From Nymphaea colorata (lineage: Eukaryota > Streptophyta > Magnoliopsida > Nymphaeales > Nymphaeaceae): a DNA stretch of 64,000 bases. This document shows, in pieces, positions 1 to 64,000 of this stretch; within the stretch, counting starts at the first letter, position 1; the number at the start of each line of letters is the position of its first letter. Both the position numbers and the translations under genes were made by a program. Location of the stretch: contig NC_045146.1 in the NCBI RefSeq assembly GCF_008831285.2, positions 25,114,755 through 25,178,754 on the forward strand, written 5' to 3'. The notes beneath the pieces are model-generated. The model did no database searches. It was not told the origin of the DNA and saw nothing but the letters and a program-made list of their open reading frames with translations.

Positions 1-298
1 TTCTTTTTCCTTTTTAATGAAGAATACGAATGAAAACAGACTGTTCCTAAAGGCAATTTTAAGTTGTTTTTGTTCTTTTCCAAACAAATCAGTGATAATA
101 AATCATAACTCTAATCCTACGATGAACAAAGGATCAAAATTTCAGCTAAATATGCTCTACATGAAGCATGAAAATCGTAAAACAAATTAAAATTAATGCA
201 ATGCTATAAATCAACTCTACAATGCATGCATGAAAGGTTCCTACATAGAGAAAACAGCAATTCTACCTTGGTATTTGGGGAGAAGCTTGACAATTCAT
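1..298. repeat. Direct repeat, copy A
   Basis: The first ~298 bases recur with small indels and substitutions at 11225-11527, in the same orientation. Shared landmarks include the stretch around 'gaatacgaatgaaaacag' and the 'tttggggagaagcttgac' segment. Copy A continues past the point where copy B meets the run of Ns, so it shows what may lie in the gap. The content is intron-like and no gene was recognised. Confidence 0.85.
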
Positions 299-3200
299 CT
301 CCTTTGTTGAACAATCCACAGCGCACAATCCATCTCTTAATGTAGGACGACTCTTGGCTCACGTGGGATGCCCAAAGAAGATGAGCACGTTCAAGTTAAC
401 AAATTAAGGACGTGAGAATAGGCTATTCAAGAGGACATGGGCTTCAAGGCTTCATCACCAAGATGAAACGTTGGAAGCTCTGTTTCTTCACAACCTCTTG
501 GTTGAGCTTCATTGGCCAGCAATTTTCCTCAGTATGAAAATACACTGCATACAAAAACGTTGGACACATCCATATGTCATACAAGATACGTGATTAATGG
601 CTCATGTTGGCTTCCATTAATGGCTCATGTTGGCTTCCAGATGAATCTTCAACTTAAAAAATGTCCTTTTTCGTGCACTCGTACATTGAAGCACAGAAAG
701 AAATGATAAAATGCTCCTAATCCCTTTCTTCACAACTTTGGTTGAGCTTTACTAGCTAGAAATTTTCCTCAATATAAGAATAAAATAAAAACTATAAAAT
801 TTGACAAAACACTCAGAAAAAGTAGAATTGAAAATCTCTTAAATAGATACAATTAATAAAGTGAGAATTGATTTTGGTTTTCAGAAATTTTGGTACGTGA
901 GAATCAAAAACAGGGAATAGCTTAAAAATCTATCAAAAATGACTGGAAGCTCAAAAAATCCTGAAATTTTGTGGGCTTTCTTTGTGAAAAACTGAACATA
1001 TGTCTAACAAATTATGAACACTCCAAATTATTACAAAATCAAATCTTTGGAAAAGTGATATTCTTAACAGAGGCAACTCATTCAATAAGATTCAAAACTA
1101 ACGGAAGAATGTATAAGTAAAAGTAACAACAAAATATTCAGGCACATTTAAATTCTACAAAATCAAAGGATCAGATGAAAGCCAAATTTGTCAAAAGTCA
1201 AAACATAAGGACGTTAGGAACTTGGAACAATAGAGGTCCACAAAAATTAGAACTATACAATAATCAAATACTGATGTCCATTCAGAACCAAGCATGCCCA
1301 AAACACCACAAGCTCAAAAAAAAAAAAATCAAATGGATGGAAAACAAGGCACCTAGATAATTAAGTGCCTTGAAGAAGGTTCCAGGAAAACAGAACATGC
1401 AGAGAAGTACACAAAGTCTGAGTTGATGTATGGTAAGGTCATGCATTAAATATGAAATTCACATTATAGAAACAGTCTAAACACGATACCAAGAAATAAT
1501 GAGGTCAGCAAATTAGATACAGTAACAGATCATTGCAAACCCTTGCAAATGTTGAGCAGATACCATGTTACTATCAAATCAGATAAAACCAACATCCATG
1601 ATGCTTACAGATGGAAAACAACCAACAACAATGCCAAGAACTGTGTAGCCAACAGATGGAAAATACTCCAAAGACAGATACAGGGTCAGGTTATGCAGTA
1701 ACAATAATTACAAGAATACAGGCATACACCTTGCAACACAACTAGTGCTTTCATGTGTTTGAGGACAGAGCTAGGCATACACCTTGACAACACGGAAAGC
1801 TAAGCACGAACAGAGAAAACAAAAGAAAGAGATGATTGTGATGGTGCAGATGCACGTACCTTGAAGGCCTCATCTGAGCACTATAAAGCAGTGTTTGAAG
1901 ACAGAGCTAGGCATACACCTTGGCAGCAGGGAGAATATAAAGCATTTATGTGTACCTGTGAATTGTAAAACACACAAATATTGTCTACCAAGAAGAACGG
2001 AACAAAATGAGATTTATGATCATCCAAAACACATCACCTTCAGCTCACCGTCTTGGTGCCCCCATATGTTTCTTTTTCTTTTCTTTTCTTTTTTTATAAG
2101 CACCTTTGAGGTTTGCTTCGAGGAAAATCATTCCATCACCTTCAGCTCAATGGAGAGAAATTTGCCCCCTCCCACTCTTGGTGCTCCCTTTTCTTTCTTC
2201 TTTTTCATTTTCGCACTTTGGAGGTTGGTCGGAAGGAATCCCTCTTTTTTCTCCAATCAACATCTCCCCCATGGTAAGTGTTAGGCCAGCAAACTTTGCT
2301 CTGTCGACAAGTGTACATGAAGATTAATTCAAAAACTACCTTAAAGGCCTAGTTGCTGTTGCATGTACATACAACAGAAGTAACTGCTGTAACTTTTGCA
2401 CCTTTGACGGCTAAGTTGTTTCATGGCATACCTCTCGGCCTTACTCCAATCTCTTGGTCATAAGCTGCAACTCAATTCTATGTCTGGACTCGAGCTTCCA
2501 GCAAGTGTTTAACCCATTGGAAATGCCGATATCAAACAGTTTCGGTTGCCAGCAACATATGCTTTAAACCACAACAAACATAAAAAGAAAAGGCATTATT
2601 TCGTGTTCAGTACATCAACAACACATTGCTAAGGATAACTTCAACCAACTCAACAACCTCCTTTGGTAGTATTAAGTATTTTGTTTTTTCTAGACAAGTC
2701 ATTGAATGGTGAATGGCATCAGAGGCTCTTGGTTCGCCAACCACAGCAGGCATGGGCAGGCAACCAAGTTCAGAAAACCTTCTAGTTGAAGATCATGGGC
2801 CTTTCCTGCAGCAACAACATTTGGATAAGAACATCAAAAAATTCAAGACCAACAACAAATCCAAAAACAAGCTTTCGACGACATTCTAAAATAAGCCTTA
2901 GCTGTGTCATTTTCACGCCTAAAGAACTTACATTCTGATATAATTTTGGACCAACCTCAGCCCACCTTCTCCTCCAATGTAGGAAAAACATCTCGGTTAT
3001 GGGAAGGGGAAGAACTAGATTAAAAGCAATAGCCTCAATCGACGAGGAGAAGGTTGAACAGCCAGCCTTAAATGAGTGACACAACATAAATAGCATCAAT
3101 GAGAAAAGATTCAATAATATCATATTTTTTCCCCAATGCAGGATATTGTCTTGATTTATGAATAAACAAACACATACTAGTCAAAATATTCATAACATGA

Positions 3201-3769
3201 CACAAGAAGAAAGAAGAAAGAACTGAATAATGACCTGGCTCAAATCTATGAAGGACCCAACTGTCGAAGCAAAGGCATGGGTGGGTAGTTGGTGATGATG
3301 AAGAATAATTCCACCCCATTTTGCAAGACCATGTATTTCAATCCAAGACAAATATTAGATGAAAGCAACAACAAAACTCATGCAACTTCAAAGGATATAA
3401 CTTTTTAAAAATGTCACAGTTCAAAATTGACTGGTTCTTTGAAAACGGATAAGAGATCTTCCATGACAACATCAACCCTAAGTATGGGTTATGTCATTGA
3501 AAAACAGGTTGAAGATATTTTAACGGGTTGAAGACACACAGTTAAGATGGAATAATGGGTCAGGTTCCCAAATGATCTGCCTCTCCTAAAACAGAGGAAA
3601 AGATGGACAATTTGTCACATTCAGCATAAGTGGACTAGGTTTGAGGAGTTTCATGACTTCATCTATTCCATGAACGAACTAGTGGTTTGTTAATGAAATG
3701 GCAAACACCTTTCAAGACCAAAGGGGATTGGTTAGTTCCTCTTATGCCTAGAAACCTCAAAACATAACA
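299..3769. other. Intergenic or intron-like DNA, no confident gene
   Basis: AT-rich DNA without a recognisable gene. It holds a degenerate two-copy tandem repeat (about 485-600 against 726-790, around 'cttggttgagctt' and 'aattttcctca') and a 23-bp perfect tandem pair at 593-638. The phrase 'gacagagctaggcatacacc' occurs twice, near 1770 and 1900. On the minus strand 2699-2805 has a good splice acceptor (TTGTTGCTGCAG) followed by 34 open codons and a stop, so a terminal exon of an unknown gene is possible. Nothing independent supports it. Confidence 0.5.
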
Positions 3770-5520
3770 AGAGATGTCAAGTTTTTACTTTGAAATAGTT
3801 CAAAATTATGAATTTAACTCATAAGATTGAGTGCTCGTGTTGTGTAAATAATATGTCATTCATTTACCCATAGTACCATACAAGCATTAGGATTCATTTC
3901 ACATCAATGTCGTCGAACCTCTAGAAGGGATATCTTTCAATTTCCAAAATGTGAACATAAAAGAATCATCCTCGACATCTTAGGTAATCAAAAAGAGGAG
4001 CAGATATTGACACCAAATTCGCACATCCATGAAAGATTGTCACATTCAATTCCTGCGAGTTCAGCCTTCATGTCTTTCATCTCTTGGCAGACACTTTTTT
4101 TTTTTCTTTCTTTCTTTGGCATTCAGCTTTTTGCCTTTTTGATTTTTTTTCCTTTGATGTTTTTTTTTCAGGCCGACCTTCACCTTTGAGGGAATACATC
4201 ACCACCTCAAAGGCTACTACGAAGCTCCACCGCTTTGGTGGTTATGTGTAGCTTTGTCACATGTCCAACCCGCTTCATCTTACGAGTTTTCAACGAGCCA
4301 AAGGCTCATAAGTCATTATCTTCGCGAAATAGACATAAATAAGCTTTATGCCTATCCGGTACTCTTGATTACCAACTTAGAGGAACAACTACACAAGCCC
4401 CGAGCCAATCTCTCAACCCTCATTTTGCTACCTGCCAAGATCTTACAGAGCATTGTGGCTTCTCTCTCAGTATATCTCATGTTAAATCCTTGTAAATGTA
4501 TGAACACCAGAGTCAATAGCATTTCCTAGTCTTGACTTTCTCAGCTTCATAGGAGTTTTCCTTGCTGTTCAAATCCAGGAATTTTCAGTTTCCTCTTCCA
4601 TAGATTGACAACAAAAGCTGAAATTTTCTCCTACTCAGGAAGATACTAAGAGTAAAGCAAAGACATCATTTTGAGAGAAGACATTTTTAAAATGTTTTTA
4701 AACAAAATTAAAAAAAAAATCTTTTAAAATAGTTCTTGACATCAAATGGTATATCACCAGGAGGAATGAACTCTACTCCCTAAAGAGAGGGGTAAATGCA
4801 AAACAAACTGGGTAGACTAGGTAGAAGAACGAACTTCACCAATTCTCCCATAAAAGTATGATATTCTACATAAAAGGGTGGTTTAAGGGTGGCGAGTTCT
4901 CATATCTGTATAAATGTTAGGTCATCAACTAATTGAAAGTTTTGCAAGAGGTTAGGTTAAGCTCTTCTCTTTCCATGAAGGAAGCCCAGGATAAACCAGT
5001 CCTATGCAGCGGCTTTTGTAAAATCATTAGAGAAATGATAATGACAACTACGGGACTGGGCATTGTTAGACTTTGAATGTAGGGCTGTCTGCAGAAAGCG
5101 AAAGTAAAAAAGTGTTCGGAAATAGAATAGAGGCAAACTTTTCGAGTTCTAACAGGTTCATAAATCTGGGTTAAAAAGACATGATATTGTAAAGAGATGG
5201 TACCAAAACTAAGGATTTTTTACTCTACAGAAGTAGAGGAATTTAGAAAACCAAAATGCAGAATTTTTTGAACAACTTTTGTATTTGTTTTGTGTTTTTT
5301 TTATTCTGCCCAGTTTCTGTACAAAGTAGAACGGAATTCTCAAAAACAATGTTTCCTAATTAAACTATCAAAGAAAGTAAAAATCACAAAAAATTCAGAA
5401 AAGTATAATCACATGCAAGAAGATCAAAACACAAAATGCTTGCACCCAAGATGGAGACACAACACTCAAGCACACAGGGCAAGAATAGTACAAATAAAGA
5501 AAATGTAAAGTACATTAGCA
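3770..5520. repeat. Diverged copy of parts of the large repeat unit
   Basis: 3770-5000 aligns by eye with 19017-20200 of unit 1: the 'aggagcagatatt' stretch, the 'cttggcag' then poly-T then 'aggccgaccttcacctttga' segment, and the 'taccaaaactaagg'-type motif. About 5190-5520 resembles the unit's left end (16985-17345). Divergence is far greater than among units 1-4. The two parts are in the opposite order to unit 1, as expected if they come from adjacent tandem copies. This is an old member of the same repeat family with no coding potential seen. Confidence 0.65.
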
Positions 5521-7025
5521 AAGAAATCAAACAATTGTCATTCTATAGAATTTATAGAAAACGAATTTCCTCTTTAAAGAACAAAGCAACTCACTTCTTG
5601 TAATGGACCATGAACCTTCATCATATTCCCCCAAAGGTTGCTGTGACAATTAATTGGGGCTGCACTAAGGGGGAACATTTTTTGACAACAAGACAAGTGC
5701 AATCCACCAATGAAGAAGGAAAGGAAGAAGAAAAGGAAAAAAAAGCATACCAGACAACGACTGCTAAAGCCTAACTACAACAATGTGCTGCCTCATTGAG
5801 CCTTCCCTTTCCACGACAAATTTGACCAGCCATCAGCAAAATAGGTCACAAGTCATAACTGCAAATACAAGAAAAGCTGAATTATAGGAAATATCTAAAT
5901 ATGATCCTCAAATTCTTCCCTAATATCTTCAACATGGCTTGTAGACTCAAAATTGATGATGGTAACATCCCACTCCAAACTTCCGAAAAGATTATTCTTC
6001 CGACGTGAAGAACTCCAAACTTTGGAAAAGATAATTCTTTCGGTGCGAGGAGCTGTGTGTTAGTTCTCCTGTTGGGGTCACGTGTTTGATGGTTTAATGC
6101 TGTATAACTTTTGTACACTCATTGTATGTCTAGAGTGTAATTCTACCTCAGCTGTATTCGTATGTTTGTGTATAGCTTCAATTTTGTTTCAATAAAATGG
6201 TCAAGAAAGGCCCCTACTCCCTGCAGGTTTGCATCGCAAAAGTTTAAAGCAAGGCTTTGGCATGTCTCAACTTGTTTTGGAAAGACAGCAAAGTTTGCTC
6301 AGCAAGCTCAGTTTTTTAGCATGGTCAAAACTAACTGAAAATCAGAGGCAGTTCTATATACAATAGGGTTTTGGAACTCTATAAGTTTGCATGCTATGTT
6401 AATTCACAGAAATAAAACTTCCATTATGATGCAAATCACCTAAACGGAGGATTCTTATCAGAGTGTTTCTTGCGTTGTTTCTGGATACTTATTTTTGCCC
6501 TGTTTTGTGTCAATTGGATGATGTCTTTGATTCAAACAAAGAAACCAACAGTTGCAGAACACAAAACAATGCAAAGTAGAAGATATACATGTTTCAGTGA
6601 TACATTAAGATTCTAAATTACAGTTGAAGAAGGCTGAAAAAGGATTCACAAGCTTTGACCAAAAAAGGGGGAGGAAGTCATAGACGCTATACACAAGACC
6701 CTCGAACCCTCAAGCTTCACACAACACACACACACACAAAGAAAGAGAGAGAGAAAGAGACTTAGATATTGTTCGGGAACGGTAAAATTTTTATTATTTG
6801 CAAATACAATTTGAAGCAAAAGCCAATAATGTCATTAATGCTAGGCAATGGACAGGCCCAAATATAACTAAACAGATAAAAGTATTTAGCAACCAACAAA
6901 GAAGAACAACAACGCGTGAAAGTCCGATATTCATATAACATTCATGCCGTAAGCAGGTCCTTTTGCAAACTTATGATCCAATTAAACACGTTTTCAAACA
7001 TGAAGTAGATCTAAAACAACCCTCC
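5521..7025. other. Intergenic DNA, no gene seen
   Basis: AT-rich sequence with no convincing exon or RNA gene on either strand. It includes a short CA/GA microsatellite around 6720-6760. Open frames here are short and have ordinary intergenic composition. Confidence 0.5.
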
Positions 7026-7370
7026 CTATGTCGAAAGGGCGAAGAAGACGACTAGGGCTGCGATTTGGGGAAACGCAGACAGGAAACACAGGCTGTTTGG
7101 AAATAAAACGCAATAGAAAGAGGCAAGCCTGCGCCTTACCTCGACAGAGATGCGGAAGAGGAGTTGATGCAGACGTGCGATACGAGAATGAGCAGCTGCA
7201 TGCGGAGCGGAGAGCTTCCGCAAGAGGAAGACGAGCCTTCTCAAGGACAAAAAACAGAAATTATGCTCTAACGGGCAGAAAGTTTGTCCGTGCTCTTGGA
7301 TTTTAGGAAGAAGGAAAGAGGCGGGTAGGGCTCGATGAACCTCCCCTCTCACCAAACTTTCAAAATCCAC
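7026..7370 (-). other. Possible minus-strand leader or first exon, unrecognised
   Basis: A locally GC-richer stretch is open for 114 codons on the minus strand and 92 on the plus strand. The minus strand reads like a plant 5' leader (CT-rich, with a 'GCAGCCCTAGTCG' phrase). The predicted peptide has no recognised domain and a biased Leu/Arg/Phe composition. It may be the 5' end of a lost or distant gene, or chance. Confidence 0.2.
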
Positions 7371-8523
7371 CTAAATACTATGTAGCGTTTCAAAAACACA
7401 CTTTAGTTTAAATTTCACAACCTTTTTAAAACTTACGGGCGTAACAGGGAGACTCGCCATCGAGGACGGGGGTGTTGGGCAAAACTATAAATATTTTTTA
7501 TAGATCCAATCCAAATGCAAATGGATATTTATTATACTAATCCGAGGATATTTATGTATATATGAATCAAATTTAGATCCGAATCAGCTATTATTCTTAA
7601 ATCGACAATTGATTTGATTTCTTAGTTAGGTATTAATTTTTTTTTGGTACTTCAATTTTTTCAAAAATGGTCCGATCAAATCAAATATATTGACATCCCT
7701 ATGATTAATTTTTCAATGAAGTGATAGACACAAGGCCAAACCTTGGTTCCTGTCTTAGAACCAAGGTCCTTCTTGCAGAGAAAACCTTTTTTTTACCTTT
7801 TTTGGTCCGTCCACCCAAACATAAAAACTATGTTTTAAAACTCATTAAAAAAATCATTTTTACAAGTCCAAGTTTTCTAAAAAATCATTTGTCAATGAAT
7901 TGTCCAGACGCTCCCTAAAGCTTTTAGGTTTCAGGTCTTGTTTTTCAAATTGGAGCTGGTCGATTATAATTACAAAAATTACTGAATAAATTAATTTACT
8001 GAGGCTGTATCCGATTGATATTATTTGTTCTCAGAATCATTAAAGTATGCTACTGGATCATCTATGCAAATGACACTATCTATGACTCAAAAGACACGCA
8101 CATAGATGTCCTCTTTCGTCTTTTAAAGGTCGAACAGGATGACCTGGTCTTAAACTTTTAAAGACGGTTGCTTCAAGTTTCTGCTGGCTTGAGAATATTG
8201 CTCAAAGAGTCCGAACTTCCTTTCATATGTTGAGAGAGAGGGGGAGAAGAAAGGTAGACCGGATAGTTGGATTGCTCTGTTGGCAACTAAGACGGAAAAG
8301 TAAAGGGGTTTTGGTAAAGAAACAATACAAAGGCCAGCATCATTATGCCATCCTGCCTCTGGCCAGCTCCTCTCTCTCTCTCTCTATCTCTCTCGCTGAT
8401 GTTCTTCCTCTCAACCGTAGTCAAAATTTCCAAGCATCATGACTTCGAAATTCCAGTATGCATCTCAGTTTCTGGAAAATTCAACAATCACGTTCTGCTT
8501 GTGGCCGTTGGGTTTGACAGTAG
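7371..8523. other. Intergenic DNA, no gene seen
   Basis: AT-rich intergenic sequence. 7480-7700 contains repeated 'ggatcc/gatccgaat'-like phrases that resemble decayed repeat DNA. A CT microsatellite lies at about 8371-8397. No gene is supported. Confidence 0.5.
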
Positions 8524-9400
8524 GAAGTTGAGTCAATGTTAAGAGAAAGGGAAGAATTGCTGGAGAAACTGAATTTGGGGCTTCATAGTACCAGAGATTC
8601 CGAATTCCAGCCATCAAGTATGTTATTGGAGAGTAAGAAGATGATTGAGAAGCTGGAGAGGGAAATTCAGATGGCTAAAGCATCCAAGGATGGAGTCATT
8701 AACAAAGCTGCTTGAGGAAACAAAGATGTCTCTTGAAGAAACTAAGCTTCAAATATCTTCTCTATGGGAGATGATTCAAGCGATGGAGGCATCGGTCTGG
8801 CAAACAGCGATGATCTTGAAGACACTCATAGAAGTGTCAAGAAGGGCAAGATTGGTCTTCATGACATGGGTGAAACCATTGAATTACTCAAGTTGGAGTT
8901 ATAAAATGCGCAAAAAGATCTTGCACTCGCACGAGATGGAGAGGAGTTGGCCATTTCAAACATGGAGGATCTTGCAGAAGAAGCAAGCTCGCGGTGTGAT
9001 GAGATTCATTCGTGAGGAAAGCGGAAGAGAAGAGCAAGCAGGCTCTGGACGATCTAGCAATTGTAGTCAAAGAAGTCACGATGGAAGCTAATCAAGTGAA
9101 GGACGAACTTCCGTCAGCTCAAGCAGAATTGGAGAACTTAAAAGGCTGACGCAGAGCGGTACAAGAGAAACGCTAGCAGCACAGATGATGTTCTTCAGTT
9201 AGAATTAGAGAAAGCAAGCAAGGAAATTGAACGATTGAAAGAGACCGCTAAAAGAGCTATGTCAGATGCAGAGGATGTTGTTATACTTGGAATGAGAAGG
9301 AAATCGGGTTGATCAACTGCATTAAGACATCAAAAGAGGGGAATGTGATCAAGTAAGAGTTGAACAATGAATTAAGGATTTATCTAGGGAATCGGAATAT
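8524..9400 (+). pseudogene. WEB-family coiled-coil protein pseudogene fragment
   Basis: Read across three frames, this stretch encodes a heptad-rich coiled coil typical of plant WEB-family proteins (the group of Arabidopsis At1g65010, At3g02930 and At5g16730, linked to chloroplast movement or microtubules). Phrases in order: EREELLEKLNLGLHS, EETKMSLEETKLQISSLW, DTHRSVKKGKIGLHDMGET, DLALARDGEELAISNMEDL, KQALDDLAIVVKEV, MEANQVKDELPSAQAEL, KEIGLINCIKTSKE. The frame is broken by TGA at 8713-8715, TAA at 8902-8904 and TGA at 9013-9015, and by frameshifts near 8713, 9020, 9145 and 9280. N- and C-terminal parts are missing. No intron was seen inside the fragment, but this family has few introns, so retroposition is not shown. 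Family assignment is from remembered sequence patterns, not a search. Confidence 0.75.
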
Positions 9401-9853
9401 GAGAGGGCATCGGTTGATGAACATAAAGTTGCACCTTAAGAAAGGCAAGATTGGTCTTCCTGCCTTCAATCATAAACAATGGCTACCAAAGGGAAGACCA
9501 TTCGTATGAACTACATGCATCCCTTGCTCTCTATCTCTCTCTCACAAGAATCTAATGTCAACACAGCACCTACTGAAACTGAATGCAGGGGCCATGTGCT
9601 CGAAGCCAGTGGAGCTGCTGGTGATAGAGGAGGTGGATGTACCTCCCCTCAGCCATGGGAGGTCTAAGCCAAGATCATCAGCCCGCACCGACATCTTCTC
9701 GACTCTCCCACTCACGATATTTTCCTACCCCTTCTCATCACTCTGATATTTTACCCTACTATGCACTTGTCATACACAGAAGTGCTAAGAAAAGGGAGGG
9801 ACGAAGAATGAAGAAATCAAATTCATCATCTTAATCCAACATTTAAACAAAAA
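9401..9853. other. Sequence downstream of the WEB pseudogene
   Basis: No gene seen. At 9441 the phrase 'ggcaagattggtcttc' repeats a 16-base stretch from inside the pseudogene (near 8846), suggesting a local duplication or a further decayed piece. The remainder is short, CT-rich and without a domain. Confidence 0.4.
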
Positions 9854-10161
9854 CTAGCGGTGAGCTGATCACCACTATAGATGGAAGACGGTGAGCAAAA
9901 TCACCGGTATAGATTCCGTGGCACATGTATACCGGTGAACGTATCACCGCTATAGAATGTTATACGGGCGATTATTATCACCGGCGAAGGCTTCTCTAGC
10001 GGTGCTTCTTTTCCATCGCTAGAGAATTATACAGGCGACAATAATCACCGCTGGAATTCTATACCGGTGAACGCGCCACCGGTTTAGCCAATAATACCGG
10101 CGACAACAACGCTGTCCTACCCACACCCTCAATCTATCCATTGGCATTTTTTGCAGCAGTG
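9854..10161. mobile_element. Hairpin array with CACTA-like terminus (MITE or element end)
   Basis: About eight GC-rich inverted-repeat modules of 25-37 bp follow one another. Each has the form GGTGA-spacer-TCACC, often bordered by TATA..CTATAG. Examples are 'accggtgaacgtatcaccgc' near 9931 and 'ctctagcggtg ... catcgctagag' around 9995-10025. The block ends at 10148-10161 in TTTTTTGCAGCAGTG, which reads CACTGCTGCAAAAAA on the other strand, like the terminal repeat of plant CACTA (En/Spm) transposons, whose subterminal regions carry such arrays. No clear left terminal repeat was found; 'aacaaaaactagcggtgag' near 9846 may be its decayed form. No transposase is encoded. Confidence 0.5.
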
Positions 10162-11224
10162 CTTGGCCTTCTATGTCTATTTTCCATGAACTAATAAAAT
10201 TTATATTTTTCAATTTCTGGAAAGTTACGGAATTTCAGAAGTCCATTTGATTTGGAAATTTAAATTAATATAAGTTAAAAAATCAAATTAATTTATGCAG
10301 TTAAATTTAACTATAATCAGCGTTAGGATAAATCAAAACCGATACATCCACAACTCTATTTTTGAAACCGATTAGATCCATTTCTAGACTACTCATTGTT
10401 TGTTAACATTTAAGTGGGGGTTGCTGGTTTCAAAGTTTTCGACTTTATCTGATTTACTTTTAATCTTTTAGTGACATCGTTTTTTTTGAGTTTTGCAGAA
10501 AAATCAAAATCAAGAAGAGCTAACGATTCTGGATCTACACCAAATATTGCTGCTCAAATAGTTACCTTCTGGGCATGCTCTGTACCATGACCAGCTTATG
10601 GTCACACGCGAGGATCTACATTTTTTGGTTTAGATCAAGACAAATAAATGATCAAAAATAGCAGACCTTGGAAATTAGAATGTAAATGAGTTCTATTTAT
10701 ACAAACTATGCATGCGCATGGTTTCACTTTTCACAACATGAGCAAATAGAAAATATGAATACTAACGTAGATTAGCATAGGCTGTCCATCAACAAGATTG
10801 GCTGGCACTCAATCCAATACACACACACACACACATTTTTCAGTTTATCAAAAGATTGGCTGTTCATCATGCATGTAGAATAAAAGGAGCAGGGAATCAG
10901 CTAAAATAGATCGTGCACCATTTTTCAGAAACAATATTTTGGAAATCAACACCTTAAGTTATTTCTCGAAAATGTCAGCCATGCCAATCTGATCACTCAG
11001 ACAGAAAGGAAGGAGCAGAGAGAATGTATGGTACATTCCTCAATTTTTGTCAGTTACATTTGCTAAAATAAATAGGGGACCCCAAGACAGCAAACCATCC
11101 TACGGCGGCCCAGAAATTACAAACAGAACCACCTATACTTGAAAGCTAAACCAAAACAGATATGTACAATTATTTACACATAAAAAAGATCCAACACAAA
11201 CTAGAAACAAGAAAAAAAAAACAA
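10162..11224. other. Intergenic or intron-like DNA, no gene seen
   Basis: AT-rich DNA with a short (CA)n tract near 10822. No exon, RNA gene or repeat family was recognised. Confidence 0.45.
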
Positions 11225-11527
11225 TTCTTTTTCCATTTTGATGAAGAATACGAATGAAAACAGTCTGTTCCTAAAGGCAATTTAAGTTTTTCTTGTTCTT
11301 TTTCAAACAAATCAGTGATAATAATCAATAACTCTAATCCTACGATGAAACAAAGGATAAAAAATTCAGCTAAATATGCTATAGATGAAGAATGAAAATG
11401 GCAAAACAAACTAAAATTAATGCAATTCTATAAATCAACACTTCTCTACAATGCATGCATGAAAGGTTCCTGCATAGAGAAGACAGCAATTCTACCTTGG
11501 TATTTGGGGAGAAGCTTGACAATTCAT
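11225..11527. repeat. Direct repeat, copy B
   Basis: Second copy of the 1-298 repeat, same orientation, with scattered substitutions and small indels. It stops at 'gacaattcat', where the run of Ns begins. In copy A the sequence continues from that word. Confidence 0.85.
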
Positions 11528-11627
11528 NNNNNNNNNNNNNNNNNNNNNNNNNNNNNNNNNNNNNNNNNNNNNNNNNNNNNNNNNNNNNNNNNNNNNNNNN
11601 NNNNNNNNNNNNNNNNNNNNNNNNNNN
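11528..11627. other. Assembly gap of exactly 100 N
   Basis: One hundred consecutive Ns. A round 100 usually marks a join of unknown length, so distances across it are not reliable. The gap begins inside a duplicated sequence, which fits an assembly break caused by the repeat. Confidence 0.97.
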
Positions 11628-11814
11628 TTATGGTGATCTGCAAACTGCTAATATCTACATAATTGTACTAAATAAAGCAAAATAAATCCACTAACCTGGA
11701 AAAGGAGATTAAACTTCAAGATACAAAAATTTTGCAAACAAATGAAAGCATAAAAAAGAGAATATCTCCAACCTAAAGCATAAAATAGCATGCTGGAGGC
11801 GCAAGCAGCTGTAC

Positions 11815-11889
11815 CTCTGTTGTGCCACTGTGTAAAACAATGTTGATTCAGAGCCTCCAAACGTACAGGAAAGCTTGTCCTCAAGCAAC
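11815..11889 (-). other. Candidate internal exon of an unknown gene
   Basis: On the minus strand a 75-base segment follows an acceptor (CATGAATGCAG) and precedes a donor (AACAGAG|GTACAG). It is open in the frame LLEDKLSCTFGGSESTLFY... and its length is a multiple of three. Composition is protein-like, unlike the AT-rich flanks. The family was not recognised and no neighbouring exons could be linked, in part because the N gap lies 190 bases away. This is a hypothesis from splice signals and composition only. Confidence 0.3.
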
Positions 11890-14021
11890 CTGCATTCATG
11901 AGGTTAGTCCAAAAGAATTGATCCTATTAAAAGAAGGGCATTACAAAAAGCCACAAAAACCGCATGAATAAATCATATTTCGGGTAGCAAAGAGAGATTG
12001 TTAATAAGGGCAACATTTCCTATGTGTTGTTTCCCCAGTTTTTGTTCCTTTGGAATAAAACAGTAAATTTAGAAATTCAGAAATATCCCATAGATACAGG
12101 GGAAATAAATGCAGTGTAAGATAGCCAATATTAGATAAAATCAGTTTGAATGGTGACCGTAAATAAAAAATAAACTTATGAGAACTAAAGAAGTGTATAA
12201 AAAGGGAAAGTTTATTATAATATTGAAGAAAAAGACCATTACTTTATAAACTTGCTGTCCTGTATCTTAACATCACAATCCATCAGCCAAGAATTTGATG
12301 TTTTGAACCATAATTGATGAACAACATGCGTTTGGCCGTGACCCACTAAGGCCTCCATTGAATTGAATTGGACGTTTTAATGGAATAAGTTTCTAGTCAA
12401 TAGCAGTGAGTCAGTGACCATTTACTTGTATGGTTTAAGTCCTTTGTCCACTTCAAGGAGACATCATGAAGAGTATCTTATGCAGTGAGATAAGCTAGAA
12501 AATGCATAAAGCTAACACAATCAATGTTAGAAACTAAATCATATTAATGATTAAATTTATCAATAATTTTATCCCATAAAATGTAATAATCTATATAGAA
12601 ATAGAACACGACCTAGTGTTATGGCAAGATGCACAATAAGGGACCAAAAGGAAATGGAAATTGAGAAAAGCCTAAGTATGATTATTTTTTGGTTTGATTA
12701 CTGTTTGTAGACGCTTTTCATGAACATACACATTTCAGTCCCTTTTCCTGAATGTCTGCCATTAATGAATGGAAGGGCTCAGTTATTTCAATTGTTTTAG
12801 TAATTGGACTGTAGGTGGAAAAAAGTTATTCTACTGAAACATCTGACGAGGTGAGGCGAAATATTTTCAAACAAAAAATAAGTAGGAATACAAATTATAA
12901 TAACCTTATACAGTAGGAAGATACATAAATACATAACATATCACATATAACAAAATTAGAAATACAATAAAATAGATTATGCACGCATATTGTAAGGCAT
13001 AAAAATAATAGGTTTATATTGTCAGGCCAAAAGATAGAGAGCAAACATATATTGTAAGGCATAAAGATAATAGGTTTATATTGTCAGGCCAAAAGATAGA
13101 GAGCAAACATACAGGGAAAAGGAGCTGAACAAAGAATGATTCTTGTAACACACCAATCAAAATAGTTAACTAGACTATTAGCTTACATGTTATTTATAAA
13201 GCAATAAGGAAATACATAACTTATATCTAAAACTTATACACAAAGCATATTTATGAACAATATATTAACAAAGCAGTTCACTGATTAACTTGTAAACTAA
13301 TTTCCATAAACCGTATGGCCTTCAAGACCAATGAAGTTCACGGAACTGAAGTCTTATTTACCTAACATCCACCTTTAGCAACCAATTAAAACTTCAACTC
13401 CATGAAACCACCGATCTTGAAGTTTTGGGGAGAAAACCCTCAAGGTAGCTTACAATATTTAGAGTCTGGAAAAATAACAGAGAAAGAATCAACATATTTT
13501 AGTTTCTGTATGTATAGGAATGTAAGGACATTTGTCTGCACGATTTAATTAGTCACTCATGTTTTCCAAAGGCCTACAGATGAAAACGTTTGAGATTTCA
13601 AACGAAGCCCCTAGTTTTGTGGAGAACAAATTGACAACAGTATCTTAACTAAGAAGAATGAGAAGAAGTTCGTCTGTGAAACGACACCCGAAGCCTTTGG
13701 CAATCGGAGCAAGTGCATGCAATGCACGGCATTAATCGGAGAGAAAGATAGAGAAAGCCAAAGAAACAAACAAAGAAAGAAAGATGGACGGAGGGGAGAG
13801 TGAATGAGAGATATCCTATTACCGTAGATAATGCAGCTTGAGATGAATCGAGACTCCTCGATTAAAACCCTCGTTTGCAAATTGCCATTCACTGCGGATG
13901 GATGAATGGGTCAGGAAGGTTAAAAAAATCCCAGAAAGTAATCGGTGCCTAGGGTCAGTCCGCCGACCATCCCCATCCCCTCATGAGCAGCCTCCTTCCC
14001 TCGCCAGGCCGATGCACAGGG

Positions 14022-14023
<2 letters not shown>
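11890..14023. other. AT-rich intergenic or intronic DNA
   Basis: No gene recognised. It contains the 62-bp tandem pair listed separately. 13600-13900 is purine-rich and resembles sequence just inside a minus-strand gene start, but no coding exon could be defined. Confidence 0.45.
12989..13112. repeat. 62-bp tandem duplication, two copies
   Basis: 12989-13050 and 13051-13112 are nearly identical head-to-tail copies, each starting 'attgtaaggcataaa' and ending 'gagagcaaacata'. Confidence 0.95.

Positions 14024-14062
<39 letters not shown>
14024..14062. repeat. (GA)n microsatellite
   Basis: About 19 uninterrupted GA units at the left edge of a GC/GA-rich leader-like stretch (13900-14330). Confidence 0.97.
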
Positions 14063-14063
<1 letters not shown>

Positions 14064-14110
14064 CATTTACCTTCGGGGCACGACGGTGGTGGTGGAGGTC
14101 GATGGCTGGA

Positions 14111-14214
14111 GAGCGAGCAGCGGTGGTGGTGGAGAGCGCCGGCGGGAGAGCGAGCAGCTGTGGTGGTGGAGAGCGCCGGCGGGAGAGCGAGCGGTTGTGG
14201 TGGTGGAGGGCTGG
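14111..14214. repeat. 37-bp GC-rich minisatellite, ~2.8 copies
   Basis: Units start at 14111, 14148 and 14185 with 'gagcgagcagc' or 'gagcgagcggt' and contain 'ggtggtggtggagagcgccgg'-like sequence. The period is 37, not a multiple of three, so each frame reads different peptides; the long open frames here come from repeat composition. The stretch may be the 5' leader of a minus-strand gene. Confidence 0.9.
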
Positions 14215-14821
14215 AAGCGCGGGAGAGGCAAGAGACGGAACAGAAGCTTACCACGATCAACAGCAACTAAAAGAAATCAATCAAGAAACGGTTACTTCCA
14301 TTCTTGGATGACTTCCATTCTTGGATGACCGACCGCTCCACCGATCATTTGAATTTTGGATTTAATTTCATTTGAAAGTAGCATTTCTCGCGGATTTCAT
14401 GTGATGGTAAAGTAAAATGTGGTAGACCCAGCTCGACTTATTCAGTCGAAGTCATCCTTCAAAAATATATAGTTGCTTTTTCTTCTAAAGTTGAACATAT
14501 ATTTCTTTAATTTTTGCTTGTTATCTTGTTAAATTAATTACAAACAAATTATATTTAAATTATTAGAAAAAAAAGTAAAAATAGTAACAAGCACCGATCC
14601 GTAACTGCCGAGTCTATATTGCTTGGAAGGCATACCTTAACAGTTGGACTAGAGACTCATTGACTGACATCGGACATATTATATATATATATATATATGG
14701 GCGGCTCGAAACTGACCCATGTCTAGAACCTTGAACATACCCTAAACCAAAACCTTGTGCCAACTAGGGAACCAACTGCGTCATAGTCGGCTCTGCCAAG
14801 GCATGGACCCTTGGCCCCACC
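14215..14821. other. Intergenic DNA with (AT)n
   Basis: Contains a 17-bp tandem pair around 14298-14331 ('gatgacttccattcttg' twice) and an (AT)n run at 14681-14698. No gene seen. Confidence 0.5.
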
Positions 14822-15216
14822 TCAAGATTAAAAAAAAAATTCTTTACTGTGTCCATTTTGCAAATATTGAGTGCACTCTCCCCAAAAAGCCATCCTAAAA
14901 GGATCACGCAAAGATTCTTCAAAAAAAAAAAAATCCATCCTCAAAATCCACGAAAACTTTCTTCCATGAAAAAATCCATCCTAAAAATCCTTCATTTTTT
15001 TTTCATGACTAAAAACTCCATCCTACAAGACCCACGAAAAGTTTTTTTGTTTTTTCCATGAAAAAAAGAATCTATCCCATTTAAAAAAATCCAAGAAAAA
15101 TTTTTCCATGACTACTAATCCACGAAATCCATGACTAAAAATCCATGAAATTTTTTCCATGACTAAAAGTCATGAAATTTTTTTGCCATGACTAAAAATC
15201 CTCGAAATTTTTTTCT
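14822..15216. repeat. Degenerate ~40-bp tandem array A
   Basis: Tandem, poorly conserved units built from 'aaaaatccatcc', 'aagatccacgaaa' and 'ttttttccatgac/gat'. The same vocabulary makes up the arrays at 34876-35580 and 36745-37400. Low complexity, no coding potential. Confidence 0.8.
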
Positions 15217-15713
15217 AGTATATCTGTCATGAAGTACTTGAAGCTATACAAAACCAAGTCATAAGGCTTGGTCAATCAACTTCTTAGAATTCAGATTATT
15301 ATGCAGTTGCAGGATGCGACAAGGACAAGAAATTAGGAGTGAAGCTTGATTCATCCACGCACCTATTGAATGACATTCTCTCACTATTTTTTCTTTTGAG
15401 CACAGTTTTTACATCAAAATAAATTGGTTTAAGAATTTATTTTTAGGTCTAAAGAAGATCTTTGTAAAAGAGCTCAAACAAATGATTTTCTGTCCAAAAG
15501 TCATTTTCCTGCTTAGAAGCTTGTTTTTTTTTGCCCGATTTCATAGTTCCTTATTATCCCCAAAATGGGAACCTTGAATCGGACTTGGTTTTTGCTGTTT
15601 CCGAAAACCTGCTGATTGGAAGCAAGCACTACCTGGTGGCTGTTGCCAAGGCGAGGAAAATCCCAAAACCTGAATTTGAATGCCCACAAAGAAGTAAAAT
15701 CTCTGTAATCAAA
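15217..15713. repeat. Partial copy of unit segment Y with internal deletion
   Basis: Matches 23511-24410 of unit 1 except that the sequence jumps from 'ccaagtcataaggc' directly to 'ttggtcaatcaac', losing about 370 bases. A further 12 bases are missing near 15670 relative to unit 1. It is a fifth, truncated relative of the large repeat. Confidence 0.85.
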
Positions 15714-15959
15714 TGATAGGATGGATTGCTGTTGCCAATGGGATGCACTTAAACAGATCTTGGGTATCATTGTGGAGGCCAGTGAACCAGTTCCTGCCTC
15801 CCCCTTCCCCTCTCACGATGTCAGATTCCACATACTCAGATTCCACACTCCCGATTAAAAACTTATCTAGATGTTGACATGACATCTCTTTGAATTCTCC
15901 AAATTAATCCAACAATCCAAGGCGTTGCTTCCCGTGTGGTGCCTCAACATATTGGGTAT
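15714..15959. other. Unique spacer before block 1
   Basis: Short spacer with no gene seen. It contains a small internal repeat of 'cagattccaca' near 15825-15848. Confidence 0.4.
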
Positions 15960-16936
15960 TCTTGTTTGAATATGCATCTTATTTCCATTCTCAGTTGTGA
16001 GTTGTGGCCAGGAAGTCAACACCGAAATAGTCAGCATCTTCTCAGACACCCCCCATATAGTCTTTCTCGTCTTAATGTTCCTCATTTCTCCTTCTCCTTG
16101 CTCCTTAGGCAGCGGCTTTCAAGGAAAGGTAAAAGCTCATAATCTAAGCCTGAATTATCGCTGATTAGAGTAACCCGGCAACAGTTTATGTTGGACTTTC
16201 TAGCTCATGCCATTCAAGATCTAACGCTCATAATTGAGGATAAAAATTAGGCAGCCCTTGTTGACCATGACATCAGTCTATACTCTATAGACCATGTGGC
16301 CTCAAAATTTGCCAGAAACCAAACAAGGGAAACCTAAAAGCCAACCCTTAGAAAACACCCACTAACCTACGAACTGCAATTCTCAGTATATTAATCACTT
16401 ACTTCTGAACAAATTCCAAGATACATGCAGTCAAGGTCAACTTGGGATCTTGCACTAAATGCATCGTTACAACCATAAACCAATATACTGGTATACATCA
16501 CATGGAGACCTTGCCATTCTAAAGTGCAGTTTGAAAATGAGCTTCAGAAAAAATACTGAATTGCCTTTGGCGGCAGCAGATGCAGCCCAGAAATCACAAT
16601 GAAAGACATTTTGAATTCTGTTATCCACAAGAAACACACAATTTACTATCTCTGGTTGAAACTAGGACATGAACATGAATTAGAAACATTGAGCACGGCA
16701 ACAATGGGGAACGAAAAAAGACAAACAAAAACAAAGCCCCCTTCTAGTAATATTGGCTTGGTGAATGGGTAAAGAAGCCCAGCCATGGAGAAAATGCCAA
16801 AAGGAGGATGGCAATAACACAAACATGACAAAAATTGAGCAATTTTAGTACAAATTGATGCAAACAGAAAAAGAAGAAAGCTGCAAAGCGTAGAATTATA
16901 TCTTCAGACTTTATATGGCCTTTCCCAACATGTTCG
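15960..16936. repeat. Segment Z, copy 1 (lead-in of block 1)
   Basis: 15960-16832 is nearly identical to 43097-44036, with a few indels (copy 2 has extra bases near 43130-43230). In this copy Z runs on continuously into unit 1; in copy 2 it is joined to unit sequence equivalent to 18358, so copy 2 lost about 1.5 kb. No coding sequence recognised. Confidence 0.9.
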
Positions 16937-19900
16937 ACATGTTTTTCTGTATGTCCGTCAATCTTGGTTAAAAGGTAAAGAGCTGATACCAAAACTGAGG
17001 GCTTTTTTACTCCATTGAAGATTTTTCAAAAACCAGCAATCTAAAATTTTTGAATAATTTTTGGTATCTATTTCAGATTTTCAAATCAGCACAAATTTTC
17101 TAGAAAACTAGAACAGAATAGTAGTCCTTGAAGACAATTTGTTTTCCTATTGAACGAAATATCTTAAAAATTAGTAAAAAACGTGGAAAAATAAAAAAAG
17201 CCATACTAATACGCAAAAGATGATATGAACACAAAATATTTCTACTCTATTATACTTGCAAAGAAGATGAGGATGCAACACTCAAGTACACAGGGCAGAA
17301 AGGCAGAAATAACATGAAAAACAAATGTAAAGTATGTAGCAAAGAAGGATACCATCTATTCAATCACTACCGAAAAAGCAAGAAAAGTTTGACAAGTGAG
17401 TTAAAACAACAGAGAAGTGACCCCTATGCACACTAACTAGTAGAAAGCAAAACATAACAATAAAGCAAATTCAATTGAATATCTATCGTAAAACGAAACT
17501 TACTCTATTATTTGTGAAGTCACTACAAGAGTTTAAACATCAAAGAGAATAAAAAACCACATGAAAAGATATAAATCAACATTCAACGATTCCTTCCTTC
17601 AAATTGAGGGTAATTTCTTCCATTGTTGAATGCAATATCTTCAATGCTCCACAAATGTTAGTCAAAACTTAAAACCCATAAGAAAAAAAACAAATTCTAT
17701 ACAATATTCAACAAATTTATATTAAAAAAAACATGCAAAATGGTTTCCTATGACACAATAACGCGAAAGGGTAAAAAGATGAAAAAAATTTACACACAAC
17801 AACGAGAAAAGAGGATGTCCAAAATTGACTAATAAGACCGTAAGACTGTCATGAACCTCGATGTCCAAAATTAACAAAATGTATCTCATTTTGAAGCCAA
17901 AGTGTCCAAGAAAATAATCCATTTTATAAATCTCAAACATAACTTTGGGATCAAAAGTTCCAGCAATTCAGAAACATGGTTCCCCAATTGTCCTATTTTG
18001 TTTCGACAACAATGTTGCAGAAAGGCAGGGTTTGGAAGAAACTGAAGAAACTGACTTCGACTCATTAAATCTACCCTAAAATTCACCAAATTTGATCAAA
18101 ACAAAACTGAGTAGAAAAAGCTTTTGAATTGATATAGAAATTGCTTCCCAATCTTAGGTCAAAGGAAAGGAGGCAAAATTCAAACAAGAGACGGTTCACG
18201 ATGGTATAGAAACTAACCAACTATAAAACTTGAAAACCAAACCCATCAAAGGCACTATTAGACAATTCAACTTGGCAAAGCACAATACTCAGAATCTCAT
18301 ATCAATAAAAAATCTGAACTATCTTAAACTAAAAAACAGACTTTCAAAACCAGCAACACCTTAAGAACATAAATACATACATAAGTTCAGTGAACAAGTG
18401 ATGAAAATTTAATTATAATGCTGGGAATCTTAACTATCAAACACAAAAAAGTGAGAAAACAAATCAAAAATTAATATGTTTGCAAAATAATTCAGCTAAC
18501 TTGGTTCAGGCCTTTTAGAAATACAATCAATAAGCATATGCTCTAACTTCTGACAATCCTAGGACAGACCAACAAACCCATGAAATCAGTACCAAGGTTT
18601 AACAACTCCAACATTCGCAGTTCTTCTGAAACATACCTCTACATAGCTAGGGCATGTGCAACTTAGATACATGGTTTTACAAAGAATCAAATGCTCAATG
18701 AAAAGAACACGACAGTTAACAATCAAACAAGAACTACTATAACTAAGATTCAAACAAGCATGGAACCACAACAACTACTTTAACCCTTGTCCCTACTATG
18801 CTAGACTATACACAATAAGTACTCTAGTCAACTTACTCACTACAGAAAACTGACTGAAACAAAGCATGGCCATAGATAAATATTGAACATGGGTCTCAAA
18901 GACTAAAGACTCTAAACCAGGTTGACACTCAACAATAAGACCAAACCTCAACTAAAATGACTTAAAGAGAAGTAGTATTGCCTCGAATACTCACCAATTA
19001 GGAATATAGCAAAAGACGTCAACTTTTCTTTTCAAAGCATTGAACTTTGAAATGGCTTCTTATTTTCAAATTTTTGCCCATAGGCTTTTAGTGCACGTTG
19101 TGTGCAAAAGATATAACCTTCCTTTGCCTGAAGTATTCGATGAAGTACTAGGATTTGGAATCGCGTCGATGCTACCAAATCTCGCAAAGGGATTTCCTTC
19201 CATTTTCAAGGTATGAGCATGAAGAAATTGTTCTCTGCTTCACAGGAAACCAAAGAAAAGGAGCAGATATTAACCTCAAATCATTCACCCACAAAGGATT
19301 CGCAATCAATGCTAGAGACTTCAGCCTTCATGTTCTTCATCCCTTGGCAGGCACTTTTTTTGTTCTTGCTTTCTTTTGTATTTGTTTTTCTTTTTCTTTT
19401 TCTTGCTTTTTTCTTCTTCTTCTTTTTTTGCTTGTCTTCTTTCTTGTTTTGATTTTTTTTTTTTTTAGGCCGACCTTCACCTTTGAGGGAAATACCTCAC
19501 CACCCCAAAGGCTACTACAGAACGCCATCTCTTTGATGGTTTTGTGTAGCATTGTCACGTGTCATACCCACTTCAACTCGTGAGTTTCAACGAGACAAAA
19601 TGTTCATAGGTTGTTATCTTCGTGGAATATACATAAATCACCTTTATGCATACCCAGTACTCTCGATTAATAACCCAGAGGAACAACTACACTCGTTCCG
19701 AGCCCATCTCTCAACACTCATTTTGCTACCTGCCAAGGTTTCAAAGAACGCTCGGTCTTCCACCTCATCGCACTTTCATGTTTGATTCTTGCAGATGTTT
19801 GATTGCAAAGGCGAATAGCATTTCCTAATCCTTGAGCTCCTCGACATCACTGAACCCATCTTCATAGCTCACACAAAGAATCTTTCCAGTCTTCTCCTTC

Positions 19901-20432
19901 AATTGACTGACAGCAAGGGCTTGAAACTTCCTCTTTTACCCTCAAAGGAATACCTAAGACAAAGCGAAGGTACATCCTAGTGCAGCAAAATTGCTTTTCA
20001 AAATAGTAGGTTTACTAAAAATTCTTGACGTCAAGCGATATATTGCCTAGATTGTTTTCCCTTTTCCTTCAAAAAGAGTACATTTATAAAACCAAGTGAC
20101 CTATGGTTGGAAGTAGAAAAATGACTAGGGTGGTTTTTGCAAACTAAACATCACAAGAAATCATTCCCCTTGGAACTCCCCTAAAAAATATAGGACTTTG
20201 TGAAGGAAGGGTCCATATGGAAGAGATATAACACACTAGGAATGAAAAACAAGACAGTTCAATCCTCTCAACCTAATCAGCAGCAGCAAGATGCAATCTA
20301 CTTGTTGTCAAAATAATTGTCACAGCAATTGGTAATGACGCAGATCTTCAAACAAGTCAACAACTAATTCAGAATCAACCAAAAAAATTTATAGCAGCAG
20401 ACCGTCTCATTTTTTTCTTTGAAAAAGAAGCC

Positions 20433-20665
20433 CTAACTAAACAAATCACACTTAGCCAAGCTATGATACCATCTGAATATCTCACAAACAGGCAAATCTA
20501 TCACACTTCTGAATCGCAAAATTAATTTTCTAAGAATCTCATAAAATAGCTCTTTAAGAGCTTGATCAGCCAATAAACGGAAAACAACATGAGCTGTTGG
20601 GATCTCCAACAACTTGAAACACAGTCGTTGCAGAGCCCTCAGCTCTCTACAGCTAAGATATTCAG
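20433..20665 (-). other. Candidate terminal exon in unit 1, family unknown
   Basis: After an acceptor (CTTTCTCAG) the minus strand is open for 76 codons to a stop at 20433-20435. The peptide is helical and protein-like, with phrases SCRELRALQRLCFKLLEIP and VFRLLADQALKELFYEILRK. Identical-length copies exist at 51412-51644 (unit 3) and 59407-59639 (unit 4). In unit 2 (28576-28779) a 29-base loss shifts the frame. No family was recognised. Conservation among copies reflects recent duplication, not selection. Confidence 0.35.
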
Positions 20666-23217
20666 CTGAGAAAGCAGAAAATTAGAAAAAAAAAAAAAAA
20701 AAGATTACAAAGATTAGAAAATAAAAAATAAGAGATTACACAGCAAAAAAAAAAAAAAAAAAACATAGTAGATTTCATCTACAGTGAAAATATATTCAGT
20801 GTTTCGTAGCAATATTTGAAAATCATGTCCACCACAATAACCTTTTTCATCCACTTTTGGCACAGATCAAGACTCATTTAACCAATCCCTTGGCATTCCA
20901 ATGCAGAAGAACTCGTACGAATGAATACACACAGAAATAGAAAATAACATAACTGGATTGGAAAACAATCGATGATCACATGATGATTACATACATATAT
21001 GTTCACTCACTTTAACAACGACAAGAAAAAAATTAATATTGATTGTTAAATAATTCTGCCTCAAAGAATAACATGAAAAAAGGGAAGTTAAAGAACTAAA
21101 TTTCCTGAGAATACACTTATGAAAACTAATGACAGACTTAACGTACTCCATTGTGAATGAAATACAAAAAGAAAAAAGAAAAAGTGTTGTTGAAGCCTAA
21201 AAAAACAAAGTGTACATGCACACAAGAATTTCATCAAACTAACTTGAGGACTAGCACATTGAAGACAACAAATGAGTAAGAGAGACGGGAAAAAGATAAC
21301 ATACAAGAGCTGCGTTGGCCATGGCAGACGCAGAGCCCTAGCCAAAGAAAGAGAGAAGAGGATGTTTCAAAGACCTCATATGAGAACACCGACCAGCGAA
21401 TAGGGCTGGACCGCCTTCGTTCCGCAGGTCAGCGCTGTAAATCAGAGACAAAGAATGAGTGTCTAAGCAGAGAAAGGCGTTTCGTGTGGGCCATGGCCTA
21501 CTCAGATCAGCGAGAGAAAGGGAGAGGGAGTGGAGAACGAAGGTTCAGTGCATACCTTGAAGAAGAGAGGGAGCTCGGAGGTGGCATTGCAGTTGAAGAA
21601 GAAGACGGGAGACGCAGCCTGCGGTTGAGAGCTTTAATCGAGAGGAAAGGGAGAGGAGTGTTTCATCGAGAGGGACCTTGGAAGTTTGTCTGGATTTACA
21701 TTTTAAGGAAAGCAAATTACCATGGCCGTTGGGTTAACATTTTGGGTTTCTTAAATTGATTTCCTTCCTTTCCATTAATGAATAACACGGATAGTCTTTT
21801 TAAGATTACTTTGGAAAATTTTGGACTTATCTTGTTGCTTACGGTTTACCATAAAAGTCAAGTTCGATTTTATTTGAACTCTCTCTCCATTTCTCTCGTC
21901 TAAAAGCTGTGGCTACCTATATCGATAGGGATCTCTACAAGAGAAGACCAATATCAATATGATTGTCACTTAAAAAGATCGGCTTTTGGAAACTAGAAAA
22001 AAGAGCCTTATTTTATTTGTTCAGATTACCTAAATTTGGATCTAGAACGTGGAATCTAGAAAATAGATACGGTAGAATGAACTGAGTTGCAACAAAGCTC
22101 GCACCTGTAGGCGATCGAAAGCCTCGTCTAATATTAGATCCATTCCTCTCGCCTCGTGTTTGTGTTCGTATCCTACATTGAACTCAAATATCATTTAGGG
22201 ATTTTAAACGGCAAAGTTTAGTTTTGCTTGGAGTATAATATGGGCAAACTTTAAAATCTCAAGAAAATCTCAATAAATTTTAAAAAATAAAATTGTAAAA
22301 GTAAACTACGGAAAACATGAAAACAAAATCTTTACAACAAAAAATGCAAAGGTAAAGTGTAAAATCTCAGGAAAATCTTGGCAAATTGCGAAAATAAATC
22401 TTAAAAAGTAAAATGCAAAAAATACAAAAATAAATTTTTAATAATAGAAATGCGAGAAACGATGGACCCTCATGGCCGAGAAATTATAGAAAGCAGATTT
22501 GGGAGATAATTTAGTCTTGCCTGGACATAATTTAGTCTTACCAATATTACCCCTTGTTAAAATTTTGAGATTATAGCTTGGTCCCAAAAATGAAAAATTC
22601 CTAAATGCATTTCTTCTTTTCAATCTCCTTTTGTACCTCAAAGAAACAGCGCGGTCAGACCCAATTTTTACAATCCCAAGATGACATTTATGGGGAACAA
22701 GAGAAGACTACTAAAACATTGAGGTTTCCCCAAGGAATCTGCCAGTGTGCTCCGTGCTCTTGTTACTCGCTGTGAGCATTCAAGCGACTGTTCTGTCAAC
22801 GGATCGTTCACTGTGTGCGTTGTTTGAAATATGGAAAATGCAACCTTGGGAAGACTATAGAAGCAGCACTCATGAATCAATAATTGAGAAAAGCACGTGT
22901 TGTCTAAGCTATAGCCCCCCTCAAACCAGCATGCAAACAGGTCTAGTATGGAATGAGACTCAAATTGGGTGCGTAAATGGCAGCCTGCCCACACTTTCTT
23001 GTCCATGATTTTATCTCAAGAAAACTGCAATAGGTGAAAATACAAGTGGTTTCAGCTACCTACTAAGTTGCTGATGAACCATAACAGTTTCTATTCCTCT
23101 GCTGCTCCTATTTAGTGATGTATGCAGCTGAGGCATCCTAAACAGTCCATGACTCCTGTAGAATGGAAAAAACACCAGCTGCTTAGAAAGGAAAAAAGAA
23201 GGGAATCAACGCATCAC

Positions 23218-23417
23218 CTTGCCAACATGCGAAGCTGCAACAAAGCCTACTTTGTTCATCTCATTTACAACCATAGTTGAGATTCTCCCACCGAATTTTG
23301 ATGATACTGAACCCCTTCCCGGACCCTGGTTAGTGAATCGGTGATGTCTGAACATCGCATCAAGTGCTTTCAAACCATTGCTAGCGGAATGGTCATCCTT
23401 CGTGAAGTGAGACTCAC
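23218..23417 (-). other. Candidate internal exon in segment Y, family unknown
   Basis: A 200-base minus-strand segment bounded by a good acceptor (TTTGATTAATAG) and donor (GGCAAG|GTGATG). It is open throughout in one frame with clearly protein-like content: HFTKDDHSASNGLKALDAMF, then RHHRFTNQGPGRGSVSSKFG, then GRISTMVVNEMNKVGFVAAS. It is duplicated at 54064-54263. I could not assign a family. It and the helical candidate exon at 20433 may belong to one minus-strand gene now present only as pieces. Confidence 0.4.
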
Positions 23418-24866
23418 CTATTAATCAAAGCAAAGCAAATCTTGCTCTCCTGTTAGGTCTACATCTTGCACATGACCTTGTCCAATCTTCCAACAACATC
23501 AATATGATTAGTATATCTGTCATGAAGTACTTGAAGCTATACAAAACCAAGTCATAAGGCAAAACAGCCTGCAGCTAAGATCAAACTTTGGAGGGAAAAT
23601 TCTAAGTGATTGAAACAGACACTGAAAACTAGTATCCAATTCATTTTACACAAGGCACAGTGATTGTTGTCTAGATTCAAAGCAAGACCATTTCAGCTAA
23701 GACTTTCAAGTGTCAAACTGATCTTGTGAACAGCACAGGCAACTGAAACAACCATAATGAAAAGTTACTTCAATCTTGATCGACCAAGTTGCATTTTCTT
23801 CAAGCATCATTCTTGGATTTTGGTTCATCATAACAGTTCCCACAGAAAAGTATCTACAAGAAAGGGCAACCGTTCTTGGATTTTGGTGGTTTGGTTGCCC
23901 ACCATTTAATGAAGAATGGATCAGGTTCAATGCACACTTTTGGTCAATCAACTTCTTAGAATTCAGATTATTATGCAGTTGTTCATATAGGATGCGACTT
24001 ACAATCTAAGGACAAGAAAATTAGGAGTGAAGCTTGATTCATCCACGCACCTATTGAATGACATTCTCTCACTATTTTTTCTTTTGAGCACAGTTTTTAC
24101 ATCAAAATAAATTGGTTTAAGAATTTATTTTTAGGTCTAAAGAAGATCTTTGTAAAAGAGCTCAAACAAATGATTTTCTGTCCAAAAGTCCTTTTCCTGC
24201 TTAGAAGCCTGTTTTTTTGCCCGATTTCATAGTTCCTTATTATCCCCAAAATGGGAACCTTGAATCGGACTTGGTTTTTGCTGTTTCCGAAAACCTGCTG
24301 ATTGGAAGCAAGCACTACCTGGTGGCTGTTGCCAAGGCGAGGAAAATCCCAAAACCTGCTTATTCCTCTGAATTTGAATGCCCACAAAGAAGTAAAATCT
24401 CTGTAATCAACACAAAACACACCTTAATCCGAATGGACCTGACCCATCCCCTTGAAACCCCTCAACCTCGCCATACTCAACAGCCTCTCTCCCCAAGTAC
24501 TAAATCAAAACCAAAACTAGCAAGACCGACAGACCCCCATCCCCAAACAGGCAAGTCTAGGTGCTCAACAACCCATGAAGCTGGTGGAAGAACATGCCAC
24601 ACCATTTGGGATCCACCAACCTCACCTTAAGGGCCTTGAAGACAAAGGCCAAACGTATGGGGGTGGGATTGATGCTAGCCCAGGACCAATCCAAGCCATG
24701 GATCATACTAACCTCTTAAAACCCGTAGAATCCAACCCCAACATATGTCTGCCACTTCATTTCTTAACTTAGAGACTTATCTAGCAGTGCTAATTGTAGA
24801 ACAGGTATTATCATTTTAACACACCATTCATGCAGCTAAATCCAAAATTAGTATACTGCCATACAA

Positions 24867-27800
24867 CATGTTTTTCTGTATGTCCGTCAATCTTGGTTAA
24901 AAGGTAAAGAGCTGATACCAAAACTGAGGGCTTTTTTACTCCATTGAAGATTTTCCAAAAACCAGCAATCTAAAATTTTTGAATAATTTTTGGTATCTAT
25001 TTCAGATTTTCAAATCGGCACAAATTTTCTAGAAAACTAGAACAGAATAGTAGTCCTTGAAGACAATTTGTTTTCCTAATGAAAGAAATATCTTAAAAAT
25101 TAGTAAAAAACGTGGGAAAATAAAAAAAGCCATACTAATACGCAAAAGATGATATGAACACAAAATATTTCTACTCTATTATACTTGCAAAGAAGATGAG
25201 GATGCAACACTCAAGTACACAGGGCAGAAAGGCAGAAATAACATGAAAAACAAATGTAAAGTATGTAGCAAAGAAGGATACCATCTATTCAATCACTACC
25301 GAAAAAGCAAGAAAAGTTTGACAAGTGAGTTAAGACAACAGAGAAGTGACTCCTATGCACACTAACTAGTTAAGAATCAATATTTACTAAATAAAAGAAA
25401 GCAAAACATAACAATAAAGCAAATTCAATTGAATATCTATTGTAAAACATGCCACTCGTGGCCAATGGTGCCAAAAACTTGGTGTGACCTTATGGCTAAG
25501 GATTTTTAAAATGATATTTTGCAACAAGAGACACAAAAATGTGGCCACCAAAGTTTCCAAAACTGAACTCCCACTAGGGCAAGAATGACATCCAAACGAA
25601 ACTTACTCTATTATTTGTGAAGTCACTACAAGAGTTTAAACATCAAAGAGAATAAAAAACCACATGAAAAGAAATAAATCAACATTCAACGATTCCTTCC
25701 TTCAAATTGAGGGTAATTTCTTCCATTGTTGAATGCAATATCTTCAATGCTCCACAAATGTTAGTCAAAACTTAAAACCCATAAGAAAAAAAACAAATTC
25801 TATACAATATTCAACAAATTTATATAAAAAAAAAAACATGCAAAATGGTTTCCTATGACACAATAACGTGAAAGGGTAAAAAGATGAAAAATTTACACAC
25901 AACAACGAGAAAAGAGGATGTCCAAAATTGACTAATAAGACCGTAAGACTGTCATGAACCTCGTTGGAGAGAATTCTGTAAAATAAATATTAGGAAAAGC
26001 AAATGACCTCCAAAATTAACAAAATGTATCTCATTTTGAAGCCAAAGTGTCCAAGAAAATAATCCATTTTATAAATCTCAAACATAACTTTGGGACCAAA
26101 AGTTCCAGCAATTCAGAAACATGGTTCCCCAATTGTCCTATTTTGTTTCGACAACAATGTTGCAGAAAGGCAGGGTTTGGAAGAAACTGAAGAAACTGAC
26201 TTCGACTCATTAAATCTACCCTAAAATTCACCAAATTTGATCAAAACAAAACTGAGTAGAAAAAGCTTTTGAATTGATATAGAAATTGCTTCCCAATCTT
26301 AGGTCAAAGGAAAGGAGGCAAAATTCAAACAAGAGACGGTTCACGATGGTATAGAAACTAACCAACTATAAAACTTGAAAACCAAACCCATCAAAGGCAC
26401 TATTAGACAATTCAACTTGGCAAAGCACAATACTCAGAATCTCATATCAATAAAAAATCTGAACTATCTTAAACTAAAAAACAGACTATCAAAACCAGCA
26501 ACACCTTAAGAACATAAATACATACATAAGTTCAGTGAACAAGTGATGAAAATTTAATTATAATGCTGGGAATCTTAACTATCAAACACAAAAAAGTGAG
26601 AAAACAAATCAAAAATTAATATGTTTGCAAAATAATTCAGCTAACTTGGTTCAGGCCTTTTAGAAATACAATCAATAAGCATATGCTCTAACTTCTGACA
26701 ATCCTAGGACAGACCAACAAACCCATGAAATCAGTACCAAGGTTTAACAACTCTAACATTCGCAGTTCTTCTGAAACATACCTCTACATAGCTAGCGCAT
26801 GTGCAACTTAGATACATGGTTTTACAAAGAATCAAATGCTCAATGAAAAGAACACGACAGTTAACAATCAAACAAGAACTACTATAACTAAGATTCAAAC
26901 AAGCATGGAACCACAACAACTACTTTAACCCTTGTCCCTACTATGCTAGACTATACACAATAAGTACTCTAGTCAACTTACTCACTACAGAAAACTGACT
27001 CAAACAAAGCATGGCCATAGATAAATATTGAACATGGGTCTCAAAGACTAAAGACTCTAAACCAGGTTGACACTCAACAATAAGACCAAACCGCAACTAA
27101 AATGACTTAAAGAGAAGTAGTATTGCCTCGAATACTCACCAATTAGGAATATAGCAAAAGACGTCAAGTTTTCTTTTCAAAGCATTGAACTTTGAAATGG
27201 CTTCTTATTTTCAAATTTTTGCCCATAGGCTTTTAGTGCACGTTGTGTGCAAAAGATATAACCTTCCTTTGCCTGAAGTATTCGATGAAGTACTAGGATT
27301 TGGAATCGCGTCGATGCTACCAAATCTCGCAAAAGGATTTCCTTCCATTTTCAAGGTATGAGCATGAAGAAATTGTTCTCTGCTTCACAGGAAACCAAAG
27401 AAAAGGAGCAGATATTAACCTCAAATCATTCACCCACAAAGGATTCGCAATCAATGCTAGAGACTTCAGCCTTCATGTTCTTCATCCCTTGGCAGGCACT
27501 TTTTTTGTTCTTGCTTTCTTTTGTATTTGTTTTTCTTTTTCTTTTTCTTGCTTTTTTCTTCTTCTTTTTTTTTGCTTGTCTTCTTTGTTGTTTTGATTTT
27601 TTTTTTTTTTAGGCCGACCTTCACCTTTGAGGGAAATACCTCACCACCTCAAAGGCTACTACAGAACGCCATCTCTTTGATGGTTTTGTGTAGCATTGTC
27701 ACGTGTCATACCCACTTCAACTCGTGAGTTTCAACGAGACAAAATGTTCATAGGTTGTTATCTTCGTGGAATATACATAAATCACCTTTATGCATACCCA

Positions 27801-29902
27801 GTACTCTCGATTAATAACCCAGAGAAACAACTACACTCGTCCCGAGCCCATCTCTCAACACTCATTTTGCTACCTGCCAAGGTTTCAAAGAACGCTCGGG
27901 CTTCCACCTCATCGCACTTTCATGTTTGATTCTTGCAGATGTTTGATTGCAAAGGCGAATAGCATTTCCTAATCCTTGAGCTCCTCGACATCACTGAACC
28001 CATCTTCATATCTCACACAAAGAATCTTTCCAGTCTTCTCCTTCAATTGACTGACAGCAAGGGCTTGAAACTTCCTCTTTTACCCTCAAAGGAATACCTA
28101 AGACAAAGCGAAGGTACATCCTAGTGCAGCAAAATTGCTTTTCAAAATAGTAGGTTTACTAAAAATTCTTGACGTCAAGCGATATATTGCGTAGATTGTT
28201 TTTCCTTTTCCTTCAAAAAGAGTACCTTTATAAAACCAAGTGACCTATGGTTGAAAGTAGAAAAATGACTAGGATGGTTTTTGCAAACTAAACATCACAA
28301 GAAATCATTCCCATTGGAACTCCCCTAAAAAATATAGGACTTTGTGAAGGAAGGGTCCATATGGAAGAGATATAACACACTAGGAATGAAAAACAAGACA
28401 GTTCAATCCTCTCAACCTAATCAGGAGCAGCAAGATGCAATCTACTTGTTGTCAAAATAATTGTCACAGCAATTGGTAATGACGCAGATCTTCAAACAAG
28501 TCAACAACTAATTCAGAATCAACAAAAAAATTTATAGCAGCAGACCGTCTCATTTTTTTCTTTGAAAAAGAAGCCCTAACTAAACAAATCACACTTAGCC
28601 AAGCTATGATACCATCTGAATATCTCACAAACAGGCAAATCTATCACACTTCTGAATCGCAAAATTAATTTTCTAAGAATCTCATAAAATAGCTCTTTAA
28701 GAGCTTGATCAGCCAATAAACGGAAAACAACATGAGCTGTTGGGATCTCCACTCGGCTCTCTACAGCTAAGATATTCAGCTGAGAAAGCAGAAAATTAGA
28801 AAAAAAAAAAAGATTACAAAGATTAGAAAATAAAAAATAAGAGATTACACAAAGCAAAAAAAAAAAAAAAAACATAATGCTGACTTCCTAACATAGTAGA
28901 TTTCATCTACAGTGAAAATATATTCAGTGTTTCGTAGCAATATTTGAAAATCACGTCCACCACAATAACCTTTTTCATCCACTTTTGGCACAGATCAAGA
29001 CTCATTTAACCAATCCCTTGGCATTCCAATGCAGAAGAACTCGTACGAATGAATACACACAGAAATAGAAAATAACATAACTGGATTGGAAAACAATCGA
29101 TGATCACATGATGATTACATACATATATGTTCACTCACTTTAACAACGACAAGAAAAAAATTAATATTGATTGTTAAATAATTCTGCCTCAAAGAATAAC
29201 ATGAAAAAAGGGAAGTTAAAGAACTAAATTTCCTGAGAATACACTTATGAAAACTAATGACAGACTTAACGTACTCCATTGTGAATGAAATACAAAAAGA
29301 AAAAAGAAAAAGTGTTGTTGAAGCCTAAAAAAACAAAGTGTACATGCACACAAGAATTTCATCAAACTAACTTGAGGACTAGCACATTGAAGACAACAAA
29401 TGAGTAAGAGAGACGGGAAAAAGATAACATACAAGAGCTGCGTTGGCCATGGCAGACGCAGAGCCCTAGCCAAAGAAAGAGAGAAGAGGATGTTTCAAAG
29501 ACCTCATATGAGAACACCGACCAGCGAATAGGGCTGGACCGCCTTCGTTCCGCAGGTCAGCGCTGTAAATCAGAGACAAAGAATGAGTGTCTAAGCAGAG
29601 AAAGGCGTTTCGTGTGGGCCATGGCCTACTCAGATCAGCGAGAGAAAGGGAGAGGGAGTGGAGAACGAAGGTTCAGTGCATACCTTGAAGAAGAGAGGGA
29701 GCTCGGAGGTGGCATTGCAGTTGAAGAAGAAGACGGGAGACGCAGCCTGCGGTTGAGAGCTTTAATCGAGAGGAAAGGGAGAGGAGTGTTTCATCGAGAG
29801 GGACCTTGGAAGTTTGTCTGGATTTACATTTTAAGGAAAGCAAATTACCATGACCGTTGGGTTAACATTTTGGGTTTCTTAAATTGATTTCCTTCCTTTC
29901 CA
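24867..29902. repeat. Large repeat unit 2 (truncated)
   Basis: Head-to-tail with unit 1. It stops at 29902 ('ctttccatt' then 'caacatgag'), where unit 1 continues 'ctttccattaatgaataac'. Relative to unit 1 it carries insertions shared with unit 4: about 155 bases at 25445-25600, and the 'ttggagagaattctg' block near 25965. It has its own 29-base deletion in the candidate exon near 28750. Confidence 0.9.
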
Positions 29903-29976
29903 TTCAACATGAGAAGATCATTTAGAATTAAACAAAAATAGAAACATATTAGCAGCTGGCAAATCAGGGATCTAAC

Positions 29977-30972
29977 CTTGGGCTTTATAATAAATATTTT
30001 TCCTTTTGGTATACCAATCTTCCTGTAGCTGAGCTCATCAGTGTCTCTGTTCCCAAATCCAGCATAAAATGGGTTGTAGTCAGAAGGAAATAGAGCTCTT
30101 ATTTCCTGCCAAAAAAGTGAAGCAAAATGGATTACCACACAGAAAATCTGAAAATAGTTAGATCGTACACAATCAGGAAATTGTGTGAGTTTTACAGGAA
30201 ATCTTAAGACAGTTCCCAAACAAGACACAACCACAATCTTAAAGAAACAATCAAGGAACTAAGCTTGCAATCGTGGAACCCAACAATCAGGGAAGTTATC
30301 TGGATGTCATGCAGGAATGCATTTGTCGCCTTGCAGAAAATGGGCTCTGTGCCCTTCCTGAGCAAATGGCTTGGTGAAGTTCCATAAGTACTCATCAAAC
30401 TAAAACCTCAAGAGAAGGTGCATCTCTGATCTGACATTAGTTGGCAAGGCCTCCATCAGAAAAGAAATCACTGAATATGCCCCTGAATGGAGTGCAGATC
30501 CGGTAGCCCAGTGTTGTAGCACTCTGAGGTCCTCTGCCTTCAAGCCGACCCAGATTGCTCAATCTAACATTAGACCTAGCCTATGTGGCATGTGGCAGGC
30601 ACGAAATGCCACTAAACCTAAAAAACATTATACTCAGCTTGAACATGACTGGATCCTCAAATAATGATCAACAAATGATACTAAAACGGACCAAATTATG
30701 CATTTAAACAGAAATGAAACACAAAATTAGGAGTAGGCTAGTCCTGGATGACTGAACATCGGATTTTTTATGCAATGACCCTAAATCCAGCTTCTACAGT
30801 TCTACAAAATAAGCATACAGTGCCAGACTTGTAGGCTAGTCCTTTTACTGCTGTAGAGCAGATAATGTTAAGAGATGAGACAGTTCTTAGTCCATGCTTG
30901 TGAATAAACATGACATCAGTTTCCTGTAACCCACCGTTCACTGTAATTGCCTGGACATCCAAAACTTTGGTT
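29977..30972 (-). pseudogene. Lipin-type phosphatidate phosphatase (PAH) remnant
   Basis: The clearest piece is a 129-base exon, 29977-30105, with acceptor (TTTTTGGCAG) and donor (CCCAAG|GTTAGA). It encodes 43 residues of the lipin LNS2 region, including [15 protein letters not shown] and [11 protein letters not shown], almost as in plant PAH1/PAH2. Upstream on the minus strand lie weaker pieces in the right order: about 30256-30355 (NAFLHDIQITSLIVGFHDCK, resembling the exon that normally precedes it) and 30893-30972 (AITVNGGLQETDVMFIHKHG, resembling the N-LIP domain). The catalytic HAD segment with its DxDxT motif is absent, and the 3' exons are cut off by the unit 2 boundary at 29902. Lipins dephosphorylate phosphatidate to diacylglycerol; this copy cannot. 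First exon secure, others inferred. Confidence 0.7.
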
Positions 30973-31064
30973 GAAGCAAAAAGGGGGAAATAAAACAAAA
31001 GGTATAATCTCTGCACTAAAACAAAGTACAACTATCCTTTCGTTGTTTAGTTTGAAAAAGATCC

Positions 31065-31310
31065 TCAGATTGAGTGAGAACAATGGTTAAGAAAGCAACT
31101 TCTTTGTTTTAAAGCATTAGAAAGCAACCCCCTTTTTCTTCTCCATGCCAAAATCTTACGACCCTCAAGGTTCATCCAGTGAACATCATACCGATCTAAG
31201 AACCAAATGGAAACATCACTGATCATATGAAAAACAGAAATGAAACAGCAGCTAATTTGGTCATTCATTAGAAATCTGGGCTGGCCAGAGAGTGAGAGCG
31301 CAGCCGGCAT
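31065..31310 (-). other. Possible further lipin N-terminal remnant
   Basis: Minus-strand stretch upstream of the N-LIP-like piece, open for 81 codons. The phrase RYDVHWMNLEGRK sits where lipins have WYVRFGKFQGVLK, but similarity is too weak to claim alone. It is listed because its position and strand fit. Confidence 0.2.
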
Positions 31311-31726
31311 TCGCCAGAGAGGGAGAAAGGGGCACCCGAGACAGAGTTCCCCTCCCGTTTGCTGCTGCCTCTGACTGCCGCGCTATGTGGCCAAGTCATT
31401 TACACGCAGTAGAAAAGGGCGACAGAAGTGAGAGTGAGAGGGAGAGGGGAACAAGAGAGAGAATGAGAGAGAGAGAGACACACTACCTTGCGAGAAAGAG
31501 AGGAACGGGAGGCTCGCGGCTGCACTGCTCGGGTGGAGTGGAGGGAGCGGCTGTGAGACGACGCGGCTGAAGAGGGAGCGGCTGTGAGACGACGAGAAAG
31601 AAGAGGGAGCGGCTGTGAGACGACGAGAAAGAAGAGGGGAGCGGCTGCGGCACAGGAAGGAAGAGAAGGAAGACGCGAAGAGGAGCGCTCGCGTTGAACG
31701 GGCAAAAATTTATTTCCGGAAAAAAT
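31311..31726. repeat. GA-rich leader-like stretch with 31-bp minisatellite
   Basis: Purine-rich on the plus strand. Units of 31 bp start at 31541, 31572 and 31603 with 'gagggagcggctgtgagacg', and a partial fourth starts at 31634. Together with the sequence to its right it resembles the 5' end of a minus-strand gene, plausibly the lipin remnant, whose N-terminal piece lies just to the left. Confidence 0.8.
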
Positions 31727-32722
31727 TGTCTTCCTTTCCTTTTCATTGACGAATAACGGATAGTCCGATGTTAGAATATTCCTGACTGAAAGAAGTCATA
31801 TTAAGTTGTTTTATTTGTTCAGATTACCAAAATTTGGATCTTGACCCAATTAGGATAAACCATTGTCTAGATGGATTGGATCTCAACGTGGAATCTAGAA
31901 AATAATTAATTTGGTTCTTAACAAGAATGAACTGAGTTGCAGGTCGACTAAAATTCAGATCCCACATGACTAGAATTGTTTATGCATCGGCTCAGTTTGA
32001 GGTCTAGTTGGAGATTTCGAACAGAATACCCAAACTGAGACGATGGATATGACCTGGATTCAGTTGGATGAGAGTTAGATCCTTAACAGCTCTGGATTTG
32101 AACCTTATTGTCTCGGCTCGGAACCATAACTCCGTGTTGGGTCTGATAAAAGGAACCTGATCATTGGTTGGCCACCAAAATAACAATCAAGATTCATTCA
32201 CTTAATTTGGATCTAATTAAATAAACCCAGAATCCAGATTTTAGACTTCAAAGGGATTTAGATCGGGTCCTCAATCCAATGGACTTGAATACCAAAAAAT
32301 AGTATCAATGCTTTCCTCGTCTCTTCTTCATGAGTCATGACTACAACAGAGCTCACACCTGCTAGGCGATCGAAAGCCTCGTCGAGTATCCTGTGTTTGT
32401 GTTTGTGTTTGTGTTTGTTTCCTACATTGAACTCGTTGTCAGAAATATCATTTAGGGATTTTAAACGGCAAATTTTGTTTGGTGTATAATACAGGCAAAG
32501 TTTAAAATCTAGGAAAATCTCAACAAATTTAAAAAAATAATAATAAAATAAATTGTAAAAGTAACATAGAAGAACATGAAAATAAAATTTTTTAGTAAAT
32601 GCAAGAAAGAATACAAAGGTAAAGTTTAAAATCTCAGGAAAATCTGGGCAAATAGGAAAAATAAATCTTAAAAAGTTAAATGCAAAAAAAATACATAAAC
32701 AAGTTTTTTAATAACAAAAATG
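31727..32722. repeat. Diverged copy of the unit's upstream (promoter-side) region
   Basis: Matches 21760-22452 of unit 1 in order, with several extra segments here. Landmarks are 'gaataacggatagtc', 'ttatttgttcagattacc', 'aggcgatcgaaagcctcgtc', 'atcatttagggattttaaac' and 'aatctcaggaaaatct'. This version is about 300 bases longer, so either it is nearer the ancestral form or it gained insertions. It is much more diverged than units 1-4 are from each other. Confidence 0.8.
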
Positions 32723-33328
32723 CCAGACAATCTTAGAAGCCAGCGTCATCCCTCACAATGCGCGGCTCCAAAATCTTGTGGGGATCGATTGGATTTCGGA
32801 GCCATACAGTTATTTTGTTTATTACAAGAAAACTCGTTTTTGAAAGAGACAGAAGGAGGGGGCGAGAGAATAAGAGGCCATGCCTACACTTGTCTGCTCC
32901 CTCACTAATCATTTAAAGCTCTGGATGGAAGGTCGACGGAAGAAACACTATATAGCTATGGAGAAGATGAAAATGGTGCGAGATCGTGGTCAGTACCATC
33001 CAGGGGGGCCTTCATCGGCACTCGAATTGTGAAATTTAATAATCGAATTACTTTTCTTCATCGGCACTCGAATTTGAACATATGAACAGGACAAACCCGG
33101 GCCGGGCCTTCCATGGGCCTTGATTCTGAACCCATCGCTTTCTATCCAGTTAGCAACCTACTTTGACAGCTCGCCCTTATCGCTTGAAAGGGAGAGCTAG
33201 AACCACATTTTGTAATTATCAGAATTCAGAATCGGCCTTCTATTTTTCGATATTTGCAGATTCGCCCCTACCTGTCTGTCAATAAGTAGGGTTGGAGGAG
33301 TGAGTTTGTTCGCCATCACAAACACAAA
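32723..33328. promoter_or_regulatory. Upstream region of the defensin gene
   Basis: Intergenic DNA before the defensin start codon. I see no canonical TATAAA within 100 bases of the ATG; TATATAG occurs at about 32950, too far for a core promoter. The leader just before the ATG is 'caaacacaaaATGG', A-rich before the ATG as is usual in plants. No regulatory element is claimed. Confidence 0.3.
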
Positions 33329-34179
33329 ATGGCATCCAAGAGCACCAGCCGTCTTCTCCCTGCCTTCCTCCTCCTTGCTCTCCTGCTCCTCTCCTTCGGT
33401 ACCCTCTCCCTTTCTCTCTCTTTTATATATATATATATATAATATACACACACAAACTATTGTTGGGCGCATTAAAGCAATTCTTTCGATTTCCATCCTG
33501 ATTCAATGTCCATTACGGATATTGTTTGAGAAAAGAGCTAGAAAATGTATTAATTGTTAGAATTTTAGTTGGTATCTAGGACGAAGCAAATCATGCGAAA
33601 CCCTTGAAATATGCACATTATCAAATAATATGCACTAAACCAAATCGTTTGAAAAGTCTAGAAATGGATTATATAGGAATGACCGACTTAACGACTACTG
33701 TCCCTCAAATCACAACTTCCTAATCGAATTCACAGCCTTTCAAACCGTAGGGTTTAGAATAATCTTCTCGCCCACTCATGATCGAGCAGCGCTATGTATA
33801 CCATTTGAATGTTCGAATCGATCTCAAAGAGATGAAAATTCTGAATGAAGTTGTATCCGTTCCATGGTGAAATTAAACAAAGGAACAAATTACTGTGGAA
33901 ACTATGGACATGCCACTTCTTCCGTAGATTGTTTGTTGTTAACTAACTTCGCTCTAAGGCTGGACATCTAACATGTTTTTAAACTTCCATTTCAAAACAG
34001 GGGATGTGGAGAAAGCAGAGGCGAGGATCTGTTCGACTCCCAGCCTCAAGTTCCACGGCCTGTGCTTCAGCGACACGAACTGCGCAAACATCTGCCGCAC
34101 TGAACACTTCCCTAAGGGCTCCTGCCAGGGCTTCCGGAGGCGATGCATGTGCGAGACGCCATGCCCATCTGAAAACTAG
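33329..34179 (+). CDS. Plant defensin (gamma-thionin), two exons
   Basis: Exon 1 (33329-33398) and exon 2 (34001-34179) flank a 602-base GT-AG intron in phase 1, giving 82 residues. Residues 1-31 are a signal peptide with an acidic tail: hydrophobic core LLPAFLLLALLLL, then a likely cut after EKAEA. The mature ~51-residue peptide has eight cysteines at 34, 45, 51, 55, 65, 72, 74 and 78, with the CX3C (51-55) and CXC (72-74) patterns and the gamma-core G63-x-C65-x6-C72. This is the standard class I layout: four disulfides, no long C-terminal propeptide. The intron position, inside or just after the signal peptide, is also typical. Such peptides are secreted and usually antifungal; the actual target cannot be read from sequence. 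The intron holds a (TA)n tract at 33422-33441. The gene appears intact. Confidence 0.93.
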
Positions 34180-34325
34180 TCGTTTATAGGCCCTTTTTTC
34201 GCCGACTGTCTGTGGTGGGGATGCAACTAGCAAGTAGTAGTGATGTCTTTGATGCCTGAATTCCTATCCTTCTCTCTCTCTCTTGTCAAATGCTGTTTTC
34301 CTCTTTCCGTTCCTCATGTGGAACA

Positions 34326-34331
34326 AATAAA
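34326..34331 (+). terminator. Polyadenylation signal of the defensin gene
   Basis: AATAAA 147 bases after the defensin stop codon, in 'gaacaaataaaatgaatttg'. The flanking 3'-UTR sequence is duplicated at 38091-38162, including this signal. Confidence 0.6.
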
Positions 34332-34371
34332 ATGAATTTGGCAGCATTTTTTTGTGCAAACTTTAAATCTC

Positions 34372-34644
34372 ACCAAGATAAGTTGAGCAATCGAAATTTG
34401 GGATTTGCGCAAGGCAAATAGACACAGCGGCAGCGCGACTTATCTGGCAGCGCCTCGTTAACGGATGCATCAATAGCAGAGCGGATCAAACTGGGATCAA
34501 TAGAAGGGTGGGCTGAACCGAAGTTGACTCCACATGACACACTGGCGACCCCTCTTCGTTCCGTGCTCTAGGCCTAGCTCTCCTTCTTCTGGCCTCTATT
34601 TTACCACTCGGCAATCTCCGGCGGGATTAGGGTTTTCTCCCGGG
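34372..34644. promoter_or_regulatory. Leader-like region with telo-box motif
   Basis: GC-richer than its surroundings. It contains TTAGGGTTT at 34627-34635 (AAACCCTAA on the other strand), the telo-box seen just upstream of many plant housekeeping genes, ten bases before an ATG at 34645. Confidence 0.35.
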
Positions 34645-34797
34645 ATGGCGACCGTCGCAGCAGCAATCAACCAGGTCGCCGGACCGGAAACCGTAGACGC
34701 GTCTCTCTGGTGGGACTTCCCCTCCGATCTCGAACGCCTTCTTCTTCCGATTCTAATGTCGCTCCCTCCTTTCTCTGTGGGCTTAGTCGAGGAATGA
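34645..34797 (+). CDS. Short open frame, possible truncated first exon
   Basis: Fifty codons starting MATVAAAINQVAGPETVDAS and continuing with LWWDFPSDLERLLLP to a TGA at 34795. The leader and start context look real: a telo-box upstream, Ala-rich start, GC-rich coding-like composition. Within 80 bases of the stop the sequence becomes the low-complexity ~40-bp array, so the rest of any gene is missing or interrupted. No family recognised. It may be the 5' exon of a gene cut by repeat expansion. Confidence 0.3.
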   Translation: MATVAAAINQVAGPETVDASLWWDFPSDLERLLLPILMSLPPFSVGLVEE

Positions 34798-34875
34798 TCT
34801 AAGCGAGAAAATTCCCTTGGCTTATCTGGTACTCTCGCTGTCTCTCTCTCTTTCTTCTGTCAAACGTTATCCCCA

Positions 34876-35580
34876 AAGATTAAAAATCCATCCTAAAAGA
34901 TCCACGTAAAGTGTTTTACGTGAAAAAAAAAAAATCCATCCTAAAAATCCACTACAACTTTTTCCATGATTAAAAATCCGTCTTCATCCACTAAAAGTTT
35001 TTTCCATCGAAAAAAATCCATCCTAAAAATCCACCAATTTTTTTTTTTATGATTAAAAATCTTTCAAGAAAGACCCACCAAAATTTTTTTCCATCCTAAA
35101 AATTCACGAAAAATTTTCCCATGATAAAAATCCCATCCTAAAAGATCCACGAAAGACTTTTACCATCGTGAAAATAGTCGATGGATTTTTTTTCTGGGTT
35201 AAACAAATCCACGAGATATTCTGCAGGGTAAAAAAAATCCATGGATGTATCAAACGTCCTAAAAGGTATCCACGAAAAGTTTTTTCCACTTTTTACCTGG
35301 TGCATCAAACATTATCATCAAAGATATTCACGAAAATTTTTTCCATGGATTTTTTTCCCAACGCATCAAACGACCCTCCACAAAAAATTTTTACCATGGT
35401 GAAAAAAATCCCTGGATGCGTGAAATATCCAGTAGAAGTTTTTTCCATGGTAAAAAAATTCATCCTTCCATGAAAAATTTGTTTCATGGTGAAAAGTCCA
35501 CTGATTCTTTTTCGGTGCATCAAATGCACCCTAAAAGATATCCACGAAATTTTTTTTCCATTGTAAAATCCATGACATGA
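34876..35580. repeat. Degenerate ~40-bp tandem array B
   Basis: Same family as 14822-15216 and 36745-37400: alternating 'aaaaatccatcctaaaa', 'gatccacgaaaa' and 'ttttttccatgg'. Some parts also contain 'gcatcaaacg' phrases (for example 35300 and 35363). Long open frames on both strands here are products of the repeat. Confidence 0.85.
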
Positions 35581-35660
35581 AAGTTGTGAGGTTGTGTTTG
35601 GCAGTCCAAAAGACAATTCAAAACTAGAAAACACCCCCTTTCTCTCTCCCTCTCCCTCTC

Positions 35661-36011
35661 TCCGTTTTTATGTAGAAACAGATCACAAAACCCAATACCT
35701 CGGAAGCGCTTGTATTCGATCCCCCGGTTGGAACTTGGAATCGCTCTTCATACATTTTCCATTTATTTTTGTAGGATAAACTTCAAGAATTCACGAAGTA
35801 ACGTCAAAAAAGAATCCTTCTACGGCAACGCGAATTCAAGATCAACAAGAAAAGCATCCTTCCACGATCGCAAGGGCGAGAAAGGTCAGACCGCTCTCTC
35901 AGCACCCACAAACTTCTCCATTCCACGATCGACAGAGGGATCAAGATTCAAGATCAACAAAAAAAAGCATCCTTCCACGATCGCAAGGGCGAAAACCCTT
36001 GGGTTCAGACC
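35661..36011. repeat. Direct repeat R1 with internal 113-bp tandem
   Basis: Nearly identical to 37511-37981, same orientation. Starts 'tccgtttttatgtag' and contains 'gcatccttccacgatcgc' twice, at 35854 and 35967 (period 113). No recognised coding function. Confidence 0.92.
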
Positions 36012-36607
36012 TCACAACAAAAAAAACTGTAGCTGTACTGCAATGAATAAATGCCTGTGCTGCTGCGCAGGAGAAATCATTAGAATATGAACAGAATCTA
36101 GCAGTGAGGCCTTCATCGTCCCACGGCTTCAGTAAACAACATTTTTCTCCTCCTATTTAGTCATTGACTCGATGATCTTACACGGTAACTAGGAATGGCC
36201 CGGCACCATGACAAAAGCAGAGGAAGAAGATGCTGATAAAACCACCGGTCTCGACCTCAAAGCTGTTGATGGCAGGTTCAGAGACCATCTTGGCCCTTCT
36301 ACGAGGGAGACAGAGATTAGGCTTGGGCATTGCATCCCTCGTGATAAAGAGGGTTGTGACAAGAAGAAGATTTAAGGGTTAACATTGACGACCAAGAAAG
36401 AAAAGAAGCACTAAAATTCTTCAAAAAAAAAAAAAGAAAAAAAGAAAAAAAGAAAGAAAGAACTTCATGGCGAGGAAATCGTTTTGGGGCAAACTGCAAA
36501 GAAACAATCTAACAAGCAAAATTGAAGCACATATGTGAATGATCTGCTACCTGTCGATCAACCAACATCGAACCCGCTGCTGCCGTGCTGCGAGTTCTGA
36601 CTCTCTC
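36012..36607. other. Spacer, no confident gene
   Basis: Holds a 55-codon open frame at 36209 (starting MTKAEEEDADKTTGLDLKAV) of unknown origin and a purine-rich 'aaagaaa' tract near 36425-36460. Nothing supports expression. Confidence 0.3.
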
Positions 36608-36697
36608 CTCTTTTCTTCCGAGTCTCCGACCTCCTCCCTCTTTTCTTCCGAGTCTCCGACCTCCTTCCTCTTTTCTTCCGAGTCTCCGACCTCCTTC
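36608..36697. repeat. 30-bp minisatellite, three copies
   Basis: Units at 36608, 36638 and 36668 start 'ctcttttcttccgagtctcc' and differ by one base. Period 30 keeps all frames open, giving repetitive peptides on both strands that should not be taken as genes. Confidence 0.95.
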
Positions 36698-36744
36698 CTG
36701 CAGGCTGCAGCCATCCACAAGAAGATAAATTTATCCACGAGAAG

Positions 36745-37400
36745 TTTTTTTTTTCACTGCAAAATTTCGCCATGGATTTTCTGTCAAACGTTACATTGAA
36801 AGATCCCCAAAGATTAAAAATCCATCCCAAAAGACCCGCGTAAAGTTTTTTTTCATGAAAAAAATCCATCCTAAAAGATCATCGTAAAATTTTTCCATGA
36901 AAAAAAATCCATCTCAAAAAATCCATGAAACTTTTTTCCATGATTAAATATCCATCATAAAAGATCCATGTAAAGTTTTTTCCATGAAAAAAATCCATCC
37001 TCAAAGATCCACGTAAAGTTTTTTCCATAAAAAAAAATCCATCCTAAAAAATCCACGAAAAGTTTTTTCATGATTAAAAATCCACGAAAAATGTTTTCCA
37101 TAATTTTTTATCCATCTTAAAAAATCCACGAAAAGTTTTTTCCATGATTAAAAATCCATCCTAAAAAATCCACGAAAAAATTTTCCATGAAAAAATTCCG
37201 TCCTAAAAATCCATGAAAAGTTTTTTCCTTAAAAAAATTATATCCTTAAAATCCACGAAATTTTTTTTCCATGGATTTTTTTCTCAGTGCATCAAACGCA
37301 CCCTCAGATATGTCCACGAAAAATTTTATCATGGTAAAAAAAAAAATCCCTGGATGCATCAAATAATCCAGTAAAAGTTTTTTCCATGGTTAAAAAGTCC
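36745..37400. repeat. Degenerate ~40-bp tandem array C
   Basis: Third array of the 'aaaatccatcctaaaagatccacg'-type repeat, quoted here only in part: 'aaaaatccatcc', 'gatccacgtaaag' and 'ttttttccatga' alternate throughout. Its right end, 'gcatcaaacgcaccctcag', resembles the right end of array B before R1, so B+R1 and C+R2 form one duplicated pair. Confidence 0.85.
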
Positions 37401-37510
37401 ATCAAAGTTAGAAAACACGCCTTCTCTCTCTCTCTCTCTCATCGGGACTTTCATCCAAAATGATCTCCCTAGCTTCCAATGAAAGACTGCTCTCTCTCTC
37501 TCTCTCTCTC

Positions 37511-37981
37511 TCCGTTTTTATGTAGAAGCAGATCACAAAACCCAATACCTCGGAAGCGCTTGTATTCGATCCCCCGGTTGGAACTTGGAATCGCTCTTCA
37601 TACATTTTCCATTTATTTTTGTAGGATAAACTTCAAGAATTCACAAAATAACGTCAAAAAAGAATCCTTCCACGGCAACGCGAATTCAAGATCAACAAGA
37701 AAAGCATCCTTCCACGATCGCAAGGGCGAAAAAGGTCAGACCGCTCTCTCAGCACCCACAAACTTTTCCATCTCGATCGATCGAGGGATCAAGATTCAAG
37801 ATAAAAAAAAAAAAAAGCATCCTTCCACGATCGCAAGGGTGAAAGCCCCTTGGGGTCAGGCCGCTCTCTCAGCACCCACAAACTTTTCCATTCCACGATC
37901 GACAGACGGATCAAGATTCAAGATCAACAAAAAAAAGCATCCTTCCACGATCGCAAGGGCGAAAACCCTTGGGTTCAGACC
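37511..37981. repeat. Direct repeat R2 with three internal 113-120-bp units
   Basis: Second copy of R1. 'gcatccttccacgatcgc' occurs three times (37704, 37817, 37937) against two in R1, so one internal unit has been gained or lost. A CT microsatellite lies just upstream (37424-37440 and 37490-37512). Confidence 0.92.
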
Positions 37982-38090
37982 ACTCTTTTAGCCCCCATAA
38001 ACTTCTACATCCTACGATCGACAGCTTGCTCCAACCAACTGTGAACTGGGCGATTTCGGCACGGACAGACTCGCTGTCGGCGGCTGGCGT

Positions 38091-38162
38091 CCTCTTTCCG
38101 TTCCTCATGTGGAACAAATAAAATGAATTTGGCAGCGATATGTTTGTGCAAACTTTAAATCT
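38091..38162 (+). pseudogene. Stray copy of the defensin 3'-UTR
   Basis: Matches 34300-34370 downstream of the defensin: 'cctctttccgttcctcatgt', the AATAAA-containing 'ggaacaaataaaatgaattt', then 'gtgcaaactttaaatct', with only a few differences. No defensin coding sequence precedes it; R2 lies immediately upstream. It is best read as the remnant of a second defensin locus whose coding part was lost or replaced. Confidence 0.8.
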
Positions 38163-38607
38163 GCATGATCTAAACTTTCTCAGAGAGAGAGAGAGAGAGT
38201 GTTAAAGTTAAAATGTTTCATCCAGTAAAAGACAGTCGGAAAATGGACAACCATGCACCGGAATAATAGAACAACAGAAAATTCAAGAGCAAACTTTCAA
38301 AATTAAAGAATGCGCAAGGATGAGCCTTTACCAGCCTAGCTGGTTCCCAACGATGGATCCCTGCTACCATATGTGCCTGGTAATGCTGGAAAGGTTAAAT
38401 GTTTCAACCACTACCAACCGCCTAGCATCGGGAAAAATTCCGCCCAAGGACAGATTAAAAGACAAGACGGAGAATGGAGACGACCGAGAGAAGCTATCTA
38501 GGAATATAAGGTTTTGCTCCCCCTGACCAAATTTTGGAATGATAATTCCAGAATTTTGATTGTAGCATGATGCCCTTTTTCTATTTGGCTTAATGTTTGC
38601 TTTGGGA
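38163..38607. other. Spacer, no gene seen
   Basis: Contains a (GA)n tract near 38183-38198 and short open frames without recognisable domains. Confidence 0.4.
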
Positions 38608-39062
38608 GGATGAGACTTCCTGGATAAAAAATCCGATGTTTGATGGCAAGCGACGGATGAGAATTCCTGGATAAAGAAATCCAAAGTTTGTTGGGCAAGC
38701 CGCGGATGAGAATTCCTGGATAAAAAATGCAACGTTTGATGGGCCAGCGGCGGATGAGAATTCCTGGATAAAAAATGCAACGTTTGATGGGCCAGCGGCG
38801 GATGAGAATTCCTGGATAAAAAATGCAACGTTTGATGGGCCAGCGGCGGATGAAAATTCCTGGATCAAAAATCCAATGTTTGATGGGCAAGCTGCGGATG
38901 AGAATTCCTGGATCAAAACTCCAATATTTGATGAGCCAGAGGCGGATGAGAATTCCTGGATAAAAAATTCAATGTTAGATGGGCAAGAGGCGGATGAAAA
39001 TTCCTGGATCAGAAATGCAATGTTTGATGGGCAAGCGACGGATGAAAATTCCTAGATCAGAA
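38608..39062. repeat. 48-bp minisatellite, ~9.5 copies
   Basis: Units begin 'ggatgagaattcctggat' at 38608, 38655, 38704, 38752, 38800, 38848, 38896, 38944, 38992 and 39040 (partial). Spacings are 47, 49 and then 48. The three central units are almost identical and the outer ones more diverged. Because 48 is 16 codons, all minus-strand frames stay open for long stretches (for example a repeated IQEFSSAAGPSNVAFF). No start context, splice site or conserved domain suggests a protein. Confidence 0.95.
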
Positions 39063-39232
39063 GGTTTCAACCGGAGCTCCGGCGATCTGTTCGGTGCCCA
39101 TTTGAAGTGGGTTCGCTGTCGGTTTGTCGGAACTTCGGTTGGGATTTGTTCGCCTTAGGTAGCATGTTTTCTTTTCGTTTTCTTTTTTTGATACCGGAAA
39201 CCCTAAGTGCTGGTCATTGCAGTCGTCGGCCG

Positions 39233-39266
<34 letters not shown>

Positions 39267-42200
39267 AGAATCTGTGGCCGGAAACAGGGTTGTCATCATC
39301 GGAAGTTGTAAAAAGAGCTATCCATACTGCCTATACACATATATGTGTATATTTGCTATGTAGACTCTGTTGCTGTTCTTTTATGACGACAAGAGCACCA
39401 TCTATAGGACTTGGACTTTGATGAGGCACATGGCAACATTTACATGGACGTTGAAACTACAAGCTTCATCAGAAGTATTGTAGGCATCAGAATGTGGACA
39501 CCTCTTTTCTTGTATCACATCCCCCTCTTTCCGCAATACATTTCTTCCAACATTTACTTAAAAAGGTTAAACACATTTTTTTTTAAAAAAAGATTACAAC
39601 AGCAATAAAAGGACGTCAGGGATTGGCCAAATGAGCTTTGACTCCAACTTTCTGATACTGAGTTTTTGTTCCACCTGAAAGGGAATACATTCGTGACTAT
39701 TGTACGTAAATCACTCAAATTGCTAGACCAATAGATGACTTCTGCATGCATTTTCATGGGAATTGTTTTGTATTTTTCAAATTCACCTGCTCAGCAATGG
39801 TAAGCAAAGGTAGAGATACACGTGGGCATGTGCGGGCAACTGCCCACACAGTCCCAGGAAACTGCTTATTTACATGTGAATTCACCCAATACAATCTGTT
39901 TGTCTATTTCATTTGCTAATGCATAGGGGTGGTCACAAAATACTTTCTCACGAGACTAAGTTCTTCATAAATATAATATGGCCAGCATGAAAAAGCTGAA
40001 AAAATACGATTAATTTTGTAAAAAATAAAATAAACAAATAAAAATTATAAAAATTAAAATAATTGAAAAACTAATAACACAAACATACAAAACATAGAGG
40101 TCTGCAACAAATAAAGATTAAAAAAAAAAACAAGGAGTCTGGCATTAAAAAATTTGAAAAAAATAGTAAGATTTAAAAAGGCGAAAAAACGTAAAAAACA
40201 CGTTTTTTTTTTAATTTTTCTTGTTTTGTCATTTTTTAGAAAAACGGTATTTTGTAAAGTTTTAAACATCTGACTTATTTACTGTGAACTCATGGACTAA
40301 ACGATGACATTTTTTGGGGGTTCGGATGAGTGGTGTTTGATTATCCAAGATCAAATTAACTTCAAACTCATACATCTTTAATGAGAATGGAATTGGAAAA
40401 ATAAGGAGACACGAAGGTGGTTTATGATATAAGGATTGCAAAAGCACATGGTAGTCCGGACACCTTTCATATATGTTCTTAGATTCTGACGTTCTTGTTA
40501 ACGACCATAGGTTCAAAGTTTTAGGACATATCATGCCATAGGATGTTATCTTCATTTCACTTTGGTTTTTAACAAAATTTTTCAATAGTGGGATAAATTT
40601 GAAAAAAAGTTTGTAACTATTGGTAAGAACGTCATGAAAGTCTAAACAAAAATGCATTACCTTTCACGAGTTAAAAAATAACTAGGGGAGTTTCAAAAAA
40701 CTATGTAATGAATTTACCTCTATTTTCTGATGAAAGACAGAAAAAATCAATTTAATGCTTCAAACATATGTATTAGCTTTCATCAAAAAGTGTGAAACTG
40801 TAAAAGAACTTGCAAAAGCTTAAGACATTTCTAAAAGATCGAAGAAAACTTATACAAGTTGCAAAGACCACATAATGTTGGGAAAATTTTGCCTAGTTTT
40901 ATAAAGACATGAAAGTGCACACAATATTTAAAAAAATCAGTTCAAATTCGTTCTCGTAAATTTTTTTAAAAAAGTCACACAAAATCAATGCAATTGTTCA
41001 TAAGAAAGTAAATAACACAAGAATTAATAGAAAATTTTATTGAAGAGATCAGTTTCAAAAATTTCTCTTACAAAAGCAGTAATAAAGATTTAAAGTTATT
41101 AATACAATTCTAAAAGGAATAGAATAAGTTTAAAATATTTTAAACGAATTAAAATTGACAAATATTTTCAAATTCCCATTTTCAATACTTTTCTAGCAAT
41201 CATATAGAACGATATATATTTTGGAAATATCACTGAAATTTATGTGTGGGGTGAGTGGAACCATGAAAGGGGAAACATGAATTTACTCGCTCTGCCTCAT
41301 GAATGTGTGCATCAAATCACTTAAAATTAAGAAGAAAAGAAAATGCTCTAGAAACTCCAAACCGCGGTTTCAGGAAAAATGATTGCAACCTTCAGATGTG
41401 CTCTAAAATTAAGTAAATGCTTTATAATTGATCCTAAGCCACTTACCAAAATTTGGATTCAGGTACAGGTTCAAATCCTTTAGGAGTTAGCAGATCCAAC
41501 TAAATGGGTCTAGTTTGAGCTCAACAATCGAATCAGCCAACCCATTTACATCCCTGGCTTCAGGACATATTATGTTGAACATAATTTGTCCCGTAAATAG
41601 CTTCTACAATCAGATTATGATGGCCTATTTATACCTTGAACGAAAATAATAGTATTCAGGAGTTAATGCCGACAAAATGAACTGTAAAGATAAAGATAAT
41701 ACAAGAATTGCATGAAGATAATAAAAGAAAAAATGCCACCTATGCTACAAAGAACATGCTTGGTTTCACAAGAAATAATAATAATAAATAATAAAAAACT
41801 TGCATGAGATGGACCCCTTAAATAACTTACTAGTCATAACGTTACTTTAAAAAAAAAAAATCACAGCAAATAAAACTCTACATGATACCATCTTGAGAGC
41901 AGGAGCATCTAGAAGGTCAACATGGCTATCTTAGAGGGGACATGGCCATCTTAGAGGGGACACATACCAATAGCATCCTTTAAACAATAAAAAGGTTGGC
42001 CGCGTATTGAAGAACAAGAACAATCGTGAAGACCCATCAACTGAGCAGATGCTCGCGTGATGTGAATGTGTAGGTTTTGCATGAATAGTGTCTCATCGGC
42101 ATTGTACTCAGAGATTTAAGTCCCTTTTGTGTTTTCCCACTGTTGTAATAATTCTTTTCGCTATCACTCAGAAGGTCTATAGAGAGGGGACAGACCATAC

Positions 42201-42411
42201 ATTGTAAAAAATAAAACACAAAAAGGTGGAGATTTTTCAAATTATACCAATTTTTTTCAATATTGCGAAAAACACCCTAAAGTTTTCCCAATATTAATAA
42301 TGAAATCCATAAAGACTACTTTCTGTCGAAGTGATCATCAAATCAGTGAAGGTTACCTTTTTTGCTTCTCAAAAATCAACATGAAAAGGGAATTAGAGAC
42401 ATAAGTTTCCC
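39063..42411. other. Intergenic DNA, no gene seen
   Basis: 39063-39300 is GC-richer, with a (CT)n microsatellite at 39235-39262, and reads like a plant 5' leader. No coding exon follows convincingly. 39900-42411 is very AT-rich with long A and T runs. A 20-base phrase around 'ggccatcttagaggggaca' is duplicated near 41930-41961. No RNA gene was recognised. Confidence 0.45.
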
Positions 42412-43098
42412 TTACAACATTCCACCATCGCTAACAAGAAAACAAAACAATTAAACAAGGTTACACCTCACTGATTAGAAAAGAGAAATCAACTAAATTG
42501 CATATGGTTGCATATAACTTCCAATGTTCAGAGACAAACAAATGATCTTACAATTTGTTTTAGTATTGTACTTCTTTTATCACATTGAATACCTACGGTT
42601 AGTTGAGAAAAGATTATTTTTGTTTGAGCAATGCAAAAAATAGGTGTGTTTCTAAAAGCAAAGGCAGAAGTGAACAATGCCCTAAACCAACATTTTCATA
42701 GGTTAAAGTATCAAGCGAAAGATACCACAATGGTTAACAAAACCACCAAACCCCACTAGCTTTGCTATCCCATTAAATTTGTGTTTCAAAAAAGGCATAG
42801 TCGTGGGGCTTTTTATTGTAACTTGATCTGTAGAATAGTGACATAAAGATCAAAAGCCTCTGGGCCCAAAAAAATAGTTTTATAAACTAGCTGGCCAATA
42901 TAGTATATCTACATAATGCAGCACTTAAGAATGGAAAGAAAGAAAAATATAAAGAACTCTTCAGCTTAGGAATCTAACTCAGCTCTTATTGAGATGGACG
43001 AGCATAGAGCGACTAAACAAGAGCTACAAAAAGACAATGATATATATATGGCTTAAGATGAATAATGGTTGAACAAGAAACAAGAAGGCGTGCAATCT
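42412..43098. repeat. Segment W, copy 1 (left flank of block 2)
   Basis: Matches 61098-61867 in the same orientation, from 'gctaacaagaaaac' to 'gaaggcgtgcaatct'. Copy 2 has two extra pieces (near 61275 and 61475-61545). At 43098/43099 the sequence switches from W to Z. Confidence 0.9.
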
Positions 43099-44036
43099 TG
43101 TTTGAATAGGCATCTTATTTCCATTCTCAGTTGTTCTCAAAAGACCAGTCAAAAGACCAGGAAGTCAACCCCGAAATCGTCAGCATCTTCTCAGACACCC
43201 CCCATATAGACATGGGGCTTGGGCAGACCTGCAAAATCATAAAATAAAATTTCTTTCTCGTCTTAATGTTCCTCATTTCTCCTTCTCCTTGCTCCTTCTC
43301 CTTGCTCCTTAGGCAGCGGCTTTCAAGGGAAGGTAAAAGCTCATAATCTAAGACCTTTTCGCCTGAATTCTCTGATTAGAGTAACCGGGCAAACTGTTGG
43401 ACTTTCTAGCTCATGCCATTCAAGATCTAACGCTCATAATTGAGGACCAAAATTAGGCAGCCCTTGTTGACCATGACATCAGTCTATACTCTATAGACCA
43501 TGTGGCCTCAAAATTTGCCAGAAACCAAACAAGGGAAACCTAAAAGCCAACCCTTAGAAAACACCCACTAACCTACGAACTGCAATTCTCAGTATATTAA
43601 TCACTTACTTCTGAACAAATTCCAAGATACATGCAGTCAAGGTCAACTTGGGATCTTGCACTAAATGCATCGTTACAACCATAAACCAATATACTGGTAT
43701 ACATCACATGGAGACCTTGCCATTCTAAAGTGCAGTTTGAAAATGAGCTTCAGAAAAAATACTGAATTGCCTTTGGCGGCAGCAGATGCAGCCCAGAAAT
43801 CACAATGAAAGACATTTTGAATTCTGTTATCCACAAGAAACACACAATTTACTATCTCTGGTTGAAACTAGGACATGAACATGAATTAGAAACATTGCGC
43901 ACGGCCACAATGGGGAACGAAAAAAGACAAACAAAAACAAAGCCCCCTTCTAGTAATATTGGCTTGGTGAATGGGTAAAGAAGCCCAGCCATGGAGAAAA
44001 TGCCAAAAGGAGGATGGCAATAACACAAACATGACA
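43097..44036. repeat. Segment Z, copy 2 (lead-in of block 2)
   Basis: Second copy of 15960-16832. It ends at 'aacacaaacatgac' and joins directly to 'accttaagaacataaatac', equivalent to 18358 in unit 1. Confidence 0.92.
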
Positions 44037-44550
44037 CCTTAAGAACATAAATACATACATAAGTTCAGTGAACAAGTGATGAAAATTTAATTATAATGCA
44101 GGGAATCTTAACTATCAAACACAAAAAAGTGAGAAAACAAATCAAAAACTAATATGTTTGCAAAATAATTCAGCTAACTTGGTTCAGGCCTTTTAGAAAT
44201 ACAATCAATAAGCATATGCTCTGACAATCCTAGGACAGAACAACAAACCCATGAAATCAGTACCAAGGTTTAACAACTCCAACATTCAAACATACCTCTA
44301 CATAGCTAGGGCATGTGCAACTTAGATACATGGTTTTACAAAGAATCAAATGCTCAATGAAAAGAACACGACAGTTAACAATCAAACAAGAACTACTATA
44401 ACTAAGATTCAAACAAGCATGGAACCACAACAACTACTTTAACCCTTGTCCCTACTATGCTAGACTATACACAATAAGTACTCTAGTCAACTTACTCACT
44501 ACAGAAAACTGACTCAAACAAAGCATGGCCACAGATAAATATTGAACATG

Positions 44551-44555
44551 GGTCT
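44551..44555. repeat. Target-site duplication, left (GGTCT)
   Basis: GGTCT immediately before the 5' LTR; its partner is at 49868-49872. Units 1, 2 and 4 have a single GGTCT at 18892-18896, 27037-27041 and 57870-57874, so the duplication arose on insertion. Confidence 0.97.
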
Positions 44556-44841
44556 TGTTAGAATATGTTGCTGTGGGAACCGGATCCATTCCTGGACCCG
44601 GTTCTATGGGGCGCGGGTACCGAGGCGGGCTCGGTACCCTAGGCGGCTTCTCCTCTCTCCCTCTTTATATTGTCACTTGTGTTTAGTGTTGAATTAAGTG
44701 AAATATAATTCTCTCTCTCCTAGGGTTGCGGTGTGCCCCTAGGTCAGAGCCTCCCCGTGGTTTTTCACCTCTTTCTGAGGTTTTCCACGTAGATTGTGTG
44801 TTCGTTCTCCACTCTCTCTTTTTGTGGTTCGTGTTTCTACA
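44556..44841 (+). repeat. 5' LTR
   Basis: Begins TGTTAGAATATG and ends GTTTCTACA. A TATA-like TTTATAT at 44664-44670 probably drives transcription. The only difference from the 3' LTR is T here in 'gaaatataattc' (about 44705) where the 3' copy has A. Confidence 0.97.
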
Positions 44842-44853
44842 TGGTATCAGAGC
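44842..44853 (+). promoter_or_regulatory. Primer-binding site (initiator tRNA-Met)
   Basis: TGGTATCAGAGC directly follows the 5' LTR, the usual plant copia primer site complementary to the 3' end of initiator tRNA-Met. Confidence 0.95.
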
Positions 44854-45279
44854 CAGCGGAGTTGGAGAAGCGTTTTTTCCGAGGATCGTCAAGTTTTTTT
44901 CGTCGCCCGACGCCGTTGAAGTTCCGGCACCGCTGCTGCCCGTGTGACGTCGCCCTGCTCTGCCGCCGCTGTCCTTTGTTCCGCCGCCGCCGTCCTCTGT
45001 TCCGGCGTCGCTGCTGCCCTTGTGACGTCGCCCTGCTCTGCCGCCGCCGTCCTCTGTTCCGCCGCCGCCGTCCTCTGTTCCGCCGTCCTCTGTTACGTCT
45101 CCGCGGTCCTCCGTTCGCCCCGTTCTTTGTTTCTGCCACCGTGGGTGGCCTCTGTGTTGCGCCGTCGCCTGCTTTCCGTTGCCGCTGCCTCATTCCCGCC
45201 GCCGTCGCCGCTGCCTCCTTCCCGTCGCCGTTGCCTCATTCCCGCTGCTGTGCCTCTTGTTGCTGTGTGCTTGTTTGTG
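44854..45279 (+). other. GC-rich leader with 79-bp partial duplication
   Basis: Untranslated leader between PBS and gag, built of 'ccgccgccgtcctctgttcc'-type repeats. 'tgacgtcgccctgctctgcc' occurs at 44945 and again at 45024 (period 79). An ATG at 44841-44843, formed by the last LTR base and the PBS, opens a different frame that runs to 45320 and overlaps the gag start. The gag frame is also open upstream to 44944 but has no ATG before 45280. Confidence 0.7.
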
Positions 45280-48200
45280 ATGGCAGAAGCGATGGGGACT
45301 CAAAAAGATGCCGTTCTTGACACGGGCAGCGCCTCCAAGACTGAGAACGTGCCGATCCAGGTCACCTCCATCCGTCTGACCAAGGACAATTACCTATCTT
45401 GGTCTGCCGCTCTCGAGATTGGGATTACTAGCCGTGGGCGTCTCTCTTACATCACTGGCGACAAACCTGCACCCATCAAATCTGACCCTCAATGGGCGAC
45501 GTGGGCGTTGGAGGACAGCCAAGTGAAGGTGTGGATTATCAGCTCCGTGTCATCCGATATTCAGCCCCTCATTCTGCGGAAGCCGACCTCTTTTGATATG
45601 TGGACTGTGCTTGCAAAGATGTATGGTCGCAAGAAGAGACATTTGCGCACCTATCAGATTAAACGCAGTATTTACTCTCTGACACAGGGTGATTTGTCTG
45701 TTGCTGCCTTCTATGCTGCCCTGAAGACCAAGTGGGAGGAGTTAGATTATCATGTGACTGATGAGTGGACATGCGGTTCAGATCATTCCCTCTACTGGGA
45801 AAAGGAATGGATGGACCGTACGTTTCTGTTTCTGGGAGGCCTGCGGGATGAATTTGAGTCTATTCGTAGCCAGATTCTTAATGGTGATGAGATTCCGGGG
45901 ATAGAGGAAGTATATGCTCGTGTTGAGTCTGAAGAACAACGTCGCCAGGTGATGCATCTTGACACCGGTCATGGCCCTTCTGCCTTTGTCAGCCGTGCCT
46001 CAGGGACTGGGCAGCGTCCTGCCCGACATTGCACTCATTGCCACAAGTTGGGGCATTCGGTGGATTTCTGTTGGGATCTTCATCCCGAGAAGAGACTGGT
46101 CAGAGGTCGTCCCTCTGGCAAGCGTAGCCCTTCTGTGTCTGATTCCAGTCAGAGCAATTCTTCTAGTGGTGCAAAGTCCAAGTTGTCCCCTGCTCAACTC
46201 AAGGAGCTACAGGCGTACATCAGCCGTCTATCTACTACCCCTGAGGAGTCCTCCACGTCTGAAGGGGCTCAGCTAGCCCAAGCTCTCGTTGCCTCGACTG
46301 ATCAAGGTAACCCTTCTCTTGGTGATTGGATTGTTGATAGTGGAGCCACTCACCACATGACAGGGGACTCTAAACTCTTTCAAGAATATCAACTTTCCTC
46401 TGGCAAGCAACGCGTGTCTATGGCAGATGGGTCTTCTATCTCTGTGGCTGGGAAAGGGAGCTTGTCCCTGTTGAACAAATACCGTCTCCACAATGCCCTG
46501 CATGTTCCAAATATTCCTGTGAACTTACTCTCTGTCAGCAGTATTACTAAAGAATTAAACTGTAATCTGATTTTCTCTGCTGATCATTGTTCCCTGCAGG
46601 ACTTGGTGACGGGGAAGAAGATTGGGATTGGTTCGGTTACTGATGGGCTCTACAGGCTGCCGGTTCAAGTTGCTTCAGCATTGATTTCTGCCACGAGTGG
46701 TCACTTGTCTGGTGTGAACGATAGATCTACTGTTCTGCGATGGCACGAGCGTCTTGGACATCTACCCTTCCAGTTAATAAAGAAGTTGTTTCCTCATTTG
46801 TTTGCTTCTGTCTCAATTGACTCCTTCGCTTGTGAAGTGTGTCAATTGGCTAAACATGTCAGGGCTTCGTACCCTATTTCTTTGAATAAAACCACTCATC
46901 CGTTTGCCTTAGTTCATTCCGATGTTTGGGGTCCTTCTGGAGTACCCACGTGTGGTGGTTGTCACTATTTTTTGACGCTTATTGATGATTACTCTAGATG
47001 TACGTTCGTGTACTTGTTGCGAGAACGTAGTGAGGTTCCAGCAGTTGTGAAAAACTTTGTTGCCTTTGTTGAGACTCAATTCCATACTACTGTTCAAGCT
47101 TTCCGTACGGATAATGCAAGGGAATATGTCTCCCAATCCCTTGATGAATTCTTGAAAGGCAAGGGTATTGTTCATGAAACCTCTTGTAGTTATACCCCTC
47201 CTCAAAATGGTATAGCTGAACGTAAAAATCGTCATCTATTGAATGTTACCCGGGCCATTATGTTCCAACGTCATGTCCCGAAGCGGTATTGGGGTGATGC
47301 ACTTCTCACTAGTGCACATCTCATTAACCGTATGCCTACTAGGGTGTTGGATGGTCAGTCTCCTTATTCTACCCTGTGGCCCACTCAGAATCCGTGGCCT
47401 CTTACTCCTCGTGTCTTTGGGTGCAGTTGTTTTGTGCATAATCATAGCCCTACTCTAAAAAAACTTGATCCCCGGTCTATTAAAGGAGTTTTCTTGGGGT
47501 ACTCTTCCACTCAGAAGGGGTATAAATGTGTGGATCCCACTACTTCCAAAGTGTATGTTTCGAGGGATGTCACATTTCATGAACATGAGTCGTATTTTTC
47601 GGTGAATCCTCTTCAGGGGGAGTCTCTTGGGAACAAAGGGGAAGAGTATTCCTCTAATCTGCTAATTCAGTTTATGGAGTTTTTGGATTACAAGGTTAGT
47701 CCCAGTGTGATTGACACGGTCACGGTCAGTAATGAGAAGGGCAGCCATATGGAAGGGGTCACGGTGGATGCTCAGCCCATTGTTGCCCGGGATCACTTGT
47801 TTGGCCAGGTTTATGTCAGAAAGGAGAAAGCTACAGTGGAAGATGTTGGTGATGAGGATAGAACCAATCCCAATCCTGTGATCTCCCCGGATGACCCAAG
47901 TCCATCGAATGAAGAGCTCCCCATTGCTGTGCGCAAAGGCACCAGGTCATGTACTTCTCACCCTATTCAGAGATTTGTTTCTTATGCTAAGCTCAGTACA
48001 AATTACAAATGTTTTATCACAACCTTATCCAAAGTTGTTATTCCCAGGTCGGTGGATGATGCTAAGGATGATCCCAAGTGGTTACATGCTATGACAGAGG
48101 AGATGGGTGCGTTAGCTAAGAACAAAACATGGGAAGTTGTTGATATTCCTAAAGGGACACACTTAGTTGGCTCTAAGTGGGTTTACAACGTGAAGTACAA

Positions 48201-49587
48201 ACCTGATGGCACTGTAGATCGATATAAAGCTCGTTTGGTTGCAAAGGGGTTCAGCCAGAAGTATGGGATCGACTATCTTGAGACCTTTGCCCCTGTTGCA
48301 AAGTTGAAGACCGTGAGAGTTATTCTTGCTCTTGCTGTGCACAGGAAGTGGCGCATGGACCAGCTTGATGTTAAAAATGCGTTCTTGAACGGCCATCTGG
48401 AGGAAGAAGTCTATATGAGCATGCCTCCCGGGTATGTTCAAGAGGGAAAATGTTGTCACCTCAAGAAAGCTTTGTATGGCTTGAAGCAGTCGCCTAGAGC
48501 TTGGTTTGAGAGACTAAGGATCGTTATGAAGTCTACTGGGTACAAGCAAGGAAATGGAGATCATACCTTATTCATAAAGCAGAGAGGTGGTCTGGTGAGT
48601 CTTCTCCTTGTCTACGTTGATGATATGATTGTCACTGGCAGTGACGAAGAAGAAAACAGAAAGATGAAGGAGAGATTAGCTAAGGAATTCGACCTCAAGG
48701 ATCTGGGTAAGCTGAGATACTTTCTGGGGATAGAGATTGCTCGATCAGAGACAGGGCTGGTTATGAATCAAAGGAAGTACACTCTTGACTTACTAAAGGA
48801 GACAGGCAAACTTGGTTGTAGGCCCTATCTTACTCCTATAGAGTCGGGAACTAAGATAAGTATCAAGACGGGCACTATTCTGGATGAGGAAGGAAAAGAG
48901 CGATATCAGAGGCTAGTAGGTAAGCTTATCTATCTTACTCTAACTCGCCCTGATATCACGTATGCGGTAAATGTGCTAAGTCAATTTATGCATGCTCCCA
49001 CGGATTGTCACTGGAAGAGTGCAGAAAGAGTGTTGGGATATCTAAAGAATGACCCAGGAAAAGGACTGTTGTATACTCGACAAGACAAACTTACTATTGA
49101 GGGCTACTCAGATGCAGATTGGGCAGGTTGCACTGACACAAGGAGGTCTACTACAGGGTATTGTATCTTTCTTGGAGGTAACCTAGTTGTTTGGAGAAGT
49201 AAGAGGCAAGAAGTATGTTCGAGGTCTAGTGCTGAGGCTGAGTACAGGGCTGTTGCAATGGGGGTTACAGAGATGCTGTGGCTGAAGATTCTTTTGACTG
49301 ATATTGGTGTGGAACTGGGAGATAAAATGAAGATGTACTGTGACAACAAGTCTGCGATTAATCTTGCCAATAATCCAGTTCTACATGACAGGACCAAACA
49401 TGTGGAGATTGACCGTCATTTTATCCGGGAACGCATTGACTCAAAGGAGCTGATTCTGCCATATATGAAGTCTGAAGATCAAGTTGCAGACGTCCTAACT
49501 AAAGGGCTTTGTACTTCTTCATTCGAAAAGAATGTTAGCAAGCTTGGCATGTTTGACATGTATGCCAAGCTTGAGGGGGAGTGTTAG
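45280..49587 (+). CDS. Copia gag-pol polyprotein, intact, 1435 aa
   Basis: Single polyprotein cut by its own protease into capsid and replication enzymes. Gag spans roughly residues 1-240, with the family phrase LTKDNYLSWSAALEI near 33-47. A CCHC zinc knuckle (CX2CX4HX4C) lies at 251-264. The aspartic protease has D353-S-G-A. Pre-integrase zinc finger: H489, H494, C518, C521. Integrase core: D548, D611 and E647 (DX35E). Reverse transcriptase, about 948-1190, has YVDD at 1112-1115. RNase H, about 1272-1410, has D1278, E1319 and D1355. The start at 45280 is the first ATG in frame; the upstream open part lacks one. The stop codon TAG lies inside the 3' LTR (49585-49587), and the polypurine tract is read as the last codons. 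Length is normal for plant copia. Confidence 0.97.
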   Translation: MAEAMGTQKDAVLDTGSASKTENVPIQVTSIRLTKDNYLSWSAALEIGITSRGRLSYITGDKPAPIKSDPQWATWALEDSQVKVWIISSVSSDIQPLILRKPTSFDMWTVLAKMYGRKKRHLRTYQIKRSIYSLTQGDLSVAAFYAALKTKWEELDYHVTDEWTCGSDHSLYWEKEWMDRTFLFLGGLRDEFESIRSQILNGDEIPGIEEVYARVESEEQRRQVMHLDTGHGPSAFVSRASGTGQRPARHCTHCHKLGHSVDFCWDLHPEKRLVRGRPSGKRSPSVSDSSQSNSSSGAKSKLSPAQLKELQAYISRLSTTPEESSTSEGAQLAQALVASTDQGNPSLGDWIVDSGATHHMTGDSKLFQEYQLSSGKQRVSMADGSSISVAGKGSLSLLNKYRLHNALHVPNIPVNLLSVSSITKELNCNLIFSADHCSLQDLVTGKKIGIGSVTDGLYRLPVQVASALISATSGHLSGVNDRSTVLRWHERLGHLPFQLIKKLFPHLFASVSIDSFACEVCQLAKHVRASYPISLNKTTHPFALVHSDVWGPSGVPTCGGCHYFLTLIDDYSRCTFVYLLRERSEVPAVVKNFVAFVETQFHTTVQAFRTDNAREYVSQSLDEFLKGKGIVHETSCSYTPPQNGIAERKNRHLLNVTRAIMFQRHVPKRYWGDALLTSAHLINRMPTRVLDGQSPYSTLWPTQNPWPLTPRVFGCSCFVHNHSPTLKKLDPRSIKGVFLGYSSTQKGYKCVDPTTSKVYVSRDVTFHEHESYFSVNPLQGESLGNKGEEYSSNLLIQFMEFLDYKVSPSVIDTVTVSNEKGSHMEGVTVDAQPIVARDHLFGQVYVRKEKATVEDVGDEDRTNPNPVISPDDPSPSNEELPIAVRKGTRSCTSHPIQRFVSYAKLSTNYKCFITTLSKVVIPRSVDDAKDDPKWLHAMTEEMGALAKNKTWEVVDIPKGTHLVGSKWVYNVKYKPDGTVDRYKARLVAKGFSQKYGIDYLETFAPVAKLKTVRVILALAVHRKWRMDQLDVKNAFLNGHLEEEVYMSMPPGYVQEGKCCHLKKALYGLKQSPRAWFERLRIVMKSTGYKQGNGDHTLFIKQRGGLVSLLLVYVDDMIVTGSDEEENRKMKERLAKEFDLKDLGKLRYFLGIEIARSETGLVMNQRKYTLDLLKETGKLGCRPYLTPIESGTKISIKTGTILDEEGKERYQRLVGKLIYLTLTRPDITYAVNVLSQFMHAPTDCHWKSAERVLGYLKNDPGKGLLYTRQDKLTIEGYSDADWAGCTDTRRSTTGYCIFLGGNLVVWRSKRQEVCSRSSAEAEYRAVAMGVTEMLWLKILLTDIGVELGDKMKMYCDNKSAINLANNPVLHDRTKHVEIDRHFIRERIDSKELILPYMKSEDQVADVLTKGLCTSSFEKNVSKLGMFDMYAKLEGEC
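49573..49581 (+). promoter_or_regulatory. Polypurine tract
   Basis: GAGGGGGAG abuts the 3' LTR and would prime plus-strand DNA synthesis. It lies inside the coding frame. Confidence 0.9.
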
Positions 49588-49867
49588 AATATGTTGCTGT
49601 GGGAACCGGATCCATTCCTGGACCCGGTTCTATGGGGCGCGGGTACCGAGGCGGGCTCGGTACCCTAGGCGGCTTCTCCTCTCTCCCTCTTTATATTGTC
49701 ACTTGTGTTTAGTGTTGAATTAAGTGAAATAAAATTCTCTCTCTCCTAGGGTTGCGGTGTGCCCCTAGGTCAGAGCCTCCCCGTGGTTTTTCACCTCTTT
49801 CTGAGGTTTTCCACGTAGATTGTGTGTTCGTTCTCCACTCTCTCTTTTTGTGGTTCGTGTTTCTACA
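49582..49867 (+). repeat. 3' LTR
   Basis: 286 bp, identical to the 5' LTR except for A at the single variant position, which turns AATATA into AATAAA at 49728-49733. The first six bases include the polyprotein stop codon. Confidence 0.97.
49728..49733 (+). terminator. AATAAA polyadenylation signal in the 3' LTR only
   Basis: The canonical AATAAA exists only in this LTR; the 5' LTR has AATATA at the same place. It lies about 40 bases after the LTR TATA-like box, a plausible position for 3'-end formation of the element's RNA. Confidence 0.5.
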
Positions 49868-49872
49868 GGTCT
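49868..49872. repeat. Target-site duplication, right (GGTCT)
   Basis: Right copy of the 5-bp GGTCT duplication; unit 3 sequence resumes with 'caaagactaaagactc'. Confidence 0.97.
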
Positions 49873-51411
49873 CAAAGACTAAAGACTCTAAACCAGGTTG
49901 ACACTCAACAATAAGACCAAACATCAACTAAAATGACTTAAAGAGAAGTAGTATTGCCTCGAATACTCACCAATTAGGAATATAGCAAAAGACGTCAAGT
50001 TTTCTTTTCAAAGAATTGAACTTTGAAATGGCTTCTTATTTTCAAATTTTTGCCCATAGTGCACGTTGTGTGCAAAAGATACAACCTTCCTTTGCCTGTT
50101 CGATGAAGTACTAGGATTTGGAATCGCGTCGATGCTATCAAATCTCGCAAAGGGATTTCCTTCCATTTTCAAGGTATGAGCAAGAAGAAATTGTTCTCTG
50201 CTTCATAGGAAACCAAAGAAAAGGAGCAGATATTAACCTTAAATCATTCACCCACAAAGGATTTGCAATCAATGCTAGAGACTTCAGCCTTCATGTTCTT
50301 CATCCCTTGGCAGACACTTTTTTTGTTCTTGCTTTCTTTTGTATTTGTTTTTCTTTTTCTTTCTTTTGTATTTGTTTTTCTTTTTCTTTTTCTTGCTTTT
50401 TTTTTTTTGCTTGTCTTCTTTGTTGTTTTGATTTTTTTTTTTAGGCCGACCTTCACCTTTGAGGGAAATACCTCACCACCCCAAAGGCTACTACAGAACG
50501 CCATCTCTTTGATGGTTTTGTGTAGCAACTAGTGAGTTTCAACGAGACAAAATGTTCATAAGTTGTTATCTTCGTAGAATATACATAAATCACCTTTATG
50601 CATACCCATTACTCTCGATTACTAACCCAGAGGAACAACTACACTCGCCCCGAGCCCATCTCTCAACACTCATTTTGCTACCTGCCAAGGTTTCAAAGAA
50701 CGCTCGGGCTTCCACCTCATCGCACTTTCATGTTTGATTCTTGCAGATGTTTGATTGCAAAAGGCGAATAGCATTTCCTAATCCTTGAGCTCCTCGACAT
50801 CACTGAACCCATCTTCATAGCTCACACAAAGAATCTTTCCAGTCTTCTCCTTCAATTGACTGACAGCAAGGGCTTGAAACTTCCTCTTTTACCCTCAAAG
50901 GAATACCTAAGACAAAGCGAAGGTACACCCTAGTGCAGCAAAATTGCTTTTCAAAATAGTAGGTTTACTAAAAATTCTTGACGTCAAGTGATATATTGCC
51001 TAGATTGTTTTCCCTTTTCCTTCAAAAAGAGTACATTTATAAAACCAAGTGACCTATGGTTGGAAGTAGAAAAATGACTAGGGTGGTTTTTGCAAACTAA
51101 ACATCACAAGAAATCATTCCCCTTGGAACTCCCCTAAAAAATATAGGACTTTGTGAAGGAAGGGTCCATATGGAAGAGATATAACACACTAGGAATGAAA
51201 AACAAGACAGTTCAATCCTCTCAACCTAATCAGCAGCAGCAAGATGCAATCTACTTGTTGTCAAAATAATTGTCACAGCAATTGGTAATGCGTCATTGTC
51301 ACAGCAATTGGTAATGACGCAGATCTTCAAACAAGTCAACAACTAATTCAGAATCAACCAAAAAAATTTATAGCAGCAGACCGTCTCATTTTTTTCTTTG
51401 AAAAAGAAGCC

Positions 51412-51644
51412 CTAACTAAACAAATCACACTTAGCCAAGCTATGATACCATCTGAATATCTCACAAACAGGCAAATCTATCACACTTCTGAATCGCAAAA
51501 TTAATTTTCTAAGAATCTCATAAAATAGCTCTTTAAGAGCTTGATCAGCCAATAAACGGAAAACAACATGAGCTGTTGGGATCTCCAACAACTTGAAACA
51601 CAGTCGTTGCAGAGCCCTCAGCTCTCTACAGCTAAGATATTCAG
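51412..51644 (-). other. Candidate terminal exon, unit 3 copy
   Basis: Full-length copy of the 76-codon helical candidate exon seen at 20433-20665, with the same acceptor and stop. Family unknown. Confidence 0.35.
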
Positions 51645-54063
51645 CTGAGAAAGCAGAAAATTAGAAAAAAAAAAAAAAGATTACAAAGATTAGAAAATAA
51701 AAAATAAGAGATTACACAGCAAAAAAAAAAAAAAAAAAAAAAACATAGTAGATTTCATCTACAGTGAAAATATATTCAGTGTTTCGTAGCAATATTTGAA
51801 AATCATGTCCACCACAATAACCTTTTTCATCCACTTTTGGCACAGATCAAGACTCATTTAACCAATCCCTTGGCATTCCAATGCAGAAGAACTCGTACGA
51901 ATGAATACACACACAAATAGAAAATAACATAACTGGATTGGAAAACAATCGATGATCACATGATGATTACATACATATATGTTCACTCACTTTAACAACG
52001 ACAAGAAAAAAATTAATATTGATTGTTAAATAATTCTGCCTCAAAGAATAACATGAAAAAAGGGAAGTTAAAGAACTAAATTTCCTGAGAATACACTTAT
52101 GAAAACTAATGACAGACTTAACGTACTCCATTGTGAATGAAATACAAAAAGAAAAAAGAAAAAGTGTTGTTGAAGCCTAAAAAAACAAAGTGTACATGCA
52201 CACAAAAATTTCATCAAACTAACTTGAGGACTAGCACATTGAAGACAACAAATGAGTAAGAGAGACGGGAAAAAGATAACATACAAGAGCTGCGTTGGCC
52301 ATGGCAGACGCAGAGCCCTAGCCAAAGAAAGAGAGAAGAGGATGTTTCAAAGACCTCATATGAGAACACCGACCAGCGAATAGGGCTGGACCGCCTTCGT
52401 TCCGCAGGTCAGCGCTGTAAATCAGAGACAAAGAATGAGTGTCTAAGCAGAGAAAGGCGTTTCGTGTGGGCCATGGCCTACTCAGATCAGCGAGAGAAAG
52501 GGATAGGGAGTGGAGAACGAAGGTTCAGTGCATACCTTGAAGAAGAGAGGGAGCTCGGAGGTGGCAGTGCAGTTGAAGAAGAAGACGGGAGACGCAGCCT
52601 GCGGTTGAGAGCTTTAATCGAGAGGAAAGGGAGAGGAGTGTTTCATCGAGAGGGACCTTGGAAGTTTGTCTGGATTTACATTTTAAGGAAAGCAAATTAC
52701 CATGACCGTTGGGTTAACATTTTGGGTTTCTTAAATTGATTTCCTTCCTTTCCATTAATGAATAACACGGATAGTCTTTTTAAGATTACTTTGGAAAATT
52801 TTGGACTTATCTTGTTGCTTACGGTTTACCATAAAAGTCAAGTTCGATTTTATTTGAACTCTCTCTCCATTTCTCTCGTCTAAAAGCTGTGGCTACCTAT
52901 ATCGATAGGGATCTCTACAAGAGAAGACCAATATCAATATGATTGTCACTTAAAAAGATCGGCTTTTGGAAACTAGAAAAAAGAGCCTTATTTTATTTGT
53001 TCAGATTACCTAAATTTGGATCTAGAACGTGGAATCTAGAAAATAGATACGGTAGAATGAACTGCGTTGCAACAAAGCTCGCACTATGGGCAAACTTTAA
53101 AATCTCAAGAAAATCTCAATAAATTTTAAAAAATAAAATTGTAAAAGTAAACTACGGAAAACATGAAAACAAAATCTTTACAACAAAAAATGCAAAGGTA
53201 AAGTGTAAAATCTCAGGAAAATCTTGGCAAATTGCGAAAATAAATCTTAAAAAGTAAAATGCAAAAAATACAAAAATAAATTTTTAATAATAGAAATGCG
53301 AGAAACGATGGACCCTCATGGCCGAGAAATTATAGAAAGCAGATTTGGGAGATAATTTAGTCTTGCCTGGACATAATTTAGTCTTACCAATATTACCCCT
53401 TGATAAAATTTTGAGATTATAGCTTGGTCCCAAAAATGAAAAATTCCTAAATGCATTTCTTCTTTTCAATCTCCTTTTGTACCTCAAAGAAACAGCGCGG
53501 TCAGACCCAATTTTTACAATCCCAAGATGACATTTATGGGGAACAAGAGAAGACTACTAAAACATTGAGGTTTCCCCAAGGAATCTGCCAGTGTGCTCCG
53601 TGCTCTTGTTACTCGCTGTGAGCATTCAAGCGACTGTTCTGTCAACGGATCGTTCACTGTGTGCGTTGTTTGAAATATGGAAAATGCAACCTTGGGAAGA
53701 CTATAGAAGCAGCACTCATGAATCAATAATTGAGAAAAGCACGTGTTGTCTAAGCTATAGCCCCCCTCAAACCAGCATGCAAACAGGTCTAGTATGGAAT
53801 GAGACTCAAATTGGGTGCGTAAATGGCAGCCTGCCCACACTTTCTTGTCCATGATTTTATCTCAAGAAAACTGCAATAGGTGAAAATACAAGTGGTTTCA
53901 GCTACCTACTAAGTTGCTGATGAACCATAACAGTTTCTATTCCTCTGCTGCTCCTATTTAGTGATGTATGCAGCTGAGGCATCCTAAACAGTCCATGACT
54001 CCTGTAGAATGGAAAAAACACCAGCTGCTTAGAAAGGAAAAAAGAAGGGAATCAACGCATCAC

Positions 54064-54263
54064 CTTGCCAACATGCGAAGCTGCAACAAAGCCTACTTTG
54101 TTCATCTCATTTACAACCATAGTTGAGATTCTCCCACCGAATTTTGATGATACTGAACCCCTTCCCGGACCCTGGTTAGTGAATCGGTGATGTCTGAACA
54201 TCGCATCAAGTGCTTTCAAACCATTGCTAGCGGAATGGTCATCCTTCGTGAAGTGAGACTCAC
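54064..54263 (-). other. Candidate internal exon, second Y copy
   Basis: Copy of the 200-base exon-like segment at 23218-23417 with identical splice borders and reading frame. Family unknown. Confidence 0.4.
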
Positions 54264-55712
54264 CTATTAATCAAAGCAAAGCAAATCTTGCTCTCCTGTT
54301 AGGTCTACATCTTGCACATGACCTTGTCCAATCTTCCAACAACATCAATATGATTAGTATATCTGTCATGAAGTACTTGAAGCTATACAAAACCAAGTCA
54401 TAAGGCAAAACAGCCTGCAGCTAAGATCAAACTTTGGAGGGAAAATTCTAAGTGATTGAAACAGACACTGAAAACTAGTATCCAATTCATTTTACACAAG
54501 GCACAGTGATTGTTGTCTAGATTCAAAGCAAGACCATTTCAGCTAAGACTTTCAAGTGTCAAACTGATCTTGTGAACAGCACAGGCAACTGAAACAACCA
54601 TAATGAAAAGTTACTTCAATCTTGATCGACCAAGTTGCATTTTCTTCAAGCATCATTCTTGGATTTTGGTTCATCATAACAGTTCCCACAGAAAAGTATC
54701 TACAAGAAAGGGCAACCGTTCTTGGATTTTGGTGGTTTGGTTGCCCACCATTTAATGAAGAATGGATCAGGTTCAATGCACACTTTTGGTCAATCAACTT
54801 CTTAGAATTCAGATTATTATGCAGTTGTTCATATAGGATGCGACTTACAATCTAAGGACAAGAAAATTAGGAGTGAAGCTTGATTCATCCACGCACCTAT
54901 TGAATGACATTCTCTCACTATTTTTTCTTTTGAGCACAGTTTTTACATCAAAATAAATTGGTTTAAGAATTTATTTTTAGGTCTAAAGAAGATCTTTGTA
55001 AAAGAGCTCAAACAAATGATTTTCTGTCCAAAAGTCCTTTTCCTGCTTAGAAGCCTGTTTTTTTGCCCGATTTCATAGTTCCTTATTATCCCCAAAATGG
55101 GAACCTTGAATCGGACTTGGTTTTTGCTGTTTCCGAAAACCTGCTGATTGGAAGCAAGCACTACCTGGTGGCTGTTGCCAAGGCGAGGAAAATCCCAAAA
55201 CCTGCTTATTCCTCTGAATTTGAATGCCCACAAAGAAGTAAAATCTCTGTAATCAACACAAAACACACCTTAATCCGAATGGACCTGACCCATCCCCTTG
55301 AAACCCCTCAACCTCGCCATACTCAACAGCCTCTCTCCCCAAGTACTAAATCAAAACCAAAACTAGCAAGACCGACAGACCCCCATCCCCAAACAGGCAA
55401 GTCTAGGTGCTCAACAACCCATGAAGCTGGTGGAAGAACATGCCACACCATTTGGGATCCACCAACCTCACCTTAAGGGCCTTGAAGACAAAGGCCAAAC
55501 GTATGGGGGTGGGATTGATGCTAGCCCAGGACCAATCCAAGCCATGGATCATACTAACCTCTTAAAACCCGTAGAATCCAACCCCAACATATGTCTGCCA
55601 CTTCATTTCTTAACTTAGAGACTTATCTAGCAGTGCTAATTGTAGAACAGGTATTATCATTTTAACACACCATTCATGCAGCTAAATCCAAAATTAGTAT
55701 ACTGCCATACAA

Positions 55713-58700
55713 CATGTTTTTCTGTATGTCCGTCAATCTTGGTTAAAAGGTAAAGAGCTGATACCAAAACTGAGGGCTTTTTTACTCCATTGAAGATTTT
55801 CCAAAAACCAGCAATCTAAAATTTTTGAATAATTTTTGGTATCTATTTCAGATTTTCAAATCGGCACAAATTTTCTAGAAAACTAGAACAGAATAGTAGT
55901 CCTTGAAGACAATTTGTTTTCCTAATGAAAGAAATATCTTAAAAATTAGTAAAAAACGTGGGAAAATAAAAAAAGCCATACTAATACGCAAAAGATGATA
56001 TGAACACAAAATATTTCTACTCTATTATACTTGCAAAGAAGATGAGGATGCAACACTCAAGTACACAGGGCAGAAAGGCAGAAATAACATGAAAAACAAA
56101 TGTAAAGTATGTAGCAAAGAAGGATACCATCTATTCAATCACTACCGAAAAAGCAAGAAAAGTTTGACAAGTGAGTTAAGACAACAGAGAAGTGACTCCT
56201 ATGCACACTAACTAGTTAAGAATCAATATTTACTAAATAAAAGAAAGCAAAACATAACAATAAAGCAAATTCAATTGAATATCTATTGTAAAACATGCCA
56301 CTCGTGGCCAATGGTGCCAAAAACTTGGTGTGACCTTATGGCTAAGGATTTTTAAAATGATATTTTGCAACAAGAGACACAAAAATGTGGCCACCAAAGT
56401 TTCCAAAACTGAACTCCCACTAGGGCAAGAATGACATCCAAACGAAACTTACTCTATTATTTGTGAAGTCACTACAAGAGTTTAAACATCAAAGAGAATA
56501 AAAAACCACATGAAAAGAAATAAATCAACATTCAACGATTCCTTCCTTCAAATTGAGGGTAATTTCTTCCATTGTTGAATGCAATATCTTCAATGCTCCA
56601 CAAATGTTAGTCAAAACTTAAAACCCATAAGAAAAAAAACAAATTCTATACAATATTCAACAAATTTATATAAAAAAAAACATGCAAATGGTTTCCTATG
56701 ACACAATAACGTGAAAGGGTAAAAAGATGAAAAAATTTTACACAACAACGAGAAAAGAGGATGTCCAAAATTGACTAATAAGACCGTAAGACTGTCATGA
56801 ACCTCGTTGGAGAGAATTCTGTAAAATAAATATTAGGAAAAGCAAATGACCTCCAAAATTAACAAAATGTATCTCATTTGAAGCCAAAGTGTCCAAGAAA
56901 ATAATCCATTTTATAAATCTCAAACATAACTTTGGGACCAAAAGTTCCAGCAATTCAGAAACATGGTTCCCCAATTGTCCTATTTTGTTTCGACAACAAT
57001 GTTGCAGAAAGGCAGGGTTTGGAAGAAACTGACTTCGACTCATTAAATCTACCCTAAAATTCACCAAATTTGATCAAAACAAAACTGAGTAGAAAAAGCT
57101 TTTGAATTGATATAGAAATTGCTTCCCAATCTTAGGTCAAAGGAAAGGAGGCAAAATTCAAACAAGAGACGGTTCACGATGGTATAGAAACTAACCAACT
57201 ATAAAACTTGAAAACCAAACCCATCAAAGGCACTATTAGACAATTCAACTTGGCAAAGCACAATACTCAGAATCTCATATCAATAAAAAATCTGAACTAT
57301 CTTAAACTAAAAAACAGACTTTCAAAACCAGCAACACCTTAAGAACATAAATACATACATAAGTTCAGTGAACAAGTGATGAAAATTTAATTATAATGCC
57401 GGGAATCTTAACTATCAAACACAAAAAAGTGAGAAAACAAATCAAAAATTAATATGTTTGCAAAATAATTCAGCTAACTTGGTTCAGGCCTTTTAGAAAT
57501 ACAATCAATAAGCATATGCTCTAACTTCTGACAATCCTAGGACAGACCAACAAACCCATGAAATCAGTACCAAGGTTTAACAACTCCAACATTCGCAGTT
57601 CTTCTGAAACATACCTCTACATAGCTAGGGCATGTGCAACTTAGATACATGGTTTTACAAAGAATCAAATGCTCAATGAAAAGAACACGACAGTTAACAA
57701 TCAAACAAGAACTACTATAACTAAGATTCAAACAAGCATGGAACCACAACAACTACTTTAACCCTTGTCCCTACTATGCTAGACTATACACAATAAGTAC
57801 TCTAGTCAACTTACTCACTACAGAAAACTGACTCAAACAAAGCATGGCCATAGATAAATATTGAACATGGGTCTCAAAGACTAAAGACTCTAAACCAGGT
57901 TGACACTCAACAATAAGACCAAACCTCAACTAAAATGACTTAAAGAGAAGTAGTATTGCTCGAATACTCACCAATTAGGAATATAGCAAAAGACGTCAAC
58001 TTTTCTTTTCAAAGCATTGAACTTTGAAATGGCTTCTTATTTTCAAATTTTGCCCATAGGCTTTTAGTGCACGTTGTGTGCAAAAGATATAACCTTCCTT
58101 TGCCTGAAGTATTCGATGAAGTACTAGGATTTGGAATCGCGTCGATGCTACCAAATCTCGCAAAGGGATTTCCTTCCATTTTCAAGGTATGAGCATGAAG
58201 AAATTGTTCTCTGCTTCACAGGAAACCAAAGAAAAGGAGCAGATATTAACCTCAAATCATTCACCCACAAAGGATTCGCAATCAATGCTAGAGACTTCAG
58301 CCTTCATGTTCTTCATCCCTTGGCAGGCACTTTTTTTGTTCTTGCTTTCTTTTGTATTTGTTTTTCTTTTTCTTTTTCTTGCTTTTTTCTTCTTCTTCTT
58401 TTTTTGCTTGTCTTCTTTCTTGTTTTGATTTTTTTTTTTTTTTAGGCCGACCTTCACCTTTGAGGGAAATACCTCACCACCCCAAAGGCTACTACAGAAC
58501 GCCATCTCTTTGATGGTTTTGTGTAGCATTGTCACGTGTCATACCCACTTCAACTCGTGAGTTTCAACGAGACAAAATGTTCATAGGTTGTTATCTTCGT
58601 GGAATATACATAAATCACCTTTATGCATACCCAGTACTCTCGATTAATAACCCAGAGGAACAACTACACTCGTTCCGAGCCCATCTCTCAACACTCATTT

Positions 58701-61098
58701 TGCTACCTGCCAAGGTTTCAAAGAACGCTCGGTCTTCCACCTCATCGCACTTTCATGTTTGATTCTTGCAGATGTTTGATTGCAAAGGCGAATAGCATTT
58801 CCTAATCCTTGAGCTCCTCGACATCACTGAACCCATCTTCATAGCTCACACAAAGAATCTTTCCAGTCTTCTCCTTCAATTGACTGACAGCAAGGGCTTG
58901 AAACTTCCTCTTTTACCCTCAAAGGAATACCTAAGACAAAGCGAAGGTACATCCTAGTGCAGCAAAATTGCCTTTTCAAAATAGTAGGTTTACTAAAAAT
59001 TCTTGACGTCAAGCGATATATTGCCTAGATTGTTTTCCCTTTTCCTTCAAAAAGAGTACATTTATAAAACCAAGTGACCTATGGTTGGAAGTAGAAAATG
59101 ACTAGGGTGGTTTTTGCAAACTAACATCAACAAGAAATCATTCCCCTTGGAACTCCCCTAAAAAATATAGGACTTTGTGAAGGAAGGGTCCATATGGAAG
59201 AGATATAACACACTAGGAATGAAAAACAAGACAGTTCAATCCTCTCAACCTAATCAGCAGCAGCAAGATGCAATCTACTTGTTGTCAAATAATTGTCACA
59301 GCAATTGGTAATGACGCAGATCTTCAAACAAGTCAACAACTAATTCAAATCAACCAAAAAATTTATAGCAGCAGACCGTCTCATTTTTTTCTTTGAAAAA
59401 GAAGCCCTAACTAAACAAATCACACTTAGCCAAGCTATGATACCATCTGAATATCTCACAAACAGGCAAATCTATCACACTTCTGAATCGCAAAATTAAT
59501 TTTCTAAGAATCTCATAAAATAGCTCTTTAAGAGCTTGATCAGCCAATAAACGGAAAACAACATGAGCTGTTGGGATCTCCAACAACTTGAAACACAGTC
59601 GTTGCAGAGCCCTCAGCTCTCTACAGCTAAGATATTCAGCTGAGAAAGCAGAAAATTAGAAAAAAAAAAAAAAAGATTACAAAGATTAGAAAATAAAAAA
59701 TAAGAGATTACACAGCAAAAAAAAAAAAAAAACATAGTAGATTTCATCTACAGTGAAAATATATTCAGTGTTTCGTAGCAATATTTGAAAATCATGTCCA
59801 CCACAATAACCTTTTTCATCCACTTTTGGCACAGATCAAGACTCATTTAACCAATCCCTTGGCATTCCAATGCAGAAGAACTCGTACGAATGAATACACA
59901 CAGAAATAGAAAATAACATAACTGGATTGGAAAACAATCGATGATCACATGATGATTACATACATATATGTTCACTCACTTTAACAACGACAAGAAAAAA
60001 ATTAATATTGATTGTTAAATAATTCTGCCTCAAAGAATAACATGAAAAAAGGGAAGTTAAAGAACTAAATTTCCTGAGAATACACTTATGAAAACTAATG
60101 ACAGACTTAACGTACTCCATTGTGAATGAAATACAAAAAGAAAAAAGAAAAAGTGTTGTTGAAGCCTAAAAAAACAAAGTGTACATGCACACAAGAATTT
60201 CATCAAACTAACTTGAGGACTAGCACATTGAAGACAACAAATGAGTAAGAGAGACGGGAAAAAGATAACATACAAGAGCTGCGTTGGCCATGGCAGACGC
60301 AGAGCCCTAGCCAAAGAAAGAGAGAAGAGGATGTTTCAAAGACCTCATATGAGAACACCGACCAGCGAATAGGGCTGGACCGCCTTCGTTCCGCAGGTCA
60401 GCGCTGTAAATCAGAGACAAAGAATGAGTGTCTAAGCAGAGAAAGGCGTTTCGTGTGGGCCATGGCCTACTCAGATCAGCGAGAGAAAGGGAGAGGGAGT
60501 GGAGAACGAAGGTTCAGTGCATACCTTGAAGAAGAGAGGGAGCTCGGAGGTGGCATTGCAGTTGAAGAAGAAGACGGGAGACGCAGCCTGCGGTTGAGAG
60601 CTTTAATCGAGAGGAAAGGGAGAGGAGTGTTTCATCGAGAGGGACCTTGGAAGTTTGTCTGGATTTACATTTTAAGGAAAGCAAATTACCATGACCGTTG
60701 GGTTAACATTTTGGGTTTCTTAAATTGATTTCCTTCCTTTCCATTAATGAATAACACGGATAGTCTTTTTAAGATTACTTTGGAAAATTTTGGACTTATC
60801 TTGTTGCTTACGGTTTACCATAAAAGTCAAGTTCGATTTTATTTGAACTCTCTCTCCATTTCTCTCGTCTAAAAGCTGTGGCTACCTATATCGATAGGGA
60901 TCTCTACAAGAGAAGACCAATATCAATATGATTGTCACTTAAAAAGATCGGCTTTTGGAAACTAGAAAAAAGAGCCATATTACCTTATTTTATTTGTTCA
61001 GATTACCTAAATTTGGATCTAGAACGTGGAATCTAGAAAATAGATACGGTAGAATGAACGGAGTTGCAACAAAGCTCGCACCTGTAGGCGATCGAAAG
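55713..61098. repeat. Large repeat unit 4 (truncated, mosaic)
   Basis: Follows unit 3 head-to-tail at the same junction as units 1/2 ('catgtttttctgtatgtccg'). It ends at 'gcgatcgaaagcct', then joins W copy 2. Left of about 56937 it carries unit 2 variants; from about 57317 on it mostly carries unit 1 variants. It also shows many private one-base indels between 57950 and 59370. The candidate exon copy at 59407-59639 is full length. Confidence 0.92.
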
Positions 61099-61867
61099 CC
61101 TACAACTTTCTAGAATTGCTAACAAGAAAACAATTAAACAAGGTTACACCTCACTGATTAGAAAAGAGAAATCAACTAAATTGCATATGGTTGCATATAA
61201 CTTCCAATGTTCAGAGACAAACAAATGATCTTACAATTTGTTTTAGTATTGTACTTCTTTTATCACATTGAATACACCAGATTATGTGATAGCCTACGGT
61301 TAGTTGGGAAAAGATTATTTTTGTTTGAGCAATGCAGAAAATAGGTGTGTTTCTAAAAGTAAAGGCAGAAGTGAACAATGCCCTAAACCAACATTTTCAT
61401 AGGTTAAAGTATCAAGCGAAAGATACCACAATGGTTAACAAAACCACCAAACCCCACTAGCTTTGCTAACCCATGTTTCAGTTGAAAATGCAATTGATGT
61501 CTTACCTTTCAATATCAAGACTAAATGATGAACGTACTGTAAAATGATTGTGTTTCAAAAAAGGCATAGTTGTGGGGCTTTTTATTGTAACTTGATCTGT
61601 AGAATAGTGACATAAAGATCAAAAGCCGCTGGGACCAAAAAAATAGTTTTATAAACTAACTGGCCAATATAGTATATCTACATAATGCAGCACTTAAGAA
61701 TGGAAAGAAAGAAAAATAGAAAGAACTCTTCAGCTTAGGAATCTAACTCTGCTCTTATTGAGATGGAAGAGCGTAGAGCGACTAAACAAGAGCTACAAAA
61801 AGACAATGATATATATATGGCTTAAGATGAATAATGGTTGAACAAGAAACAAGAAGGCATGCAATCT
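61098..61867. repeat. Segment W, copy 2 (right flank of block 2)
   Basis: Second copy of 42412-43098, with two added segments. Beyond 61867 it continues into sequence not seen elsewhere in the window. No gene recognised. Confidence 0.9.
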
Positions 61868-63214
61868 GACCAGTAGTAGACTAGATATATCCTTCACAAG
61901 CCTTGTGCATTTAACCAACAGAGAACCATTTTTTTTAACTTGTGCTGAAAAGCATATCATCCAAACATTCTATAGCCAAATCAAACAGCCTAAACTTTGA
62001 TGGACAATCAACAAGGCCCAAAAATTTGCTTTCAGTAACTAAAACCTTCTCTAACATTGTCACAAATGTAGAGCTAGCCCATAGTTTGGCAGTACCAAAA
62101 GAATTGCTAATAAATGATATCAGAAAAAATTATAACCATACAACATGAAAAGAATATAGAAGAATGCATGCACTTCAAAATTTGCTACAAACAATTAAAA
62201 AAACAAGTGAAAGTATGTGTAGTGCAATAAAAACCAAAGTTTTAATAAAAAACAAACTACGAACTCATTGTAATAAAAACTCAAGCTGAAATAAGCAGCA
62301 AAGAACTAGCAATTCATTTAAGTACATGGCGTCTTTACCCAAAAGAAGATCACACTAGAGTACTTTTGGAAGGAACCCTGAGTTCAGTGTTCATCAAGCT
62401 TTAATTAGAGGGCAACATTAGTAGCAACCAATAAAACCATCTATCGATACATATGCAAAAGGAAGAACTAACACGATGTACAAGCAATGAATGTATGAGG
62501 CACTGTGCCCTTATCCAAAGGCAGATGTTCATCTTCATACTACTAGAAGGAATCCACCGAGTCCATTGTTCTTGATGTTTTAAATATAGAGGCCAATATT
62601 AGCAGAAACCAACAACAGATTTGAACATGGCTTAGCACCATGTATTCCACACAAACATTAATCGGAGTGCATCCATTAAAAAGATGGGATTGCCAACACT
62701 TCAATTATTCAACATAATGAATAAACTAAAGTTGTAAATTACAACTGTAACTTCAAGTCTCATGAACCCGGATTACAATTGCATTAAAGATTGAAAGGAT
62801 TCCAGATATGGAAACAAAACAACAATATCAAGAGAAAAATGTACAAGCAAAAAACTGAAATATCGGCAGCCTATTTGCCAAATCAAAGAGAACATCCCTC
62901 AGAAAACTTCCATGACAGCCCACAAGTGAAACTGTTTCACCCGAAAAAAAGGAACTGATGTAAGCAAAAAGACAAACATTATGCGAGCACCATAACTTTG
63001 AAAAGAAGGGTTTCAAACGTTGAACCCAATTGAAGTTGTTAAAGCATAAAGATCCAAAAGGGAATGCCAAACTAACATTGTCCCAATTAATAGCACCTGA
63101 AAGAACAAGTTTGTTTACGAAAAAGATCCTCAACCAGAAATCAACGAAGAAGATACCAACCGGAAAATACTGATCACAGAAAACTTGATTTGCAACATCC
63201 CCAATTTTCATGTG
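61868..63214. other. Intergenic or intron-like DNA, no confident gene
   Basis: AT-rich. The minus strand has a 127-codon open frame at 62828-63211 with an irregular, hydrophobic, domain-free peptide; no splice or start context supports it. Confidence 0.4.
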
Positions 63215-63440
63215 TATGAAGACGGGTCTAAATCAATGACTTTATGTGTTGGATATGTTTGTGAGTCTGGATCAATGGCATTATCTGATTCAAAAATCAT
63301 CAGATTTGGATCTAATTGTGGGTATAGATCAATGGTCTTATCTGAACAAGAAATCGTTCAACATGGATAAGTGGTCTTATCTAATCTATAAAATCTTAGG
63401 TCTGGATCGAAATCCCTTGTCTTATGATCTTATCAGATCT
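63215..63440. repeat. Degenerate short tandem repeats
   Basis: Variations on 'ggatcaatggtcttatctga' recur about every 45-60 bases (near 63270, 63328, 63370, 63415). Decayed tandem repeat, no coding content recognised. Confidence 0.55.
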
Positions 63441-63479
63441 GCAAATTGTTGACTCATAACCTCTTAAAGCTGAAAATCA

Positions 63480-64000
63480 TATTGATGCATCAAGTTGACC
63501 ATGCATTGGTAGAAATATTGCTTCATCAAGTTCCTTGATCAGTTCCCAGGACTCACGGGACTGTTTCCCATCTTGTTGAACAGGGTTCATCGCATCTTTT
63601 GCGCTCATAATGAGAAGATCACACATAACCTCATAAAATTGACCATGAAACCGATGCATCATGTGGGCCATGCATTGGTTGTGTCAATCAGTCAATCACT
63701 TATTCCATTTCATCCAATTGACATTTTTCACTTGGTGGAAGGGATGTTGCTTCATCAAGATCCTTGAGCAGTTCCCAGGTCCCGCGGGACTGTTTAATCT
63801 CATGTGGTGGAGGGTTCATCGCGTCTTTTGCGCTCATAATGAAATGATCACACATAAACTCCTAAAACTGACCATTATACCAATGCATCAAGTTGGCCAT
63901 GCATTGGTTGTGTCTATCAATCAACCATTTATTTCAATTGCATCTAATTGGCAATTTTAACTTGATGGAGGGGACGTTACATCATCAAGATCCTCGAGCA
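63480..64000. repeat. ~230-bp tandem array running off the window
   Basis: 'cttcatcaag' and its surroundings recur at 63521, 63750 and 63980, and 'gccatgcattggttgtgtc' at about 63668 and 63898, giving a ~230-base period with some deletion in the first unit. One unit contains the perfect 12-base palindrome GTCCCGCGGGAC near 63779. The array continues beyond the end of the window, so its size is unknown. Open frames here arise from the repeat. Confidence 0.85.

Follow-up and report, generated by a model that had tools for sequence, protein, structure and literature searches.

Two near-identical stretches of DNA lie in direct orientation at the end of sequence C9 of a genome assembly (408 Mb, 783 contigs), and they raise the question of whether they stem from one copying event or from repeated exchange between many copies. 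The window analysed here is the terminal 64 kb of C9; its right part, positions 11628-64000 (~52 kb), is a contig of its own behind a gap of 100 Ns and holds the whole repeat. According to the original prediction, a tandem pair of a ~7.9-kb unit, preceded by a lead-in called Z, formed once and was then copied as a block, recently, about 27 kb away. Judged from the sequences compared below, this prediction was largely right as an observation and only partly right as a history. The right 52 kb is quite probably one contig of a multi-level tandem macro-array, reshuffled by unequal recombination and conversion.

Organisation of the repeat

Self-comparison of the window, as had been proposed, confirmed two near-identical direct blocks. 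Positions 22239-29904 match 53085-60745 at 98.6%, 17864-22124 match 56852-61101 at 99.1%, and Z at 16081-16830 matches 43285-44036 at 96.7%; no off-diagonal match appeared in any of five windows randomised by a first-order Markov model that kept the dinucleotide composition. The boundaries predicted at 24.8, 44.0 and 55.7 kb are correct and fall at 24866, 44034 and 55712. The features of the array contig, with the gap in front of it, are as follows:

11528..11627, no strand: 100-N scaffold gap; the array contig starts at 11628
11628..14797, + strand: segment A, a dispersed-repeat copy at the left edge of macro-units, adjoining the satellite; copies of 84-98% on C3, C5, C9 and C12
15268..15712, + strand: partial unit end, matching 23940-24410 at 93.2%
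16081..16830, + strand: Z, from sequence matches probably a piece of a longer ancestral unit
16937..24865, + strand: unit 1 (U1), the sole full unit in the window, delimited by self-comparison
24866..29904, + strand: unit 2 (U2), left part only
29902..31735, + strand: dispersed-repeat piece lying where U2 meets the flank; a lipin (LNS2) exon captured in it occupies 29977-30111 on the - strand
31736..35266, + strand: flank nearest to C3:16.5035-16.507 Mb, bearing the defensin gene
33329-33398 (exon 1) and 34001-34179 (exon 2), within the preceding + strand flank: predicted two-exon defensin gene, apparently complete, splice sites inferred by eye
35640..43284, + strand: flank with pieces matching C9:11.368-11.371 and 11.391-11.395 Mb
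43285..44036, + strand: Z', with 18/745 differences from Z
44034..53084, + strand: left part of unit 3 (U3-left), which has diverged more than any other unit copy of the array and is interrupted by a Copia element
44556-49867, + strand: Copia LTR retrotransposon in U3, with LTRs of ~0.29 kb, target duplication GGTCT and an open frame at 44920-49584
53085..55711, + strand: unit right part, with 1/2628 difference from U1
55712..61101, + strand: unit 4 (U4), left part only
61102..63506, + strand: tail, also in contigs C29, C453 and C200 and, from 61522, at C9:24.953 Mb
63507..64000, + strand: first part of the 230-bp satellite, reaching the end of both the contig and C9

Each predicted pair consists of one unit and the left part of another. 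The unit does repeat at the places given for copies 1-2 and 3-4, but only U1 is full, U2 and U4 being left parts and U3 both truncated and split by the Copia element; in U3 the initial 1.4 kb of the unit is missing, as are 135 bp at 53084/53085. The junctions 1/2 and 3/4 are indeed alike, with 521 bases identical, and this junction has two exact copies in C29 and one in C453, the latter overlapping the window's own. Z precedes each pair as described, but it is not free-standing. Diverged relatives of the array occur at C9:11.365-11.395 Mb and C3:16.503-16.513 Mb, and at both loci Z-like sequence sits among unit pieces, which suggests that Z is part of a longer unit and was lost from internal units; this would explain its appearance as a lead-in. 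The array is wider than the predicted extent (15960-61098): it reaches the window's right edge and goes on in three further contigs. Positions 42441-43098, before Z', also match 61124-61867 in the tail.

Six-frame Pfam searches gave no family in the region of segment A (11628-15902) or in that of U1 (15901-24902), neither a defensin nor another domain being found in the latter, and two matches only in 29901-43302, the defensin and the lipin exon. Rfam searches at the gathering threshold gave no match in the window, C29 or C453. When eight open frames were searched for domains, Copia domains were found in one and the other matches were at chance level. The Copia element is ~5.3 kb long, with LTRs, a 5-bp target duplication and an integrase before the reverse transcriptase. 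Its two LTRs are nearly identical (2 mismatches and 1 gap in 294 columns; 1/282 away from gaps), which makes the insertion a young one. It is seen in one unit only, plus C453's copy of that unit, so that no amplification together with the array is apparent.

The captured lipin exon has copies of 95-98% on C1, C9 and C11. The stretch around it, 29902-31735, was considered as a whole transposon insertion, and this was rejected, as the copies on C1, C9 and C11 extend the match further left. Because of this leftward extension, and because no long terminal inverted repeat was seen at this element in the window or in the C11 copy, we treat it as a dispersed-repeat piece.

The macro-repeat beyond the window

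Three small contigs carry the same DNA as the array, C29 (45.1 kb), C453 (33.6 kb) and C200 (24.5 kb), and together with the array contig they overlap in one path of four. C200 runs from a unit end through the tail, 9.3 kb of satellite, A and Z to a unit start, and its positions 18399-24521 match window 11628-17738 over 6.1 kb with 0 BLAST mismatches and 24 gap openings (6/5865 differences in a global alignment masked around gaps). C453 repeats window 44232-64000 over 19.8 kb, with 2 BLAST mismatches and 53 gap openings (11/19173 in the masked alignment); it holds the Copia-bearing copy, followed by 7.3 kb of satellite and by A and Z of the next macro-unit. It overlaps C29 by 14.4 kb with 7 BLAST mismatches and 77 gap openings, or 4/6676 and 4/6783 masked differences in two stretches. 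The masked global alignment gives more differences than BLAST in two of these three overlap pairs. C29 itself starts with satellite, A and Z, continues with two full units and a third of which only the left part is present, all in plain tandem, and closes with tail and satellite. The order tail, satellite, A is present in C200, in C453 and at C9:24.953-24.969 Mb. The overlaps would join true neighbours rather than alleles, although they could alternatively be alleles or assembler duplicates.

Three levels of repetition can be recognised. The first is the 230-bp satellite, with 26 copies in C29:1194-7197 and a longer period of ~0.9 kb in its self-matches. The second is the 8.1-kb unit, apparently non-coding, which is arranged head to tail with a period of 7.9-8.1 kb in the window and C29. 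The third is a macro-repeat of 38-64 kb, made of A, Z, the tandem units, the tail and 7-9 kb of satellite, of which at least two appear to stand in a row. From satellite to satellite it spans 38.0 kb in C29 and ~64 kb in the window copy if C200 is the left neighbour. Satellite related to the 230-bp repeat also occurs at C5:23802924-23804900 and C336:11238-18038.

A 23.2-kb segment distinguishes two macro-units

Between Z and the satellite, C29 follows the window in the same order save in one place, where the window has 23.2 kb (29905-53084) and C29 has 462 bp, identical to U1. C29:13200-27054 matches window 16050-29904 and C29:27517-38456 matches 53085-64000, with 76/13602 differences away from gaps in the left arm and 17/10180 in the right. 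The 23.2-kb segment contains Z', the Copia-split U3-left and the apparently complete defensin gene. Because C29 has only 462 bp in its place, the predicted second pair has to be reinterpreted: it is, on this alignment, U2-left, the 23.2-kb segment, a unit right part and then U4.

The pieces of the segment differ in their divergence from the relatives on C3 and C9, which points to a patchwork. The flank at 31.7-34.2 kb differs from C3 by 0.89% substitutions and that at 34.2-35.3 kb by 2.18%, whereas the unit adjoining the flank differs from C3 by 5.6-10.5%. Since the 31.7-34.2-kb flank is far closer to C3 than is the adjoining unit, a later arrival of this flank is suggested. Divergence from C9:11.37-11.39 Mb is 0.6-1.4% in three pieces within 35.8-43.5 kb, compared with 3.4% in U1's left half and 1.9% in part of the right half of U1.

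The segment would have been either gained in the window copy or lost from C29. Fixing the direction as a loss yields a variant of the macro-array explanation, possible though doubtful, in which C29 derives from a window-type macro-unit with two old blocks and lost 22.7 kb, with the defensin gene, through recombination between U2 and U3. At C3:16.51 Mb the 31.7-35.3-kb flank follows immediately on a unit end, and this order of unit and then flank looks old, as the variant would have it. However, C29:27000-27560 matches U1 21722-22282 at 100% over 561 bp, an intact stretch that C29 keeps and that is now absent from U2 and U3, and the suggested later arrival of the 31.7-34.2-kb flank also speaks against a loss.

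Divergence of the copies and exchange between them

In the left half of the unit, compared with sites masked around gaps, U1 and U4 differ at 6/2483 sites, U1 and U3 at 25/2483, and U2 and U4 at 21/2178. The tree of this half places U3 outside the eight other rows with support of 95/95, one of these eight, C453_U4, being probably the window's U4 again; the Z and first unit of C200, which overlap the window's own, were left out as independent copies. At several left-half sites U3 agrees with the outgroup (C9:11.37 Mb), and the other copies have another base in common. Furthermore, a four-gamete test on 8 copies with 19 informative sites found 85 of 171 site pairs incompatible and a minimum of 3 exchanges, so that these copies show the exchange that marks a tandem array under concerted evolution. 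A further mark is the level of divergence, 0-36 of 2143-2483 left-half sites differing within the array and 70-83 of 2004-2039 between the array and the C9:11.37 Mb relative: array copies are more alike than they are to that relative.

The 5' segment of the unit tells first units from internal ones. Each of two macro-units opens with a unit, U1 in one and C29a in the other, and these two differ at 6/1947 sites, which supports the predicted nested duplication at more than one scale, with larger blocks copied. Both differ from the internal units by 14-21 sites, the internal units differing among themselves by 0-7. Because U1 and C29a are close and the internal units differ from both, macro-units appear to have been duplicated and their internal units then reshuffled.

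A single, recent copying of the tandem pair and Z as a block 27 kb away is, on these data, an unlikely history. It accounts for the identical unit junction and the order Z-unit-unit in both blocks, and for the 13/634 differences between the tail after U4 and the sequence before Z', as expected of an old 27-kb tandem block. It also leads one to expect U1 to be closest to U3 and U2 to U4. In the 5' segment U2 is indeed nearer to U4 (7/2159) than U1 is (16/1943), but U4 has still closer relatives in C29b and C29c (2 differences); a forced U2+U4 clade gave a p-AU of 0.074, which is not a significant rejection. The right part agrees as well, U1 and U3 differing at 1/2628 sites, but this part is almost invariant (0-2/2628 among five copies) and cannot discriminate between models. 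At C9:11.37 Mb the order is unit, right part, Z, unit, and on that order an older relative of the pair does exist, though with Z between the two. Against a block copy, U3-left lies outside the other copies and a forced U1+U3 clade is rejected (p-AU 0.0068), Z' is as far from Z as 18/745 (C29's Z differs from Z at 11/750), C29 has plain tandem units without a block spacer or the 23.2-kb segment, block 2 lacks the flank of 31.7-42.4 kb, and the initial 1.4 kb of the unit is missing from U3. Nor does near identity imply a recent event, as had been argued: the mosaic sites point to homogenisation and not to a copy date, and since the near identity probably reflects homogenisation by recombination or conversion, it dates no block copy.

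That the assembler produced the second block as a false duplicate is very improbable: the contig adjoins a scaffold gap at the end of C9 and itself looks misplaced, and redundancy exists in the near-identical overlapping contigs C453 (2 BLAST mismatches in 19.8 kb) and C200, but the blocks differ by the Copia insertion with its target duplication, by absences of 135 bp and 1.4 kb and by 25/2483 masked substitutions, and a separate contig, C453, also bears the Copia-containing copy.

The reshuffled macro-array remains our preferred reading, with recombination as its putative cause. Misaligned pairing of long near-identical copies would allow unequal crossing over and gene conversion, which would alter copy number and homogenise stretches of units. 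Insertions would make the macro-units different from one another, among them the Copia element, the dispersed-repeat piece and the 23-kb defensin-bearing segment. The locus may serve as a worked case in which near identity of repeat blocks more likely stems from homogenisation than from recent copying, and in which a history read from one contig alone misleads.

Position of the array in the assembly

Positions 1-11527 are probably not the true neighbour of the array contig, because C200 goes on leftward into satellite past the point that corresponds to 11628. If the overlaps are true, the contig 11628-64000 starts and stops within the array, and it would adjoin neither a chromosome end nor the sequence before the 100-N gap. 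A telomere motif of two repeats was not found in the window, in C29 or C453, in the 20 kb left of the window or at C9:11.365-11.385 Mb; in the genome, telomere-type runs of TTTAGGG number at least 22 forward and at least 5926 reverse, and these runs, together with the Copia element and the defensin gene, speak for a plant genome. Whole-genome searches scored only the best candidates, and copy counts are lower bounds for this reason. The contig left of the gap (1-11527 and 20 kb leftward), which stops at this scaffold gap, carries a direct duplication of its own, with a period of ~18.2 kb and 6983 bp at 97.9%.

Another gap of 100 Ns on C9 offers a better place. To its right, from C9:24,953,281, the sequence starts with tail, satellite and A, and the array ends near 24,968,900. 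To the left of this gap, at 24,953,181, a related satellite subtype extends over at least 5.2 kb, ~80% identical to the array's satellite and 93% to that at C5:23.80 Mb. Satellite or tail is present on either side of the gap, which anchors the array weakly because the satellite on the left is another subtype. The array probably belongs at this gap, ~173 kb left of the contig's present place and beside two defensin genes, and a likely contig misplacement in a chromosome-scale assembly is marked in this way.

The defensin gene

Plant defensin (gamma-thionin) genes occur in clusters. The predicted gene in the 23.2-kb segment has a signal-peptide exon, an intron and an 8-cysteine gamma-thionin domain, exon 1 with its signal peptide and the cysteines being read by eye. 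Exon 2 matches Pfam PF00304 (gamma-thionin; E 1.1e-13) and defensins in the PDB, and is by eye identical to its counterpart on C3. Gamma-thionin matches number at least 20 in the genome, and two of them, at C9:24,976,251 and 24,986,478, lie 7-18 kb right of the array edge at C9:24.969 Mb. With one defensin inside the window macro-unit and two more beside this edge, the locus resembles a plant defensin cluster, but unlike in such clusters the repeated unit itself holds neither a defensin nor another domain (U1, Pfam). Among five loci of the unit family, picked for the longest unit matches, the array and C3:16.51 Mb each hold a defensin, C9:11.37 Mb has one ~130-160 kb away, and none was found near C2:24.03 Mb or C6:13.84 Mb.

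These positions prompt a speculative and rather improbable idea, that the satellite-bearing macro-array drives recombination next to a defensin cluster: out-of-register exchange of 8.1-kb units would add or remove the 23-kb segment with its intact defensin gene, and the number of defensin genes would differ between haplotypes. Should the defensin-bearing segment prove variable, the array could feed presence/absence variation of an antimicrobial peptide gene.

Comparison with other arrays

The locus can be described as a nested, apparently homogenised tandem array of an already known general kind in an incomplete assembly. Among the literature matches listed, no title describes this array. In wheat, tandem repeats of 1242-2726 bp are reported to have been left in unassigned scaffolds (PMC6567227). 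The present array is similar in that long tandem units are not integrated in pseudomolecules and end in separate contigs, and it differs in its 8.1-kb unit, nested in satellite-bearing macro-units of 38-64 kb whose insertions differ from one to the next. In tomato, segmental duplication and recombination are reported to have spread an rDNA-spacer-derived satellite array bearing an LTR retrotransposon (PMC2679016). Here too an array carries an inserted LTR retrotransposon and points to segmental duplication and recombination; unlike the tomato satellite, it has no Rfam match (window, C29, C453), and the Copia element is found in one unit and in C453's copy.

Other multi-kb arrays are present in the genome on C10 (4.07 kb, 99.9%), C7 (5.94 kb, 99.0%) and C2 (~2.26-2.34 kb, 99.5-99.7%); the sequence that they have in common with this array consists of short pieces of 73-93% only. 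An open frame of 160 aa at C2:1366001-1372000, which we take to resemble a DUF538 protein, adjoins sequences similar to the unit right part.
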